Assembly (NCBI GenBank): GCA_017404265.1
Contig: JAFRCS010000004.1
Coordinates: forward strand, 1-64,000
Direction of reading: 5' to 3'
From: Mogibacterium sp.
GTDB lineage: Bacteria > Bacillota > Clostridia > Peptostreptococcales > Anaerovoracaceae
DNA: 64,000 nucleotides
Position numbers and translations under genes: made by a program. Shown here one piece after another: positions 1-64,000 of this stretch. The first letter of the stretch is position 1. Each line of letters opens with the position of its first letter. The notes beneath the pieces were generated by a model. The model saw nothing but the letters and a program-made list of their open reading frames with translations, was not told where the DNA came from and searched no databases.

Positions 1-1
1 A

Positions 2-103
2 ATGATCAGCGAGTACATTAAATACTACAACAATGAACGACCGGCATATGCGCTGAACTACAAAAGCCCAGTCCAGTACAAGACTGAAATGGGCTTTGTA
101 TAG
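2..103 (+). CDS. IS3-family transposase, C-terminal end (partial)
   Basis: The frame is open from the window edge to the TAG at 101-103 and gives a 33-residue tail. It contains YYNNERP and ends in SPVQYKTEMGFV. The order YxxYNxxRxxxxLxxxSPxxY is typical of the end of the IS3-family (IS150-like) OrfB integrase, after the DDE catalytic core. The rest of the element lies outside the window, so intactness cannot be judged. The family call rests on the tail motif plus the inverted-repeat-like end just downstream. The first ATG in the frame (2-4) is internal, not a start. Confidence 0.75.
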   Translation: MISEYIKYYNNERPAYALNYKSPVQYKTEMGFV

Positions 104-114
104 CTTTTTTAAAC

Positions 115-139
115 TGTCTACTTTCTGTTGACTAGTTCA
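115..139. mobile_element. Right inverted-repeat end of the IS3-family element
   Basis: The sequence beginning TGTCTACTTTCTGTTGACTA, 11 nt after the transposase stop, resembles the terminal repeats of IS150-group elements, which begin TG and carry a GTTGACTAG-type core. The partner end is outside the window, so neither the exact boundary nor a target duplication can be confirmed. Confidence 0.55.
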
Positions 140-190
140 GCGTCTGCGGTGGCTGTTTTTTATGAGTCCGCAGACCGTTCTTTTCTTATG

Positions 191-212
191 TCCCCGGAAA
201 TAACTCCGGGGA
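191..212 (+). terminator. Hairpin upstream of the VWA gene
   Basis: A perfect 8-bp stem (TCCCCGGA with TCCGGGGA, loop AATAAC) is followed by the T-rich TTTATTAT. It could end transcription entering from the IS side. The T-tract is interrupted, so this may be only a leader hairpin. Confidence 0.4.
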
Positions 213-230
213 TTTATTATGCAGTGATTG

Positions 231-239
231 TGTTATTAT
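231..239 (+). promoter_or_regulatory. Extended -10 promoter candidate for the VWA/MoxR operon
   Basis: TG-T-TATTAT forms an extended -10 element about 48 nt before the ATG at 287. No good -35 is visible, as is common for extended -10 promoters. Confidence 0.4.
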
Positions 240-286
240 GGATACAGGAATAACAGGAGCTAAAAAGCCCGGTCCACGGAAACCGG

Positions 287-1375
287 ATGGATATGGATAT
301 AAGATTCGACTTGAATGAAGCACAATCGAATATTCTTGAGAAGTACCCTGAATGGCGTGATCTGATGGCCGCGGTGGAATTCAAAAACACCCCGGCAGCG
401 GATCCGACGGGATACAGCGGAAGGACCGTTTATTACAACAGCCGCAACCTGAGACAGTTCCCGCGTGACGCGCAGACGTATCTGATCGCTCAGCAGCTGA
501 TGCATATACAGCTCGCCCATCAGCAGAGAGGAGAGGGAAAAGAGCCAAGGATCTGGGACCTTGCCTGCGCGGCAGTTGTCAATGAGATGCTTCTGGCTGA
601 CGGCTTTGAGCCGCCGGTCAACATCTTCCGCCAGAAGGACGCAAAGAGCCTGAGCGCGGAAGAAGTATATGACATCCTGTACGAGAAAGCCGAAAGAGAT
701 GACTTCAGGATCTCGGAAGAGGAAAAGCCGGACAAACAGTCCGACACCCAATATGTCGCTATATTGAAAAAGGGCGAAAAGAACAATCAGGCAGGAGATC
801 TTCAGGGCGCGCAGAACCGTGACATAGAAGACCCGGGTCTCGCGAAAGCTGTGGCAGGTCTCGCGGACCTGCTGGAGCCGAGCATGCAGCTCGATTACGA
901 CTGGTTCCCTGCGGACAGGATCAGAGATGGAATACTCATAGAGCAGTTCAGGCCGTATCCGGTGCCGCACGCAGAGATACTTCTGGACACGAGCGCGTCG
1001 ATAGATGAGGATCTACTGAGAGCTTTCGTCAGAGGAGTCAGGGAGATACTGCAGGAGGATGCTGTCGTAAAGGTCGGCTGCTTTGATACCGAGTTTTACG
1101 GATTCCAGGAGATACACTCCGAGAAAGACATTTCGAAACTTGAGATAAAGGGATCAGGCGGAACCAATTTCGAGACTGCCGTCAGAGCCTTTACAGGCGA
1201 CGCCGAGACAAAGATAATATTCACAGACGGATACGCGGACATGCCGGAAACCAGAAGCGACGCCATCTGGCTCGTGTACAGCGATATGCCGGTCGATCCA
1301 CCCGGCGGAAAAGTGATCTACGTTAAAAAACCGGAGGAGATAAACAGATATGAAGTCGATTTTCTTATCACATAA
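287..1375 (+). CDS. VWA-like protein with degenerate DUF2201-type metallopeptidase domain
   Basis: A 362-residue cytoplasmic protein. The N-terminal half resembles the putative metallopeptidase domain of the DUF2201 family (IWDLACAAVVNEML segment). Where the family has a zinc-binding HExxH-like helix, this protein reads AQQLMHIQLAH near residues 67-77, so the Glu is missing and peptidase activity is doubtful. The C-terminal half is VWA-like. It has the MIDAS motif DTSAS at 234-238 and a later GGTNFETA that would supply the metal-binding Thr. It overlaps the following MoxR-type ATPase by 26 nt. Such ATPase/VWA pairs act together as chaperone-like remodelling machines. The target is not evident from the context. 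The start ATG at 287 has only a weak ribosome binding site, and ATG 293 is possible. Confidence 0.75.
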   Translation: MDMDIRFDLNEAQSNILEKYPEWRDLMAAVEFKNTPAADPTGYSGRTVYYNSRNLRQFPRDAQTYLIAQQLMHIQLAHQQRGEGKEPRIWDLACAAVVNEMLLADGFEPPVNIFRQKDAKSLSAEEVYDILYEKAERDDFRISEEEKPDKQSDTQYVAILKKGEKNNQAGDLQGAQNRDIEDPGLAKAVAGLADLLEPSMQLDYDWFPADRIRDGILIEQFRPYPVPHAEILLDTSASIDEDLLRAFVRGVREILQEDAVVKVGCFDTEFYGFQEIHSEKDISKLEIKGSGGTNFETAVRAFTGDAETKIIFTDGYADMPETRSDAIWLVYSDMPVDPPGGKVIYVKKPEEINRYEVDFLIT

Positions 1376-2984
1376 GCAGCTGTTCGAGAACCCGCTCCCG
1401 CTTTTCCGCGCGGCAGGCACCTCGGTCCACGCAAGCGATCTGGTGCTGGTCACCATACCGGACGACGGGTTCACGCTGAGCGGTGATCGTGTCAATTACT
1501 TCCTTTCCGGAGGAGACTGCGCTGACAGATTCGGACGCGACCATATAGACAGTAACTGCGCCGTAAGGCCTGTGCTTCTGATGGAGCCGGGCGATGAAAA
1601 ACTGCTCAGCCAGGTACGTGAATCGGGCGGCATCGTTACGGCAGAGCTCGGGACCTTCCCGTCAGTCATACTTGAGTCGTCCATGCGCGAAATGGCAGAG
1701 AAGCAATACCGCGACGGCACTCTGAAAAAGACCGGGATGAGCTATACCATAGCCGGGGAAAAAAGAGATGTATACAGACTGGGCGCCAAGCAGATCATAA
1801 GGGTTGCTGTCACAGAAGAGACACCGAGCGGATATGTTCAGCTGTCTGACGGAAGCGCTGTAACCGCAGGCGAGGAGATATTCATCGAAGTTCGCCCTGT
1901 GCGCTGGTATTACGATGAGATCAACAAGCTGCTCATATCCGGCAGAGCCCTGTTTGCGGGACTTGGCCGCGAGGACGCCGCAGCCTATCTCACGGACGGA
2001 TTCATAGAGGAACTGCTCGCGGAAGACGACAAGGAGATCGCTTCCGTCGCTGCGGGGACATCGTATCACATCGAAGAGCATGACGAACTGGATCTGATAA
2101 GATCCTTTATCGAGGCGGACATACCGGTGTTCATCCACGGGCTGACCGGCGACGGAAAGAGCGACCGCGTAAAGGAGATCGACCCGGATGTCCTCGACAT
2201 AGAGCTGGTAAACGAGACACCTGAGACCATAAACGGCCGCGCTGTCTACAACGAGTCGACTGACACGATCATAGACATCAAGCCGGTATGGCTGGTAAAG
2301 CTGGAGCGTCTCTGCGAAGACGGCAAGCCTCATATCCTGTTCTTTGACGAACTGACTAATGCCACAAAGCAGACGCAGGCTGTCATATTCAAGATAGTGC
2401 TGGAACGCTTCGTCAACAACCGCTGGCCGCTTCCGGAGAACGCCCGTATAGTCGCGGCAGGAAACGACAGGGCGGAGTCAAGCGTAGCGCACGACCTGGC
2501 GGAGCCGCTCTTTGGAAGGTTCGCTCACATATACATACGAACGACGGTGGAGAACTGGATGCCTTGGGCGGTCAGGAAGAACATCAATCCATATGTCATG
2601 GAGTTCCTGGCTAACAACGACCTCTATCTCAGGACCTCATTCACGGGAACAGAGGGCTATGCCGATCCGCGCCGCTGGGAGATGGTGTCGCGCGTACTCG
2701 ACAGTTCCGGCAATGATTTCTCGCTTCTCGAGCCGATCGTTGGCCATGAGACCGCGGAGGCCTTCATAAGGTTCTTCCGCGCGCAGGAGGAAATGGTCGA
2801 CATAGTGAAATATACCGATGCGGAGCTGGCGCGCATGTCTGTTGCCAGAAAGTACCAGATAGCGCAGCAGTGCCTGTACGCAGCTTCCGCTAAACCGGAA
2901 GAAGCCGCAGAACTTGTAAAGAGGCTTGGAGCCGAGTTTGAGGCCTGGTTCAGATATGTCCTCGAAAGAAAAGGCAGACACTGA
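1350..2984 (+). CDS. MoxR-type AAA+ ATPase
   Basis: A 544-residue protein. Residues 1 to about 240 form an N-terminal extension I do not recognise. The AAA+ core follows: Walker A GLTGDGKS at about 264-271, Walker B ILFFDEL near 329-335, and sensor 1 ARIVAAGN. The early Walker A Lys-Ser and the following helix fit the MoxR/RavA group. It is longer than minimal MoxR proteins (about 330 residues) because of the extension. The start at 1350 is supported by GGAGGAG at 1332-1338, which lies inside the end of the VWA gene. The two are therefore translationally coupled and probably form one complex. Confidence 0.8.
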   Translation: MKSIFLSHKQLFENPLPLFRAAGTSVHASDLVLVTIPDDGFTLSGDRVNYFLSGGDCADRFGRDHIDSNCAVRPVLLMEPGDEKLLSQVRESGGIVTAELGTFPSVILESSMREMAEKQYRDGTLKKTGMSYTIAGEKRDVYRLGAKQIIRVAVTEETPSGYVQLSDGSAVTAGEEIFIEVRPVRWYYDEINKLLISGRALFAGLGREDAAAYLTDGFIEELLAEDDKEIASVAAGTSYHIEEHDELDLIRSFIEADIPVFIHGLTGDGKSDRVKEIDPDVLDIELVNETPETINGRAVYNESTDTIIDIKPVWLVKLERLCEDGKPHILFFDELTNATKQTQAVIFKIVLERFVNNRWPLPENARIVAAGNDRAESSVAHDLAEPLFGRFAHIYIRTTVENWMPWAVRKNINPYVMEFLANNDLYLRTSFTGTEGYADPRRWEMVSRVLDSSGNDFSLLEPIVGHETAEAFIRFFRAQEEMVDIVKYTDAELARMSVARKYQIAQQCLYAASAKPEEAAELVKRLGAEFEAWFRYVLERKGRH

Positions 2985-2989
2985 AAAAA

Positions 2990-3535
2990 ATGAAAATACT
3001 TTGTATAGGCGATTCGAATACGTACGGCTACGATCCCCGGTCCTACATCGGATCAAGGTACCCGGAAGGGATCCCGTGGACTGACCGCCTGGAGGGCTGC
3101 GAAGTCATCAACTGCGGAACCAATGGCATGACAGTACCGCGCGGGCAGTCGAGGTATGCGGGCCTGATCAGGCTGAACGACCCGGATCTGGTCACGGTCA
3201 TGCTTGGCACGAACGATCTGTGCAGCGGCCTTGGCGCCGGACAGATCGCAGGCAGTATGGAGAGCTTTCTTGATACGATCATCGATGCGGGAAAGCCGGT
3301 CCTGCTGATCTCCCCGCCGCTTCTGCAATTCGGCGAGTGGGTAATGGATGATGAGATCATTGAAGAATCACAGGACCTCGGAGAGGCCTACAGGGAAGTC
3401 GCGGAGAGAAAAGGCTGCCTGTTTGCTGACGCGGCGGAATGGGATATCGGGATGACCTTTGACGGGGTGCATTTCTCTCCGGAAGGTCACGCGGCATTCG
3501 CGCAAAAGATGAATGAAATACTTGAACAGGTTTGA
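2990..3535 (+). CDS. SGNH/GDSL-family hydrolase
   Basis: A 181-residue cytosolic esterase/lipase-like protein without a signal peptide. The SGNH blocks are visible: GDSNTYGYDP (nucleophile Ser) near residues 7-16, the oxyanion Gly/Asn region around NCGTNG, MLGTND (block III), and DGVHFSPEGH near the C-terminus supplying the catalytic Asp and His. The close spacing of the Asp and His in DxxH is diagnostic. The substrate is unknown; members deacylate small esters, sugars or lipids. It lies 5 nt after the MoxR stop in the same operon. Confidence 0.85.
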   Translation: MKILCIGDSNTYGYDPRSYIGSRYPEGIPWTDRLEGCEVINCGTNGMTVPRGQSRYAGLIRLNDPDLVTVMLGTNDLCSGLGAGQIAGSMESFLDTIIDAGKPVLLISPPLLQFGEWVMDDEIIEESQDLGEAYREVAERKGCLFADAAEWDIGMTFDGVHFSPEGHAAFAQKMNEILEQV

Positions 3536-3548
3536 AGAGGAGGGAGCA

Positions 3549-3821
3549 ATGGTAGAACTGGGAGAGAAGCGCAAGGTATGCGCTAACTGCGGCAACTCTT
3601 ACAGAGAGGGCGACAAATACTGCCGCTACTGCGGAGCCCCTATGGGCACACCAAAATTTATCGTTGAAGAAATCGCGTGCATCTACGGACCGCCTCCGGT
3701 CTCAAGGACACACAAGTGCGGAAAATGTGGGTACACGTGGAAGACCACACTGATGATCGATGACGAGAAATACTGCCCTGAATGCGGCAGCGCGGCACCA
3801 GTCGTAGAATCAGCCGAATAA
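3549..3821 (+). CDS. Double zinc-ribbon protein
   Basis: A 90-residue protein with two CxxC...CxxC zinc ribbons. The first is CANCGN...CRYCG and the second CGKCGYTW...CPECG. The start is placed at ATG 3549, which has the strong site GAGGAGGG just upstream. The in-frame ATG at 3513 lies inside the esterase gene. The stop TAA overlaps the A of the radical SAM start by one base, so the two genes are coupled. No enzymatic domain is visible. A scaffold or nucleic-acid/protein-binding role is possible. Confidence 0.7.
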   Translation: MVELGEKRKVCANCGNSYREGDKYCRYCGAPMGTPKFIVEEIACIYGPPPVSRTHKCGKCGYTWKTTLMIDDEKYCPECGSAAPVVESAE

Positions 3822-4885
3822 TGTCCATAGAAGATCTTAAACGCTCACAGCTTGAAACAGTTGCAAGGCACAGAGAGGACTTAAAACAGTCTCCGCATTT
3901 GCGGTGGCTGTTTTTTGAGATAACCGACCGCTGCAATCTGAGATGCAGACATTGCGGCAGCAGCTGCACAGCGGAAGGGCAGGCGCTGACGATCGATGAT
4001 GTCGAAAGGACGCTTAAGACTGTTCAGCAGAGCCTGTACAAACCTACTATCTGTCTGACCGGCGGAGAACCAATGATGCATCCGGACTTTTTCGGGATCG
4101 CATGTCGCGTTAAGGAGATGGGCTTCAACTGGGGCATGACGACCAATGCCACCCTTATAGATGACATTGCCGCAGAAAAGCTCAGGAAGGCAGGAATGTC
4201 CACCGTATCCGTCAGCCTGGATGGAATGGAGAAGTCGCATGATTCCCTTAGACAGAAGGAAGGCGCGTGGTGTCTTGCCTTGCGCGGTATCGAGTCGCTG
4301 CAGAAGGCCGGCTTTGAACCACAGGTGACGACCGTATTGCATCAGGGCAACTTCGATGAACTTGAACCAATGTATAAACTGCTTCGCGGCATGGGTATCA
4401 CCAGCTGGCGCCCTATCAACGTCGAGCCTATAGGCCGCGCCTGCGAGTCATCGGATCTCTTACTGACAGCTGATCAGTTCAGACAACTGCTGTCATACAT
4501 CAGCGAAAAGAGATTTGATCCGGACAATCTGATGGAAGTGACCTTCGGCTGTTCGCATTATCTTGGCGTAGAACACGAGCGCATGGTGCGTGACCACTAC
4601 TTCCTCTGCGGAGCCGGGATACTCACTGCGAGCGTGAGAAGCAACGGTGATATCTGCGCCTGCCTGGACATAGAAAACAGACCGGAGCTGGTGCAGGGAA
4701 ACATCCATAAAGATAATTTCATGGAAGTCTGGCTTAACCGATTCGAAGTGTTCAGGGGAGACCGTACAGCAAGCTGCTCAAAATGCACTGAATGCCAGGA
4801 ACGATTCATCTGCGGAGGCGACTCGACGCACACATGGGACTTTGGCAATAACGAGCCCCTGCTGTGCTATATGGACTATTCTTAA
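3821..4885 (+). CDS. Radical SAM/SPASM-domain enzyme
   Basis: A 354-residue protein. The radical SAM [4Fe-4S] motif CxxxCxxC is C38, C42, C45, within DRCNLRCRHC. It is followed by the SAM-binding GGEP motif (TGGEPMMHP). The C-terminal 90 residues carry a cysteine-rich SPASM/twitch region (CGAG...CACLD...CSKCTECQ...FICGGD), which binds auxiliary iron-sulfur clusters in peptide- and protein-modifying enzymes. The start ATG 3821 overlaps the zinc-ribbon stop (TAATG). No small precursor peptide gene is evident beside it, so the substrate is unknown. It could modify a protein of this operon or act as a heme or peptide maturase. A terminator-like hairpin lies inside its first 35 codons. Confidence 0.85.
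   Translation: MSIEDLKRSQLETVARHREDLKQSPHLRWLFFEITDRCNLRCRHCGSSCTAEGQALTIDDVERTLKTVQQSLYKPTICLTGGEPMMHPDFFGIACRVKEMGFNWGMTTNATLIDDIAAEKLRKAGMSTVSVSLDGMEKSHDSLRQKEGAWCLALRGIESLQKAGFEPQVTTVLHQGNFDELEPMYKLLRGMGITSWRPINVEPIGRACESSDLLLTADQFRQLLSYISEKRFDPDNLMEVTFGCSHYLGVEHERMVRDHYFLCGAGILTASVRSNGDICACLDIENRPELVQGNIHKDNFMEVWLNRFEVFRGDRTASCSKCTECQERFICGGDSTHTWDFGNNEPLLCYMDYS
3883..3916 (+). terminator. Terminator-like hairpin inside the radical SAM gene
   Basis: AAAACAGTCTCCGCA and TGCGGTGGCTGTTTT can pair with only two mismatches around a short T loop. A run of six Ts immediately follows. The encoded residues (SPHLRWLFFE) fit the enzyme family, so the site is genuinely coding, yet it has the form of an intrinsic terminator. 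Confidence 0.45.
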
Positions 4886-4910
4886 GAACTATGAGAAATC
4901 CTGATGACCC

Positions 4911-4935
4911 GGCCCGAATCCGGGCCGTTTTTTTA
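4911..4935 (+). terminator. Intrinsic terminator after the radical SAM gene
   Basis: GGCCCG and CGGGCC pair around AATC and are followed by a run of Ts from 4928. It ends the operon that begins at 287. Confidence 0.85.
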
Positions 4936-4969
4936 TGCTTTTTAAGAAATTTGTATCCCCTGCGGGGGC

Positions 4970-4998
4970 TTGTGGGCCATGGAAACTGACAATATAAT
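4970..4998 (+). promoter_or_regulatory. Sigma-A promoter of the cbiM operon
   Basis: TTGTGG at 4970-4975, a 17-nt spacer, then a perfect TATAAT at 4993-4998. A small palindrome (CCCC-TGC-GGGG, 4957-4967) sits just upstream of the -35 and could be an operator. There is no room for a cobalamin riboswitch between the preceding terminator and the gene. Confidence 0.7.
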
Positions 4999-5031
4999 TT
5001 CAGTATCAAAGGAAAAAGGGAGGTGCATTTT

Positions 5032-6087
5032 ATGCATATGGCAGATGCTTTACTGGCTCCTGCAGTAGCTGCGACCATGTATGTCGCGTCAGCGTCAGCA
5101 GCCGGCGTTTCCATCCATCAGCTTAAAAAAGATGATGAGCCACAGAAGCTGCCTGTAATGGCAGTAACGTCTGCTCTGGTATTTGCCGGACAGATGATCA
5201 ACTACACTATCCCGGGAACAGGTTCATCGGGACATATGTGCGGAGGTATGATGTTATCGGCCTTGCTTGGGCCGTACGCCGGGTTCTTATCCATGATCGT
5301 GATCCTGGCTATACAATGTCTTTTCTTTGCCGACGGGGGGCTAATGGCCCTGGGGGCCAATTGCTGGAACATGGCTTTCTACGGGTGCTTCGTCGGCTAC
5401 TTCCTGATCTGGCGTCCTATAATGAACGGCAAGTGGTTCGGCGAGGGCAAGAGCGCCGAGCGCGGACGCATAATCGCGGCGTCGATAATAGGCTGCATAA
5501 TAACCTTGCAATTGGGAGCTTTTTCGGTGGTGCTTGAGACCAGCTTGTCAGGCATAACGGAATTGCCGTTTGGCGCGTTCTGTGCCCTGATGCAGCCGAT
5601 CCACCTGGCTATTGGACTGGTTGAGGGTCTGATCACTGCCGCAGTACTGGTATTCGTCTATAATTCACGTCCGGAGCTTCTGCAGGGTGTAGATCTCAGC
5701 GGTGAAGGAGAGCCTAAGCGTTCTCTCAAGTCAGTCGTTACCATACTCGCCATCGTTGCGCTCGTAGTAGGCGGCGGACTCAGCCTGCTGGCCAGCTCGA
5801 ACCCTGACGGTCTGGAATGGGCACTCTTCGGAAATGAGGACGGCGGATATTCCACAAATATGGGACTCGATGAAGAGAACTTCGGTGTATCCAGCGGAGC
5901 TGCGGATACAGCGGGATCTATACAGGAGAAGACTTCGTTCCTGCCTGATTACGCATTCCCTGGCAGCGAATCGCCTGCGGGCACGACCGTATCCGGTATA
6001 GTCGGATCCGCCATAGTGGCAGGAGTCGCTATACTGATATGCTTCATCGGAGGCTTCTTCCGTAAAAGGAAAACACAAACTGAATAG
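5032..6087 (+). CDS. cbiM: ECF-type Ni/Co transporter S component CbiM with fused PDGLE (CbiN-like) domain
   Basis: A 351-residue multi-span membrane protein. The N-terminus MHMADALLAP is the hallmark of CbiM/NikM. The terminal amino group and His2 help bind Co2+ or Ni2+, and SGHMCGGM supplies another conserved His. The C-terminal part contains the PDGLE signature (NPDGLEWAL near residue 260), a FLPDYAFPG segment and a last helix ending in RKRK, so the CbiN/NikN partner is fused here. ATG 5032 is preferred because GGGAGG (5018-5023) is correctly spaced. A GTG at 5023 lies inside that site. The following genes encode the T component and the ATPase. Metal preference (Ni or Co) cannot be decided from the sequence. 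Confidence 0.92.
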   Translation: MHMADALLAPAVAATMYVASASAAGVSIHQLKKDDEPQKLPVMAVTSALVFAGQMINYTIPGTGSSGHMCGGMMLSALLGPYAGFLSMIVILAIQCLFFADGGLMALGANCWNMAFYGCFVGYFLIWRPIMNGKWFGEGKSAERGRIIAASIIGCIITLQLGAFSVVLETSLSGITELPFGAFCALMQPIHLAIGLVEGLITAAVLVFVYNSRPELLQGVDLSGEGEPKRSLKSVVTILAIVALVVGGGLSLLASSNPDGLEWALFGNEDGGYSTNMGLDEENFGVSSGAADTAGSIQEKTSFLPDYAFPGSESPAGTTVSGIVGSAIVAGVAILICFIGGFFRKRKTQTE

Positions 6088-6126
6088 GCCATACTCTATT
6101 CTCTCTCGGAATATGGTATATTGTTA

Positions 6127-6146
6127 GGGGCATCGCAGGGTGCCCC
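6127..6146 (+). other. Stem-loop between cbiM and cbiQ
   Basis: GGGGCA and TGCCCC form a 6-bp stem with an 8-nt loop in the 87-nt gap, followed by only a short T-rich stretch. It could be an mRNA-processing or attenuation point that sets the ratio of CbiM to CbiQO. Confidence 0.35.
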
Positions 6147-6174
6147 TTATTACTGCTAATACAGGAATCTCTTA

Positions 6175-6978
6175 ATGAACAAAATGCAGAAGGCTTTGCA
6201 TGAGCTTTCGGAGATGGATGAACTGGCGGCGCGTCAGTCCCCCATACATTCTCTGCATCCCGCAGCAAAGCTGATCACCACAATCGTATATATCCTCATC
6301 ACACTGTCCTTCGACAAGTATGATCTGAGCGGCCTGGTACCTATGGTGCTGTGGCCGGTCATCATGTTCCAGGTCAGTGGTGTTGATGTGCATACTTGCT
6401 TCTACAAGCTGCGCATCGTGCTGCCTCTGGTCATGGCGGTAGGCCTGTTCAACCCGTTCTTTGACAAAGAGATAATGGTGACCATAGGCGGAGTGGGGAT
6501 ATCCGGCGGAGTGATCTCGATGATCACGCTGATGCTCAAGGGAGTCTTCTGCCTGATGATGTCGTTCCTGCTGATGGCGACCACAAAGATCGACAGTCTG
6601 TGCGCAGCCCTGAGGAAGCTGCATGTACCGGCGATGCTGGTGTCGCTGCTTCAGCTGACCTACCGCTACGTGGGCGTAATGACAGAGGAACTTGCAGTCA
6701 TGACAGAAGCGTATTCTCTGCGCGCCCCCGGACAGAAGGGCATACACGTCTCAGCATGGGGATCCTTCCTGGGCCAGCTGCTTCTCAGAAGCATGGACCG
6801 CGCTCAGGAGCTCTTTTCAAGCATGATGCTGCGCGGCTACCACGAGCATTTCCATTACGCGGACATAAGGCCGTTCAATATCAAAGACGCATTGTTCATG
6901 GGGCTTTGCATCGCGTTCTTCTTCCTGCTGAGATACGCAGATATAGCACAGCTCATTGGCGGGCTGTTTGTGAGGTAA
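6175..6978 (+). CDS. cbiQ: ECF transporter T component CbiQ
   Basis: A 267-residue membrane protein with several hydrophobic spans. It couples the metal-binding CbiM to the ATPase. The cytoplasmic coupling helices with Ala-Arg-Gly-like motifs are recognisable as AYSLRAPG and MMLRGYHE. The C-terminus is hydrophobic (FMGLCIAFFFLLRY). It lies between cbiM and cbiO. The first ATG at 6175 is used; ATG 6184 is an alternative, and neither has a strong ribosome binding site. Confidence 0.9.
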   Translation: MNKMQKALHELSEMDELAARQSPIHSLHPAAKLITTIVYILITLSFDKYDLSGLVPMVLWPVIMFQVSGVDVHTCFYKLRIVLPLVMAVGLFNPFFDKEIMVTIGGVGISGGVISMITLMLKGVFCLMMSFLLMATTKIDSLCAALRKLHVPAMLVSLLQLTYRYVGVMTEELAVMTEAYSLRAPGQKGIHVSAWGSFLGQLLLRSMDRAQELFSSMMLRGYHEHFHYADIRPFNIKDALFMGLCIAFFFLLRYADIAQLIGGLFVR

Positions 6979-6982
6979 AAAT

Positions 6983-7705
6983 ATGATCGAATTTCAGAAT
7001 GTGAGCTTCGCATACGAAAAGAAAGAATATGTGCTGCACGACATGTCATTCAGGATCGAAAAGGGAGAATCGGTGGGCCTTATAGGAGCCAACGGCGCCG
7101 GCAAGTCCACGATAATGAAACTGCTCCTTGGCCTGCTGCAGGGCGAGGGCAAGATCCTTATAGACGGCATCGAGGTAAAGAAGGATACTTTGGGCGAGAT
7201 CCGCGCAAAGCTAGGCTTTGTGCTGCAGAACTCGGACAACCAGATGTTCATGCCGACAGTTTACGAGGACATGATCTTCGGTCCGCTCAACTACGGGCTC
7301 AGCCGGGAGGTAGTGGATCAGCGTGTCGATGAAGTGCTGAAGAGGCTGGACCTCGAATACCTCAAACACCGCTACAACCACAAGATCTCCGGCGGTGAGA
7401 AGCGCATGGGTGCCATTGCCACTATTCTTGCGATGGAGCCGCAGGCCATCCTCATGGATGAGCCGACTTCCGCTCTCGATCCTTTCAACCGCCGCCTCGT
7501 CATAAACACGATACGCGAGCTGGATCAGACCAAGCTGATAGCGTCGCACGACCTCGACATGATACTCGACACCTGCGACAGGGTGATCCTCATCTCAGGC
7601 GGCCGCATAGCCGCGGACGGTCCGGCAAAGGAGATACTCAGCAACAAAGATCTGCTGGAAGCAAACCGCATGGAGCTGCCGCTCAGCATGATGGGAAAGA
7701 AGTGA
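6983..7705 (+). CDS. cbiO: ECF transporter ATPase CbiO
   Basis: A 240-residue ABC ATPase. Walker A GANGAGKST is at about 35-43, the Q-loop lies in VLQNSDNQMF, the ABC signature reads ISGGEKR, and Walker B plus D-loop is AILMDEPTSALD, followed by the switch His in ASHDLD. It starts 4 nt after cbiQ and powers Ni/Co uptake with CbiM and CbiQ. A single ATPase gene implies a homodimer. Confidence 0.93.
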   Translation: MIEFQNVSFAYEKKEYVLHDMSFRIEKGESVGLIGANGAGKSTIMKLLLGLLQGEGKILIDGIEVKKDTLGEIRAKLGFVLQNSDNQMFMPTVYEDMIFGPLNYGLSREVVDQRVDEVLKRLDLEYLKHRYNHKISGGEKRMGAIATILAMEPQAILMDEPTSALDPFNRRLVINTIRELDQTKLIASHDLDMILDTCDRVILISGGRIAADGPAKEILSNKDLLEANRMELPLSMMGKK

Positions 7706-7729
7706 TCCGGTCACGAAAAAACGCAGAAC

Positions 7730-7763
7730 AGGCATGGAACGAATGAGCGTCCATGCCTTTTTT
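7730..7763 (+). terminator. Terminator of the cbiMQO operon
   Basis: AGGCATGGA pairs with TCCATGCCT around an 11-nt loop, followed by TTTTTT. Confidence 0.85.
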
Positions 7764-7775
7764 GTGCGCAAGGTG

Positions 7776-7784
7776 TGGTACAAT
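7776..7784 (+). promoter_or_regulatory. Extended -10 promoter before the flavodoxin gene
   Basis: TG-G-TACAAT lies just downstream of the terminator and about 38 nt before the ATG at 7822. No clear -35 is present. Confidence 0.5.
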
Positions 7785-7821
7785 ACAATTGATATCCAAA
7801 GAACGGAAAAGGAAGAGGATA

Positions 7822-8340
7822 ATGGCAAACAATCTGGTCATATATTACTCCCGCAAGGGACAGAATTATGTGGACGGCAAGCTGGTAGATCTTGAAGTAG
7901 GCAATACTGAGCTTATCGCCCAATACATTCGCGACGCGGTAGGCGCGGATCTCTTTGAGATAGAAACGGTCAAGGAATATCCGGCTGACTACATGGAGTG
8001 CACCGAGGTCGCGAAGCAGGAGCAGCGTGACAATGCCCGCCCGAAGCTTAAGGAATATCTGCATGACATCAGCGAGTACGACAACATCGTGATCGCCGGG
8101 CCTTGCTGGTGGGGCACATATCCGTGCGCCGTTTTCGGACAGCTGGAGAAGCTGCATTTCAGAGGCAAGCATGTATGGCCTGTCATGACCCATGAGGGAA
8201 GCGGCGAGGCAAAGAGCAGAAGCGACCTTAAGAAGTTCTGTACCGGCGCAAAGGTCGGGAAGACTCTGGCGATACAGGGGAGCAAGTGCCCTGCGGCCAG
8301 AGAAACCGTAACCCGTTGGGCAGAGAAGCATTTGACATAG
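7822..8340 (+). CDS. Flavodoxin-family protein
   Basis: A 172-residue FMN-binding electron carrier or NADPH quinone reductase-like protein. The N-terminal phosphate loop is atypical (YYSRKGQNYVDGKL) but sits after beta strand 1 as in flavodoxins. The GPCWWGTYP segment matches the second flavin-contacting loop and the later THEGSG segment the third. ATG 7822 has AGGAAGAGG in front of it; the longer in-frame start at 7753 would lie in the promoter and terminator region. It is immediately followed by the LtrA-like gene, with one base between stop and start. Confidence 0.85.
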   Translation: MANNLVIYYSRKGQNYVDGKLVDLEVGNTELIAQYIRDAVGADLFEIETVKEYPADYMECTEVAKQEQRDNARPKLKEYLHDISEYDNIVIAGPCWWGTYPCAVFGQLEKLHFRGKHVWPVMTHEGSGEAKSRSDLKKFCTGAKVGKTLAIQGSKCPAARETVTRWAEKHLT

Positions 8341-8341
8341 A

Positions 8342-9478
8342 ATGTTCCAGCTGAAGAACGAAGAAAAGAAAGTAGAATACCTCGAGCTCATATACGACCT
8401 TGTTTTCGTATACATGGTGGGCCGCAACAACGCTCTTCTCAGCACCTTTGAGAACGGCTTTGTTTCCGGCGCCGCCTTCTTCGCGTACATAGTGTGCACG
8501 CTGACCATCATCCAGATCTGGAACTTCACGACGTTCTATATAAACATGTTTGGCCGTAACGGCGTGCGTGACCATGTCTTTCTGCTGGTCAACATGTATC
8601 TGATGTACTTCATAGGTCAGAGCACGCGTACCGACTGGTTTGCATACCAGGCGCAGTATCACATCGCCTGGGCGCTCATACTGATCAACATAGGACTGCA
8701 GTACGTCATTGAGCTGCGGAACCATCAGGCGGATGTCTGGAACCGTGACCTGATAAAGCGCATGATCTGGATACTGTTCATAGAAGCGGCGATAGCCCTC
8801 GTGGCCGCATTCGTCCCGCCGGCGCTGACAGGCTGGGTTTCACTGGCCGCGATATTTGCCGGCATCATCCTGACAGCCGTCAACAGAAACAGGAGCCCGG
8901 GAGGGGTCATCGACTTTTCGCACCTGACAGAACGCGCCATGCTCTATGTGGTATTCACATTCGGCGAGATGATAATCGTGATCTCCGCATACTTCGTGAG
9001 CGACGGCGGTTTTGACTGGAGTGTCATCTATTTCTCGCTTATGGGATTTCTCATAGTTGCAGGGCTGTTCGTCTCGTACGAACTCATATACGATCATCTC
9101 CTGGACAGGGAGACGGAAGACAGCGGCATGCTGTACATGATCATCCACATATTCATCATATTCGCGCTTGGCCTCATAACAGTATCGCTGGAGTTCATGC
9201 GTGAAGAAGAGGTGGCGTTGCTGCCTAAGATCATACTGATCACATCGGCGATCATCGCTTATTATGCATTCCTGTTCTGCACCGGCAAATACGCCAAACA
9301 AAGGTGCGGAATGGACCTGCCGTTCATGCTGAAGATGGCCGGCCTTGCGGCTTTATTCGCGGCGCTGATGATAGTCTTCAGGGAAAACATGCGCCTTAAT
9401 ATATTCGTTACAGTTGCATACGTGTGGAGCATCGTAGCGGTGCTCTACCGGGCTAAAAACATATTTGAAAAGGGATAA
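8342..9478 (+). CDS. LtrA-like (low temperature requirement A) membrane protein
   Basis: A 378-residue polytopic membrane protein with about ten hydrophobic segments. The N-terminal ELIYDLVFVYMV matches the E-L-x-x-D-L-x-F-V pattern of the LtrA family (PF06772). The second half has SHLTERAMLYVVFTFGEMII, corresponding to the family's HxxERxxLxxxxxxGE. The function of the family is not established; the name comes from a Listeria cold-growth mutant. It starts one base after the flavodoxin stop, so it is probably co-translated with it, which may hint at a redox link. Confidence 0.8.
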   Translation: MFQLKNEEKKVEYLELIYDLVFVYMVGRNNALLSTFENGFVSGAAFFAYIVCTLTIIQIWNFTTFYINMFGRNGVRDHVFLLVNMYLMYFIGQSTRTDWFAYQAQYHIAWALILINIGLQYVIELRNHQADVWNRDLIKRMIWILFIEAAIALVAAFVPPALTGWVSLAAIFAGIILTAVNRNRSPGGVIDFSHLTERAMLYVVFTFGEMIIVISAYFVSDGGFDWSVIYFSLMGFLIVAGLFVSYELIYDHLLDRETEDSGMLYMIIHIFIIFALGLITVSLEFMREEEVALLPKIILITSAIIAYYAFLFCTGKYAKQRCGMDLPFMLKMAGLAALFAALMIVFRENMRLNIFVTVAYVWSIVAVLYRAKNIFEKG

Positions 9479-9483
9479 ATACA

Positions 9484-11100
9484 ATGAGCAAAGTCTATAT
9501 CACGGGACACAGGAATCCGGACATCGACAGCCTCTGCGCTGCGTCGGCCTATGCCAACCTCAAGAACCTGACTGATCCGGAAAACGAATACATCGCGATC
9601 CACTGCAGCCCTGTATCCGACCAGGTGAAGGACCAGATGGAAGCGATGGGGATCGAGATCCCGCCTTACAGAAAGGATGTCTATCCGAAGGTGAGAGATG
9701 TCATGCTTACGCCTCAGACACACATCCAGGCAGGCGCGCCGATCTTTGCCCTCGTCAACGCTTACAGCGCGGAGAATCCATCGGTCGTTCCTATCTATGA
9801 CGGCGAAAAATTCAAAGGCCTGCTCAGCGTGGACGACATCACCAGATGGTTCCTGTCGGACAACAAAGAAGAGATACCTACTTACAGACTCACGGTAGAT
9901 AACATACTCCGGGTAATACCGGGGAATCTGCTGCACAGGGGAAAGAGTGAAACGATCGAAGGATCCCTGCTTGTAGGCGCTGCTTCATATGAGGCGTTCA
10001 GCGGACTGCTTGAGGAGATCGGCGACTGCATCGTGGTGCTGGGAGCACGGGCGGATCACATCGAGTACGCCATAAAGAAGCAGGTACCGGCAATCATCAT
10101 CACGGCATCCGATGAAGCGCCTGATGTGAACTACAGCGGATATGATGGTTCTGTATTTATAACGGACCTCGGCACAGCGGAGACGCTCAGAAGGATCAGG
10201 CTGGCAGAGTCAGTCGAATCCATGATGGAGCTGGCGACGGAGACCATCGACATAGACGACCTGTTCGTAGAGGGCAAAAGGATATTCACCAACTCTCACA
10301 TCAGGGGACTTGCCGTTATGGAGAACGGCGAGTTCAGGGGCTTCGTCACCAGGCGATGCTTCCTCGACAAGCCGGTCAAAAAAGTTATCATGGTGGACCA
10401 CAACGAACCGGCGCAGAGCGTGGAAGGCATAGAGACGGCGGAGGTAGTGGAGATCATCGACCACCACAGGCTCGACTCGCTCTCGACAGCGACGCCGATA
10501 TTCATCGCGGCCGAACCTCTAGGCAGTGCCAACACGATAATCTATCAGCTCTATATGAGACACGGTATCATGCCGGACGAGTACGCGGCAAGGACCATGC
10601 TCACCGGTATCATCGCCGACACGCTTATCCTCCGCAGCCCTACGACTACGGTGCAGGACATGCAGGCGGTGGAGATGCTTGCAAGGCTCGCAAAGGTGCC
10701 GAGCGTTCAGGAATTCGGCGAGAAGCTCTTCAGTATCACCGACAACCTCAAGACGCAGGATCCGAACGAAGCCATACTCTCGGATTTCAAGAAGTACGAG
10801 AACAGCGGCACAAAGATGGGCGTCGGCCAGTGCGAAGTCACGACACTTACGGATGTAAAGGAGTATGCTTCGACATACATCGAAGCGCTGCAGAAGATCG
10901 CTGATACGCAGGGACTGGACTGGACGCTTCTCATGATCACCGACGTGCTCAGTGAGAACAGCGTGCTGCTGGTATCTGACTGCAGGTCGAACCGCGACCT
11001 GCCTTACACGAAGATAGCTAAGCAGGCATACGATATGCCGGGCGTGATGAGCCGCAAAAAGCAGTTGCTGCCTGTGCTGCTCTCTGTTACAAACGCTTAA
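9484..11100 (+). CDS. Manganese-dependent inorganic pyrophosphatase (family II) with CBS/DRTGG regulatory insert
   Basis: A 538-residue cytosolic enzyme that hydrolyses PPi. DHH-type motifs are present: GHRNPDIDSLCAA at about 8-20, VDHNEP near 304 and the family signature IDHHRL near 326-330. The roughly 180-residue insertion between the first two motifs contains CBS domains (VVPIYDGEKFKGLLSVDDI and LAVMENGEFRGFVTRR) flanking a DRTGG-like region. This is the layout of adenine-nucleotide-regulated clostridial PPases. It starts 5 nt after the LtrA-like gene. About 540 residues is normal for this subgroup. Confidence 0.93.
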   Translation: MSKVYITGHRNPDIDSLCAASAYANLKNLTDPENEYIAIHCSPVSDQVKDQMEAMGIEIPPYRKDVYPKVRDVMLTPQTHIQAGAPIFALVNAYSAENPSVVPIYDGEKFKGLLSVDDITRWFLSDNKEEIPTYRLTVDNILRVIPGNLLHRGKSETIEGSLLVGAASYEAFSGLLEEIGDCIVVLGARADHIEYAIKKQVPAIIITASDEAPDVNYSGYDGSVFITDLGTAETLRRIRLAESVESMMELATETIDIDDLFVEGKRIFTNSHIRGLAVMENGEFRGFVTRRCFLDKPVKKVIMVDHNEPAQSVEGIETAEVVEIIDHHRLDSLSTATPIFIAAEPLGSANTIIYQLYMRHGIMPDEYAARTMLTGIIADTLILRSPTTTVQDMQAVEMLARLAKVPSVQEFGEKLFSITDNLKTQDPNEAILSDFKKYENSGTKMGVGQCEVTTLTDVKEYASTYIEALQKIADTQGLDWTLLMITDVLSENSVLLVSDCRSNRDLPYTKIAKQAYDMPGVMSRKKQLLPVLLSVTNA

Positions 11101-11169
11101 AAGGCAGCCGCAGCTACCTCGGGACATATCCCGACGCGCGGCCGTTACAAATACGAAAGGGCCTTAAAT

Positions 11170-12876
11170 ATGGCAAAAAAAACCAATTGGTATAAAGACG
11201 CGGTAGTCTACCAGATCTACCCGCTCAGCTTTATGGATGCCAACAACGACGGCATCGGCGATATCCGCGGCATCATCTCCAAGCTCGACTACATCAAAGA
11301 TCTTGGAGCGACCGCGATATGGTTCTCGCCGCTCTACAAGTCACCGTGGAAGGATTACGGATACGATATCGCCGACTACAAGTCGATACATCCGGCCTTC
11401 GGCACGATGGCGGACTTTGAAGAGCTGTTGGCTGAGTGCCACAAGCGCGGGCTCAAGGTGATGATGGACGCAGTGTTCAATCACACCAGCGATCAGCACG
11501 AGTGGTTCAAGGCGGCGCTTGCCGACAAGAACTCCCCGTACCGTGACTGGTACATATTCAGGGAAGGCAAGCGCGACAAGAACGGCGAACTCATGCCGCC
11601 TAACAACTGGACCTCGTCGTTCACGGGCTCGGCTTGGGAACGCGTCGAGGGCACTGATGAATACTACCTGCATCTTTTTGCTCCTGAACAGCCTGACCTC
11701 AACTGGGAGAATCCGGCAGTCAGGAGAGAGATGTCGGACACGCTCCGCTTCTGGCTCGAGAAGGGCGTGGACGGATTCCGCTTCGACGTGTTCAACATGA
11801 TCTCAAAGGTGTATCCGCTCAGGGACGACAGGAACCCTCTGCACTTCCAGAAGGGCGTTCAGTATTACGTCGACGGACCGCGCATGCATGAGTTTCTCAA
11901 GGAACTGAATGACAATGCGCTCTCACTTTACGACACATTCACGGTGGGCGAGTCCTACACACCGGACGAACAACACGCGCACAGATACATACACGAGGAG
12001 TCCGGTGAGCTGGACAGCATATTCCACTTCGAACATCTTATGGCAGACAATATGTTTGGCCTCAAGATGGTAGCCAAGCCATTCAATCTCAGGCAGTTCA
12101 AACGCGGACTGCTGGACCCGCAGCTGAGATATCACGGGACAGGCTGGAACACTCTGGTGCTTGAGAACCACGACCAGGCGCGCAGTGTCAGCCGCTTTGG
12201 CATTAACACAAAGAAATACCGCTATGAGGCGGCCACCTTCCTGGCGATGATCACCTTCCTTGGCTGGGGCACACCGTTCATCTTCCAGGGCGAAGAGATT
12301 GGTATGACAAATACCCGTTTCAGCAGCATGGACCAGATGAAAGACCCTGTATCGCACTTCATCTTCGATATGATGAAGGGCATGCGCATCCCGGAAAAGG
12401 CTATCCTCCGCCTGATAAGATGGGCCGTACGCGACAACGCCAGGACGCCGATGCAGTGGGACGGCACTTCAAATGCGGGCTTCAACAGAGGCGAAAAGCC
12501 GTGGCAGTGCGTCAACCCGGACTACCGCGACATAAACGTAGAAAAGGATCTCGCGTCCGACAAGTCGATATACAGGTTTTATCAGAAGCTGCTCGCGCTG
12601 AGAAAGAGCGAGCCTGTACTGCTTTCCGGCAAAACGATAGAGTACTATCCGGACGACAGACAGGTCATCTCATACAGCAGAAGCATGGACGGCAAACGCT
12701 TCCTGATAGTCGGCAACTTCTCCGGCACCCGAGCGGACTTCATAATGCCGGGCGACTTTGAGCTAGATGAGATGAAGATACGCATGACAAATCAGGGACG
12801 CACGGATGCAGAGGTAGAAGAGATAATACAGATGAAGCCTTACGAGGCGATACTCTTCGAAGAAATCAGAAAATAA
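11170..12876 (+). CDS. GH13 alpha-glucosidase (oligo-1,6-glucosidase/trehalose-6-phosphate hydrolase type)
   Basis: A 568-residue cytoplasmic glycoside hydrolase. The N-terminus WYKDAVVYQIYPLSF is typical of GH13 subfamilies 29/31. Catalytic residues are D206 (nucleophile, in FRFDVF), E261 (acid/base, in TVGES) and D335 (transition-state stabiliser, in ENHDQ). DAVFNHTS is conserved region I. It should cleave alpha-1,6 or alpha-1,4 glucosyl ends of short imported oligosaccharides; the exact substrate cannot be read off. No signal peptide. A small palindrome (TCGGGA-cata-TCCCGA, 11119-11134) lies in the 69-nt gap before it. A PQ-loop-like membrane gene follows 25 nt later. Confidence 0.9.
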   Translation: MAKKTNWYKDAVVYQIYPLSFMDANNDGIGDIRGIISKLDYIKDLGATAIWFSPLYKSPWKDYGYDIADYKSIHPAFGTMADFEELLAECHKRGLKVMMDAVFNHTSDQHEWFKAALADKNSPYRDWYIFREGKRDKNGELMPPNNWTSSFTGSAWERVEGTDEYYLHLFAPEQPDLNWENPAVRREMSDTLRFWLEKGVDGFRFDVFNMISKVYPLRDDRNPLHFQKGVQYYVDGPRMHEFLKELNDNALSLYDTFTVGESYTPDEQHAHRYIHEESGELDSIFHFEHLMADNMFGLKMVAKPFNLRQFKRGLLDPQLRYHGTGWNTLVLENHDQARSVSRFGINTKKYRYEAATFLAMITFLGWGTPFIFQGEEIGMTNTRFSSMDQMKDPVSHFIFDMMKGMRIPEKAILRLIRWAVRDNARTPMQWDGTSNAGFNRGEKPWQCVNPDYRDINVEKDLASDKSIYRFYQKLLALRKSEPVLLSGKTIEYYPDDRQVISYSRSMDGKRFLIVGNFSGTRADFIMPGDFELDEMKIRMTNQGRTDAEVEEIIQMKPYEAILFEEIRK

Positions 12877-12901
12877 CGGCACTTTAAAAGAAAGAAGATA
12901 A

Positions 12902-13198
12902 ATGAAAACAGCAGTACTTTTTGAAACAATCATGCTCATCGGCTTTGGCTGCTCATGGCCTTTCAACATAGCCAAGTCGATAAAGAGCAAAACGACTCTG
13001 GGCAAGAGCGTGTATTTTGAGATCATAGTGATCATAAGCTATCTCTTCGGAGTGGCTGCAAAACTTATCATTTTCCGCGAGACAGGAGAACTCCAGTATT
13101 CATTCTGGTTCTATCTCATCGATATATTGCTGGTGACGACAGATGTTTGTCTTTATATAAGGAACCGCAAAATAGACAAGGAAATGGGACGCATCTGA
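12902..13198 (+). CDS. Small membrane protein, PQ-loop/SemiSWEET-like
   Basis: A 98-residue protein with three hydrophobic segments (about residues 5-20, 38-57 and 68-86) and a basic tail. The segment SWPFNIAKSIKSK after the first helix resembles the proline-containing motif of PQ-loop/SemiSWEET proteins, followed by a conserved LGKS. SemiSWEETs are about 90-100 residues and dimerise into sugar uniporters. The neighbouring GH13 glucosidase would fit a sugar-handling role, but the assignment is tentative. Confidence 0.55.
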   Translation: MKTAVLFETIMLIGFGCSWPFNIAKSIKSKTTLGKSVYFEIIVIISYLFGVAAKLIIFRETGELQYSFWFYLIDILLVTTDVCLYIRNRKIDKEMGRI

Positions 13199-13240
13199 CA
13201 GCAGAACAAAACAGGCAAAGATCAGTAAAGGAGAAAGATC

Positions 13241-14416
13241 ATGGCAATCATGGAATACTATACGCCGACTCATGTGTATTTTGGCGTAGGGGCTGAGGAC
13301 GAGATCGGTAATGTACTAAAGGGCTACGGCGCAGTCAAGGTGCTGTTGCACTTCGGTGGCGGCTCGGTCAGAAGGACCGGCCTGCTCGACAACATAGAGG
13401 AAAAGCTTGACGAAGCCGGGATTGAATATGTGGAGCTCGGCGGAGTAGTACCGAACCCGAGAGTTTCGCTCGTCAGAAAGGGAATCGAGCTTTACAACAG
13501 CGAAGGCTGCGACTTCATTCTGGCAGTCGGCGGCGGCTCCGTTCTGGACAGCGCCAAGGCGATCGGCTACGGAGTATTTGGCGGCGGAGACGTCTGGGAT
13601 TTCTACTGCGGAAAACGCAAGGTGGAAGGGACTGCTCCGGTCGGCTGCGTGCTTACACTTTCAGCGACAGGCTCCGAGATGAGCGACTCCTCAGTCATCA
13701 CAAACGACGAGACAGACCCGACATACAAGAGAGGCGTCAATACCGACTTCGGCAGACTGAAGTTCTCAATGCTTGATCCTATGCTCACAGCGACCGTCTC
13801 AAAATATCAGACGGCCTGCGGCGCCACTGACATCATGATGCACACACTGGAGAGATACTTCCATCAGGGCTACGCTCTCGACTTCACAGATGAGCTGTCG
13901 TTTACGCTTCTGAAGGAAGTCATGAAGTGGGCTCCTGTAGCTCTCGAGAAGCCGGACGACTACGATGCCCGCGCCAACCTCATGTGGTGCGGTACACTCT
14001 CACATAACGGCCTTATGGCAGCAGGCAATTCCAACAAGGGCGACTGGGCCTGCCATCAGATAGAGCACGAACTCTCCGCAGAATACGACGTAGCGCACGG
14101 CGCTGGCCTGGCAGCCATCTGGGGATCCTGGGCAAGATATGTGCTCAGCGTGGATCCTGAAAGATTCGTCAAGCTGGGCGAGGGAGTATTCGGCGAAAGT
14201 GATCCTGTAAAGACCATCGAGAACTTCGAAACATTCTTTAAGTCGATCGACATGCCTGTTAACATACAGGGGCTTGGCCTCGACTTTGATGAGGCAGCCT
14301 GCCGCAAGGCGGCCCTCGGCGTCACATTCCAGGATGCCCGCACTATCGGCAACTTCAAAGTGCTGAACACAGAAGACATATTCAACATCTACATGATGGC
14401 CTCGGGCCTTAAATAG
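13241..14416 (+). CDS. Iron-containing alcohol dehydrogenase (butanol-dehydrogenase type)
   Basis: A 391-residue NAD(P)H-dependent dehydrogenase. The nucleotide-binding GGGSVLDSAKAIG motif is at about residues 97-109. Metal ligands lie in GATDIMMHTLERYF (Asp and His), HQIEHELSAEYDVAHGAGLA (two His) and the preceding segment. The family (PF00465) reduces aldehydes such as butanal to alcohols in fermentative anaerobes. The length is normal. AAAGGAGA is well spaced before the ATG. The gene stands between the glucosidase cluster and the sirtuin without clear terminators. Confidence 0.92.
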   Translation: MAIMEYYTPTHVYFGVGAEDEIGNVLKGYGAVKVLLHFGGGSVRRTGLLDNIEEKLDEAGIEYVELGGVVPNPRVSLVRKGIELYNSEGCDFILAVGGGSVLDSAKAIGYGVFGGGDVWDFYCGKRKVEGTAPVGCVLTLSATGSEMSDSSVITNDETDPTYKRGVNTDFGRLKFSMLDPMLTATVSKYQTACGATDIMMHTLERYFHQGYALDFTDELSFTLLKEVMKWAPVALEKPDDYDARANLMWCGTLSHNGLMAAGNSNKGDWACHQIEHELSAEYDVAHGAGLAAIWGSWARYVLSVDPERFVKLGEGVFGESDPVKTIENFETFFKSIDMPVNIQGLGLDFDEAACRKAALGVTFQDARTIGNFKVLNTEDIFNIYMMASGLK

Positions 14417-14448
14417 ACCGGCGACCACGGAAAAGAAGGGAGGCAGTT

Positions 14449-15186
14449 ATGGACGACAAGATCAAGGAATTAAAGAAGATAATCGACGAGAGCAAGAACA
14501 TAGTTTTCTTTGGCGGCGCCGGCGTATCCACAGAGAGCGGCATTCCTGACTTCAGGAGCGCCAACGGCATCTATAACCAGGACCTGGGCAGGACCGTCTC
14601 GCCTGAAGAGATGATCTCGCATACTTTCTACATGAGACACCCGGAGGACTTCTTTGAGTTCTACAGGGACAAGCTCATCTATGAGAACGCTGAGCCTAAC
14701 AACTGCCACAAGGCTCTTGCCGAGCTCGAGAAACAGGGCAAGGTAAAAGCGGTCGTGACACAGAACATCGACGGCCTGCATCAGAAGGCGGGCAGCAAGG
14801 TTGTGTGGGAGCTCCACGGCTCGACCCTCAGAAACTACTGCGAGAACTGTCACGCTTACTACGGCCTTGAGAAAGTTCTGGAGTCCAAAGGTGTGCCGAC
14901 GTGCGACAAGTGCGGCGGCAGGGTAAAGCCTGACGTTGTGCTTTATGAAGAGGGACTCGACAGCGACGTTATAGACGGAGCCATCAGAGCCATCTCCAAT
15001 GCTGATACACTCATAGTGGGCGGCACAACGCTCATCGTGTACCCGGCAGCGGGACTGATCCATTACTTCCACGGCAAGAAGCTGGTGCTCATAAACATGA
15101 GCGCGACCAGCGCAGACAGTCGCGCGGATCTGGTTATACACGACAAGATCGGAGAAGTTTTCGCAAAGGTAATGGGCTGGGAATAG
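14449..15186 (+). CDS. cobB: SIR2-family NAD-dependent protein deacylase (sirtuin)
   Basis: A 245-residue enzyme. NAD-binding GAGVSTESGIPDFRS is near residues 23-37, TQNIDGLHQKAG forms the central NAD and catalytic segment, and ELHGS supplies the catalytic His. A structural zinc site is formed by CENC and CDKC. It removes acetyl or related acyl groups from lysine with NAD consumption. GGGAGG at 14438-14443 fixes the start. Confidence 0.93.
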   Translation: MDDKIKELKKIIDESKNIVFFGGAGVSTESGIPDFRSANGIYNQDLGRTVSPEEMISHTFYMRHPEDFFEFYRDKLIYENAEPNNCHKALAELEKQGKVKAVVTQNIDGLHQKAGSKVVWELHGSTLRNYCENCHAYYGLEKVLESKGVPTCDKCGGRVKPDVVLYEEGLDSDVIDGAIRAISNADTLIVGGTTLIVYPAAGLIHYFHGKKLVLINMSATSADSRADLVIHDKIGEVFAKVMGWE

Positions 15187-15237
15187 CCCGTTAACGGCAA
15201 AATACAGAACAAATAACAGGAAAAACACCTGAAAACC

Positions 15238-15270
15238 GGCCTTGGGTCAATACCCAAGGCCTTCCTTTTT
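15238..15270 (+). terminator. Terminator after the sirtuin gene
   Basis: A perfect 10-bp stem (GGCCTTGGGT with ACCCAAGGCC, loop CAAT) is followed by TTCCTTTTT. It closes the metabolic region, and the first copy of the island leader begins directly after it. Confidence 0.9.
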
Positions 15271-15324
15271 GCTTTTTTGAAAGCCCTTGAAACGCAAAGA
15301 CCGTACTGAAAACCTAAAGCAAGA

Positions 15325-15370
15325 TGACGCATAAAAATGACGGTTAAAATGACGCTTCAAAATGTAACAT
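15325..15370 (+). promoter_or_regulatory. TGACG-repeat promoter P1a
   Basis: TGACG occurs at 15325, 15338 and 15350 (pitch 13 then 12). Exactly 10 nt after the last repeat comes TAACAT (15365-15370), a plausible -10. No -35 is present at the normal distance, so activation by a direct-repeat-binding regulator is inferred. Confidence 0.55.
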
Positions 15371-15471
15371 GTATATGGATGAAGGCGCAATTCGTGCATC
15401 TTCAGACGGTTTGTCGTAGCCACTTTCAGAGGCCCCAAAAGCACGAAAAATCCCAAAAGTCTTGAAAATAC

Positions 15472-15504
15472 TGACGGAAGCGATGACGCTTTTGGTGATA
15501 GTAT
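15472..15504 (+). promoter_or_regulatory. TGACG-repeat promoter P1b
   Basis: TGACG at 15472 and 15484 (pitch 12), then 10 nt, then TAGTAT at 15499-15504, which also has a TG one base upstream (extended -10). It lies about 120 nt before sipW. Confidence 0.6.
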
Positions 15505-15625
15505 CTTGACGAAAAGATATGGGTGGGGAAAACTCTGTCAAGTTGCAAGGGAATATTCATAGCGACAGCCGCAATGACGCCTTGAAATAAATGTTATCAA
15601 GGCGGATAATAGAAAGGATAAGACT

Positions 15626-16249
15626 ATGATACGAATTGTAGATATCGCCGGAGCGATAGACATGAGCAGAGTAGAACGCAATACATCGATATATGAGGAG
15701 AATAAAACGAAGCCGTCAGGCGGCGGGATGAAAACCACCGGCCGCATTATGCACGGCGCCGGCATCATTCTTATGTCCATCGTTGTTGCTGCGTGTCTCA
15801 CTCTTGCAATCCCTAAGCTGGTGGGATATGACGGCTATGTAGTTGTCAGCGGAAGCATGGAACCTAACATACCGGTTGGCAGCATAGTCTACTCCGAGAA
15901 GACGGATCCGGCGTTGCTCCGCACGGGAGATGTGATCGTCTTTGTGGACGAGCTGCGCGGCACCACGCCTATAACGCACAGGGTGGTTTCGAACAATCCG
16001 TTTACAGGCACTATCATTACAAAAGGCGATGCCAATGAAAACCAGGATGTAAATCCGGTGACATACGACAGTGTTATTGGCAAGGTAGTCAACCATGTTC
16101 CGCGCATAGGCTTTACTGCAGCCATGTTCACATCAAAACTGGGCAAGCTGATAGCAGCACTGATCCTTCTTGAAGCATGGCTCCTCATGGAGGTCGGAAG
16201 ACGTCTCAAGGGGACAGATAGAGGATCAGAAAAACAAATTGAGTCATAG
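15626..16249 (+). CDS. sipW: Signal peptidase I, SipW (ER-like) type
   Basis: A 207-residue membrane peptidase. There is one hydrophobic helix at about 45-65, the catalytic domain, and a second helix near the C-terminus (about 172-190). The catalytic triad is of the Ser/His/Asp kind found in SipW and eukaryotic SPC: S77 in VSGSMEP, H118 in THRVV and D135 in KGDANE. The Lys of bacterial signal peptidases is absent. SipW enzymes in Bacillus process a few dedicated matrix or surface proteins, not the bulk secretome. AAAGGA lies 8 nt before the ATG. It stands directly upstream of giant surface gene 1 with no terminator between, so its substrates are probably the island proteins. Confidence 0.88.
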   Translation: MIRIVDIAGAIDMSRVERNTSIYEENKTKPSGGGMKTTGRIMHGAGIILMSIVVAACLTLAIPKLVGYDGYVVVSGSMEPNIPVGSIVYSEKTDPALLRTGDVIVFVDELRGTTPITHRVVSNNPFTGTIITKGDANENQDVNPVTYDSVIGKVVNHVPRIGFTAAMFTSKLGKLIAALILLEAWLLMEVGRRLKGTDRGSEKQIES

Positions 16250-16308
16250 TCACATACACAAAACAATTCTGTTAATTAATAGATAATAGCGCTAAAAGGT
16301 TTGAAAAA

Positions 16309-16317
16309 TGGTATAAT
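16309..16317 (+). promoter_or_regulatory. Extended -10 promoter for giant surface gene 1
   Basis: TG-G-TATAAT lies 95 nt before the ATG at 16413. It is a perfect extended -10 without a clear -35. A small hairpin (TAGCG/CGCTA, 16332-16349) lies in the leader. No TGACG repeats occur here, so the TGACG promoters of sipW may also read through into this gene. Confidence 0.6.
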
Positions 16318-16412
16318 TCATTAGATGTGCCTAGCGACAACAGGCGCTATAGCTAACAATTATTAATAACAACAAATAATTTTAAAAATCTTTGTTTTTT
16401 GGGAGGAAAACC

Positions 16413-19400
16413 ATGAAACGCAACAAAACACTTAAGAGATTTCTTGCATTTCTTCTGTGTGCGGCAATGATGATCACCTATATGCCATCGTCAGTATATA
16501 CACTTGCTGACGGGAGCGGTGATGGTGACGAACCGCAAACAAGTGAAGCTACTGTAAGTACAGGATCTTCACAGGGAGAAATAGGAGAAACAAAGGACAC
16601 TGATTCTGCTCCTGCAGGAATAGAGGCTGAATCTGCTTCTACGAATGAGGGAGATGAAGGTGTGTCTGACGTAGACACGGAGGGCCAGATCGTTGAAGGC
16701 GGAACTGAGCCTGACGATGTAAACATTAACGGACCGCCAGAAGGAGATGGACAAGAACCTCTCGAAGAAGGCGTTGAAGAACCGACCAGGGCAACAGATA
16801 CCACCTGGACCGTGACTTTCTACGACAGAGACGCGGAAGTCTACAAAACAGTAGAAGTCACCAAGGGTGAAGCGATCGGCAGCGAGATGCCTGATCCTAT
16901 TGCCCGTGAGGACTATAACGCTTACTGGGCTCTCGGCGAGATCATCGAGGGAACACAGGGCCCGGAGATCAAGGTCACAGGAGACAGGATCACCAGCAGC
17001 TATGTACCGACTGCTGATACTGTTGTAGTTCCTGACTATTCCAAGATCTCCTACACCATCACTTTCTATGAGGATGAAAGTGCTACAACGGCGTTCGCGA
17101 CGAGGACGGTCGACGTCGACACCAGCTATTGCCTGAACGATATCCCGCAGGTACCGGTCAGGAACGGATACTCCGGGAAATGGGTATACAGCGGCGGAGA
17201 CTTCACCAACAGCGTTGCGGCCAGCGGCGATATGAGAGTCTGGGCCGAGTATGAGGCTACAAACTTTACTGTGACCTACAAATACATGCTCGACGGCACA
17301 GAGAAAACATATCAGACTGATGAATACTCCAAGGGAGCTACGATTGAACTTCCAACAGCTCCTGTAGAGGAAGGTCATGAGTTTATCGGCTGGTATTCCG
17401 GAGAGACACAGTACACCGGCGGCGAAGTAGTCAATGGAAATGTAGAACTTCAGGGAAGATTCACTGACATGTACTCCGTAAAGTTCGTCGTGCTGAACGA
17501 TGACGGAACTGTAAAGGAGACACTCTCCCAGTACTTCAGAACTGAGGGCGACAGGATCGAGACTATGCCGCAGGCGCCATTTGTATCCGGCAAGAAGTTC
17601 GTAAAATGGGTCGTCGAAGGCACTGAAACTGAAGTTACAGCGAATACAGTAGTCACCGGAAACTTCAGAGCGGTAGCAGTTTTCGAAGAGGTTGAATCGT
17701 ATACGATCACGGTCGATTACTGGTATAAGACCGACAACGGTTCTCACCATACGTTCGATACTGTAATAACTGAGATCGCTTCCGGCGATTTCAACTCAGA
17801 AGGCAAGTACATCATTACGCCTCCGGCTTCCACACAGACAGATTCAGAACATGTAGAAGATGGTCCTAGGTACTACGCCAGCAGGTCTTCTATTGAAATC
17901 GAGAAATCTCATTTTGATGCAAACCATGCGTACACAACAGATGTAGAGTATGTCGCCTACACAGCGCAGTATGACTTCGTATATCTCCTGAAAGACCTTA
18001 ATGGTAATGGATATACAGAGATCGACCGCGAGTCGAATGTCAAGGGAGTACTTGGTACTTATGTTACTCCGACCGTTAAGGAATTCCCGTACGCTACTCT
18101 TGAGGTTGCTGAAGGAGCAACGATCAATCAGGTATCCGGACAGGAACTTGAGGTCAAGTACGTCAGAAAGAACTATCAGCTCACATATGAGACCAATGGC
18201 GGTTCTTATGTTGGCGGCACGACCGCGCCTTACGGCACAAACGTGACTCTTTCGTCAACGGTTCCGACAAGGGCGGGTTACACATTCGGTGGCTGGTATC
18301 TCGATGAGGCACTCACACAGCCTGCAGGCGCCAGCGTTACGCTGAATGACAATACCACGGTATACGCGAAGTGGAACGGCGCTACCGTTCACTATACGGT
18401 CGTTTATCTGTTCGAGAAGTATAATGACGCCGGCACAAGCAGCAGCTATGTGTACGACAACTCCAGAGACGCAACGGGTACTGTAGGGAGCACAGTACAG
18501 GCAGCCAACGCGCCTAATATAACCAGAACCGGATGGGAGAAAGATACTGAAAAGAACGCAGAATCCAGCGTTGTGATCGCGGCGGACGGATCTTCAGTTC
18601 TGTATGTGTACTATAAACTTACAGAGTATACATTCCATTTCAGACCTGGTACATTCTCCTACAACTATGATGATTATAATGTTACTGCGCCTCTAAACGG
18701 AGAGTCACAAACAGGTAATACCAACTGGTCATATACATTTACTGCGAAGCTCGGTCAGGATATTTCTTCAAAGTGGATCAGTGCAGGAAATGGTAGAGTT
18801 AGAATTTACGGGTCGAATTACAATGTCAACTTCAGCGGCTGGACTGCTGTTGGTGGCGATACAGTATATGTAACAAAACGTCTGACACTTACTGAAGACA
18901 TGCTTCCAAGCAGTGGTACAAGCATTACATATAGCGGTTATTGGCTGTACAGCACTGTCACATATACTGTAAATTACATGCTGCAGAATGCTGATAATGA
19001 CCAGTACACAAAATCTGAGGCTTATAGCCAGACATATAATTATTCTTCCGGCGCATCCCTTAGCCCGAAGGATATCCCTGGCTACACTTATGTCCGCAGA
19101 ACTGACAGCGGTAATACGACAACTTTCTATTATGACCGTGACACGTTCAAGATCGACTACTACTACGGCAGCACAAAGCTGAATACGATCGAAAACATCA
19201 AGTTTGACGCGACGATCACCGGCAGCACATATAACTGGACGCCGACTGCCGCGCAGTGCGGTGTGGACAGCGACTATACGTTCGCGGGTTGGTATTCTGA
19301 CTCAGGTCTGACTACTCCGTATACGTTCAGCACAATGCCGGCATCGAACCTTGTACTGTACGCTAAGTGGACCGCTCCTTCATATACAGTCAGCTTTGTT

Positions 19401-22400
19401 GATACTGACGGCACGACTCAGCTTGCGGACAGCCAGACTGTAGAGAAGTACAAGAAAGTTGAGAAGCCTGCGAACCCGACAAAGGTCGGATACACATTCG
19501 ATGGCTGGTACACAGCTGCCGAAGGCGGTCAGATGTATGACTGGAACAACCAGATCACAGCTGATACTACTATCTACGCGCACTGGACGCAGGAGCCGCT
19601 GAGCTATACTGTTCACTATGTAAAGGGTTCCGAAACCGGTGAGGAAGTAGCCCCGGTCAAGACTGTCAGCAATCCGAACTGGACAGTAGGCGAAGTGATC
19701 ACTGAAAAGGCGCTCGCCATAGCCGGATACCGCCCTGACGCAGGTGAAAAGAGCGTTACGCTCAGCATTGGATCGACCAATGATATCTACTTCATATATA
19801 ACGTAAAGAGCGAAACAACAGGTTATACAGTAAGGTATCTGGAAGAAGGAACAAATGAACCGGTACATGACCCGAAAGTAGTTGAAAACGTTCCTGGCGA
19901 CACAGCCTCTGTTGTTGAGTTCGCTGTTGAAATCGATGGTCTTTATCCTAACGTTGAGGAAATAACCTATACGCTTGGATCAGACCCGGCAAACAACATT
20001 ATCACCTTCTATTATTCAAAATATAAGAGCATAAATGTCACGGTCAATTTCGTTGACATGGCAGGACAGCCTATTGCTGATCCGGACACAAAGACGCTGA
20101 AGGTAGGAAATACATTTACCCTGAGCCGTACACCTATCGCGGGATGGGATCTCAATAAGGCGGTCAAGGGCACGGCATTCAGTGGAGATGCTGCTGAAGA
20201 TTCCTTAAAGATCACAGAAGCGGTCATTGAGGCTAACCCGGATGGTCTTGTGTACACGCTCTTCTATCAGAAGAGACTGACGATCACCGCGAACAGCTTC
20301 TCGAAGCAGTATGACGGAACCGCGCTCATGATGCCTACAACTCTGGCTGATCAGGTAACGGTCGAAGGTCTGGCAGATGGAGACTCGCTTACCGGCATCT
20401 CGTTCGGATATACGGGCGCTGACAATCCTACTCAGAACGGAAGGATCAACGCAGGTACAGCGACCGTTACACCTGTTGCTCCGCAGATCAGCGGCGTACA
20501 TAATACAAATTATTATAAGATACGCGTTTTAAGCGGATCATTAGAAGTAACAAAGATCAACGTCACCATCCGTATCGAGCCTGACCGCTGGACCGGAGCG
20601 GAATACAACGGTGAGGTATACAAGGCCGGATTTACCAATCCTGGCAAGGAGATTTCAGATTACGTAATCATCAGCCACGAAGGTTACCGCAATCAATACC
20701 TGACTGCCGTATGGAATGCTGTAAAGGCAAAGGCGCAACACGATTCATCTGCTGCCGGTCTGGGATACTACGGGCTCGCTGAGAGCGATGTCGGAGATTA
20801 CACATGGAATCTGGAGCTGACGACAGCTGATCTGCCTCAGAACGACAACTACAGCGTAAGCCTGTATGTCCGTCCGGGAAGACTGCAGATCCTGCCTAAG
20901 GCGATCACAGTAAAGGCAAATGGCGGCAGCAAGCCGTATGATGGTACGCCGATCACGGCAGAAGGAACAGGCTACACCATCACATCAGGCTCTCTCGCTG
21001 ACGGAGATGCAATAAATGTACCGCTCTCCGGATCTCAGACTGATCTCGGAAGCTCCCCTGCAACCGTGGGAGCTGTCACGATCACAAGAGGAGAAGGCGA
21101 TGACGCTAAAAATGTAACAGACAACTATACTATTGTTAAAGAAGACGGAACTCTGACAGTTACACCGGTCACGACCGAGTACGTGATCACGGTAACCGGA
21201 AATAACGCAAGCTATCAGTACAATGGTTCTGAGCAGAGCGTAAACGGCTACACAGTAAGCGATTACGATCCTAAGATCACGTTCACGGGCATCGATCAGG
21301 ACGACGCTAAGGCGACCGCTAAGGGAACCAACGCCGGCACATACACGATGACGATGTCTGAGGCTGACTTCAGCGCGACATCAGAGTACTACACGAACAT
21401 CAAGATCGTGGTAGTACCTGGAAAACTGACGATCACAAAGAAGACAGAACCTTATAAGATCACGGTAACCGGTAATTCGACAACAAAGATCTACAACGGT
21501 TCTGAGCAGAGTGTAAGCGGCTACACGGTGAGCGAACACGATCCTTCGATCACGGTAACAGGTCCGGCGCAGGATAGCGCTAAGGCGACTGCAAAGGGAA
21601 CCAACGCAGGCACATACACGATGACGCTGTCTGAATCCGACTTTACAGCGACATCAGCCAACTACGATAACATCCAGATCGAGGTAGTACCTGGAACACT
21701 GGAGATCACACCGATCACCGATGAGTATGAGATCACGGTAACAGGTAACTCTGATACAAAGGTCTATAACACTGAGGAGCAGAGCGTAAACGGCTACACA
21801 GTAAGCACATACGATTCGACGATCAACTTCTCAGGCATCGCGCAGAACGACGCTAAGGCGACCGCAAAGGGAACCAACGCAGGCACCTACACGATGGCGA
21901 TGACCAAGGATGACTTCAGCGCTACATCGAACAACTACACTAATATCAAGATCACTGTAGTACCTGGAACGCTGACGATCACACCGATCGAAGAAGAGTA
22001 TGAGATCACAGTGACCGGACACTCTGATACAAAGGTCTACAACAGAGCCGAGCAGAGCGTAAGCGGTTACGATGTAAGCGACTACGACTCGACGATCACA
22101 CTTAACGGTCCGGCACAGGATAGCGCTAAGGCGACCGCAAAGGGAACCAACGTCGGCACTTACACGATGACGATGGCTGATGCTGACTTCACAGCGACAT
22201 CGGTCAACTACACCAACATCAAGGTAACTGTAGTTCCTGGAACACTGGAGATCACACCGATCACCGATGAGTACGAGATCACAGTAACCGGAAACTCTGA
22301 CACTAAGGTCTACAACGGATCTGAGCAGAGTGTAAGCGGCTACACAGTCAGCAGCTTCGATTCGACGATCACGTTCAACGGCATCGCGCAGGATGACGCG

Positions 22401-25400
22401 AAGGCGACCGCAAAGGGAACCAACGCGGGCACCTACAACATGACGATGTCAGCAGCTGACTTCACGGCTACATCGGACAACTACAGCAACATCAAAATCA
22501 CAGTAGTTCCTGGAACACTGACGATCACACCTGTCACAACCGAGTACGAGATCACAGTAACCGGTAACTCTGATACCAAGGTCTATAACACTGAGGAGCA
22601 GAGCGTAAACGGCTACACAACAAGTGAATACGATCCGACGATCACGTTCAACGGCATCGATCAGGATGACGCTAAGGCGACCGCAAAGGGAACCAACGCA
22701 GGCACATACACGATGACGATGACCAAGGATGACTTCAGCGCTTCATCGGTCAACTACACTAACATCAAGATCACTGTAGTACCTGGAACACTGACGATCA
22801 CACCGATCACATCCGAGTACGAGATCACAGTAACCGGAAACTCCGCGACAAAGATCTACAACGCATCTGAGCAGAGCGTAAACGGCTACACAGTAAGCGA
22901 GTTCGATCCGACGATCACGTTCACGGGCATCGATCAGGACGACGCGAAGGCTACCGCAAAGGGAACCAACGTCGGCACCTACACGATGACGATGACGCAG
23001 AGCGACTTCAACGCTTCGTCGGTCAACTACACAAACATCAAGATCACAGTAGTACCTGGAACGCTGACGATCAGCAAGAAGACAGATGAGTACGTGATCA
23101 CAGTAACCGGTAACTCCGCGACACAGATCTACAAGGGTTCTGAGTGGAGCGTAAGCGGTTACACAACAAGTCAATACGATTCGTCGATCACTCTTAACGG
23201 TCCGGCACAGGACGACGCTAAGGTTACCGCAAAGGGAACCAACGCCGGCACCTACACGATGACGATGTCTGAGGCTGACTTCACAGCGACATCAGCCAAC
23301 TACGACAACATCAGGATCGTGGTAGTACCTGGAACGCTTACGATCACACCGATCGAAGATGAGTATGTGATCACAGTAACCGGAAACTCCGACTCGAAGG
23401 TCTATAACGGATCCGAGCAGAGCGTAAACGGCTACACAGTAAGCACATACGACTCGTCGATCACGTTCGAGGGTCTTGAGCAGAACGACGCTAAGGCTAC
23501 CGCAAAGGGAACCAATGTCGGCACCTACACGATGACGATGACCAAGGATGACTTCAGTGCATCATCGGTCAACTACACCAACATCAAGATCACAGTAGTA
23601 CCTGGAACGCTGACGATCACACCGGTCACCGATGAGTACGAGATCACAGTAACCGGAAACTCCGACTCGAAGGTCTACAACGGATCCGAGCAGAGCGTAA
23701 ACGGATACACGGTAAGCGAATACGACTCGACGATCAACTTCACAGGCATCGATCAGGATGACGCTAAGGCGACCGCAAAGGGAACCAACGCCGGCACCTA
23801 CACGATGACGATGGCAGCATCTGACTTCAGCGCTACATCGGTCAACTACAGCAACATCAAGATCACTGTAGTACCTGGAACGCTGACGATCACACCGATC
23901 ACTGATGAGTATGAGATCACAGTAACCGGTAACTCCGCGACAAGAACCTACAACGGATCTGAGCAGAGCGTAAGCGGCTACACAGTAAGCGAGTACGATT
24001 CCACGATCAACTTCACAGGCATCGCACAGGACGACGCGAAGGCGACCGCAAAGGGAACCAACGCCGGCAACTATACGATGACGATGACCAAGGATGACTT
24101 CAGCGCTACATCGGTCAACTACACCAACATCAAGATCACAGTAGCACCTGGAACGCTGACGATCACAAAGGATACAGAACCATACGTGATCACAGTAACC
24201 GGAAACTCCGACTCGAAGGTCTATAACAGAGCCGAGCAGAGTGTAAGCGGCTACACGGTCAGCGACTACGATTCGTCGATCACGTTCACAGGCATCGCGC
24301 AGGACGACGCCAAGGCGACCGCTAAGGGAACCAACGTTGGCACCTACACGATGACGATGACATCTGCTGACTTCAGCGCTACATCGAACAACTACGAGTC
24401 GATCACGATCAACGTAGTACCTGGAACGCTTGAGATCACACCGGTAACGACCGAGTACGTGATCACAGTAACCGGAAATAACGCAAGCTATCAGTACAAT
24501 GGATCTGAGCAGAGCGTAAACGGCTACACAGTAAGCGATTACGATCCGACGATCACGTTCACAGGCATCGCGCAGAACGACGCTAAGGCGACCGCAAAGG
24601 GAACCAACGCGGGCGAGTACACGATGACGATGGCAGCAGCTGACTTCACAGCTACATCGGACAACTACAGCAACATCAAGATCAACGTAGTACCTGGAAA
24701 ACTGACGATCACAAAGAAGACAGAGCCTTATGTGATCACAGTTACAGGAAACTCCGGCACGCAGATCTACAACGGATCTGAGCAGAGCGTAAGCGGCTAC
24801 ACGGTGAGCGAGCATGATCCTTCGATCACGTTCACAGGCATCGCGCAGAACGACGCTAAGGCGACCGCAAAGGGAACCAACGCGGGCACCTACACGATGA
24901 CGATGACATCGTCAGACTTCAGCGCGACTTCTGAGAACTATGAGTCGATCACGATCAATGTAGTACCTGGAACGCTGACGATCACCCCGATCACTGATGA
25001 GTATGAGATCACAGTAACCGGACACTCCGACTCGAAGGTCTACAACGGATCTGAGCAGAGCGTAAGCGGATACGACGTGAGCGAATACGACTCGACGATC
25101 ACGCTCAACGGTCCGGCGCAGAACGACGCTAAGGCGACCGCAAAGGGAACCAACGCCGGCACATACAATATGACGATGACCAAGGATGACTTCACAGCGA
25201 CATCGGTCAACTACACGAACATCAAGGTAACTGTAGTACCTGGAACGCTGACGATCACCCCGATCACGGATGAGTATGTGATCACAGTAACCGGAAACTC
25301 CGACTCGAAGGTCTACAACGGATCTGAGCAGAGCGTAAACGGCTACACAGTAAGCGAATACGATTCGACGATCAACTTCACAGGCATCGGTCAGGACGAC

Positions 25401-27077
25401 GCCAAGGCGACCGCAAAGGGAACCAACGCGGGCACCTACACGATGACGATGACCAAGGATGACTTCAGCGCGACATCGGTCAACTACACGAACATCAAGA
25501 TCAATGTTGAACCTGGAACGCTGACGATCACACCGATCACCGATGAGTATGAGATCACAGTAACCGGAAACTCCGACTCGAAGGTCTACAACGGATCTGA
25601 GCAGAGCGTAAGCGGCTACACAGTAAGCGAATACGATTCGACGATCACACTTAACGGTCCGGCACAGAACGACGCCAAGGCGACAGCTAAGGGAACCAAC
25701 GCGGGCACCTACACAATGCCGATGACTAATGTTGACTTTACAGCGACATCGGTCAACTACACCAACATCAAGGTAACAGTAGAGCCTGGAACGCTGACGA
25801 TCACACCGGCTAAGCTGCCGGACGATCCGGATGATCCGGACGATCCTGCGAACAAGAGATTCGATGTATCGCAGCCTAAGGATGTTCCTTACAACGGACA
25901 GGATCAGAAGCAGCCTGTTACAATAACAGACACTACATCCGGTAAAGAGCTTACAAGCGCTGATGTCACTGTTGAATACAGCAATGATGTCAAGAACGTC
26001 GGAACAGTTACAGTAACTATTACCGCAGTTGAAAACGGCAACTACACCGGAAGCTTCACAAGGACCTACAAGATTACACCGGCGCCTATAACAATCAAGG
26101 CGGACGATAAGAGTAAGGTCTATGGACAGGCCGATCCTGAACTCACAGTATCGATAGTATCCGGACAGCTCTACGGCGAAGATGAGATCAAATACGATAT
26201 CTCAAGAGAAGCCGGAGAAAATGTTGGCAAGTACACTATCGAGCTCAAGGATGGCACAAACTTCATTCTGAAGGCCCTCAAGCTGACAAAGGGCAACTAT
26301 GACATAACCTTCGAGAATGGAACGTTCACTATCACAAAGGCTCCGCTGACAATTACAACTCCAAGTGCTACAAGAGCTTACAACGGTAATCCGCTTACAG
26401 CTACAGGAGCTACTATCAGCGGTCTGGTGAATGGAGATAAGGCAACGGTTACAGCTACAGGCTCTCGTACAGCAGTAGGGTCCAGCCAGAATACATATTC
26501 GATCAACTGGACTTCAGGTTCTGCGTCCAACTACGACATTAAGGAGAACCTTGGTATTCTGACAGTCACAGCAGCAGGAGGTCCTGGCCCTGGCCCTGGC
26601 CCTGGTCCTGGCCCTGGAGTTACTCCAGCAGCTCCGACCGTAGTACCTGATGAGCCGGCACCGGCAGCTGAGCCTGAGACAGTCATCCCTGATGAGCCGA
26701 CACCTATGGCTGAAGGCACATGGGCTCTGATCAACTTGATCTCGGCAATCGTCACAGCACTCGGCGCAGTCATCGCACTCTTCCGCAAGAAAGAGGATGA
26801 AGATGAGGACGAGGACAACATGTACAAGGAAGAGGATGAAGACGACAACAGGGGCAAGAAAATGCTCGCTGCTAAGATCGCCGGAGCACTCGCAGGAGTT
26901 GCTGCACCGATCACATTCTTCCTTACCGAGGACATGAGCCTGCCGATGGCTATGATCGATAAGTGGACAGTCCTGATGCTGGTTATGCTGGCAGTTCAGG
27001 TTGTCGCAGCGGTCTTCAACAAGAAGGCATCGGAACTCGATGACGACGAGGAGACAGCTGAGGAAGCAGCTAACTAA
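16413..27077 (+). CDS. Giant MBG/InlB-repeat surface protein 1 (3554 residues)
   Basis: A secreted, membrane-anchored adhesin-like protein. The start is ATG 16413 with GGGAGG in front; an in-frame TTG at 16392 is less likely. The signal peptide ends near ADG (about residue 35) and carries the YMPS motif shared with proteins 2 and 3. An acidic linker follows, then a domain beginning WTVTFYDRDAEVYK (about 130) shared with protein 4. Next come InlB-like beta-grasp repeats with GYTFGGWY...YAKW (about 280-1100), a MucBP-like segment (about 1138-1190) and MBG-type domains (about 1290-1580). Residues 1585-3131 are 17 exact 91-residue repeats. Then follow an MBG_2-like domain, a Gly-Pro linker (about 3389) and a three-helix anchor (about 3435-3545) with a DE-rich cytoplasmic loop. 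There is no LPXTG. A likely role is binding host or bacterial glycans or mucins; the ligand is unknown. Confidence 0.85.
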   Translation: MKRNKTLKRFLAFLLCAAMMITYMPSSVYTLADGSGDGDEPQTSEATVSTGSSQGEIGETKDTDSAPAGIEAESASTNEGDEGVSDVDTEGQIVEGGTEPDDVNINGPPEGDGQEPLEEGVEEPTRATDTTWTVTFYDRDAEVYKTVEVTKGEAIGSEMPDPIAREDYNAYWALGEIIEGTQGPEIKVTGDRITSSYVPTADTVVVPDYSKISYTITFYEDESATTAFATRTVDVDTSYCLNDIPQVPVRNGYSGKWVYSGGDFTNSVAASGDMRVWAEYEATNFTVTYKYMLDGTEKTYQTDEYSKGATIELPTAPVEEGHEFIGWYSGETQYTGGEVVNGNVELQGRFTDMYSVKFVVLNDDGTVKETLSQYFRTEGDRIETMPQAPFVSGKKFVKWVVEGTETEVTANTVVTGNFRAVAVFEEVESYTITVDYWYKTDNGSHHTFDTVITEIASGDFNSEGKYIITPPASTQTDSEHVEDGPRYYASRSSIEIEKSHFDANHAYTTDVEYVAYTAQYDFVYLLKDLNGNGYTEIDRESNVKGVLGTYVTPTVKEFPYATLEVAEGATINQVSGQELEVKYVRKNYQLTYETNGGSYVGGTTAPYGTNVTLSSTVPTRAGYTFGGWYLDEALTQPAGASVTLNDNTTVYAKWNGATVHYTVVYLFEKYNDAGTSSSYVYDNSRDATGTVGSTVQAANAPNITRTGWEKDTEKNAESSVVIAADGSSVLYVYYKLTEYTFHFRPGTFSYNYDDYNVTAPLNGESQTGNTNWSYTFTAKLGQDISSKWISAGNGRVRIYGSNYNVNFSGWTAVGGDTVYVTKRLTLTEDMLPSSGTSITYSGYWLYSTVTYTVNYMLQNADNDQYTKSEAYSQTYNYSSGASLSPKDIPGYTYVRRTDSGNTTTFYYDRDTFKIDYYYGSTKLNTIENIKFDATITGSTYNWTPTAAQCGVDSDYTFAGWYSDSGLTTPYTFSTMPASNLVLYAKWTAPSYTVSFVDTDGTTQLADSQTVEKYKKVEKPANPTKVGYTFDGWYTAAEGGQMYDWNNQITADTTIYAHWTQEPLSYTVHYVKGSETGEEVAPVKTVSNPNWTVGEVITEKALAIAGYRPDAGEKSVTLSIGSTNDIYFIYNVKSETTGYTVRYLEEGTNEPVHDPKVVENVPGDTASVVEFAVEIDGLYPNVEEITYTLGSDPANNIITFYYSKYKSINVTVNFVDMAGQPIADPDTKTLKVGNTFTLSRTPIAGWDLNKAVKGTAFSGDAAEDSLKITEAVIEANPDGLVYTLFYQKRLTITANSFSKQYDGTALMMPTTLADQVTVEGLADGDSLTGISFGYTGADNPTQNGRINAGTATVTPVAPQISGVHNTNYYKIRVLSGSLEVTKINVTIRIEPDRWTGAEYNGEVYKAGFTNPGKEISDYVIISHEGYRNQYLTAVWNAVKAKAQHDSSAAGLGYYGLAESDVGDYTWNLELTTADLPQNDNYSVSLYVRPGRLQILPKAITVKANGGSKPYDGTPITAEGTGYTITSGSLADGDAINVPLSGSQTDLGSSPATVGAVTITRGEGDDAKNVTDNYTIVKEDGTLTVTPVTTEYVITVTGNNASYQYNGSEQSVNGYTVSDYDPKITFTGIDQDDAKATAKGTNAGTYTMTMSEADFSATSEYYTNIKIVVVPGKLTITKKTEPYKITVTGNSTTKIYNGSEQSVSGYTVSEHDPSITVTGPAQDSAKATAKGTNAGTYTMTLSESDFTATSANYDNIQIEVVPGTLEITPITDEYEITVTGNSDTKVYNTEEQSVNGYTVSTYDSTINFSGIAQNDAKATAKGTNAGTYTMAMTKDDFSATSNNYTNIKITVVPGTLTITPIEEEYEITVTGHSDTKVYNRAEQSVSGYDVSDYDSTITLNGPAQDSAKATAKGTNVGTYTMTMADADFTATSVNYTNIKVTVVPGTLEITPITDEYEITVTGNSDTKVYNGSEQSVSGYTVSSFDSTITFNGIAQDDAKATAKGTNAGTYNMTMSAADFTATSDNYSNIKITVVPGTLTITPVTTEYEITVTGNSDTKVYNTEEQSVNGYTTSEYDPTITFNGIDQDDAKATAKGTNAGTYTMTMTKDDFSASSVNYTNIKITVVPGTLTITPITSEYEITVTGNSATKIYNASEQSVNGYTVSEFDPTITFTGIDQDDAKATAKGTNVGTYTMTMTQSDFNASSVNYTNIKITVVPGTLTISKKTDEYVITVTGNSATQIYKGSEWSVSGYTTSQYDSSITLNGPAQDDAKVTAKGTNAGTYTMTMSEADFTATSANYDNIRIVVVPGTLTITPIEDEYVITVTGNSDSKVYNGSEQSVNGYTVSTYDSSITFEGLEQNDAKATAKGTNVGTYTMTMTKDDFSASSVNYTNIKITVVPGTLTITPVTDEYEITVTGNSDSKVYNGSEQSVNGYTVSEYDSTINFTGIDQDDAKATAKGTNAGTYTMTMAASDFSATSVNYSNIKITVVPGTLTITPITDEYEITVTGNSATRTYNGSEQSVSGYTVSEYDSTINFTGIAQDDAKATAKGTNAGNYTMTMTKDDFSATSVNYTNIKITVAPGTLTITKDTEPYVITVTGNSDSKVYNRAEQSVSGYTVSDYDSSITFTGIAQDDAKATAKGTNVGTYTMTMTSADFSATSNNYESITINVVPGTLEITPVTTEYVITVTGNNASYQYNGSEQSVNGYTVSDYDPTITFTGIAQNDAKATAKGTNAGEYTMTMAAADFTATSDNYSNIKINVVPGKLTITKKTEPYVITVTGNSGTQIYNGSEQSVSGYTVSEHDPSITFTGIAQNDAKATAKGTNAGTYTMTMTSSDFSATSENYESITINVVPGTLTITPITDEYEITVTGHSDSKVYNGSEQSVSGYDVSEYDSTITLNGPAQNDAKATAKGTNAGTYNMTMTKDDFTATSVNYTNIKVTVVPGTLTITPITDEYVITVTGNSDSKVYNGSEQSVNGYTVSEYDSTINFTGIGQDDAKATAKGTNAGTYTMTMTKDDFSATSVNYTNIKINVEPGTLTITPITDEYEITVTGNSDSKVYNGSEQSVSGYTVSEYDSTITLNGPAQNDAKATAKGTNAGTYTMPMTNVDFTATSVNYTNIKVTVEPGTLTITPAKLPDDPDDPDDPANKRFDVSQPKDVPYNGQDQKQPVTITDTTSGKELTSADVTVEYSNDVKNVGTVTVTITAVENGNYTGSFTRTYKITPAPITIKADDKSKVYGQADPELTVSIVSGQLYGEDEIKYDISREAGENVGKYTIELKDGTNFILKALKLTKGNYDITFENGTFTITKAPLTITTPSATRAYNGNPLTATGATISGLVNGDKATVTATGSRTAVGSSQNTYSINWTSGSASNYDIKENLGILTVTAAGGPGPGPGPGPGPGVTPAAPTVVPDEPAPAAEPETVIPDEPTPMAEGTWALINLISAIVTALGAVIALFRKKEDEDEDEDNMYKEEDEDDNRGKKMLAAKIAGALAGVAAPITFFLTEDMSLPMAMIDKWTVLMLVMLAVQVVAAVFNKKASELDDDEETAEEAAN
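21165..25805 (+). repeat. 17 tandem 273-nt (91-aa) repeats in giant gene 1
   Basis: Units begin with P-x-x-x-E-Y-x-I-T-V-T-G and contain VYNGSEQSV(N/S)GY, DAKATAKGTNAGTYTM and VVPGTLTIT. Seventeen units fill 4641 nt exactly (17 x 273), so there is no net insertion or deletion. Unit 13 begins at 24441, as predicted by the period. Variation is concentrated in the GIxQxD/GPAQxS loop and in the segment after KVYN. The fold is MBG-like (YNG/YDG motif). Confidence 0.95.
26583..26617 (+). repeat. Hexanucleotide repeat encoding a Gly-Pro linker
   Basis: Tandem CCTGGC/CCTGGT units encode an alternating Gly-Pro stretch between the last MBG domain and the membrane anchor. Slippage here would change linker length in steps of two residues. 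Confidence 0.85.
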
Positions 27078-27117
27078 AAACGGATAAGCGTTAATCGCTG
27101 AACCAAACCAAACAATA

Positions 27118-27150
27118 CGGGAGATAGCCTAAATGGCTATCTCCCGTTTT
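27118..27150 (+). terminator. Terminator of giant gene 1
   Basis: A perfect 12-bp stem (CGGGAGATAGCC with GGCTATCTCCCG, loop TAAAT) is followed by TTTT. The stem resembles those after genes 3 and 4 (GAGACAGC). Confidence 0.85.
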
Positions 27151-27190
27151 ATTAGTTGTGCGAAAACGATATTATTATAGTAGAAAACTA

Positions 27191-27219
27191 AGAGGCGACT
27201 GAAAGGCTGCCTCTTTTTT
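27191..27219 (+). terminator. Second terminator-like hairpin at the start of leader copy 2
   Basis: AGAGGC pairs with GCCTCT and is followed by TTTTTT and GCTTTTTGAAAA. All three leader copies begin with a hairpin and T-tract of this kind, which would insulate each surface gene from its upstream neighbour. Confidence 0.65.
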
Positions 27220-27494
27220 GCTTTTTGAAAAATCGTTGAAACAGCTTGTTCACGACCTTCAATAAAAGCAAGATGACGCTTATAAATGACGGTTAAAATG
27301 ACGCTTCGATAATTAATATGTATATGGATGAAGGCGCAAAGTATGCGGTTTCGACAGCATTAGTGCGCTCAGCACCACTGACAGAGGGGTGGTCATAACA
27401 GCCAACCCGTTGGAAACACTGGGTTTGAGAAAACAGTGGCAATAGGATCATCTGGGCCGGAAAACCGTGTCCGAAGGATCTGTCAAGTTGCAAG
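27212..27494 (+). repeat. Island leader copy 2 (upstream of surface gene 2)
   Basis: This occupies most of the 515-nt gap between genes 1 and 2. The TGACG triplet with its flanks and the following GTATATGGATGAAGGCGCAA are almost identical to copy 1. The middle part diverges, and the end TCTGTCAAGTTGCAAG matches copy 1 again. It encodes no protein that I can support. Confidence 0.7.
27274..27319 (+). promoter_or_regulatory. TGACG-repeat promoter P2a
   Basis: TGACG at 27274, 27287 and 27299 (pitch 13 then 12), then 10 nt, then TAATAT at 27314-27319. Confidence 0.55.
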
Positions 27495-27507
27495 CCTGAT
27501 AACAAAA

Positions 27508-27540
27508 TGACGATCAAAATGACGGTTAAAACCGTAAACT
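27508..27540 (+). promoter_or_regulatory. TGACG-repeat promoter P2b
   Basis: TGACG at 27508 and 27520 (pitch 12), then 10 nt, then TAAACT at 27535-27540. It lies about 50 nt before the ATG of gene 2 and so predicts a short ordinary leader. Confidence 0.5.
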
Positions 27541-27592
27541 AAAACTGTAAGAAAAAGCGAGATAAATAATAAAAGTTGGAAGGAGAAATAAA

Positions 27593-29725
27593 ATGAAAAG
27601 CAACAACTTACTTAGAAGAATCGTAGTATTCCTCATGTGCATGGCAATGACACTGTCATATATGCCGGCTTCATTCTACGCATTTGCGCAGGATGGTGAG
27701 GAAGCTGCTGCAGAGCCTGAGAAGCAGGCAGAGCAGATCGTAGAAGAAAAGAAGGAAGATATCAAGGAAACAGCTAAGACAGAAGAAAAGGTCGCAGAGC
27801 CTGAGAGGAAAGAAGAAACCAAGTCAGAAGAGAAGCTTGAGGCCGCTGAGATGCAGCAGCTCGTAAAGGAAGAGTCCGCTGCAGTCAACGAAGCTGAAGC
27901 AGCTAAGGACGAGGCTGAAGAGGAGAAAGCCGTAGAAGAAATTGCAGTAGAACAGGAGCCTGTAAAGCCTGCTGTGACTCTGGCAAAGACTATATATGTT
28001 ACATATCACTTCTATCAGAAGAATGCTGATGGTAACTATGTAGAAGCAAGAAGCATCAAAAGAAGCGTAACATCCGGCAACAGCACTACAAGCATCACTC
28101 TCGCAACAGCAAACACATATGTTAAGAACACAAAGCTGAGCGGAGATGGCAACATGGTTACCGAGTTCGCAAAGACCTGGAAAGATGCAAAGGGAAATGC
28201 TCCGGCATTTCCGCTCACAATGAGCTACGAGGAAGCGGGCGGCATCACAGAAGACGGCAAGAACGTTGATGTAAACCTCTATGCTGAGTATGTATCCCAC
28301 CCGGCTTCGGTAAATCTGACCATCAGATACTCGGACATCATGAGCTCGACTGGCGCAGTTGCAGATAAGGAATCGACTTCATCTGTCGGCTGGGGAAACG
28401 GCTCCACGATTAAACTCAAGAAGCTTGAAAGCAGCACGGGAGTTGTCAAAGGCAATTCGATGTATGCCAACTTCACATACAACGGCAGGCGCTATGTATA
28501 CACCGGCGAGTGGGAAGCAAAAGACAGCAACGGAAACAGCTTCACAGTAGATTCCGCCACAAGTATTTCGATAAAGGCCGCAGCAGGCGGATCCGAAGGG
28601 ACCAATTATAAGCTCGAGAAGGATCTCACATTCACATTCTCACCGATATACGAGATCACAGAACTTCCGGGACTTGATCTGAATTACATAGACAACGTTT
28701 CGACAGGATCCGGATCATGGTCCAACAAGAACGCAAACGGTATCCGTTCCGCATTCACATCGCTCACGCACGAGTTCAGAGATCCGTCGGTAAAATCTCC
28801 GGAACTCTCGAAGCACTACATATTCCTCTACTGGGAAGATGACGATACAGGGGCACAGTACGATGCAGGCGAGAAGGTCACTATCACTGCGGGTGAGGGC
28901 ATAAAAAAAGTAAGCTTCCACGCATGGTGGCAGCCATCGGTCACAGTCAACTACTTCGTAAATGGTGAGCTGGTAGAGTCCAAGGAGAGCTTTGATGAAA
29001 AGATCGCAGCATACGGATTCGAGCCTGAAAAGATTGAAGGCTATGACTTCACAGGATGGTATGCAGGCAGCGAGAAAGATTCTGAAAAAGTAGCTGAGGG
29101 AACGGAATATGAGGCACCTGCCATCACAAGAGATGCTGTAGATCAGAAGGTAATCAACCTTTACGCAGGATTCGCAGAAATCAAGAAGGACGAGCCTGTT
29201 GTTGAGCAGCCGGAAGCCCCTAAGACAACACCTGACAAGGGCAAGAATACTAAGACTGTAGCAAAAGTTGCAGAGGAAACAACTATCGTTGAGGATACTG
29301 TACCTACAACAGCACCTACAGCAGAAATGGTCAACATTGCAGACGACAAGACTCCTCTCGCGGAGGGTACATGGGCACTGGTCAACCTGATCGCAGCTAT
29401 CGTCACAGCACTCGGCGCAGTGATCGCGATCCTTCGCAGAAAAGAAGAGGAAGACGAAGATGATATGTACAGAGCTAAGGATGAGGACGACAACAGAGCT
29501 AAGAAAATGCTCGCGGCCAAAATCACAGGAGCTCTTGCGGGAGTTGCAGCACCGATCACATTCTTCCTGACAGAAGACATGAGCCTGCCGATGGCAATGT
29601 TCGACAAGTGGACAGTACTGATGGTAATCATGCTGGCGGTCCAGATCCTGGCAGCAGCACTCAACAAGAAGGCTTCTGAAATCGAAGAGGACGGCATGGA
29701 GACAGCTGAGGAGGCAGCTAACTAA
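27593..29725 (+). CDS. Surface protein 2 (710 residues), InlB-like with three-helix anchor
   Basis: A secreted and membrane-anchored protein. The signal peptide (to about residue 32, ending AFAQ) has the same YMP-A/S motif as proteins 1 and 3. Residues about 34-128 are very rich in Glu, Lys and Ala (EEKKED, EAEEEKAVEE) and are probably a long helical stalk. Globular beta-rich segments follow (YVTYHFYQKNADGNY; NLTIRYSD), with an InlB-type repeat near 455-525 (VTVNYFVNGELVESKE...GYDFTGWYAG). The anchor starts at LAEGTWALVNL (about 587). It has a DE-rich loop, a second helix ending FFLTEDMSLPM, a third helix, and the tail METAEEAAN. AAGGAG precedes ATG 27593. It is the shortest of the four and lacks an MBG array. 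Confidence 0.83.
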   Translation: MKSNNLLRRIVVFLMCMAMTLSYMPASFYAFAQDGEEAAAEPEKQAEQIVEEKKEDIKETAKTEEKVAEPERKEETKSEEKLEAAEMQQLVKEESAAVNEAEAAKDEAEEEKAVEEIAVEQEPVKPAVTLAKTIYVTYHFYQKNADGNYVEARSIKRSVTSGNSTTSITLATANTYVKNTKLSGDGNMVTEFAKTWKDAKGNAPAFPLTMSYEEAGGITEDGKNVDVNLYAEYVSHPASVNLTIRYSDIMSSTGAVADKESTSSVGWGNGSTIKLKKLESSTGVVKGNSMYANFTYNGRRYVYTGEWEAKDSNGNSFTVDSATSISIKAAAGGSEGTNYKLEKDLTFTFSPIYEITELPGLDLNYIDNVSTGSGSWSNKNANGIRSAFTSLTHEFRDPSVKSPELSKHYIFLYWEDDDTGAQYDAGEKVTITAGEGIKKVSFHAWWQPSVTVNYFVNGELVESKESFDEKIAAYGFEPEKIEGYDFTGWYAGSEKDSEKVAEGTEYEAPAITRDAVDQKVINLYAGFAEIKKDEPVVEQPEAPKTTPDKGKNTKTVAKVAEETTIVEDTVPTTAPTAEMVNIADDKTPLAEGTWALVNLIAAIVTALGAVIAILRRKEEEDEDDMYRAKDEDDNRAKKMLAAKITGALAGVAAPITFFLTEDMSLPMAMFDKWTVLMVIMLAVQILAAALNKKASEIEEDGMETAEEAAN

Positions 29726-29746
29726 GAATAGGGCACAGTAACACTC

Positions 29747-29776
29747 AGTGAGGCGGCTGAAAAGCCGCCTCACTTT
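29747..29776 (+). terminator. Terminator of surface gene 2
   Basis: A perfect 12-bp stem (AGTGAGGCGGCT with AGCCGCCTCACT) closed by a GAAA tetraloop, followed by TTTTGCTTTTTG. Confidence 0.9.
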
Positions 29777-29832
29777 TGCTTTTTGATAAACATGCTGGAA
29801 ACCCTGGGTTTTGACATTAAGTCAAAGCACAA

Positions 29833-29878
29833 TGACGCTTTAATATGACGGATAAAATGACGCCATGTAATGTAATGT
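29833..29878 (+). promoter_or_regulatory. TGACG-repeat promoter P3a
   Basis: TGACG at 29833, 29846 and 29858 (pitch 13 then 12), then 10 nt, then TAATGT at 29873-29878. It has the weakest -10 match of the triplet sites. Confidence 0.45.
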
Positions 29879-29980
29879 GTATATGTGAGAAGAGGCGGAG
29901 CCATTGGCTTCAGCAGGTTTGTCATACACATTTTTAAAACGTTGAAAAAGCTCAAAAAAACCAAAAAGCCTTGAAAATAC

Positions 29981-30013
29981 TGACGGAACTAATGACGCTT
30001 TTGGTGATAGTAT
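29981..30013 (+). promoter_or_regulatory. TGACG-repeat promoter P3b
   Basis: TGACG at 29981 and 29993 (pitch 12), then 10 nt, then TAGTAT at 30008-30013 with TG upstream. It is nearly identical to P1b. Confidence 0.6.
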
Positions 30014-30166
30014 TTGGTAAATTAAAGGAGTATGGGAAAGACTTTGTCAAGTCACCGGACCAACACATTGTTGACGAACAAAATGACGCTTTCTACACAA
30101 AACTCATACATTATTGAAGAAAATAAAGAAATATTAAGAAAAGGCGAGCATTTTGTGTAGGTTGTG

Positions 30167-30175
30167 TGATAGAAT
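30167..30175 (+). promoter_or_regulatory. Extended -10 promoter near surface gene 3
   Basis: TG-A-TAGAAT lies about 100 nt before the ATG at 30274. Confidence 0.45.
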
Positions 30176-30273
30176 TTTATACCAAGTAAAATTGCACTAT
30201 TGCAGTTAACAATGCTAACTTTTTAACTCAATATAACAATAATTTACTATATCAAGTGAAGGAGAAGGGCAAT

Positions 30274-33200
30274 ATGAAAAGCAACAAATCTATTAAACGA
30301 TTCCTGGCTTTTCTTCTGTGCGCGGCAATGATCATCACTTATATGCCATCGCCTAGAATGGCATTTGCTGATGAAAGTAGTGATGATGTTGCGGTTGTAC
30401 AGGAAGAACCTGCACCGGCACCTGCACCCGAAAAGGTCTCGGAGCCTGCACCAGCACCGGAACCTGCTCCAGCAGCAGAGGAGCCGGCAACAGACGCTGA
30501 GACAACAGCAGAACTGGAAGCCCCGGAAGCAACGGAGCCGGCCTCGGCGGAAGAGTCGGAAGATCCGGTAGCTGAGGAGCCTGCAGCGGTCGAAGGGCCG
30601 GAAGAAAGCCTCAAAGATGAGGCTGAGGAAGAGACAAAGTATCCTGCTAAAAGCTTTTCGGGCAGCGCAGGTGGTGTTTCGGTGTCCGTAGACGCACCTG
30701 AAGGCGCACTTCCTGAAGGCACAAAGATGTCCGTAAAGGCCGTCAGTGCAGATGAAGTCAAGGACGCGGTCGAAGAGGCGATCGGCGGAGAGGCTGCAAA
30801 GATCAAGGCTGTAGACATCAGTTTCAGCTATGAGGGCAAAGAGATCGAGCCTAAGAAGGCTGTGTCTGTTCACATGAATGCGAGCGGCATGGACAATCAG
30901 GCAAATCAGAGTGTAGTCCACATTGCTGATAACGGTGACGCGTCTGTAGTTACCCAGAACGTCAACAACGGAGAGGCTACATTCAAATCGGATGAGTTCT
31001 CGGTCTATATCGTTGTTGAAGAGGAAGACCCAAGCGCTGACATCAATGCGGTAGCAACTTACGAGTTCTATGTCGGTGACGAGCTGAAGGGAACCCAGAA
31101 CATAAAGTCTGGTGATACTCTTCTTGATCCTGGAACACTCGGTGCCGGAGACGGAGCAGCTTCGACTTTCAAGGGCTGGTATGTCGCTGAAGATCAGACG
31201 ATATCAGGCGAAACACCGGGAGAGAAGCTGACATTCGGAGTGAAGAGCACGGTTCCAAAGACTGAGACCATCAAGGTTGTAGCCAAGATCGAAACAACTT
31301 ACTACGTCACATTCCTCGGCGAGAAGCTGAATGATGAGCGCGGTATCGTTGCTGTAGATACAGTTACCGTTGACGGCCCTCCGGGAACAGAAGGAACTCT
31401 GGACATTTCTTCCAGGACCGTTATCCCAAAGGCTGACACAAGCGCTTTCGAGGGATGGTCGGAAACAGATGGCGGCGAACTGATCACCGAAACAACGATC
31501 ACGGTTACAGAAAACAAGAAACTGTACGCGAGTGTAGTTGATGCTCACTGGATCCATTTCGATGAAAACATTGATTGGGAGACATCTGACAGCGACGCTA
31601 CATATACAGGTCCTGTATTCGTAAAAAATAATGACGACCTGTCCACAAAGAAACCGGCAGATCCGACGAGACCTGGATACAGCTTCGGCGGCTGGTACAA
31701 AGACGAGGATTGCACGGAAGCGTTCGCATGGTCCGGAACAGGCCTCGAGAAAGATATCACGCTGTACGCGAAGTGGGTCCCTGGCGAGGCAAAATACACA
31801 GTTATCATCTGGAAGCAGAAAGTAACTGACGCTAAGGACGCAGCTGATAGCGCAAAGACATACGACTTTGAAACAAGTGAGCAGCTGACCGGCACCACCG
31901 GTGAGAAACTGAGCGCGGATGCCTTTACGTCGTATACGACTTACAATTTCACGGGTTTCCATTACGGCAACAGGATCGTGATCGAACCTGAGACTGTAAG
32001 GGCTGACGGAACAACAGTTGTAAACGTGTACTATGACAGGAATCTGCTTACCATCAGATTTGTTGACGGAACGCATACAGTATATGAAGAGACGACATCA
32101 GACTCTGGGCAGCAGTATGGCCTTGTAGATGGCGAGTATATTTCCCTGAGCCGTGAAAATGAGGGATCTTATTGGAACCCTGATTATCACTATTATTATC
32201 AGGCACCGAATGCATACTCCGGGACTACCTACAGACAGGCTTCCGGTACTACAGGTACACAGTATGGCTTTGTCGACGGGCAGATGGTTCAGTTGACTTA
32301 CCGTAACGGCGCGTGGCGTTATGGCAATCAGCGTTATTACGGTACTCGTTATTTCGAGGGCGCCCAGGGCAACTCCGGATACGGTGTCGTTAACGGAGCA
32401 GTCGTAGGAATAAGCCACAATGATGAAGGCTGGTTCTACACTACAAACAAGGAATATACCGGAACAAGATACGTAGCAGAGCAGGAGCCTGATGTTGCTG
32501 AATACACCGGTCTTTATGGTTCGACTCTCGAGTCGAATGGTTATGAATGGCCGAGTGACAGAGCGTGGTATCAGAACCCGAACGCCGGAGGTACACATCT
32601 TACGTTCCTCGATGCGTTCAAATTTGAGGGACTGAGTGGTGTATCTGAGGGCAATACAGTCCTTACACAGTATGGCGCGAACCCTTCAGGCAGCAATACG
32701 ATCAGATTCTACAAGCAGAATATCGACGGAAGCTGGCCGAGCACTCCTACTAATACTGTAACGACGACAGCCGGCGGTACATTTACGATCACCGAGAAGT
32801 ACGAAGGCTTCAAAGCTGTTTCGTACAGCAACGGAACCGGTTGGACCAATACACAGGCAGGATCACGTGTAAACTCGACCAACTTGAGCATCAGGTTCGA
32901 GAGGCAGAAGTATACTCTGACATTCGTTTCTGAAGGAGAGACGGTCGGCACAAAGACCAATATCCCGTATGAGGATGTTCTGGAAGGATACAAGATCGCT
33001 GATCCTACTAAAGAGCACTACAATTTCGTAGGCTGGTGCGAGGATCCTGAGGGAGTAGCTCCGTTTGACTGGAGCTCAAAGATGCCTGCCGCTAACAAGG
33101 TGGTATATGCTAAGTGGGAACCTAAGCAGTACCATGTAAGCCTTGATCCGAACGGCGGTACTCTCAGCGGTACACAGGATGCAGAGTTCAATGTTCCTCT

Positions 33201-35817
33201 GGATACAGTACTCGACAAAGCTTCCCTGTTCCAGAATGTCAGCTACGATAACAAGCATGAGCTTGTAGGTTGGTTCTATAAGAACGAAGACGGCTCGGCA
33301 GGAAACGTATATGACTTCGGAAAGATCGAGGCAGATGTCAGTCTGATCGCTAAGTGGCGTATGCCTGGACAGGTCAGCATCATCTACGATGCGGGCGAAG
33401 GCGGAACGCTCGATGAACAGCCTGACAACTATAAGTATGCTACAGATTCAGCTGTAGTACTCGCGGCGCCTCCAACGGTCAACGAAGGATTCATCTTTGT
33501 CGGATGGAAGCTTGAAGACAGTGAGGGAACACTTCTCGACACAGTATACTATCCTGGCAATACGTTCGACATAACGGAAGACCTCATCCAGAACTATGTT
33601 GAGGCTACCAAGACCGGAGAAATACATGTCGTAGCAGTCTACAACAAGACTAATGAAGGCCCGTTCGAGAAGACTTATATCCGCTGGTTCAAGAACGATG
33701 GCAGCGAGTGCTTCCATACCGATACTCTTGAAGTCCCAACGGGTGATGTTGAGGATAGCACGCTGCTGGTCAACGAACCGGTTCCTATCCAGGCAGCTCC
33801 TGAGCGCGAAGGATACGAATTCCTCGGCTGGGCAAAGGTAGAGGAGTCTGATGACCTCGCACTCGAGCAGGATCTCGATGAGGATGACATTCTCATCTAC
33901 TACAAGGACGGCACATTCTACTCAGATGAAGCCTGCACAAAGGAAGCAACCGAAGTAGCTGCGGACAACGACAGAAAGTATGAAGCGATGTTCGCGGTAT
34001 GGTGCAAGCTTGACGAACTGAACTACGACGCCAACGGCGGAACAGGAGATCCGATGGATCCTACATCCGGAAAGACCGGACAGGATGTCGAGGTCAGCGC
34101 CAACGAGTACGAAAAAGAAGGATATACCTTCGTTGAATGGAACACCGCTATTGATGGATCAGGAACATCATATGATCCGGGTGACGACTACACACTGACA
34201 GATGGTGATGATATCCTGTACGCACAGTGGACAGCCAACAAGCACACTGTAACATACGTCTATGACGGAGATGTTCCGAGCGGAGTTAACCCTCCTGAAG
34301 CGAAGACGGATGTTGAGTACGGTGAGACAGTAGAGGCGGCGCCTACACCTGAGGCAGTTGAAGGCTACACATTCGAAGGATGGGACGAGCCTGAATCGTT
34401 CAGCATGCCTGACGAGGACGTCACGATCACAGGTACATGGTCGCTCAACAAGCACACTGTAACATACGTCTATGAAGGAGACGTTCCGAGCGGAGTTAAC
34501 CCTCCTGAAGCGAAGACGGATGTTGAGTACGGTGAGACAGTAGAGGCTGCACCGACACCTGCGGCAGTTGAAGGCTACACATTCGATGGTTGGGACAATG
34601 CTGTATCGTTCAGCATGCCTGATGAAGATGTGACGATCACAGGTACATGGTCTGCCAACAAGCACACTGTAACATACGTCTATGAAGGAGACGTTCCGAG
34701 CGGAGTTAACCCTCCTGCAGAGAAGACGGATGTTAAGTACGGCTCAACAGTAGAAGCAGCGCCTACACCTGAGGCAGTCACAGGCTACACATTTGAAGGC
34801 TGGGACAATGCCGAGTCGTTCGAGATGCCTGACGAGGACGTCATAATCACAGGTACATGGACAGCCAACAAGCACAAAGTAACATACGTCTATGAAGGAG
34901 ATGTTCCGAGCGGAGCGACCCCTCCTGCAGAGAAGACGGATGTTAAGTACGGCTCAACAGTAGAAGCAGCGCCTACACCTGAGGCAGTTGAAGGCTACAC
35001 ATTCGAAGGCTGGGACAAGCCTGAATCATTCAGCATGCCTGACGAAGACGTTACGATCACAGGTACATGGTCCAAAGATAAGCCGGTCGAGTACACTGTT
35101 ACATACAGATACATAGGCAATATTCCGGCCAACGCGCCGGCAGTTCCTGCACCTGCAAGCTATACGACAGGTGCAAACGTAACTGTTGCCAGCGCACCTA
35201 CAATGACCGGCTACACCTTCAGTGGCTGGAGCAGAACGGGATCATTTGAAATGCCGGATGCGGATGTCGAGATTACAGGAAGCTGGACTCAGAATGAGCC
35301 GACTCCTACACCAACACCGACTCCTACACCGACACCTGGTGGTCCTGCTGTAACACCTGCTGGACCGGTAACACCTGCAGTTGTTCCTGATGCACCTGTT
35401 CCTGCTGCTGAGCCTGAGACAATCATCCCTGATGAGCCTACACCTATGGCTGAAGGCACATGGGCGCTGATCAACCTGATCTCGGCAATCGTTACAGCAC
35501 TCGGCGCAGTCATCGCACTCTTCCGCAAGAAAGAGGATGAAGACGAGGACGAGGACAACATGTATAAGGAAGAGGATGAAGACGATAACAGGGGCAAGAA
35601 GATGCTCGCTGCTAAGATCGCCGGAGCACTCGCAGGAGTTGCTGCACCGATCACATTCTTCCTCACTGAGGACATGAGCCTGCCGATGGCAATGATCGAC
35701 AAGTGGACAGTACTGATGGTAGCAATGCTGGCAGTACAGATTGTCGCAGCAGTCTTCAACAAGAAGGCAGCTGAAGCTGAAGACGATCAGGAAACAGCTG
35801 AGGAAGCAGCTAACTAA
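30274..35817 (+). CDS. Surface protein 3 (1847 residues), InlB-repeat adhesin-like
   Basis: A secreted, membrane-anchored protein. ATG 30274 is preferred (AAGGAGAAGGG upstream); a GTG at 30256 is in frame but overlaps that site. The signal peptide again contains TYMPS. A Pro/Ala/Glu-rich linker (about 45-125) leads to a domain beginning FSGSAGGVSVSVDAPEGALP (about 127-255) that looks ZU5-like. InlB-like beta-grasp repeats follow (GYSFGGWYKDEDCTEAF; NFVGWCEDPEG). They are interrupted by three tyrosine-rich repeats (YGLVDG, YGFVDG, YGVVNG; about 615-740). Residues 1322-1601 are four 70-residue repeats, with a divergent fifth. A Thr-Pro linker precedes the three-helix anchor, which is almost identical to that of protein 1. 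No LPXTG. Confidence 0.83.
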   Translation: MKSNKSIKRFLAFLLCAAMIITYMPSPRMAFADESSDDVAVVQEEPAPAPAPEKVSEPAPAPEPAPAAEEPATDAETTAELEAPEATEPASAEESEDPVAEEPAAVEGPEESLKDEAEEETKYPAKSFSGSAGGVSVSVDAPEGALPEGTKMSVKAVSADEVKDAVEEAIGGEAAKIKAVDISFSYEGKEIEPKKAVSVHMNASGMDNQANQSVVHIADNGDASVVTQNVNNGEATFKSDEFSVYIVVEEEDPSADINAVATYEFYVGDELKGTQNIKSGDTLLDPGTLGAGDGAASTFKGWYVAEDQTISGETPGEKLTFGVKSTVPKTETIKVVAKIETTYYVTFLGEKLNDERGIVAVDTVTVDGPPGTEGTLDISSRTVIPKADTSAFEGWSETDGGELITETTITVTENKKLYASVVDAHWIHFDENIDWETSDSDATYTGPVFVKNNDDLSTKKPADPTRPGYSFGGWYKDEDCTEAFAWSGTGLEKDITLYAKWVPGEAKYTVIIWKQKVTDAKDAADSAKTYDFETSEQLTGTTGEKLSADAFTSYTTYNFTGFHYGNRIVIEPETVRADGTTVVNVYYDRNLLTIRFVDGTHTVYEETTSDSGQQYGLVDGEYISLSRENEGSYWNPDYHYYYQAPNAYSGTTYRQASGTTGTQYGFVDGQMVQLTYRNGAWRYGNQRYYGTRYFEGAQGNSGYGVVNGAVVGISHNDEGWFYTTNKEYTGTRYVAEQEPDVAEYTGLYGSTLESNGYEWPSDRAWYQNPNAGGTHLTFLDAFKFEGLSGVSEGNTVLTQYGANPSGSNTIRFYKQNIDGSWPSTPTNTVTTTAGGTFTITEKYEGFKAVSYSNGTGWTNTQAGSRVNSTNLSIRFERQKYTLTFVSEGETVGTKTNIPYEDVLEGYKIADPTKEHYNFVGWCEDPEGVAPFDWSSKMPAANKVVYAKWEPKQYHVSLDPNGGTLSGTQDAEFNVPLDTVLDKASLFQNVSYDNKHELVGWFYKNEDGSAGNVYDFGKIEADVSLIAKWRMPGQVSIIYDAGEGGTLDEQPDNYKYATDSAVVLAAPPTVNEGFIFVGWKLEDSEGTLLDTVYYPGNTFDITEDLIQNYVEATKTGEIHVVAVYNKTNEGPFEKTYIRWFKNDGSECFHTDTLEVPTGDVEDSTLLVNEPVPIQAAPEREGYEFLGWAKVEESDDLALEQDLDEDDILIYYKDGTFYSDEACTKEATEVAADNDRKYEAMFAVWCKLDELNYDANGGTGDPMDPTSGKTGQDVEVSANEYEKEGYTFVEWNTAIDGSGTSYDPGDDYTLTDGDDILYAQWTANKHTVTYVYDGDVPSGVNPPEAKTDVEYGETVEAAPTPEAVEGYTFEGWDEPESFSMPDEDVTITGTWSLNKHTVTYVYEGDVPSGVNPPEAKTDVEYGETVEAAPTPAAVEGYTFDGWDNAVSFSMPDEDVTITGTWSANKHTVTYVYEGDVPSGVNPPAEKTDVKYGSTVEAAPTPEAVTGYTFEGWDNAESFEMPDEDVIITGTWTANKHKVTYVYEGDVPSGATPPAEKTDVKYGSTVEAAPTPEAVEGYTFEGWDKPESFSMPDEDVTITGTWSKDKPVEYTVTYRYIGNIPANAPAVPAPASYTTGANVTVASAPTMTGYTFSGWSRTGSFEMPDADVEITGSWTQNEPTPTPTPTPTPTPGGPAVTPAGPVTPAVVPDAPVPAAEPETIIPDEPTPMAEGTWALINLISAIVTALGAVIALFRKKEDEDEDEDNMYKEEDEDDNRGKKMLAAKIAGALAGVAAPITFFLTEDMSLPMAMIDKWTVLMVAMLAVQIVAAVFNKKAAEAEDDQETAEEAAN
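32116..32490 (+). repeat. Three tyrosine-rich repeats in surface gene 3
   Basis: Units begin at about 32116, 32263 and 32380 with Y-G-(L/F/V)-V-(D/N)-G. Each has a polar middle with W-Y and ends in Y-x-G-T-x-Y. Unit length varies (about 49, 39 and 37 residues). Confidence 0.7.
34237..35076 (+). repeat. Four tandem 210-nt (70-aa) repeats in surface gene 3
   Basis: Units begin at 34237, 34447, 34657 and 34867 with NKHTVTYVY or NKHKVTYVY. Each contains GDVPSG, GYTF(E/D)GWD and MPDEDV(T/I)ITGTW. Copies are highly similar at the DNA level. A fifth, diverged unit (YTVTYRYIGNIP...GYTFSGWS) follows. Confidence 0.92.
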
Positions 35818-35853
35818 AACATGTAAGGCATAACGCCTGACTAAAACAAAAAG

Positions 35854-35884
35854 ACAAGAGACAGCGTAATTCGCTGTCTCTTGT
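35854..35884 (+). terminator. Terminator of surface gene 3
   Basis: A perfect 13-bp stem (ACAAGAGACAGCG with CGCTGTCTCTTGT, loop TAATT) is followed by a weak T-tract, TTCGTT. Confidence 0.75.
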
Positions 35885-35933
35885 TTCGTTAAAAAACATT
35901 TTAAAAAGGGCCGTAATCGACTAATATATATAT

Positions 35934-36476
35934 ATGAGTAAAAAAGGCGACAGAAGGGTTTTAGGCCGGTTTGACGGGCTCAAGCTTGGCTGGCTGCGTG
36001 ACTCGCTGTTTTTCGTTGCGGCGATCGTGGCGTGCATTATCGTATTCAGATTCGTGATAGGGTTTTCCGTGGTAAGCGGAGCCTCGATGGATCCGACTCT
36101 GAAGGACGGGGATTTTGTCGTATATTACAGAATGACACATACCTACAAGGAAGGAGACATTGTCTCCATGAGGGTCCCGTCAGGCGACTTCTATATCAAA
36201 AGGGTCATGGCGACCGGAGGCAGCAGCGTGGACATATATGACGGAAAGGTCTTTGTGGACGGCACGGAGATTGCTGATGAACACGCCAATGGAATCACGG
36301 AAGAGGAGACAGGTGCTGTCATATATCCGTACAAGGTACGCGACGGCAACGTGTTCGTACTTGGCGACAACAGGATGGTCTCGAAGGACTCTAGGATGTT
36401 CGGCGAGGTCAATCTGCGGCAGATAAAAGGCAAGGTAGTGCTTAAGATTAACAGAGACGGGATCACGAGGTTCTGA
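35934..36476 (+). CDS. lepB: Signal peptidase I, bacterial (Ser/Lys) type
   Basis: A 180-residue membrane peptidase with one N-terminal helix (about 24-45). The Ser/Lys dyad is visible: S51 in SGASMDPTL and K89 in YIKRVMATGG. Box E appears as VLGDNRMVSKDSRMFG. It differs from the SipW-type enzyme of this island in catalytic chemistry. It is compact, as in Gram-positive paralogs. No Shine-Dalgarno sequence is visible before ATG 35934. A TAATAT (35922-35927) lies so close to the ATG that a leaderless transcript is possible. It starts a tight operon with the GGDEF-like and sigma genes (gaps of 3 and 2 nt). Confidence 0.9.
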   Translation: MSKKGDRRVLGRFDGLKLGWLRDSLFFVAAIVACIIVFRFVIGFSVVSGASMDPTLKDGDFVVYYRMTHTYKEGDIVSMRVPSGDFYIKRVMATGGSSVDIYDGKVFVDGTEIADEHANGITEEETGAVIYPYKVRDGNVFVLGDNRMVSKDSRMFGEVNLRQIKGKVVLKINRDGITRF

Positions 36477-36479
36477 GAC

Positions 36480-37175
36480 ATGAAAAAATTTGACAGAATA
36501 AAGACGATACAGCTCCTGCTGCTCATAGCGATCACGGCGGCCTCGCTCGTGGTCATACTGCGTAACAGCGAGCTCTATGCGCTCATAGCGACAAATATGG
36601 CGGCCAGGACCATCAGCGTTCTGCTGTGGCTGACGCTCGGGCTGTCGTTCCTTTTCCTGCTCTATGACTTCAGTTCATACGCGGACATGAGGCGCGAGAA
36701 CAGCGAGCTGGACAACGCGGTCTATTCGGATGCGCTGACAGGCATAGCAAACAGATACAGCGTGGACGCGTATATCGGGCAGTTTCACGGAAGACCGCTG
36801 CCTGAGGATATGGGTGTCGTGACGATAGATATGACGAACCTCAGCGAGATAAACAAGGCTCATGGCCACAGCGGAGGCGATATGGCCATACAGGAATTCG
36901 CGTCCATACTTCAGACTGCCGCGGGCAGAGCCTGCTTCATCGGAAGAAATGGAGGCAATAAGTTTGTGGCCATATTCAGGGATTGCACAGAGACGCGTCT
37001 GGAGAGGTTCCTCGATTCGGTGGAATCTCTGACTGATGAGAGAAACGCATTGCATGAAGACGCGCGTATCAGATACAGCGCCGGTACGGCATTCAATGAA
37101 GGTGAAGATATAAAAACAGTAACAGAACTCGTTGCACTTTCGGATAAAAGGGCAAGACAGGCAAACAGTAAGTAG
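36480..37175 (+). CDS. Membrane GGDEF-domain protein with degenerate active site
   Basis: A 231-residue protein. Two hydrophobic helices (about 10-27 and 39-62) are followed by a GGDEF-fold domain: DALTGIANR at about 83-91, NKAHGHSGGD near 125, and the signature site. The signature reads GGNKF (158-162), so the catalytic Asp/Glu and the next Glu are replaced by Asn-Lys. Diguanylate cyclase activity is therefore unlikely. It may bind GTP or a partner, or be a structural relic. Its short membrane hairpin has no extracellular sensor domain. It lies between lepB and the membrane sigma gene in one operon, which suggests a signalling role with one of them. Confidence 0.78.
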   Translation: MKKFDRIKTIQLLLLIAITAASLVVILRNSELYALIATNMAARTISVLLWLTLGLSFLFLLYDFSSYADMRRENSELDNAVYSDALTGIANRYSVDAYIGQFHGRPLPEDMGVVTIDMTNLSEINKAHGHSGGDMAIQEFASILQTAAGRACFIGRNGGNKFVAIFRDCTETRLERFLDSVESLTDERNALHEDARIRYSAGTAFNEGEDIKTVTELVALSDKRARQANSK

Positions 37176-37177
37176 GG

Positions 37178-38410
37178 ATGAAAAAAGCGGGACGCACATT
37201 CGACAGGCTTGACCAGTCCTACCTCAACGGACTGGTGACAAGGGCAAAGCAGGGCAACAGCAATGCTTTTGCCGAGCTTTTCGCGTCCGTTGCCGACCGT
37301 CAGCTCTGCTATCTGACGCACCTGTTCGGAAGCAGGGAGGAAGCGATAGAGGTCCTGCCTGAGGTGTTCACGGCAGTTCACAGGTCACTCCCGTCACTTG
37401 CCAAGGCGGATCTTTTCATGCCGTGGATATGCCGTATCTCGGCTCTGAAATACATGGGAAAGGCCGGGATGAGGTCTGTCGGAAATTCGGACTACACACT
37501 GTCGCAGATACTGAATCTGCCTCTCGCGGAATCACAGATCATGCTGATGAGCCTTGAACAGGGACTGTCGGACAGCGAAATAGCAGAACTCATGAACGTC
37601 GGCAGGCGCACCATCACGAGATTCGTAAGGATGGGAAGACGGCATCTCGCGAAGCATGCGGCGGGAAGCGCAGCAAAAACTGCCCGCAGGGCTTCTTCCC
37701 GAAAGAGCAGGCTGGCAGCATCGTTCTCTGAACTCACGACTCTTGAGACTTCAGAGATACTCGACCACGTCTTCAGCACCTGCGGAAGCGACGCAAACAC
37801 GGTCCCTATGGATACCATTTCTTCATATGCTGTATACAGGAAGGAAAGGTTCACGCTGCAGAGAGTCATCATCGCTATGGCGCTGCTTGTGTTCATGATG
37901 CTCCCGCTTATGTTCGTGCTGCCGGGCTATACGGTAAAGGTGGATGAAGCAGGCGAGCGCGGGCTTCCGGTGTATACCGTCGAAGTCGATTCTATCCTGC
38001 CTGTGGGCAAGGTGCTGGCCACAATTAAGGAGCACAGCCTGCCTGTATACGAAGCAGGGGCTAAAGAGTTTACCGTTGAGCCGACGCGTAACGGCAGCCT
38101 GGATATCTGCGTAGAGCTGATCAATCATCAGAGAGTGAGCAACAGCTATGACGTAACTGCCGTGGACTCTGAGGGACCGCAACTCCTGGAGAGCAAGACT
38201 CTCAATGACGGTTTCCTTCTTAAGGTATCTGATGCCGGCATCGGGGTGGACTACAGAGATATATATGCTGTATCGGCTTCCGGTAAGACGTACCATCCTG
38301 TAAGTGCCGGTGAAGACGGTGTGCTCTTTGAATACCCGAAGGAATCATGGGACATATATATACCCGATCATATCGGGAACACGCTTCATTTAGCGGTAAA
38401 AATCAACTAA
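37178..38410 (+). CDS. Membrane-tethered ECF-like sigma factor with extracytoplasmic domain
   Basis: A 410-residue protein. Residues about 12-80 fit sigma region 2 (YLNGLVTRAKQGNSNAFAELF; EEAIEVLPEVFTAV). Residues about 108-155 fit region 4, with a helix-turn-helix (LSDSEIAELMNVGRRTITRFVRMGRRHL). A basic linker follows, then one transmembrane helix at about 229-250 (VIIAMALLVFMMLPLMFVL). About 160 extracytoplasmic residues remain, of which the last 85 look like an Ig-like beta domain (VDSEGPQLLESK...). Topology places the sigma part in the cytosol. No anti-sigma gene is adjacent. Release by proteolysis or signalling across the membrane is inferred. It starts 2 nt after the GGDEF gene stop. 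Confidence 0.75.
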   Translation: MKKAGRTFDRLDQSYLNGLVTRAKQGNSNAFAELFASVADRQLCYLTHLFGSREEAIEVLPEVFTAVHRSLPSLAKADLFMPWICRISALKYMGKAGMRSVGNSDYTLSQILNLPLAESQIMLMSLEQGLSDSEIAELMNVGRRTITRFVRMGRRHLAKHAAGSAAKTARRASSRKSRLAASFSELTTLETSEILDHVFSTCGSDANTVPMDTISSYAVYRKERFTLQRVIIAMALLVFMMLPLMFVLPGYTVKVDEAGERGLPVYTVEVDSILPVGKVLATIKEHSLPVYEAGAKEFTVEPTRNGSLDICVELINHQRVSNSYDVTAVDSEGPQLLESKTLNDGFLLKVSDAGIGVDYRDIYAVSASGKTYHPVSAGEDGVLFEYPKESWDIYIPDHIGNTLHLAVKIN

Positions 38411-38444
38411 AAAGCCCTTATTTCAAGCCATTCGCCGCTTTGAT

Positions 38445-38477
38445 TGACGGCAATAATGACGCTTTTTCATTTATAAT
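38445..38477 (+). promoter_or_regulatory. TGACG-repeat promoter P4
   Basis: TGACG at 38445 and 38457 (pitch 12), then 10 nt, then a perfect TATAAT at 38472-38477. It lies 43 nt before ATG 38521. This is the clearest member of the promoter class and, apart from the TGACG doublet, is unrelated in sequence to the three leader copies. Confidence 0.7.
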
Positions 38478-38520
38478 CCAGATATAAGAAGACATTATAG
38501 ATCTCATTGGAGGTACGCGT

Positions 38521-38916
38521 ATGGACACGCGCAATTTGAAATTCAGAAGACTCCTTGCACTTGTGCTTGCGGCGGGCGTAATGATGCTCATGGTTTTGGC
38601 ATTATCTGCACAGACTACGCTTGCCGAGGAGAATGACGAAGAAAATGACGGCGATAAGCCGGATATCACCATAGAGGTTGTTGAGGACATACCGGCAGCG
38701 GATATCGAGGAATCAGAGGTGCCGCTCGCGGCTACCGTAGGTTCTGAGGCTTTCGACAACACAAGACGCATGGTCATGGTATGGACCTTGGCTGTGGTGG
38801 TTATTGCCTATGCAATATTCGTACTTTCAGGAATGAGACGCAGAAAAGCTCGCAGACTAATGAAGGCCGGGACGGCCGGTGACCGCAGCGGTGATACCGC
38901 GGGAGGCAAACGATGA
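38521..38916 (+). CDS. Small secreted single-pass protein before giant gene 4
   Basis: A 131-residue protein of unknown function. The signal peptide (FRRLLALVLAAGVMMLM, cleavage near LAEE) is followed by an acidic stretch of about 50 residues (EENDEENDGDKPD). Then comes a transmembrane helix (about 83-101) and a basic cytoplasmic tail (RRRKARR). The segment EESEVPLAA before the helix resembles the PTPMAEG/TPLAEG segment before the anchors of proteins 1-3, so this looks like a miniature of the island anchor. GGAGGT precedes the ATG. Its stop overlaps the giant gene 4 start (ATGA), so it is co-translated with that protein and may assist it. Confidence 0.7.
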   Translation: MDTRNLKFRRLLALVLAAGVMMLMVLALSAQTTLAEENDEENDGDKPDITIEVVEDIPAADIEESEVPLAATVGSEAFDNTRRMVMVWTLAVVVIAYAIFVLSGMRRRKARRLMKAGTAGDRSGDTAGGKR

Positions 38917-41900
38917 AACCAATAGGAAAGATAGACATGAAGACAAGACGCATTCTTCGCAGGGCTCTGGCCCTGGTACTGGCATTCGTGCTGGTCGCGG
39001 GAGTGGGTCTTTCTTATTCTTCTGACAGGCTTCTGAGAGCCGAGGAGATCACTGCTGAAGACATGCAGCAGGATAACGTGGTCACGGAAACAAAAACTGT
39101 AGAGACGCCGGCGCCTGCACCTGCTCAGGAAGAGAAGAAGGAAGAGCCTGCTCCGGTAGAAGTATCCATGGATGCAGACGAAGGATCCGGCGGTGAGACG
39201 GGAGGCGACTCCGGTGCCGCGCAGGCAGCCGAAGAGAATGGCGGAGAGGCTCAGGCTCAGCCTGCTGATGAGGAACTGGTTATCGAAAGCAAGCCTGCTG
39301 AAGAGACCGAAGAGCCGGCTGAGGAATTCCGGGTCGTGTCTTTCTATGACAGAGACGCAGAACTCTACAAAAAGGTCGAAGTAGAGAAGGGCAAGGCTAT
39401 CGGAGACAAGATCCCGCCTGCTATTCCGCGTGAGGACTACGAGGCTCACTGGGCTATAGGAAAGATCGTGCAGGGCGGCCAGGGCAATGAGATAAAGGTC
39501 ACCGGAAACAGGATCACCGGAAAATTTACGCCTTCTGAAGATACCGTTATAGTTCCTGACTATGACAAGGTCACACGCACGGTCACTTTCTATGATCGTG
39601 AGGGCGGCAATGTCATAGAAGGCGGCGTGAAAAAGGTAACAGCAGATACCAGCTACTGCCTGAATGACATCCCGCAGCCTCCTGCCAGAGACGGCTACGC
39701 AGGCAGATGGGTATATTCCGGCGGAGCTTTCACAAATTCCGTGCAGGTCACGCAGGACATGAGCGTGTGGGCCGTGTACGACCAGAACGTATTTACAGTT
39801 ACATTCAAGGTAGGCGATGAGACCTACAGGACAGATACATATTTCAGTGGCGACAAGCTTGACCTGCCTTCAGAACCGGCAGCAGAGGGCCGCACATTTG
39901 CCGGATGGTTCTCCGGAGACACCGAATACAAGGGAGGAGAAAACGTAACTTCCGACCTGACTCTGGATGCGGCATTCACTGATCAGTACCGCGTGGTCTT
40001 CGTGATCGATGACGGCGAGGGCAATACAGAGAGGCTTTCGCAGTACTTCAGGACTGACGGCCAGAAGATAGGTACAATGCCTCAGGATCCGTTCGTTGCC
40101 GGAAAGGTGTTTGACAAGTGGGTCAACCAGGATACAGGCGAAGAGATCACTGCAGCAACTATAGTCAACGGAAACATCACAGCTGTGGCTTCCTTCCGTG
40201 ACGTAGGCGTATACAGCGTCACATCTGAATACTACTACGTTAATGACAGCGGAAAAGAGGTCACATTCAGCACCGACCTTATACAGGTGGAGAGCAGTCA
40301 GCTGCCTTATACTTTGACGGCTCCTGCTTCCATACAGACAGATCCGAGCCAGGTATCCGGCTCTCCGGTCTACTTCCCGGAGACACCTTCGGTCACACTG
40401 AATCAGAATGACTTTGACGGCAACCGCCATGCTGCAGTCAGGATCAAATTTGTCAAGAGAACAGCGACATATGACGTTGTATACAAGCTGAAGAACCTCA
40501 ATGACGATGGATATACAGAGATCGAAAGAGTAAAGGGAGTACAGGGCGTTCTCAACAGCTACGTGACTCCTCCGGTCAAGGTATATGATTACTATACACT
40601 CGAGCTGGCCGAAAGCACCAAGATCACTAAGGCGTCCGGTCAGGAGGTCCCGGTACTCTATGAACGCAAGAACGTGCAGCTTACATTCGAGACCAACGGC
40701 GGTAGCTATGTTGCAGGAGTGACGGCGCCTTACGGGTCAGAAGAAAACCTGCCTGCTGCAAATCCGGAAAGAGAAGGATACACATTCGCCGGATGGTATG
40801 CCGATCCGGAATTGTCGCAGAAAGTGACAGGCTCGGTGACGCTGAACGGCGACACCACACTTTACGCAAAGTGGACGGGCCGGAGCGTCAACTACACCAT
40901 AGTCTACATGTGCGAGAAGTACAACGATAACGGTACTTCCTCATCCTTCGTGTACGACAATTCAAAGACTGCAGAAGCTGTTGTAGGCAGCACAGTGAGT
41001 GCGACATCCGCTCCGGCATACAGTAAGGCACATTATGAAGCTGACAATGCGCAGAACGCTGCATCAAATGTCATCATAGCCGCCGACGGATCATCTGTGC
41101 TCAGGGTTTACTATAAACTGAAGGAGTACAAGCTGGATTATAACCTTAATAATAACAGCAGCAGTACGACCATGAAAAAAGACGGGACTACCTACAAGGG
41201 TAATTCCAGCACCAGATATTCCATCTCAGTCAAACTTGGCCAGAGCCTGGACGGCCTGTGGCCGACGACAGACAATGCGACGTTCAGCCGCAGCGGCTAC
41301 AGCTTTGTAGGATGGAGGACGGCAAGCAGCAGCGGTACGACTTATGTAACCAAGCAGACATTTGTTACAAGTGATCTGCTGCCTACAAGCGGCACCTCAA
41401 AGACGTACTATGCAAACTGGCAGTCAAAGACAACGACATATACGATCAACTATTACCTTCAGAATGCAGATAACAATGACTACACGCTCTCTTCGGAATA
41501 CAGCCAGACACTGAATGCGCAGAGCAATGCAAGCTTTTCTGCAAAAACCATAAAGGGCTACACGAACGTCGAGTCCAAGAATACTCAGCAGGGCAATACA
41601 TACAATTTCTATTACAACAGAGATACGTATAAAGTCGACTATTTCTTTGGAGGCAACCTGCTGAAAACCAACAGCGATGTCAAGTTTGATGCTCACATCA
41701 GCACACTCAACTGGACTCCGTCAGCTGCTCAGTGCGATGTGGACAACGATTACACCTTTGCCGGATGGTATGACAATCCAAGTTGCCAGGGTGATCCGTA
41801 CAGCTTTGACAGGATGCCGGCGAGCAATCTGGCGCTCTATGCGAAGTGGACAGCACCGACATACACAGTAAGCTTTGTGGATGCCGACGATGCTTCACTG

Positions 41901-44900
41901 CAGCCGGCTAAGAGCCAGACTGTCGAGAAGTATAAAAAGGCTGAAAAGCCTGCGAATCCTGCCAAGAGCGGTTACGCGTTCGACGGATGGTACGCGGATG
42001 CTGACGGCAATACTCTGTTTGACTGGAACACCCAGATCACAAAGGATACTACGGTATATGCCTGCTGGGTAAGAAAGAACCTCAAGTACATTGTTCGTTA
42101 TGTGGATGAGGAAGGCAACGCTCTGGCTTCGGACAAGGAAGTCTCAAATCCGAACCTCGTGACAGGTCAGACGGTAACTGAGCTCCCTGTCGCGGTCGCC
42201 GGATACAGACCTGCGGAAAGCAGCAAGACTCTTGTCCTCGCTGACGAGAACAACGTGATCGAATTCGTTTACAGCGCGAAGTCCGATGTAACAAGCTACA
42301 AGGTGCGCTACCTGATCGATCCTGAAGAAGGATACGGAAGCGAAGTCGCTGTAGCGGATGAGAAGATCGTGGACGATGTTCCGGGCGAGACTTCATCAGT
42401 CATCGAGACAGCGGCTGCGGTAGATTACGGCAAGCTGTACGCAGCAGTTCCTGCTCTTGACGGAATCGAATTCCATCCGGATGCAGCGCAGAAGACACTG
42501 GTCCTCAGCGCTGATTCGGCAGGCAGCGTGCTCACGTTCTACTATTCAGGATTCAAGCATGCGGATGTAACAGTACATTATGTCGACATGGCCGGCAGCA
42601 AGATCGCAGCCGATCACGTGGAGAAACTCAAGGTAGGCAAGACCTTCACATTGAACCGCGCGGTCAATGAGGGCTGGGATCTCTACAAGGCCGTGAGCGG
42701 CAACGCCATCACAGGCGATGAGGCAGGTTCAGACTATAAGATCACTGAAGAGACCACGGCGAACGGACTCGAGTTCACTCTGTTCTATCAGAAGAAGGCT
42801 ACCATCACAGCTCTCAGCGCGAGCAAGCAGTATGACGGTAAAGTACTCAAGCTGCCTGAAGAGCAGGTGAAAGTAGAAGGACTCAAGGACGGCCATACTC
42901 TGGGATCTATAGACTTTACATATGAGAATGCAGATGCTGACAGCGGAGACGGACGTCTTGCAGCCGGCATCGCCACAGTCACTCCTAAGGATGCTGTCAT
43001 AGCGGGAGCTCCATCGGATGACTACTACTCGATACGCTACATAAGCGGCACGCTTGAAGTATCGAAGATCAATGTAACGATCCGTATCGAGCCTGACCGC
43101 TGGACAGGAGCCGCTTATACCGGAGAAGAGTACAGGGCAGGATTTACGAACCCTAATAAGAAAGCCGCAGACTACGTGATCATAAGCCACTCCGGATACA
43201 GCGAGGCATATCTTGATAAAGTCTGGGATGCCATCACGGCAAAGGCGACATACGATGAGAACGGAAAGGGACTGAAGTACTACGGCATATCCGAGAAGAA
43301 TGCCGGAGACTACTCGTACGGCATCGACGTGACACTTGCGGATCTCCCTGAAGACGATAACTACAGCGTTGGACTGTTCGTCCGTCCGGGACGCCTGCAT
43401 ATCCTGCCTAAGGATGCTTCTGTGTCAACAGGCAGCGCTTCAAAGGGATACGATGGCACGGCGCTCACACAGGAGGACGCTTCCATCACAGGCCTTGTAG
43501 CCGATGACGAAGGAAAGGTCTCTGCTAAGGGAACCGGATCACAGACTGAGCCGGGATCCAGCAAGAACACATACAGCATCGACTGGGGAACAGTCGCTGC
43601 GGGCAACTACAATATAGTAAGCGAGCAGCTTGGAACACTCACAGTCACACCTGGCGCGGTGGTACTGACAGCCGCCAGCGGCAGCAAGACTTATGACGGA
43701 AAAGCCCTGACGAACGCAGCAGTCACAGCAAGCGGTCTGCCTGAGGGCTTCAAGGCGGAAGCAAGCGCAACAGGCAGCCAGACAGACGCGGGATCGAGCG
43801 CCAACGTCGTTGATGAGACATATGTCATCAGGAATGCTGAAGGCAAGGATGTCACGGATATGTTCACGGTCACCGAAAGGATCGACGGCACACTGACAGT
43901 CAACAGAGCGCCGCTTAACATAACGACGGGCAGCGCCAGCAAGCCATACGACGGCAAGCCTCTTACAAATGACGAAGCTAAGATCGAAGGCCTTGTAAAC
44001 GGCGAGACTGCAGCAGTTGCAGCGACTGGATCGCAGACTGATCCGGGTTCCAGCAGCAACACGTACAGCATCGACTGGGGCAATACAAATGCAGCAAATT
44101 ACTATATTACTGAGACCCCTGGCACACTGACAGTCACGGAGAACAGCGCAGAGGTAACATTGACAGCGCCTAGCGCAAGCAAGACATATGACGGCGCTCC
44201 TCTGACTGCAGACGGCACGGGCGATGCTAAGGTGACCGCAAGCGGTCTGCCTGCAGGCTTCACGGTGGAAGCGACTGCCTCGGGCAGCCGTACAGACGCC
44301 GGTACAAGCGACAATGTCATCAACAAAGGCTACGTGATCAGGAATGCTGCGGGTGAAGACAAGACTTCAAACTTCAAAAACATAGCGCTGATCAACGGTA
44401 CTCTGACGGTCAACAAGGCACCTGTCACCGTAACGACCGGAAGCGCAAGCAAGGCATATGACGGATCCGCGCTCACTGACAATGAGGCAGCGATCACAGG
44501 TCTTGTGAACGATGAGACTGCGGAAGTCACACCGACCGGATCGCAGACAGAAGTCGGTACGGGTCAGAACACAGCGAACATAAACTGGGGAACCGCGAAG
44601 CCTGACAACTATCAGGTAACACAGAACCTCGGAACGCTGACCGTGACGGCAAACAACAATGCGGTCACTCTGACGGCGCCGAGCGACAGCAAGGTATATG
44701 ACGGTACCGCCCTGACAGCAAACGGCAGCGGAGAGAAGAAGGTTACAGCCGATGGTCTGCCTGAAGGATTCACAGTCGAGGCGACTGCAACAGGAAGCCA
44801 GACCGATGCCGGTTCGAGCCCGAACGTCGTGAATGATCAGTATGTGATCAGGAACGCGGGCGGTCAGGACAGGACTGCAAACTTCACGAACGTCATCAAG

Positions 44901-47900
44901 GCAGAGGGAACCCTGACAGTCAGTAAGGCTGCTGTAACGGTAACTACAGGAAGCGCAAACAAGGCATATGACGGAACAGCTCTTACAAACGGCGATGCTT
45001 CGATCGAAGGCCTTGTGAACGGTGAGACTGCAACAGTTACAGCGACAGGATCGCAGACTGAACCGGGATCCGGCGACAACACATACAGCATCGAATGGGG
45101 CAGCGCGAAGGCCGGCAACTACTCGGTAAGCGAGGTGCTCGGCACACTGCTCATAACCGAGAACGATGCTGAGGTCACGATCACAGCACCAAGCGACAGC
45201 AAGGTATATGACGGCACTGCACTGACGGCAGATGGCACAGGCGAGAAGAAGATCGCTGTAAGCGGACTGCCAGAAGGCTTCGTAGTCGACGCAGTCGCGA
45301 CAGGTACTCAGACAGATGCGGGAACTTCCGTGAACGCGATCGGCGAAGGCTATGCGATCAGGAATTCTGCCGGAGCTGACAAGACAGCATGCTTCACCAA
45401 CGTGAAGACGGTGAACGGCGAACTGACAGTCACTCCTAAGGAAGTCAAGGTCACGACCGGCAGCGCCACAAAGCAGTACGACGGTACAGCTCTGACGAAT
45501 GCCGAGGCAGCCATCGAAGGACTCGTTACAGGCGAGACAGCAACAGCTGTAGCCAGCGGAACGATCACTGAGCCTGGCACGGAGCCGAACACATACGATA
45601 TTACATGGGGCAGCGTGAACGCGGATAACTACACGATCACAGAAGCCCTCGGAACGCTGACAGTTACAGAGAACAGCGCTAAGGTCACACTGACAGCTCC
45701 AAGCGACAGCAAGGTCTATGACGGTGCAGCTCTGACTGCGGACGGCAGCGGAGAGAAGAAGGTCATCGCGAGCGGACTGCCTGAAGGCTTCACAGCCGAG
45801 GCGACGGCAAGCGGCGAGCAGACGGATGCCGGCGACAGCAAGAATACTGTCAATGACGGTTATGTCATCAGGAACGCTGCAGGCGAGGACAAGACATCGC
45901 TCTTCACGAACGTGACCAAGGCCGACGGAACACTTACAGTCACGCCTAAAGCGGTCACGATCTCGACCGGCAGCGCAAGCAAGCCGTATGACGGTGAGCC
46001 TCTTAAAAGCGATGTTGTAAGTATAGAAGGTCTTGCCGGCGAAGAGACTGTCGGGCTTGAGGCTACCGGCTCCATAAAGGAGAAGGGCAGCAAGCCGAAC
46101 AGCTATAAGATCACTTGGGCTGCGAACGGCAATGAGTTCAGCGCCAAAAAGGCCAACTACACTGTCACAGAGAACCTCGGAACGCTGACCATCACGGACA
46201 GCAATGTGGAGGTCACACTGACAGCGCCAAGCGCTCACAAGACATATGACGGACAGGCTCTGACTGCTGACGGTACTGATGAAAACAATAAAGTTATCGC
46301 AGCCGGACTGCCTAAGGGCTTCACGGTCGAGGCGACGGCAAGCGGCAGCCAGACGGATGCCGGATCAAGCGCCAATGTCGTCAATGACGGCTATGTGATC
46401 AAGAACGCGGCAGGCGAGGACAAGACATCCAACTTCAAGAACGTGATGAAGGTTGACGGAACTCTGACAGTCAACCCTAAGTCTGTCACGATCACTACCG
46501 GAGACGCGAGCAAGGCATACGACGGCACTGCTCTGACGAATGCTGACGCAAGGATCGAAGGTCTTGCCGCAGGCGAGACATATAAGCTTGAAGCGACAGG
46601 ATCAGTCACTGAGGTCGGCAGCGAGCCTAACAGCTACAGCATGACCTGGGCAGGTGAGGATAATGCCTACACTGCCAAGGCCGGCAACTACACAGTGGCA
46701 GAGAATATCGGCACATTGACCGTTACCACGAGCGGCGCGGAGATAACTCTGACAGCTGAGAGCGGAGAAAAGGTCTATGACGGAAGCGAGCTGACCAACC
46801 CTAAGGTCAACGTGACAGGCCTGCCTGCAGGCTTCACTGCAGAGGCGACAGCAAAGGGCGGCCAGAAGGATGCCGGAGCGAGCGCCAATGTGGTAAAAGA
46901 CAACTACGTTATCAAGAATGCTGCGGGCGAGAACAAGACGTCCAACTTCACTAACATAAAGAAGGTTGACGGTCTTCTGACAGTAACCAAGGCTCCGCTC
47001 ACGATCACTACAGGAAGCGGTAAAAAGGCATACGACGGCACTGCTCTCACAAGCAGCGAGGCAAGCGTCGAGGGTCTGGTCGGCAATGACCGCGCCAAGG
47101 TCACTGCGACAGGATCGCAGACAGACGTCGGAACGAGCAGCAACACTTACTCGATCGACTGGGGTATCTTCGGGCTCTTCACGAATGAAAACAATTATCA
47201 GATCGAAGAGAAGCTCGGAACTCTGGAAGTGACGGCCAATAACGACGAGATCGTTCTCACAGCGCCTAACGCGGAAAAGGCTTATGACGGAACTCCGCTC
47301 AACGCGGACGGTGAGGTCACTGCAAGCGGTCTGCCAAACGGATTTACTGTTGCGGCCACCGCGAGCGGCAGCCAGACAGACGCGGGATCAAGCGCAAGCA
47401 CAGTCAACGAAGGTTATGCGATCCTTGACTCCGGCAGCGTGAACAGGACAGCCTTCTTCACGAACGTGAAAACGGCTGACGGAACACTGACGGTCAGCAA
47501 GAGAAAGGTAACATTCACATCTGCTGATGATGAGAAGGTCTATGACGGCACAGCGCTCATAAACAACAGCGTAGTGACAGGCGGCGACGGGTTTGCATCC
47601 GGCGAAGGAGCTTCGTTCAGCGTGACGGGTTCACAGAAAGACGCAGGCAGCAGCGCGAACGCGTTCACCTACATCCTGGACGGCGGAACAAAGGCTGACA
47701 ACTATGAAGTCACAACGGCTGAGGGAACGCTCACGGTCACGGCCATAAACGACAAGGTGACGGTAACAGTCACTGAGCATTCTGGAAGCGAGAAGTATGA
47801 CGGATCGATCAAGACCGTGAAGGGTTACGACGCGGCAGCCGACAACGCTCTGTACATGGCAGGCGACTTCGGATTCAGCGGCAACGATACCGTAAGCGGT

Positions 47901-50900
47901 ACCTCGGCAGGCAGCTACGACATGGAGCTGAAGCCTGAAGACTTCACGAATACGAGCAAGAACTTCACCAATGTCGCGTTCGTGATCAACGACGGCACCC
48001 TGCAGATCGGAAAGAGATCGCTGTCGATAAACTCCGAGTCGGGCGAGAAAGTCTACGACGGCATCCCGCTCACAAAGCATGAGATAAGCGTGACGGGCGA
48101 CGGCTTCGCCGATGGCGAGGGCGCGATGTACAGCTTCACCGGCAGCCAGACTGTACCGGGAGCAAGCCGTAACGAGTTCGCTTACACACTCGCTCAGGGT
48201 GTCAGCGCGGACAACTACATCATCACCACAGCGCTTGGAATGCTGACGGTCACAAGCAGACCTGATGACGCGAAGTTCGAGGTGACGGTGCAGGCAGCGA
48301 GCGGAAAGGCCCTGTATGACGGATCGGAGCACAGCGTGAACGGATTCGTCGACGGTATCAGCGGTGAGATCGTGACAGGAAACATCGGCGTCAAAGCCGG
48401 CGGCCATAAGTATACTGTCAGCGGACTCGAAGCTTCAGCATCGGCAACAGACGCGGGCAGCTACACGGTCGGCGTAACCGGCAAGGCGGTCGTGAAAGAC
48501 GAGAACGGCAATGATGTCACATCAGAATTCATCGTCAAACCGATCCCGGGAAGCCTCGAGATAAGCAAGCGCAGCGTGATCATGACATCAGGCTCGGCGA
48601 CGCAGAAATACAACGGCAAGCCTCTCACGAACAGCAACGTTGAAGTAACGGGCAACGGATTCGCAAGCGGCGAAGGCGCGAGCTACAACGTAACAGGCAG
48701 CCAGACGATACCTGGAATGAGTCCGAATACGTTCAGCTACACACTCAACGAGGGAACGTCTGAAAACAACTACAATTTTGAAACGGTTGAAGGCCAGCTG
48801 ACAGTCACATCGAGAGATGCCAGATACAGCATCGTTCTCAGACCGTCCGGCATGGAGACCATGTACGACGGCGCTGAGAAGACAGTCTCCGGCTTCGAGA
48901 GCCTCAGCTTCACTGTTGACGGCAGCGTATACACAGTAGAAGGCGTGAGCGCGGAAAGAACAGCGACGCACGCAGGCACATACCCTGTCAATGTTACAGG
49001 CAATGCTGTAGTCCGCGATGCGGCGGGCAACGACGTGACGAGCCAGTTCGAGGTGACTTCGATGGCCGCGAACCTCTCGATAGGAAAGCGCTCTGTGACA
49101 CTTACATCCGCAGACGCTGAGAAGGCTTATGACGGATCGGCGCTCACAGCCACTGAGGTAACAGTCAGCGGCGACGGCTTCGCTGAGGGTGAAGGCGCGA
49201 GCTATACGGTCAGCGGAAGCAGGATCCTCCCTGGCGCATCATTCAACACATTCACATATGCGCTGAATGAAGGCACAGCGGAAGGCGATTACGATATCGG
49301 CACCGTATTCGGAACACTGACGGTCACAAACAGACCTGATGATGCGAAGTATGAGGTGAAGGTAAAGGCAGCGAGCGGCTCGGCCGTGTATGACGGATCA
49401 GAGCACAGCGTGAGCGGACTCATAGACGGCATAAGCGGCAAGACCGTAACAGACAGCATAGAAGTCATGGTCAACGGCCATAAGTATACTGTCAGCGGTC
49501 TGAGCGCATCGGCGTCAGCCACGAATGCCGGCAGCTACAAGGTCGGCATCACGGGAACACCGGTCGTATCCGACGAGGGCGGCAACGATGTCTCGTCCGA
49601 ATTCATGGTCAAGATGGTCCCTGGCACCCTGAATATAGGAAAGCGCAGCGTGATCATGACATCCGGTTCGGCGACACACGCATACAACGGCAAGCCTCTC
49701 ACAAACAGCGACATGACTGTGACGGGCGACGGCTTCGCTGACGGCGAAGGAGCAGCATACGAGTTCACCGGAACAAAGACCCTTGTGGGCGTCGCTGACA
49801 ACACATTTGAGTACACGCTCAATGACGGAACACTCGCAGGCAACTATGATATCAGCAAGGTCTACGGCAAGCTGAACGTCACCAACCGTGATGCCAAGTA
49901 CGTGCTCACGATGAGCCCTAACTTCGCTACTGAGATGTACGACGGCGAGGAGCACTCGGTGAGCGGATTCATCAGCACCAAGGCTGTGGTGGAAGGCGAG
50001 ACATATGAGATCAGCGGACTCACGGCCGGCGCGGCGGGAACGGATGCAGGCACATACGATGTCAGCGTCACAGGCACCGCGGTCGTCAAGGACAAAGACG
50101 GCAACGACGTCACAGATCAGTTCTCGGTAGTCTCTGAAAATGCGACACTTACGATCACACCAAGATCTGTGCTGTTGAGATCGGCTGATGAAAGCGCCGA
50201 GTACGACGGAAAAGCTCATACGGGCAGCGGCAAGATCACGGTAGAGGGCGACGGCTTCGCCGGCAATGACGGAGTGGTCATTACACCGACAGCCAGCAGG
50301 ACTCTGGTAGGAGCAACACCGAACACCTTCGACTGGTCATTCAGCGCAGGTACTAAGGCAGGCAACTACAATGTTGAGACCGCATACGGACTCCTGAGCA
50401 TTGTGAACCGCGAGGCACAGTATGAGATCAGGATGAAGGCCAACAGCGACACCGTTGAATACGACGGCGAAGAGCACAGCGTCAACGGATTCGAAAAGAA
50501 CGAGTTCGAGGTCGAAGGCAGCAAGTACACTGTAGAGGATGTCGAAGCAGAGGCTAGGGGAACCGAAGCGGGCGTCTACTCGACAGATATAAACGGCACA
50601 GCTAAGGTCAGCGATGCAGGCGGCAACGATGTGACCGAGCAATTCGCAGTATCCTACGAGAGCGGATCGCTCACGATCACCGCAGTCGAAAGTGGTGAGA
50701 CGCCTACGGGCGATAGCGGCAACCCTGGCAGCGGTCCTGACGGAAGCGGCGGCAGCGGCTCCGGTGCAGGCACGACCGGTTCCGGACTTGATATCGACAC
50801 GATCATCGAGAACGGAGTACCTGTCGCAGCGGCTCCTTCGGGCTACTGGGCTATCCTCAACCTGATCATGATGATCGCGAACGTCCTTGGAGGCCTCTAT

Positions 50901-51203
50901 ATGATCTTCAGAAGGTACAGGGATGAGGACGACGACTCCGACGATTATGAAGGACAGGATGCGGCAGCCGATGATACTGAACAGAACAGACGCCGCAAGA
51001 GAGGGCTTTCAGTAATAGTAACTGTCGCGCTTGCGATCATAGCCCCGGTAGTATTCTTCATAACTGAAGACCTGACCAACACGCCGGCACTGTTCGACAA
51101 GTACACATTGCTGATGGCAGTCATGCTGATAGCCGCTATAGTGTTCATCATCAATGGCAAAAAGGACAGTGACGAGAAAACTGAAGAGGAAGGCGCGTAC
51201 TGA
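38913..51203 (+). CDS. Giant MBG-repeat surface protein 4 (4096 residues)
   Basis: A secreted, membrane-anchored protein, paralogous to protein 1. The signal peptide (RALALVLAFVLVAGVGL) is followed by an acidic linker. A domain with FYDRDAELYK (about 145) is shared with protein 1, then InlB-like repeats and the RIEPDRWTGA domain. Residues about 1498-2862 alternate two MBG-like types: A (VTLTAPSDSKVYDG, eight copies) and B (TTGSASKAYDGTALT, eight copies). Residues about 2863-3926 alternate another pair (GDGFA-containing and RPDDAK/RDAK-starting). One unit near 2950 (VTVTEHSGSEKYDG) is like the array of protein 1. A Gly-Ser linker and a diverged three-helix anchor (helices near 3976, 4030 and 4063; FFITEDLTNTP) end it. 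GGGAGG precedes the ATG. No LPXTG. Confidence 0.85.
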   Translation: MKPIGKIDMKTRRILRRALALVLAFVLVAGVGLSYSSDRLLRAEEITAEDMQQDNVVTETKTVETPAPAPAQEEKKEEPAPVEVSMDADEGSGGETGGDSGAAQAAEENGGEAQAQPADEELVIESKPAEETEEPAEEFRVVSFYDRDAELYKKVEVEKGKAIGDKIPPAIPREDYEAHWAIGKIVQGGQGNEIKVTGNRITGKFTPSEDTVIVPDYDKVTRTVTFYDREGGNVIEGGVKKVTADTSYCLNDIPQPPARDGYAGRWVYSGGAFTNSVQVTQDMSVWAVYDQNVFTVTFKVGDETYRTDTYFSGDKLDLPSEPAAEGRTFAGWFSGDTEYKGGENVTSDLTLDAAFTDQYRVVFVIDDGEGNTERLSQYFRTDGQKIGTMPQDPFVAGKVFDKWVNQDTGEEITAATIVNGNITAVASFRDVGVYSVTSEYYYVNDSGKEVTFSTDLIQVESSQLPYTLTAPASIQTDPSQVSGSPVYFPETPSVTLNQNDFDGNRHAAVRIKFVKRTATYDVVYKLKNLNDDGYTEIERVKGVQGVLNSYVTPPVKVYDYYTLELAESTKITKASGQEVPVLYERKNVQLTFETNGGSYVAGVTAPYGSEENLPAANPEREGYTFAGWYADPELSQKVTGSVTLNGDTTLYAKWTGRSVNYTIVYMCEKYNDNGTSSSFVYDNSKTAEAVVGSTVSATSAPAYSKAHYEADNAQNAASNVIIAADGSSVLRVYYKLKEYKLDYNLNNNSSSTTMKKDGTTYKGNSSTRYSISVKLGQSLDGLWPTTDNATFSRSGYSFVGWRTASSSGTTYVTKQTFVTSDLLPTSGTSKTYYANWQSKTTTYTINYYLQNADNNDYTLSSEYSQTLNAQSNASFSAKTIKGYTNVESKNTQQGNTYNFYYNRDTYKVDYFFGGNLLKTNSDVKFDAHISTLNWTPSAAQCDVDNDYTFAGWYDNPSCQGDPYSFDRMPASNLALYAKWTAPTYTVSFVDADDASLQPAKSQTVEKYKKAEKPANPAKSGYAFDGWYADADGNTLFDWNTQITKDTTVYACWVRKNLKYIVRYVDEEGNALASDKEVSNPNLVTGQTVTELPVAVAGYRPAESSKTLVLADENNVIEFVYSAKSDVTSYKVRYLIDPEEGYGSEVAVADEKIVDDVPGETSSVIETAAAVDYGKLYAAVPALDGIEFHPDAAQKTLVLSADSAGSVLTFYYSGFKHADVTVHYVDMAGSKIAADHVEKLKVGKTFTLNRAVNEGWDLYKAVSGNAITGDEAGSDYKITEETTANGLEFTLFYQKKATITALSASKQYDGKVLKLPEEQVKVEGLKDGHTLGSIDFTYENADADSGDGRLAAGIATVTPKDAVIAGAPSDDYYSIRYISGTLEVSKINVTIRIEPDRWTGAAYTGEEYRAGFTNPNKKAADYVIISHSGYSEAYLDKVWDAITAKATYDENGKGLKYYGISEKNAGDYSYGIDVTLADLPEDDNYSVGLFVRPGRLHILPKDASVSTGSASKGYDGTALTQEDASITGLVADDEGKVSAKGTGSQTEPGSSKNTYSIDWGTVAAGNYNIVSEQLGTLTVTPGAVVLTAASGSKTYDGKALTNAAVTASGLPEGFKAEASATGSQTDAGSSANVVDETYVIRNAEGKDVTDMFTVTERIDGTLTVNRAPLNITTGSASKPYDGKPLTNDEAKIEGLVNGETAAVAATGSQTDPGSSSNTYSIDWGNTNAANYYITETPGTLTVTENSAEVTLTAPSASKTYDGAPLTADGTGDAKVTASGLPAGFTVEATASGSRTDAGTSDNVINKGYVIRNAAGEDKTSNFKNIALINGTLTVNKAPVTVTTGSASKAYDGSALTDNEAAITGLVNDETAEVTPTGSQTEVGTGQNTANINWGTAKPDNYQVTQNLGTLTVTANNNAVTLTAPSDSKVYDGTALTANGSGEKKVTADGLPEGFTVEATATGSQTDAGSSPNVVNDQYVIRNAGGQDRTANFTNVIKAEGTLTVSKAAVTVTTGSANKAYDGTALTNGDASIEGLVNGETATVTATGSQTEPGSGDNTYSIEWGSAKAGNYSVSEVLGTLLITENDAEVTITAPSDSKVYDGTALTADGTGEKKIAVSGLPEGFVVDAVATGTQTDAGTSVNAIGEGYAIRNSAGADKTACFTNVKTVNGELTVTPKEVKVTTGSATKQYDGTALTNAEAAIEGLVTGETATAVASGTITEPGTEPNTYDITWGSVNADNYTITEALGTLTVTENSAKVTLTAPSDSKVYDGAALTADGSGEKKVIASGLPEGFTAEATASGEQTDAGDSKNTVNDGYVIRNAAGEDKTSLFTNVTKADGTLTVTPKAVTISTGSASKPYDGEPLKSDVVSIEGLAGEETVGLEATGSIKEKGSKPNSYKITWAANGNEFSAKKANYTVTENLGTLTITDSNVEVTLTAPSAHKTYDGQALTADGTDENNKVIAAGLPKGFTVEATASGSQTDAGSSANVVNDGYVIKNAAGEDKTSNFKNVMKVDGTLTVNPKSVTITTGDASKAYDGTALTNADARIEGLAAGETYKLEATGSVTEVGSEPNSYSMTWAGEDNAYTAKAGNYTVAENIGTLTVTTSGAEITLTAESGEKVYDGSELTNPKVNVTGLPAGFTAEATAKGGQKDAGASANVVKDNYVIKNAAGENKTSNFTNIKKVDGLLTVTKAPLTITTGSGKKAYDGTALTSSEASVEGLVGNDRAKVTATGSQTDVGTSSNTYSIDWGIFGLFTNENNYQIEEKLGTLEVTANNDEIVLTAPNAEKAYDGTPLNADGEVTASGLPNGFTVAATASGSQTDAGSSASTVNEGYAILDSGSVNRTAFFTNVKTADGTLTVSKRKVTFTSADDEKVYDGTALINNSVVTGGDGFASGEGASFSVTGSQKDAGSSANAFTYILDGGTKADNYEVTTAEGTLTVTAINDKVTVTVTEHSGSEKYDGSIKTVKGYDAAADNALYMAGDFGFSGNDTVSGTSAGSYDMELKPEDFTNTSKNFTNVAFVINDGTLQIGKRSLSINSESGEKVYDGIPLTKHEISVTGDGFADGEGAMYSFTGSQTVPGASRNEFAYTLAQGVSADNYIITTALGMLTVTSRPDDAKFEVTVQAASGKALYDGSEHSVNGFVDGISGEIVTGNIGVKAGGHKYTVSGLEASASATDAGSYTVGVTGKAVVKDENGNDVTSEFIVKPIPGSLEISKRSVIMTSGSATQKYNGKPLTNSNVEVTGNGFASGEGASYNVTGSQTIPGMSPNTFSYTLNEGTSENNYNFETVEGQLTVTSRDARYSIVLRPSGMETMYDGAEKTVSGFESLSFTVDGSVYTVEGVSAERTATHAGTYPVNVTGNAVVRDAAGNDVTSQFEVTSMAANLSIGKRSVTLTSADAEKAYDGSALTATEVTVSGDGFAEGEGASYTVSGSRILPGASFNTFTYALNEGTAEGDYDIGTVFGTLTVTNRPDDAKYEVKVKAASGSAVYDGSEHSVSGLIDGISGKTVTDSIEVMVNGHKYTVSGLSASASATNAGSYKVGITGTPVVSDEGGNDVSSEFMVKMVPGTLNIGKRSVIMTSGSATHAYNGKPLTNSDMTVTGDGFADGEGAAYEFTGTKTLVGVADNTFEYTLNDGTLAGNYDISKVYGKLNVTNRDAKYVLTMSPNFATEMYDGEEHSVSGFISTKAVVEGETYEISGLTAGAAGTDAGTYDVSVTGTAVVKDKDGNDVTDQFSVVSENATLTITPRSVLLRSADESAEYDGKAHTGSGKITVEGDGFAGNDGVVITPTASRTLVGATPNTFDWSFSAGTKAGNYNVETAYGLLSIVNREAQYEIRMKANSDTVEYDGEEHSVNGFEKNEFEVEGSKYTVEDVEAEARGTEAGVYSTDINGTAKVSDAGGNDVTEQFAVSYESGSLTITAVESGETPTGDSGNPGSGPDGSGGSGSGAGTTGSGLDIDTIIENGVPVAAAPSGYWAILNLIMMIANVLGGLYMIFRRYRDEDDDSDDYEGQDAAADDTEQNRRRKRGLSVIVTVALAIIAPVVFFITEDLTNTPALFDKYTLLMAVMLIAAIVFIINGKKDSDEKTEEEGAY
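43405..47499 (+). repeat. Alternating A/B MBG-like repeats in giant gene 4
   Basis: Eight A units (containing ASGLPEGF and VIRNAAGEDKT) alternate with eight B units (containing IEGLVNGET and NTYSIDWG). Each unit has its own KxYDG motif. Unit lengths vary by a few codons, unlike the rigid array of gene 1. Confidence 0.85.
47500..50690 (+). repeat. Second alternating repeat series in giant gene 4
   Basis: Six units with a V-x-GDGFA-x-GEGA core (after KRSV-type starts) alternate with units starting RPDDAK or RDAK and containing YDGxEHSVxGF and AGxYxVxVTG. One protein-1-type unit lies near the beginning. Confidence 0.8.
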
Positions 51204-51241
51204 TTAATGCAAGGGCCGGACCGAATATCCGGGCCATAATG

Positions 51242-51273
51242 AAAGGAGACAGCGAATGATCGCTGTCTCCTTT
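51242..51273. terminator. Bidirectional terminator between giant gene 4 and DUF3343
   Basis: A perfect 14-bp stem (AAAGGAGACAGCGA with TCGCTGTCTCCTTT, loop ATGA) has T-rich sequence on the plus strand and an A-rich left flank. It separates convergent genes. Confidence 0.85.
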
Positions 51274-51308
51274 AGTTTTGTTTCGTCCGCTTATCCCGCC
51301 TGCTTCTG

Positions 51309-51581
51309 CTACTTGATATCTTCCAATCTGTCACAGACCGTTTCGCTTCCGCCTGTATTTATGTGATAGTAAGCGTATTCATCCGGCGTCAGGTTACTGC
51401 TTTCGCGGAATATCTTCTCGGCTGTGTTCCTCCTATCCGGACTTATGCGCACAGAAATGCCGCAGCTTGCCGAGATGAACCTCGGTACCGGCATTATTGT
51501 GACTCCGGCCGGCTTCAACAGCTTTTCAGTTGAGATGGCCGCGTGTGTGGATTCAAAAGTGAGAAGATAATATTCGTTCAT
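51309..51581 (-). CDS. DUF3343 protein (putative Se/S carrier-like)
   Basis: A 90-residue cytosolic protein. The pattern (YYLLTFESTHAAISTEKLLK, then VMPVPRFISASCGISVRI with one conserved Cys) fits the DUF3343 family, a putative Se/S carrier-like group usually found beside yedF. It lies 22 nt downstream of yedF on the same strand. The lone Cys in SASCGIS could carry a persulfide or selenide, which is an inference. No strong ribosome binding site is visible, so coupling to yedF translation is likely. Confidence 0.8.
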   Translation of the reverse strand: MNEYYLLTFESTHAAISTEKLLKPAGVTIMPVPRFISASCGISVRISPDRRNTAEKIFRESSNLTPDEYAYYHINTGGSETVCDRLEDIK

Positions 51582-51603
51582 TTACAGTTGACTTGAGTTG
51601 CGC

Positions 51604-52179
51604 TTACAGCTTGATAACCTTGCTGACTTCCTGCATTGCGCCGAGTATATCATACATGTTGCTGACTGTGCCAACCTTCAGGTCATCCTTGATGCCGTAG
51701 AAGTTGAGGCATGTGCCGCATACCAGGACCTGGCTGCCCTTGTCGATGAGGGTCTGCAGATTCTCAATGATCTGCGGCTCATCGCCTGCCGGCAGTTTTA
51801 CGCCTTCGTTCATGAAGAGCACGTAAGCCGGGATCTTCTCGGACTCGCTGAGTGTGAAGATGGCCATCTTGGCAAGGTTGCCGCCCAGCTCGCTGTTGTT
51901 TGTTCCGATAGCGTTTGTGTTGAAGAAGACCGCGTATGTGTCAGCACATTCCACGCTTGCGCCTTTGACGGTCTCGCCGTTAGCAAACTTGACGAGGAAC
52001 TTGTCGCCGAATGGCTCGCTTGTTGCCGGTCTTCCGAGAGCGTCTCCGAGTCTCTCGAGGTTTCCTACCTGAGTAGGGCCGTCAACGATGATCTCTACAT
52101 CCTGCTCGCCAGCTTCGAGCTCCTTCTTTGCCATAATTACAGGGATAGGGCACTGCTTGCCGCCTGCGTCGATTCTCAT
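51604..52179 (-). CDS. yedF: Sulfurtransferase-like selenium metabolism protein YedF
   Basis: A 191-residue cytosolic protein. The N-terminal TusA-like domain has the active Cys in KQCPIPV (about residues 8-14). The C-terminal DsrE-like domain has CGTCLNFYGI. This two-domain form is the selenium-linked YedF type. The start is at 52179 (MRIDAGG), where GGAGG lies just upstream on the minus strand; the frame extends further upstream but into the promoter. It forms an operon with DUF3343. A consensus promoter is present at 52238-52266. Confidence 0.88.
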   Translation of the reverse strand: MRIDAGGKQCPIPVIMAKKELEAGEQDVEIIVDGPTQVGNLERLGDALGRPATSEPFGDKFLVKFANGETVKGASVECADTYAVFFNTNAIGTNNSELGGNLAKMAIFTLSESEKIPAYVLFMNEGVKLPAGDEPQIIENLQTLIDKGSQVLVCGTCLNFYGIKDDLKVGTVSNMYDILGAMQEVSKVIKL

Positions 52180-52237
52180 TGTATTACCTCCGTTGTGCTG
52201 TTTCTGACAGTGTTGCTGCAGGATAGTGTGCAGCAAT

Positions 52238-52266
52238 TGTATATCGCTGTTAAAGATGTCTGTCAA
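52238..52266 (-). promoter_or_regulatory. Sigma-A promoter of yedF
   Basis: Read on the minus strand: TTGACA, 17-nt spacer, TATACA. This is the best conventional promoter in the window. A perfect 7-bp inverted repeat (TGCTGCA/TGCAGCA, 52214-52235) covers the expected start site and could be an operator or a 5' stem-loop. Confidence 0.8.
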
Positions 52267-52333
52267 TGCAATATGCAATGACCATACACAATTAATATAC
52301 TCCGTTTTTAATGCGCTGAACTATAGATAAAAT

Positions 52334-53179
52334 CTATAATACGCTCTTTGATCCGAGGATATCGGCAATCACTTTTGTGATCTGCATGGAATCTATATTG
52401 CCTTCACTGTCGCTGTAAATAAAAAAGAGATTGACCCCGGGGATATAGCCGCTCGCGATATATCTCCCGACTTTTCTGGCAAAGTCCTCGCGGTATCCGC
52501 GCTGATCAAGACGTCCCACAAACTCTACGATTATTTCTGTCGTCATATCGACCGGGGACAAAAGGGTGAAGTCGGGATATAAAGGAGGCCCGTAGTCTTT
52601 CATTGGTAGTGGCAGTTCGTAAACCTGGGCTAAGCCGGCAGCCCTGAACCTCTCATATATAGTGAGCTCGCTTATCGTCTTGACCATGACTCCGTCGGAT
52701 GTCCGGTGCCTCTTGTTCTGCGGATAGTTTTCCGGAAATGTCTTCTGGTAATCCAGCTTGCACGACAGCCACTCAGTGCTCTTGCGCTTATATGCTTCCG
52801 ATACAGGATACATGTTGCATCGATATACTTCGGGAAGGCCTTCGTTGATAAATACCGGTTCATAAGACTCGAAACCATTCTGAAGAGCATTTATAAGATC
52901 AATGTCATGATCGATACGCCGGATCGCTTCCTTCATAAAACGGGCTTCGCGTATACGCCGCACTGTCCGGTCATCCTGATCGCCAAGATAACGATACCTT
53001 TTGTCCTGCTTTTTTACATAGTAATAGTGCTTTCCGTTGCTGCGCACTGTCCGGCGAAGAAAAGCATCCCTGCAATCATCGAGACGCTCAAGACGTGCGG
53101 AGTATTCTTTCCTCACACGCTCCAGCATCTCCATTTCGTAATTAAGTCTGTGATTCAGTTCCGCGTCCATCAAATTCAT
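52334..53179 (-). CDS. Orphan PD-(D/E)XK-nuclease-like protein
   Basis: A 281-residue protein I cannot name. The first 95 residues are charged and helical (coiled-coil-like: MEMLERVRKEYSARLERLDD). The C-terminal part shows the order expected of PD-(D/E)XK folds: a helix with SELTIYERF, a strand YELPLP, LYPDFTLL (Asp), then IIVEFVGR (Glu in the ExK-like position, with Gly-Arg). It is preceded by KTISE. No methylase or phage genes are nearby, so a stand-alone nuclease or a decayed defence or mobile gene is possible. The start is uncertain (ATG at 53179 or 53170). Confidence 0.5.
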   Translation of the reverse strand: MNLMDAELNHRLNYEMEMLERVRKEYSARLERLDDCRDAFLRRTVRSNGKHYYYVKKQDKRYRYLGDQDDRTVRRIREARFMKEAIRRIDHDIDLINALQNGFESYEPVFINEGLPEVYRCNMYPVSEAYKRKSTEWLSCKLDYQKTFPENYPQNKRHRTSDGVMVKTISELTIYERFRAAGLAQVYELPLPMKDYGPPLYPDFTLLSPVDMTTEIIVEFVGRLDQRGYREDFARKVGRYIASGYIPGVNLFFIYSDSEGNIDSMQITKVIADILGSKSVL

Positions 53180-53400
53180 TACCTGTTACCTTCGCTGATT
53201 CAAAGCCGATCACCCTTGACGTTTCATAGTTAGGCAATTTCGTTTTTTCAGGGGATACGATTCTACAGTCATCCCGGAAAAACAGCAAACAAAAATAGCA
53301 CTCTTTTCAACATTAAAAGCACTTTGTTTGGAGGCCGCTAAAGAAAAGCTTAGTTGTCTGCATTTTTCTGAAATACCGCTCGCCTCCTCTGGCTCGCGGT

Positions 53401-53487
53401 GGCTGCCAACCGGCAAGCCTCGCCCTATAGCTGTCCCGCGGGCGTAGTAGTTCCCACGGTACAGCGCGGGCTTTCCGGGGCAGCCAG
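53401..53487. repeat. GC-rich nested inverted repeat
   Basis: The outer arms TGGCTGCC (53401-53408) and GGCAGCCA (53480-53487) are perfect. The inner arms CCCGCG (53436-53441) and CGCGGG (53466-53471) are nested inside. It could be a REP-like element or a structured RNA. Confidence 0.5.
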
Positions 53488-53566
53488 GACACATGGCACA
53501 AAACTGATATCTTGCATGCCTCTCATCGCTTTCCGGATGCTTTTTTAGCAGAGGCGTTGGTGCACA

Positions 53567-53848
53567 AAAAGCTATTTGACAAAGCAGGCACCAATTATTT
53601 GGTGCACAAAGTCCTGATTTGCCGTTTTGTGTACCAATGAGGATCTGACAAAACATTCATAAAAGACCAATTCCGCATACTTATTAAACACGACGAATGA
53701 TCATGCGTCTGAAATGAGAGATTGAAACATCAGGCCCGGATTAATGCATTAAACATAGCCTTTTTTCGCCGGGCAACTCCGTATTCTTGAGGTAAGTGTT
53801 GGTGCACAAATGGTCGAAAAGGGGGATCAAGCACCAATTTGTTGGTGC
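53567..53848. repeat. Cluster of TTGGTGCACAAA / GCACCAA palindromes
   Basis: TTGGTGCACAAA occurs at 53567, 53599 and 53799. The near-inverse TTTGTGTACCAA occurs at 53626. GCACCAA(N4)TTGGTGC is perfect at 53588-53605 and again at 53831-53848. Confidence 0.75.
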
Positions 53849-54000
53849 TTCAAGTGCGAATTGGGGGCAGGGGCACCAAGGCATCGCTTGTGTGTTTATT
53901 CATTGCCTCAGAAAGAGCGGAGCTTTCATACTAATTGCGAAAATAGACAGATTCCAAAATGGACTAATTGCGAAAATGGACCAATTAAGTGTGCGGAAAA

Positions 54001-54009
54001 TGGTATACT
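54001..54009 (+). promoter_or_regulatory. Extended -10 promoter of the HAD-MFS operon
   Basis: TG-G-TATACT lies 76 nt before ATG 54085, with no clear -35. Confidence 0.45.
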
Positions 54010-54084
54010 TATTATGATTGGATACATATGACTTATTATGATTATGTTATATAAAAGTATATAAAAGCAGAAGTGGAGAACTGT

Positions 54085-54720
54085 ATGGTTATTTTTGATC
54101 TGGACGGCACTCTCTGGAATGCGACGGTACCGATAACAGAATCATGGAACATGCTTGTAAAGCGTGAAACAGGCCGCGATGAGGGGCTTACCCCGGAGAT
54201 GATCATGAGCATTCAGGGCCTTACAATGGATGTGATCGCGGACAAACTGTTCGGGTATCTGCCGCCGGATGAGCGCTATGACCTGGCTCACAAGTGCGAG
54301 GTCTTCGAGAATGAGTACCTTGTAGAGGAAAAGAGCGGCACGCTCTTTGACGGCGTCGAAGAGACTCTCGCGAAGCTGAAGGACATGGGCGTAAAAATGG
54401 CGGTCGTGAGCAATTGTCAGGAAGGATACATCAAGGCATTCCTGGACTCGAAGGATATGTGGAAGTATTTCGTCGATTACGAGGAGTGGGGACGCACGCA
54501 CCTGTCCAAGGCGGAGAATATCAGGCTGGTGATGGACCGCAACAATGAAGACAAGGGCATCTATGTAGGAGACATCCAGAAGGACTCGGATTCCGCTCAT
54601 GAGGCGGGTGTTCCATGTATCGACGCGGCTTACGGCTTTGGCGATATCACCGACGCGGAGGGCACTATCGAAACTTTCTCCGATCTTCCGGCTGTGCTGA
54701 AGGAACTGGGATATTTATAA
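54085..54720 (+). CDS. HAD-superfamily phosphatase
   Basis: A 211-residue cytosolic hydrolase. Motif I is FDLDGTLW (nucleophile and general acid Asp), motif II VVSNCQ, motif III the Lys in HLSKAENI, and motif IV YVGDIQKDSDSA. The helical cap between motifs I and II makes it a class I (phosphoglycolate phosphatase-like) member. The substrate is unknown. ATG 54085 with GTGGAG upstream is preferred; a GTG at 54073 in frame is possible. It is followed after 15 nt by an MFS permease, so the pair may handle a phosphorylated solute. Confidence 0.85.
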   Translation: MVIFDLDGTLWNATVPITESWNMLVKRETGRDEGLTPEMIMSIQGLTMDVIADKLFGYLPPDERYDLAHKCEVFENEYLVEEKSGTLFDGVEETLAKLKDMGVKMAVVSNCQEGYIKAFLDSKDMWKYFVDYEEWGRTHLSKAENIRLVMDRNNEDKGIYVGDIQKDSDSAHEAGVPCIDAAYGFGDITDAEGTIETFSDLPAVLKELGYL

Positions 54721-54735
54721 GGAGAACATCCTGAA

Positions 54736-56070
54736 ATGAAACTCAACAACAAGAGGACGGTCCTTGTAGGACTCGCGTTCCTGTCGATCTGCTCTTTCTG
54801 GCAGATGTACGACAACGTCATTCCGCTGATCCTGACCAAGACGTTCCACATGAATGAGACGTTCTCGGGCGCTATCATGGCAGCCGACAATGTGCTGGCG
54901 CTCTTCCTGTTGCCGTTCTTCGGGACGTTGTCAGACAGGACGAATACCAGGCTGGGAAAGAGGACACCATATATTTTGGCTGGAACCATAGCCGCCATCA
55001 TACTGCTCAACATACTGCCGGTACTCGACAATTCATATTATGCGGCAGCAAGCAGGGGAAAGATGGTCGCATTTGTCATCGTGCTGGGTCTGCTGCTGGT
55101 ATCGATGGGCACATACAGGTCGCCTGCGGTCGCGCTGATGCCTGACGTCACACCTAAGCCGCTCCGCTCGCGCGCAAACGCCATCATCAATCTGATGGGA
55201 GCTGTCGGCGGCATCATATATCTGGCTGTAGCGGCTGTGCTCTATCCTAATTCGAAGGTGCTGGGACTCGAGCACGTCAACTACGCGCCGCTGTTCATAG
55301 TAGTTTCCGCTATCATGGCGGTCGCCATAATAGCGCTGCGCCTGACCATCAACGAGCCTAAGCTGGCCGCGGAGAATCAGGCACTGGAGGCGGAGCATCC
55401 TGAGTGGAATCTTGCTCAGGATGACGGGAGCGGCAACGAAGTACTGCCGGCCAACGTAAAGAGAAGCCTGGGATTCCTGCTGGCATCCATAGCTCTCTGG
55501 TTCATAGGCTACAACGGGATCACCACATGGTTCACCACATACGTAGACAAGGTGATGGGGCAGGGCCTCGGCGGGGCATCCACATGCCTGCTTATCGCTA
55601 CGGGCGGCGCCATCGTTTCATACATACCTATCGGAAGCCTTGCGCATAAGATAGGCCGCAAGAAGACCATAATGATAGGCGTCATTTTGCTATCGGCATG
55701 CTTCCTCTCGGGATTCTTCCTGACGACGGCATTCCACAGCATCAACGCCATAATGTTCATCGTGTTTGCGCTGGTCGGATTCGCATGGGCGGCCATCAAC
55801 GTCAACTCGCTGCCTATGGTGGTCGAGATGTGCAGAGGCTCGGACATAGGTAAATTTACAGGTTATTACTATACCGCGTCCATGGCGGCGCAAGTCGTGA
55901 CACCTATCCTCGCCGGTACTCTTATGAGGAGCATCAGCTATAAGGTGCTCTTCCCATACGCTGCGATCTTCGTGTTCTTCAGTTTCCTGACAATGACTCA
56001 GGTGAAACATGGTGACGCGGCTCCTGAGGTCAAAAAAGGACTCGAGGCATTCGAGGATATGGAGGACTGA
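54736..56070 (+). CDS. MFS transporter, sugar/cation-symport-like
   Basis: A 444-residue permease with about 12 helices. The loop after helix 2 reads GTLSDRTNTRLGKRTPYILAG, the R-x-G-(K/R)-R-x-P pattern of the GPH/SLC45-like branch, which often carries sugars. The long central cytoplasmic loop (ENQALEAEHPEWNLAQ) divides the two six-helix halves. The second-half counterpart is LAHKIGRKKTIM. GGAGAACATCCTGAA precedes the ATG. It overlaps the glycerophosphodiesterase start by one base, so uptake of glycerophosphodiesters or related compounds is conceivable. Confidence 0.8.
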   Translation: MKLNNKRTVLVGLAFLSICSFWQMYDNVIPLILTKTFHMNETFSGAIMAADNVLALFLLPFFGTLSDRTNTRLGKRTPYILAGTIAAIILLNILPVLDNSYYAAASRGKMVAFVIVLGLLLVSMGTYRSPAVALMPDVTPKPLRSRANAIINLMGAVGGIIYLAVAAVLYPNSKVLGLEHVNYAPLFIVVSAIMAVAIIALRLTINEPKLAAENQALEAEHPEWNLAQDDGSGNEVLPANVKRSLGFLLASIALWFIGYNGITTWFTTYVDKVMGQGLGGASTCLLIATGGAIVSYIPIGSLAHKIGRKKTIMIGVILLSACFLSGFFLTTAFHSINAIMFIVFALVGFAWAAINVNSLPMVVEMCRGSDIGKFTGYYYTASMAAQVVTPILAGTLMRSISYKVLFPYAAIFVFFSFLTMTQVKHGDAAPEVKKGLEAFEDMED

Positions 56071-56828
56071 TGAAAGAACTCATATTAGGTAAAACTTACG
56101 CTCACAGAGGCTATTACGATCCGCCTCTGATCCCTGAAAACTCTATGGCAGCCTTCCGCCGCGCGGTAGAGCACGGTGTGGGCGTTGAATTCGACGTACA
56201 CATGATAGCTGACGGCAGTCTGGTCATTTTCCACGATGACGAGCTGGAAAGGATGACCGGGGTCAAAGGACAGATAGAAGATTACGACATAACGAATTTA
56301 AGGAAACTGAGGCTGTCCGGCACGGACGAGATGATACCGACCTTTGATGAATTGCTGGACCTGTTCGAAGATACGGGACTCCCGCTGATGGTTGAGATAA
56401 AGCCTGCGGGAGGCAATCATTACAAACTGGCCGAGGCAGTAGTCAGACGGCTGGAAAGATACAAAGGACCGTTTGCCGTAGAGAGCTTCGATCCAAGGGC
56501 CCTGATGGTCGTGAAGAAGATGAGACCTGAATGGACGAGGGGACAGCTGGTGCAGGATTTTTACAAGACCCCTGACGGAGTTCCTCTTTACCAGGCGGCT
56601 CTGCTCACGAATCTCGCGTTCAACAGATTCGTTCAGCCGGACTTCCTGGCGTACAGATTTCAGGACAGGAAGTGGGGAGCCTGGAAGAGATGGCTCGGAA
56701 AGAAAGGCATCGTGCCTGTAGTATGGACAATAAAGACTGTAGATGAATACAAGGCGGCGTTAAGCACGGGATGCATCCCGATATTTGAGCAGATAACACC
56801 GGATGAACTTGAGAGCCTTAAGCGCTAA
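56070..56828 (+). CDS. Glycerophosphodiester phosphodiesterase
   Basis: A 252-residue cytosolic GDPD-family enzyme. The conserved HRG (AHRGYYD), ENSMAAFRRA and EFDVHMIADGSLVIFHDD supply the catalytic His pair and the Glu/Asp metal ligands, and MVEIKP follows. It hydrolyses glycerophosphodiesters to glycerol-3-phosphate and an alcohol. The start overlaps the MFS stop (TGATG), indicating translational coupling with the permease. Confidence 0.92.
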   Translation: MKELILGKTYAHRGYYDPPLIPENSMAAFRRAVEHGVGVEFDVHMIADGSLVIFHDDELERMTGVKGQIEDYDITNLRKLRLSGTDEMIPTFDELLDLFEDTGLPLMVEIKPAGGNHYKLAEAVVRRLERYKGPFAVESFDPRALMVVKKMRPEWTRGQLVQDFYKTPDGVPLYQAALLTNLAFNRFVQPDFLAYRFQDRKWGAWKRWLGKKGIVPVVWTIKTVDEYKAALSTGCIPIFEQITPDELESLKR

Positions 56829-56851
56829 GGAAAGAATTGGGTTTATAAAAG

Positions 56852-57634
56852 ATGGGGACTTCAAAGAAGAAGATAAAACTGACACCCGTAGGGGTATGGC
56901 ACTGGACGCGGCTGATATACAGGTCGATACTGTTCCTGCTTCTGGTATATTCATACATCAGGTTCAGGTTCGTCTACCATAAGCCGTTCATCATGGGCAT
57001 AGAGAAGATGCCGGCTATCATCATCTTCGTATGGACTGTATATGTTATAGAGATGATATTCCGCTTCTTTCCGGCTAAGATAGAGAGCCCGGGCTGCCAG
57101 AAACAGTTTGCGAAGAATTACATAAAGACAGGCGAAACTGATGTGATCGTTCACGACAACAATGCCACGATGCTGGTGGCGCTCATATGGATTGTGTTCA
57201 ACGGCATATTCGGAGCGCTTCACATGCTGGGAGTGATCGACGACGGAATCATGATACTGCTCTGCGGAGCGTATTCGGTATGCGACATGATATGTATCAT
57301 GTTCTTCTGCCCGTTCCAGTCATGGTTCCTGAAGAACAAATGCTGCAGCGCGTGCCGCATCTACAACTGGGACTTCGCGATGATGTTCACTCCGCTGTTC
57401 TTCGTTGAGAAGACATACACATGGAGCCTACTGGTGCTGTCGGTAGCTCTGCTGGTGAGATGGGAGATCACGTTCTACAGGCATCCCGAGAGGTTCTCGG
57501 AACACACCAACGCTTATCTGAAATGCAGCAACTGCACGGAAAAGCTCTGCGTGCATAAGAAGCAGCTCCACAAGCTCTGGAAACAGATAGAAGAATACAC
57601 TGAAAGAAGATTGAAACAGCTTGAGATCAAATAA
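56852..57634 (+). CDS. Unknown multi-span membrane protein with Cys-rich loop
   Basis: A 260-residue protein with about six hydrophobic segments, of which the region 22-75 and the pair around 118-150 are clearest. After helix 4 comes CPFQSWFLKNKCCSACRIYNWDF, and the C-terminal cytoplasmic part has CSNCTEKLCVHKKQLHK. The cysteines suggest a metal or Fe-S site or disulfides. I do not recognise the family. It sits between the GDPD gene and the E2-like gene in what looks like one operon. Confidence 0.6.
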   Translation: MGTSKKKIKLTPVGVWHWTRLIYRSILFLLLVYSYIRFRFVYHKPFIMGIEKMPAIIIFVWTVYVIEMIFRFFPAKIESPGCQKQFAKNYIKTGETDVIVHDNNATMLVALIWIVFNGIFGALHMLGVIDDGIMILLCGAYSVCDMICIMFFCPFQSWFLKNKCCSACRIYNWDFAMMFTPLFFVEKTYTWSLLVLSVALLVRWEITFYRHPERFSEHTNAYLKCSNCTEKLCVHKKQLHKLWKQIEEYTERRLKQLEIK

Positions 57635-57646
57635 AGAGAGGTTCAT

Positions 57647-58507
57647 ATGAGAAACAAGAGAAGAGACGGAGTAAGGATAAAGGATGTAGACGGATTCCAT
57701 TCGATAGTGCCTTACATCATGCCAAAGAGGACGGAGGCCGAGGTCTCCATGACGGAGCAGTTCGACGTGACCGATCTGGTCGCATGGATGGCGGAGCGCA
57801 ACAAGAACGAGGGCACTCAGCTCAAGATATTCCACGCGATATGCACGGCAGTGGCGCGCACCATTTACCACAGGCCAAAGCTCAACATCTTCATCTCGGG
57901 CCGCACGTATTACCAGAGAAAGGACATCACTCTCTCGTTCGTGGTCAAGAGACAATTCGATGACGAGGCCGAGGAGTCGCTGATGTTCCTCAAGGTAGAG
58001 CCTGACATGAACCTCGATTCCATCTCGAAGATGATAATCGGCGACGTTGACAAGGTGCGAAAGTCAAGCGACGGCAATGACCTTGACAAGCTGATGAAAC
58101 TCGTGGGAAGCATGCCGAGATTCGTGCTGGAGGGATTCTTCGGAGTGCTGAAGGTGCTTGAGTACCACGGCATGATGCCTGCCGCTCTTACTGCGGACGA
58201 TCCTAACTATTCGACGGTGCTTCTGGCCAACCTCGGCTCGATCAAGGCCGGCGCGCCATATCATCACCTGAGCAACTATGGTACATGTTCCATCATGATA
58301 ACTATAGGTACTTTGCACAAGGAGATGAAGCAGATGTACGACGGCACATGGCAGGAGCGCGACGTGATAGACATGACGCTGACTCTCGATGAGAGGATAG
58401 CTGACGGATTCTACTTCGCCAAGTCGCTGCGCATAGCCAAATACATGCTGGAGCATCCTGATGTGATGAATGAGCCGATCAGCAAACCTGTGCCGGTCGA
58501 GCTTTAA
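57647..58507 (+). CDS. E2/CAT-like acyltransferase-fold protein lacking the catalytic His
   Basis: A 286-residue protein resembling the catalytic domain of 2-oxo acid dehydrogenase acyltransferases and chloramphenicol acetyltransferase (PF00198-like): FHAICTAVARTI, PKLNIFISG, LSFVVKRQFDDEA, and an MITIGTL strand. There is no lipoyl or E1/E3-binding domain. The active-site motif DHRxxDG reads DERIADG (about residue 246), so the catalytic His is replaced by Glu. Acyl transfer by the usual mechanism is unlikely; a binding or altered catalytic role is inferred. GAGAGG is well spaced before the ATG. Confidence 0.72.
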   Translation: MRNKRRDGVRIKDVDGFHSIVPYIMPKRTEAEVSMTEQFDVTDLVAWMAERNKNEGTQLKIFHAICTAVARTIYHRPKLNIFISGRTYYQRKDITLSFVVKRQFDDEAEESLMFLKVEPDMNLDSISKMIIGDVDKVRKSSDGNDLDKLMKLVGSMPRFVLEGFFGVLKVLEYHGMMPAALTADDPNYSTVLLANLGSIKAGAPYHHLSNYGTCSIMITIGTLHKEMKQMYDGTWQERDVIDMTLTLDERIADGFYFAKSLRIAKYMLEHPDVMNEPISKPVPVEL

Positions 58508-58528
58508 GGATAACGAGAGGACACTGTG

Positions 58529-59923
58529 ATGAGCGAAGAATACATGAGCAGAGAGAAGAGAGCCAACAAGCATATGGCTCCTGAACCGGAAAAGAAGAAA
58601 AAAGAGAAGAAGGAGAAGACAAAAAAACGCGGATTATGGTGGAAGATCCCTATGTGGATCGTCATCATTGCCGTTTTCTGTGTCGTATCCGCGCTGGCGG
58701 TGAACCTCGGATTCTCGCTTCACCTGAGGCACTACATCAACAGCTTCGATCCGGTCGAATATAACGATGCGGACAGGCTGGTGCCTGAGATCGATCCGGA
58801 GACAGGGTATTACACATTCACGACTGACAGGGAGCTGAAGATAATGATGCTCACCGACATCCATCTGGGCGGAGGCTTCTGGAGTGCCGAGAAAGACCGC
58901 AAGACGGTATATGAGATCATTACGATGCTGCAGAAGGAGAAGCCGGATCTGGTCATACTGGACGGCGACAACACCTTCGCGGTGCCTGGCCCTATTTACA
59001 ATGGCGGCGGAACGCTTAACAACTACATGGCCGCGCGCGACGTGATACAGATCTTCAACCATGAGGGAGTGTACTTCTCGACCGTATTCGGCAATCACGA
59101 CACTGAAGTGTTTGATTATACCGGCAGGCAGAAACTGGGCGAACTGTACATGAAGGACAGGTTCGAGTACTGCATATTCGATCAGAACTACACAGACGGC
59201 GGCGATCTGCCGACTGTCACCAACCAGATAATCCTGGTGAAAAACACCAAGGGAGAGACCACCAAGGCGCTTCTGCTGGTGGACAGCAACGCTTACGTGG
59301 ACAATTCGATCAAGGCCGTTCTCGACTGGAATTACGATATCATCAGGGATGGTACTGTAGACTGGGCGGCTGAGTCGATAAAGGCTCTCGGAAACCCTAA
59401 GACCGTGGCGTTCTTCCACATCCCGACCAGCGAGTTCAGGATCGCATACGAAGAGCTCGACGCTAACGGCTGGAAGGATACCGAAAACACTAAATACATC
59501 TCCGGAGTCTGGGATGAGCTCCTCGACGGAACGACGGGCAGCCGCATCTGGCACGGAGGCATCACGAAGGAAGGACCTCTCGCGGATATCGACAGGTTCT
59601 TTGAGACGCTTGGACCGGACGGCATGAACGTGCTGGAGGCCTGCTACTGCGGACACGACCACGTGAACAACGCATGGGTCAACTACAAGGGCGTCGACCT
59701 GCTTTACGGTTATTCGATCGACAACCTCGCGTATACGGAGATCGACAATTCCGGTCTGCAGAGAGGAGCTACCATCATCACGATCGCTGCCGACGGCACA
59801 AGGACTACAAAGTATAAGAATGCATATTTCGATTACGGTGTATCGAAGGATAAATTTGAAGATGTTTATACAGATCATCTCTACTTCGAAGGCAGCAAGC
59901 CGGATGGAGTACTCAGACCGTAA
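58529..59923 (+). CDS. Membrane-anchored calcineurin-like metallophosphoesterase
   Basis: A 464-residue protein. A Lys-rich cytoplasmic start (EKKKKEKKEKTKKR) leads into one transmembrane helix (about 46-67), so the enzyme domain faces outside. The metallophosphoesterase motifs are in order: LTDIHLGG (about 108), DGDNTF, GNHDTE, and GHDHVN near 375. The family hydrolyses phosphomono- or diesters with two metal ions. An extracellular role on nucleotides, lipids or teichoic acid precursors is possible. ATG 58529 is preferred over GTG 58526 because of the spacing to GAGAGG. Confidence 0.85.
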   Translation: MSEEYMSREKRANKHMAPEPEKKKKEKKEKTKKRGLWWKIPMWIVIIAVFCVVSALAVNLGFSLHLRHYINSFDPVEYNDADRLVPEIDPETGYYTFTTDRELKIMMLTDIHLGGGFWSAEKDRKTVYEIITMLQKEKPDLVILDGDNTFAVPGPIYNGGGTLNNYMAARDVIQIFNHEGVYFSTVFGNHDTEVFDYTGRQKLGELYMKDRFEYCIFDQNYTDGGDLPTVTNQIILVKNTKGETTKALLLVDSNAYVDNSIKAVLDWNYDIIRDGTVDWAAESIKALGNPKTVAFFHIPTSEFRIAYEELDANGWKDTENTKYISGVWDELLDGTTGSRIWHGGITKEGPLADIDRFFETLGPDGMNVLEACYCGHDHVNNAWVNYKGVDLLYGYSIDNLAYTEIDNSGLQRGATIITIAADGTRTTKYKNAYFDYGVSKDKFEDVYTDHLYFEGSKPDGVLRP

Positions 59924-59948
59924 GCAGATAAAGATAAAAGGGGTATAG

Positions 59949-62321
59949 ATGGCAGGACCGGGCGGCCGCATGGGCCCGATGCACTTCCTCACTGAGGAAG
60001 AAAAACAGAATATGCCGAAGGTGACGAAGGAACTTCTGGCCAGGATAATGAGCTATCTCAAGCCATACTGGCTGCAGTTCATCTTCGTGTTCATAGCGAT
60101 ACTGCTGTCGGCGACCGTCGGGCTCTTTCCGTCGATCATCACAGGCCGCATCGTGGACGAGGCGCTGGTGGGAAAGAACATGGAGCTTCTCATAAAGCTG
60201 CTCCTTGCCGCGTTCGCAGCGCTCACCGTGAGCCAGCTTGTTGGTGTGCTTGAGAACTACATCAACGCGTGGATCTCGCAGCGCATCATCTTTGACATGC
60301 GCAATCAGATGTATAAACACCTGCAGTACATGCCGCATTCGTTCTTCACGACTGAGAAGCAGGGCGACATCATCACGCGCATGAACACGGATATAAGCGG
60401 CGTCAGTTCTGTCATCAGCGGCACGCTTTCCAATATCGTCAGCAATGTAGCGACAGTCATCACGACTCTGGTGGCGCTCTTCAGCATGAGCGCTCCTCTG
60501 GCGCTGGTGGGAATCGCTGTCATCCCGCTTTTGGTGCTTCCTACAAGGACAGCCGGCCGCACGCGCTGGAAATACCTGACGCAGAGCCAGGCCAAGAGCG
60601 ATGAGCTAAACCAGAAGATCGATGAGACGCTTTCGGTCAGCGGCTCTATGCTGGTAAAGATATTCACCCGCGAGCAGAAGGAATATGACGACTTCGTAAA
60701 GGTCAACAAGGAGGTCACCGATCTCAACCTGAAGGAACAGAGATCCGGCCAGCTCTTCCGCGTGGTGATGGGAATGTTCACTCAGCTGGGACCGCTGCTG
60801 ATCTACTTCGCGGGCGGATATTTCATTATCAGACAGATAGATACTTCGCTGACTGTCGGTGTCATCACGGCGACCGTGGCGCTCATAAACAGGCTGTACA
60901 GGCCTATCGAGCAGCTGATGAACATCTCTGTAGATTTCACAAGATCTCTGGCGCTGTTCACCCGCATATTTGACTACTTTGACAGGGAAAACACCATCGT
61001 TTCGCCGGAGAACGGGCAAAAACCTGATGTCGACAACAAGCCGATCACTTACGAGCATGTCGCGTTCAGCTACAATCCGGAGAACCCTATTCTCACGGAT
61101 GTTGACTTCGAGGTGCCGGGCGGCAGCATGTACGCGATCGTGGGGCCTTCAGGCTCCGGCAAATCGACCGTGGTGAACCTCATACCGAGGCTTTATGATG
61201 TATGCGGAGGATCTGTGAAGATCGCCGGGGTGGATGTGCGCGATTTCGACCTCACATATCTGAGAGAGCAGATAGGCGTGGTGACTCAGGAGTCGTATCT
61301 CTTCAATGGCACCATACTTGAGAACCTCAGGTATGCTAAGAACGACGCGACGATGGAGGGAATAGAAGAAGCCTGCCGCATCGCCAACATCCATGAATTT
61401 ATAAGCAATCAGCCTGACGGTTATGATACACAGGTAGGCAACCGCGGACTGAAGCTCTCAGGCGGCGAGAAGCAGAGACTGTCGCTTGCCAGAGTCATAC
61501 TGAAAGACCCTAAGATACTGATCCTTGATGAGGCGACATCCGCTCTTGACTCAATATCCGAGAATTCGATACAGGACGCTCTGGAGCAGATGATGGTGGG
61601 GCGCACAAGCATCGTAATAGCCCACAGGCTTTCTACGATACTGAAGGCCGACCGCATACTTGTTGTGAAGGACGGTGTCATCGCCGAGCAGGGTACACAT
61701 GAAGAGTTGCTGGAGAAGGGCGGCACATATAAGGAGCTGTATGAGACACAGTTCCGCCAGGCGATCGACAGCGAGGCTGCGAGGAGCAATGCTGAGGCGG
61801 CCGGGGAAAGCGATGGTCTGGACATCGCGACTCTGTCGACACAGTTCGGGGTCAGGAAGATCACAGAGTCTGACATATCGGCGGTATACAGACTGGCTAA
61901 GTCAAACAGAAGATACTACAGGTATCTGGGAAGGATCCCTACAAGAGAGAGCCTTACGGAAATCATCTCTGAGGTACCGGAAGGAGTATCGCGAAGCTGC
62001 AAGCATTTCGTGGGATTCTATAATGAAGACGATGTTCTCGTGGCGGTCATGGACCTTATTACGGGGTACCCGGAGAGCGATGATGCGTTCATCGGCTGGC
62101 TGATGGTCGACGGTGAGATGCAGGGAAGAGGCATAGGATCAGGCATCTTCGCAGACGTGAGAGCTGCCATGAAGGCAGCGGGCTACGATTACATGGCGCT
62201 CGCTGTGGTGAAAGAGAATGAAGAGGCCCTAAAATTCTGGAAGGATCAGGGCTTTAAGGTAAAAAAGGAGTCTGTCAGCACGGACGGATATGAAGTCTAC
62301 GTGATGGACAGAGATATTTAG
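59949..62321 (+). CDS. ABC exporter fused to a C-terminal GNAT acetyltransferase
   Basis: A 790-residue protein in one uninterrupted frame. Residues about 35-320 form a six-helix ABC exporter domain. The ATPase domain has Walker A GPSGSGKST (about 399-407), the signature LSGGEKQR (about 502) and Walker B ILILDEATSALD (about 523). A linker near 615-630 leads to a GNAT domain (about 634-790) with the acetyl-CoA loop QGRGIGSG (about 724) and the final FWKDQGFKV. MdlB/LmrA-type exporters normally end near 600 residues, so the GNAT part is an addition. The substrate is unknown. A second GNAT gene follows after one base. Confidence 0.85.
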   Translation: MAGPGGRMGPMHFLTEEEKQNMPKVTKELLARIMSYLKPYWLQFIFVFIAILLSATVGLFPSIITGRIVDEALVGKNMELLIKLLLAAFAALTVSQLVGVLENYINAWISQRIIFDMRNQMYKHLQYMPHSFFTTEKQGDIITRMNTDISGVSSVISGTLSNIVSNVATVITTLVALFSMSAPLALVGIAVIPLLVLPTRTAGRTRWKYLTQSQAKSDELNQKIDETLSVSGSMLVKIFTREQKEYDDFVKVNKEVTDLNLKEQRSGQLFRVVMGMFTQLGPLLIYFAGGYFIIRQIDTSLTVGVITATVALINRLYRPIEQLMNISVDFTRSLALFTRIFDYFDRENTIVSPENGQKPDVDNKPITYEHVAFSYNPENPILTDVDFEVPGGSMYAIVGPSGSGKSTVVNLIPRLYDVCGGSVKIAGVDVRDFDLTYLREQIGVVTQESYLFNGTILENLRYAKNDATMEGIEEACRIANIHEFISNQPDGYDTQVGNRGLKLSGGEKQRLSLARVILKDPKILILDEATSALDSISENSIQDALEQMMVGRTSIVIAHRLSTILKADRILVVKDGVIAEQGTHEELLEKGGTYKELYETQFRQAIDSEAARSNAEAAGESDGLDIATLSTQFGVRKITESDISAVYRLAKSNRRYYRYLGRIPTRESLTEIISEVPEGVSRSCKHFVGFYNEDDVLVAVMDLITGYPESDDAFIGWLMVDGEMQGRGIGSGIFADVRAAMKAAGYDYMALAVVKENEEALKFWKDQGFKVKKESVSTDGYEVYVMDRDI

Positions 62322-62322
62322 A

Positions 62323-62856
62323 ATGGACGGGGCACTGAGATTCAGAAAGGCGACAGGGGATGACCTGGACGCAATAGAGCGGATATACGAGCGTACGCAC
62401 GACGTGGAAGAGGCCGGGCTCACGACGACCGGATGGGTCAGGGGGATCTATCCGGTAAGGGAAGTGGCCGAGGCGTCACTGGTACGCGGCGACATGTATG
62501 TTGCCGAACACGACGGTGTGGTGGCTGCGACAGGGATCATCAATAAGATCCAGGTAAACGTATATCTGGACTGCGACTGGGAGTACAAGGCGCCGGATGA
62601 CAAGGTGTGCGTGCTTCATACTCTGGCAGTCGATCCGGACGCGAGAGGCTTTGGCATAGGGCCGGCCTTTGTGAGGTTCTATGAGAAGCTCGCCGGAGAA
62701 TGGGACTGCGAGGTGCTGAGGATAGACACCAATGCGAGGAATGCTGCTGCACGGAAGATGTACGCGAAGCTCGGTTACACCGAGACTGACATAGTACCGA
62801 CGGTATTCAACGGCATCGCCGGAGTGGATCTGGTGCTGATGGAGAAAAAGATATAG
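62323..62856 (+). CDS. GNAT-family N-acetyltransferase
   Basis: A 177-residue cytosolic enzyme. The central strand VLHTLAVDPDARGFGIG carries the acetyl-CoA pyrophosphate loop (R/Q-x-x-G-x-G form), followed by IDTNARNAAARKMYAKLGY, the usual last helix and strand. It starts one base after the ABC-GNAT fusion and has zero gap to rarA. The acceptor is unknown. Confidence 0.85.
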   Translation: MDGALRFRKATGDDLDAIERIYERTHDVEEAGLTTTGWVRGIYPVREVAEASLVRGDMYVAEHDGVVAATGIINKIQVNVYLDCDWEYKAPDDKVCVLHTLAVDPDARGFGIGPAFVRFYEKLAGEWDCEVLRIDTNARNAAARKMYAKLGYTETDIVPTVFNGIAGVDLVLMEKKI

Positions 62857-64000
62857 ATGAGTCAGATAAGTATTTTTGACAACGCTAAAAACGATAATCA
62901 GCCGCTCGCGGCAAGGATGCGCCCGAGGAACTTCGATGAGTTCGTCGGTCAGCAGCATCTGGTGGGAGAGGGCAAGGTGCTCCGCAATCTTATTGAACGC
63001 GACAGCGTCTCTTCCATGATATTCTGGGGGCCTCCGGGCGTGGGAAAGACGACCCTGGCTCAGATAATCGCCGCGAAGACTGACGCTCAGTTCATCACGT
63101 TCAGCGCGGTAACGAGCGGCATAAAGGATATCAAGACGGTGATGCAGCAGGCGGACAAGATGACCGCCATAGGCGCGCGCACCATCGTTTTCGTGGATGA
63201 GATCCACAGGTTCAACAAGGCGCAGCAGGACGCGTTTCTGCCTTTCGTGGAGAAGGGCAGCATCATCCTGATAGGCGCTACGACAGAGAATCCTTCATTC
63301 GAGGTGAACGGCGCTTTGCTGTCAAGGTGCAAGGTATTTGTGTTGCACCAGCTTAGTCCTGAGGATATCGCGCAGCTTATAAGAAACGCGATCAGGGACC
63401 CGAGGGGATTCGGCGACCAGGATCTCAGGATCAGCGATGACGTCATCAGCGCGCTCGCCTCTTTCGCAAACGGTGATGCCAGGACAGCGCTCTCGACTCT
63501 CGAGATGATGGTGCTGAACGCGGACCACTCGAATGACCCGGCTGACGGGCATGAGGTGATCACAGTCACTACAGAAGATTTTGAGCAATGCACTTCCCGT
63601 AAGTCGCTGCTGTATGACAAGCAGGGCGAGGAGCACTACAACCTTATCTCCGCTCTGCATAAATCGATGAGGAACTCAGACGCGGACGCTGCGGTCTACT
63701 GGCTGGCGCGCATGCTGGAGTCGGGCGAGGATCCTATCTACATCGCAAGGCGCGTAACGCGCTTCGCGGCAGAGGACGTCGGCCTCGCCGATCCGAGAGC
63801 CCTGGAGCTCTCGGTCGCGGCATTCCAGGCCTGCCATCTGATAGGAATGCCGGAGTGCAGCGTGCACCTCACCGAGGCCGTCATATACAACGCGCTCGCG
63901 CCTAAGTCCAACGCCATGGACGTGGCCTACATGGAGGCCGCCCGCGACGCCAATGAGCACATAGCCGAACCTGTTCCGCTCCAGATCAGAAACGCCCCTA
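62857..64000 (+). CDS. rarA: Replication-associated recombination protein A (partial, cut by window end)
   Basis: 381 codons are visible and the frame is open at the window end. The N-terminus MSQISIFDN is followed by PLAARMRPRNFDEFVGQQHLVG, the standard RarA/MgsA/WRNIP1 start. AAA+ motifs are Walker A GPPGVGKTT (about 60-68), Walker B IVFVDEIHRF (about 109-118) and sensor 1 IGATTENPSF. The C-terminal tetramerisation region (EDVGLADPRAL, YNALAPKSNA) is also recognisable. It acts at stalled replication forks. The ATG follows the GNAT stop directly. Confidence 0.95.
   Translation, partial: MSQISIFDNAKNDNQPLAARMRPRNFDEFVGQQHLVGEGKVLRNLIERDSVSSMIFWGPPGVGKTTLAQIIAAKTDAQFITFSAVTSGIKDIKTVMQQADKMTAIGARTIVFVDEIHRFNKAQQDAFLPFVEKGSIILIGATTENPSFEVNGALLSRCKVFVLHQLSPEDIAQLIRNAIRDPRGFGDQDLRISDDVISALASFANGDARTALSTLEMMVLNADHSNDPADGHEVITVTTEDFEQCTSRKSLLYDKQGEEHYNLISALHKSMRNSDADAAVYWLARMLESGEDPIYIARRVTRFAAEDVGLADPRALELSVAAFQACHLIGMPECSVHLTEAVIYNALAPKSNAMDVAYMEAARDANEHIAEPVPLQIRNAP

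What the first reader, a model, noticed from the sequence alone, without database searches (positions are those of the whole stretch)
15325..38477. A shared promoter architecture: TGACG direct repeats plus a -10 at fixed distance before the surface-gene units
Seven sites follow one rule: TGACG repeats at 12-nt pitch (with an extra upstream repeat at 13 nt in three sites), then exactly 10 nt, then a hexamer of the form TANNNT. The -10 hexamers begin at 15365, 15499, 27314, 27535, 29873, 30008 and 38472. The one at 38472 is a perfect TATAAT. No -35 is present at 16-18 nt, and the last repeat takes its place. This geometry resembles activator-dependent promoters such as the Pho box, with a different pitch. 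All sites precede island units (sipW, surface genes 2 and 3, and the small-protein/giant-4 operon). In the other intergenic regions I checked I found only a single TGACG (near 53215), never a doublet. Some sites are homologous copies, so they are not seven independent cases; 27535 and 38472 are the most independent.
Basis: partly seen in the sequence, partly recalled or inferred. Interest (0 to 1): 0.87.

Follow-up and report, generated by a model that had tools for sequence, protein, structure and literature searches.

The report
Shared start switch for surface genes
In this gut bacterium and many of its close relatives, genes for very large surface proteins share one DNA layout in front of them, TGACG words repeated every 12 letters and then a predicted RNA polymerase start signal, on which a not yet identified activator protein (possibly of the AraC type) would likely sit to switch them on together.

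Summary
All seven sites are at the stated coordinates. The full pattern TGACG-N7-TGACG-N10-TANNNT occurs 8 times in the 1.83-Mb genome (reversed control 0): these seven, and one on another contig, 43 nt before a secreted LRR surface protein. So 8 of 8 precede sipW or surface-gene units. The layout is lineage-wide: 34 exact sites in 15 of 35 congeners, 0 in 24 genomes of other genera. Of 27 such sites inspected, 15 precede surface proteins and 5 a lysine-riboswitch transporter.

Relatives show what the window hides: 22 of 25 sites carry an inverted half-site (NGTCA) 20-21 nt upstream, 11 of 25 another at 41-42, and 18 of 25 an extended -10. No site has a -35. The seven are not independent: three leaders descend from one with three tandem elements.

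My reading is an activator-dependent promoter class in which a protein on the repeats replaces the -35. The geometry is nearest to SARP/"sigma adaptation" boxes; it is not a Pho box. LuxR/NarL and LytTR regulators are absent from the genome. Its single AraC-type regulator has orthologs in 19 of 19 motif-bearing genomes but also in 16 of 27 others, so it is only the leading candidate. Binding and transcription starts are untested.

The parts
15325..15370 (+). P1 element of the sipW leader: TGACG at 15325, 15338, 15350; -10-like TAACAT at 15365
   Evidence: sequence; model hit 39.6 bits
15472..15504 (+). P2 element of the sipW leader: TGACG at 15472, 15484; extended -10 TGATAGTAT with hexamer at 15499
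   Evidence: 35.9 bits; conserved island in two other species
15575..15579 (+). Single TGACG aligned with the P3 doublets of the other two leaders, read as a relic of P3
   Evidence: alignment A2; relic is inference
15626..16249 (+). sipW-like signal peptidase I
   Evidence: Pfam Peptidase_S26; NCBIfam TIGR02228 above cut-off, SipW model NF046067 below cut-off
16413..27077 (+). Giant surface gene 1, downstream of sipW; no TGACG doublet in its own short intergenic stretch
   Evidence: domains not scanned (one search failed)
27274..27319 (+). P1 element of the gene 2 leader: TGACG at 27274, 27287, 27299; -10-like TAATAT at 27314
   Evidence: 38.8 bits
27420..27448 (+). Stretch aligned with P2 of the other leaders that lacks both TGACG words (decayed P2, inference)
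   Evidence: alignment A2
27508..27540 (+). P3 element of the gene 2 leader: TGACG at 27508, 27520; -10-like TAAACT at 27535
   Evidence: 31.5 bits
27593..29725 (+). Surface gene 2 (710 aa) with C-terminal FILTED domain
   Evidence: NCBIfam NF052597 104 bits, cut-off 40
29833..29878 (+). P1 element of the gene 3 leader: TGACG at 29833, 29846, 29858; -10-like TAATGT at 29873
   Evidence: 24.0 bits
29981..30013 (+). P2 element of the gene 3 leader: TGACG at 29981, 29993; extended -10 with hexamer TAGTAT at 30008
   Evidence: (32.3 bits)
30072..30104 (+).
   Evidence: 13.8 bits
30274..35817 (+). Surface gene 3 (1847 aa) with Listeria-Bacteroides repeats and C-terminal FILTED domain
   Evidence: NCBIfam
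35934..38410 (+). Three genes: signal peptidase (35934-36476), GGDEF protein (36480-37175), sigma-factor-like membrane fusion P0001 (37178-38410); upstream neighbours of the 38472 site
   Evidence: Pfam; same order in L045, L046 and L158
38445..38477 (+). Site before the small-protein/giant-4 unit: TGACG at 38445, 38457; perfect TATAAT at 38472
   Evidence: 33.4 bits; positional counterparts in G023 and G070
38521..51203 (+). Small secreted/membrane protein (38521-38916) and giant gene 4 (38913-51203, 4096 aa, Flg_new, MBG_2, YDG and MucBP repeats)

Best explanation
The TGACG arrays mark a lineage-specific promoter class for the surface programme, in which a dedicated activator is predicted to bind the 12-nt repeats in place of the missing -35 and so bring ordinary (likely sigma-A) RNA polymerase to the TANNNT -10. 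Counting the first T of the hexamer as -12 (assumed), the half-sites fall at -39..-35 and -27..-23, so a bound protein would cover the -35 and the spacer and could offer sigma region 4 another docking point, as 'sigma adaptation' activators do. In relatives, inverted half-sites at about -60 and -81 would hold further copies; the seven window sites lack them, and three of these have a third direct repeat instead. The leading candidate for the activator, from distribution and family only, is the single AraC-type regulator of this genome (L207:3459-4190). Shown: pattern, exclusivity in this genome, spread in the genus, conservation, lack of a -35, lack of LuxR/NarL and LytTR regulators. Inferred: that these are promoters, that the protein activates, and which protein it is.
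For: Exact pattern 8 times genome-wide, 8 of 8 before sipW/surface units, reversed control 0. Of 23 doublets TGACG-N7-TGACG in the genome (reversed control 7), 10 lie between genes before these units, and 8 of the 10 have TANNNT at exactly N10 although the search did not ask for it; the other 13 fall in open frames (frames not curated). 34 exact sites in 15 of 35 congeners (reversed control 9), 0 in 24 genomes of 19 other genera (control 3). Bases not demanded by the pattern are conserved in relatives: NGTCA at -20/-21 in 22 of 25, at -41/-42 in 11 of 25, TGn before the -10 in 18 of 25. No -35 in 33 of 33 sites, best match 3 of 6. Sites are conserved islands between species. GerE and LytTR: 0 in this genome. 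AraC: 1 in this genome; orthologs in 19 of 19 motif-bearing genomes; best NCBIfam match is the YSIRK-targeted surface antigen regulator TIGR04094, 100.9 bits, below its cut-off of 200.
Against: No start site, binding or expression data. The AraC ortholog is also in 16 of 27 genomes without a strong motif hit; Fisher 0.0012, ignoring kinship, and weaker than my first count of 14 of 27 (2e-4). Its DNA-binding region is conserved in those genomes too. In this genome only 1 of 8 sites has the inverted half-site and 2 of 8 the extended -10. Two doublets (30072, C8:80652) have no -10 at N10. I did not test SARP, WYL, XRE, MarR, CRP or RemA families.
Confidence: 0.6

Rival explanations
1. Same promoter class, but the activator is a winged-helix protein (OmpR/PhoB-type response regulator or SARP-like) bound head to tail on the identical half-sites.
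For: Identical half-sites in direct repeat with an AT-rich linker suit two copies of one winged helix, and the SARP box has nearly this position. The genome has 3 OmpR-type regulators.
Against: Pitch is 12, not 11. The C16 regulator is core (37 of 47 congeners, with or without the motif) and was not found in 2 of 19 motif-bearing draft genomes. The other two were not profiled.
Confidence: 0.3
2. The repeats are operators of a repressor that covers an otherwise active promoter with an extended -10.
For: 18 of 25 relatives' sites have an extended -10, which can work without a -35 (general knowledge).
Against: The distance to the -10 is fixed, a -35 is never present (33 of 33 sites), and only 2 of 8 own-genome sites have the extended -10.
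Confidence: 0.15
3. The sigma-factor-like fusion protein P0001, encoded just upstream of the 38472 site, reads these promoters.
For: It carries a sigma region 4 and is followed by a site in 3 of 3 genomes where the fused form was found.
Against: No match over most of its length was seen in most motif-bearing congeners (G070 found only), and the -10 is of the housekeeping type.
Confidence: 0.05
4. The repeats have no regulatory role and are shared only because the leaders are copies of one another.
For: Three window leaders are homologous copies.
Against: The same layout precedes unlike genes in unlike leaders, and the half-sites and -10 are conserved islands between species.
Confidence: 0.03

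Closest known systems
SARP boxes, e.g. AfsR afs box of Streptomyces (PMC10936776, passages read)
   Same: Direct repeats in place of a -35, 3' repeat at a fixed short distance from the -10, box centred near -29.
   Different: SARP repeats are 11 or 22 bp apart with 8 bp to the -10; here 12 and 10. Other half-site, other phylum; a SARP protein was not searched for in this genome.
PafBC 'sigma adaptation' (described in PMC10936776, passages; PMC11804915, start of abstract in the listing)
   Same: An activator sits between -26 and sigma region 4 and replaces a poor -35.
   Different: One -26 element for a WYL-family heterodimer against a repeated TGACG array; no WYL protein was searched for here.
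Pho box of PhoB (PMC4415409, passages read)
   Same: Tandem direct repeats of a GTCA-like core.
   Different: Pho repeats are 11 nt with CTGTCAT; here pitch 12 and, next to the -10, the opposite orientation (TGACG on the coding strand).
AraC-type activators of surface antigens: Spy1337 of Streptococcus pyogenes (PMC7098570, passages read), EbrB of Enterococcus faecium (PMC3669262, start of abstract in the listing)
   Same: An AraC-type gene linked to large surface proteins; the genome's only AraC protein has its best NCBIfam match in this family.
   Different: There the regulator gene is next to its target; here it is on another contig, beside DNA polymerase IV, and below the family cut-off.
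RemA of Bacillus subtilis (PMC8481266, passages read)
   Same: Activates biofilm matrix genes from AT-rich direct repeats.
   Different: RemA repeats are poorly conserved, 7 bp with 3-bp gaps, and far upstream of the promoter; here well conserved, 12 nt and beside the -10. RemA was not searched for in this genome.

Membership tests
Pho box / PhoB regulon | two 11-nt direct repeats with a CTGTCAT-like core | tested here: not met
   pitch 12 in 8 of 8 intergenic doublets of the window; half-site TGACG
SARP promoters | repeats 11 or 22 bp apart, last repeat 8 bp from the -10 | tested here: not met
   pitch 12 and 10 nt in 8 of 8 exact sites
SARP promoters | a SARP (OmpR-like plus BTA domain) protein in the genome | not tested
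Sigma-adaptation activators | no usable -35, activator site between -35 and -10 | tested here: met
   0 of 33 sites with 4 or more of 6 matches to TTGACA; half-sites at fixed places in the spacer region
Sigma-adaptation activators | protein bound there contacts sigma region 4 | not testable with these tools
   needs binding and structure data
Sigma-A promoters with extended -10 | TGn before TANNNT | tested here: inconclusive
   18 of 25 sites in relatives, 2 of 8 here
LuxR/NarL (DegU-type) regulation | a GerE-domain regulator in the genome | tested here: not met
   0 in G000; none in 16 of the 21 genus genomes searched
LytTR regulation | a LytTR-domain regulator in the genome | tested here: not met
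   0 in G000, though 42 of 46 genomes searched have one
AraC-type surface-antigen regulator (TIGR04094) | score above the family cut-off | tested here: not met
   100.9 bits against 200
AraC-type surface-antigen regulator (TIGR04094) | AraC DNA-binding domain | tested here: met
   Pfam HTH_AraC and HTH_18 above cut-off
AraC-type surface-antigen regulator (TIGR04094) | binds and activates the surface-gene promoters | not testable with these tools
   only co-occurrence was tested: 19 of 19 against 16 of 27

The most novel reading that the evidence does not exclude
A sigma-adaptation-type promoter system in Clostridia: one lineage of ruminant-gut bacteria runs its giant surface-protein programme (sipW-type peptidases, FILTED-domain and repeat-rich giants, a lysine transporter) from a mixed direct and inverted TGACG array that replaces the -35, read by a core AraC-type regulator recruited to this job.
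Probability: 0.25. Interest if true: 0.72.

Novelty: new variant of a known kind. Interest (0 to 1): 0.57.

Why it matters
It gives a sequence key that predicts, in uncultured gut Clostridia, which genes belong to the surface programme and where their transcription would start. It also offers a testable case of an activator that replaces the -35 outside the actinobacteria. I found no description of such a promoter class: searches that required TGACG together with direct repeat(s) and response regulator or sigma factor, or with tandem, response regulator and Firmicutes, and Anaerovoracaceae with promoter and surface protein, returned 0 papers (open-licence PMC papers only, all terms required).

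Tried and rejected
DegU-like regulator: first suggested by TAAATGAC-like half-sites (recalled DegU motif); rejected, no GerE family member in the genome. LytTR regulator: none in the genome. C16 OmpR-type regulator: core gene, uninformative. RNA elements: no Rfam family reaches its gathering score in the window; a lysine riboswitch was found only at the transporter sites of relatives. Upstream regions of sipW in congeners: in several, sipW follows the sir2-like gene directly and shows no such promoter, so they gave no alternative motif.

Counts not used as evidence: (50 non-coding doublets at pitch 12 against 5 at nine other pitches from 8 to 17; TANNNT at N10 in 42 of 50), because most of those loci were fetched with this very pattern. 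Rows dropped: model R1 was built from 35 of 39 compiled sites, leaving out L022, two L023 sites and window 29846; one search left out the likely chance sites L024 and L026 (33 of 35 kept). Motif-bearing (19) means E below 1e-4; that call used stricter filters and a model trained partly on the same genomes.
Full report
WHAT WAS CHECKED. The seven sites are exactly as described. The repeats are not a chance product: the window has 3,611 intergenic bases by my gene list, holding 21 forward TGACG and 1 reverse; 8 pairs lie at pitch 12 and 3 at pitch 13; 2,000 dinucleotide shuffles give 0.0015 doublets per shuffle and no full pattern, against 8 and 7 observed. In the whole genome (1,827,285 bases, 20 contigs, 97.7% complete) the full pattern has 8 exact hits and the reversed control 0. 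With one mismatch allowed there are 17 hits against 4 in the control; of the 9 extra ones I recognise only window 30072 as intergenic before a surface gene. The doublet alone has 23 hits against 7 in the control: 10 lie between genes before these units, and 8 of those 10 have TANNNT at exactly N10; the other 13 fall in open frames, which I did not curate. The eighth exact site, C8:80715, is on another contig. It ends 43 nt before the start codon of a 1,225-aa secreted protein with LRR_5 and Listeria-Bacteroides repeats; a second doublet without a -10 lies 63 nt upstream of it.

INDEPENDENCE. The leaders of sipW, gene 2 and gene 3 align over their length. The simplest reading (inference) is one ancestral leader with three tandem elements: P1 with three repeats, P2 with an extended -10, and P3. 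The sipW leader has kept P1 and P2 and one half-site of P3; the gene 2 leader has kept P1 and P3, with the half-sites of P2 gone; the gene 3 leader has kept P1 and P2, and its P3 lacks the TANNNT. So the window holds three copies of one leader plus the separate 38472 site.

THE LINEAGE. In 35 congeners the exact pattern occurs 34 times in 15 genomes (reversed control 9), and 0 times in 24 genomes of 19 other genera of the order (control 3). A sequence model of about 52 bits finds hits below E = 1e-4 in 19 of 47 genus genomes, this one included; the model was trained partly on the same genomes, and the call used stricter filters that lose weak matches. In 84,980 named species genomes the pattern GTCA-N15/16-TGACG-N6-ATGACG-N10-TANNNT gives 38 stretches. 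By title I assign 24 of them to one group (Mogibacterium sp. and Clostridiales MAGs); several match G-handle sites in coordinates or contig length, which is how I place the genus. The other 14 are single stretches scattered over other taxa, near the roughly 15 expected by chance (my estimate, even base composition), and by eye most look coding. Titles of the group name sheep and goat gut sections. Mogibacterium belongs to Anaerovoracaceae, Clostridia.

HIDDEN CONSERVATION. Among 35 exact sites collected without any demand on the flanks (8 own, 27 of the 34 in relatives), NGTCA stands at -20/-21 from the first TGACG in 23 and at -41/-42 in 11. Leaving out two likely chance sites, the split is 22 of 25 in relatives and 1 of 8 here for -20/-21, and 11 of 25 and 0 of 8 for -41/-42; TGn precedes the -10 in 18 of 25 and 2 of 8; the best match to TTGACA at 16-18 nt is at most 3 of 6 in all 33. 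12 of 25 relatives' sites, and 0 of 8 here, also have an nTAnn(T/C/A)AC word just after the -10, not explained. The window sites are thus a variant of the lineage's layout. Counterpart sites in other species are islands of identity in diverged flanks: P2 in G003 and G066, and the 38472 site in G070 and G023, where the gene upstream is 62% identical in G023.

TARGETS. Of the 34 relatives' sites, 27 had loci: 15 precede surface proteins judged by eye (3 of these short or fragmentary), 5 an NhaC-superfamily transporter, 1 a sipW gene, 1 a GGDEF-like gene (by eye), 3 have no frame of 70 aa in reach or run off the contig, 2 look like chance. 5 of 5 transporter leaders carry a lysine riboswitch, so lysine is the likely cargo. 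Twenty stretches taken around mostly weaker model hits repeat the picture: in 17 of 20 the site precedes a signal peptidase, surface or other secreted protein gene, in L146 it lies in an open frame, in L151 the contig ends, in L156 my threshold found none.

THE REGULATOR. I tested families rather than guess. GerE (LuxR/NarL): 0 in this genome. LytTR: 0 here, though 42 of 46 genomes searched have one. OmpR type: 3 here; the one on C16 is core, in 37 of 47 genus genomes with or without the motif, and was not found in 2 of 19 motif-bearing drafts. AraC: exactly 1 here. I fetched 43 AraC loci of the genus. The same gene, beside DNA polymerase IV in 34 of 35 cases, is in 19 of 19 motif-bearing genomes (67-100% identity) and in 16 of 27 others. 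Fisher's test gives 0.0012 and ignores kinship. Its best NCBIfam match is the YSIRK-targeted surface antigen regulator family, at half the cut-off. AraC proteins are the typical direct-repeat binders among helix-turn-helix regulators (PMC9723621, abstract), and in Streptococcus pyogenes one is proposed to activate a large surface antigen (PMC7098570, passages). This makes it the leading candidate, not a result. Its DNA-binding region is conserved in congeners without the motif too, which would mean that gain of sites, not of the regulator, built the regulon.

MECHANISM. With the hexamer's first T at -12 (assumed), the two TGACG words cover -39..-35 and -27..-23, where sigma region 4 would otherwise meet a -35. 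The AfsR box of Streptomyces (22 bp, centred at -29.5, 3' repeat 8 bp from the -10 in this class) is the nearest described geometry; there the activator gives region 4 another docking point (PMC10936776, passages). I propose the same kind of action here; it is inferred. A repressor is less likely, because the distance to the -10 is fixed and there is no -35, but it is not excluded.

STANDING. Shown: pattern, exclusivity in this genome, lineage restriction, target classes, further conserved half-sites, conservation islands, absence of two regulator families. Inferred: promoter function, activation, sigma-A, AraC identity. Not tested: transcription starts, binding, the remaining regulator families.

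Noticed in passing
window 37178-38410; also L046:1486-2709 and L158:1802-3046: A sigma-factor-like protein (region 4 by Pfam) fused to a membrane-spanning stretch and an outer domain. In G005, G011 and G031 the counterpart is split into an ordinary ECF-type sigma factor and a separate membrane protein.
   Followed up: partly
L073, L083, L088, L101, L104: The TGACG promoter lies upstream of a lysine riboswitch and an NhaC-superfamily transporter in 5 of 5 loci.
   Followed up: partly
sites in L018, L019, L020, L027, L029, L030, L031, L033, L036, L038, L041, L042: An nTAnn(T/C/A)AC word directly after the -10, often followed by AGAAA, in 12 of 25 relatives' sites and 0 of 8 own sites.
   Followed up: no
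G000:C8:80652 (L253), 63 nt before C8:80715: A second TGACG doublet without a -10 upstream of the LRR-protein promoter, possibly an extra activator site.
   Followed up: no
window 27593-29725 and 30274-35817: Surface proteins 2 and 3 end in a FILTED domain, above the family cut-off.
   Followed up: no
L231, L232, L240, L248, L249; window 14449-16249: In several congeners sipW directly follows the sir2-like gene without the TGACG leader, so the leader looks inserted between the two genes here (by sequence likeness).
   Followed up: partly
L144:2998-5480 and L049: In G002 a doublet precedes a transglutaminase and GspF-like operon; in G005 similar genes follow the GGDEF, sigma factor and membrane protein genes.
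   Followed up: no
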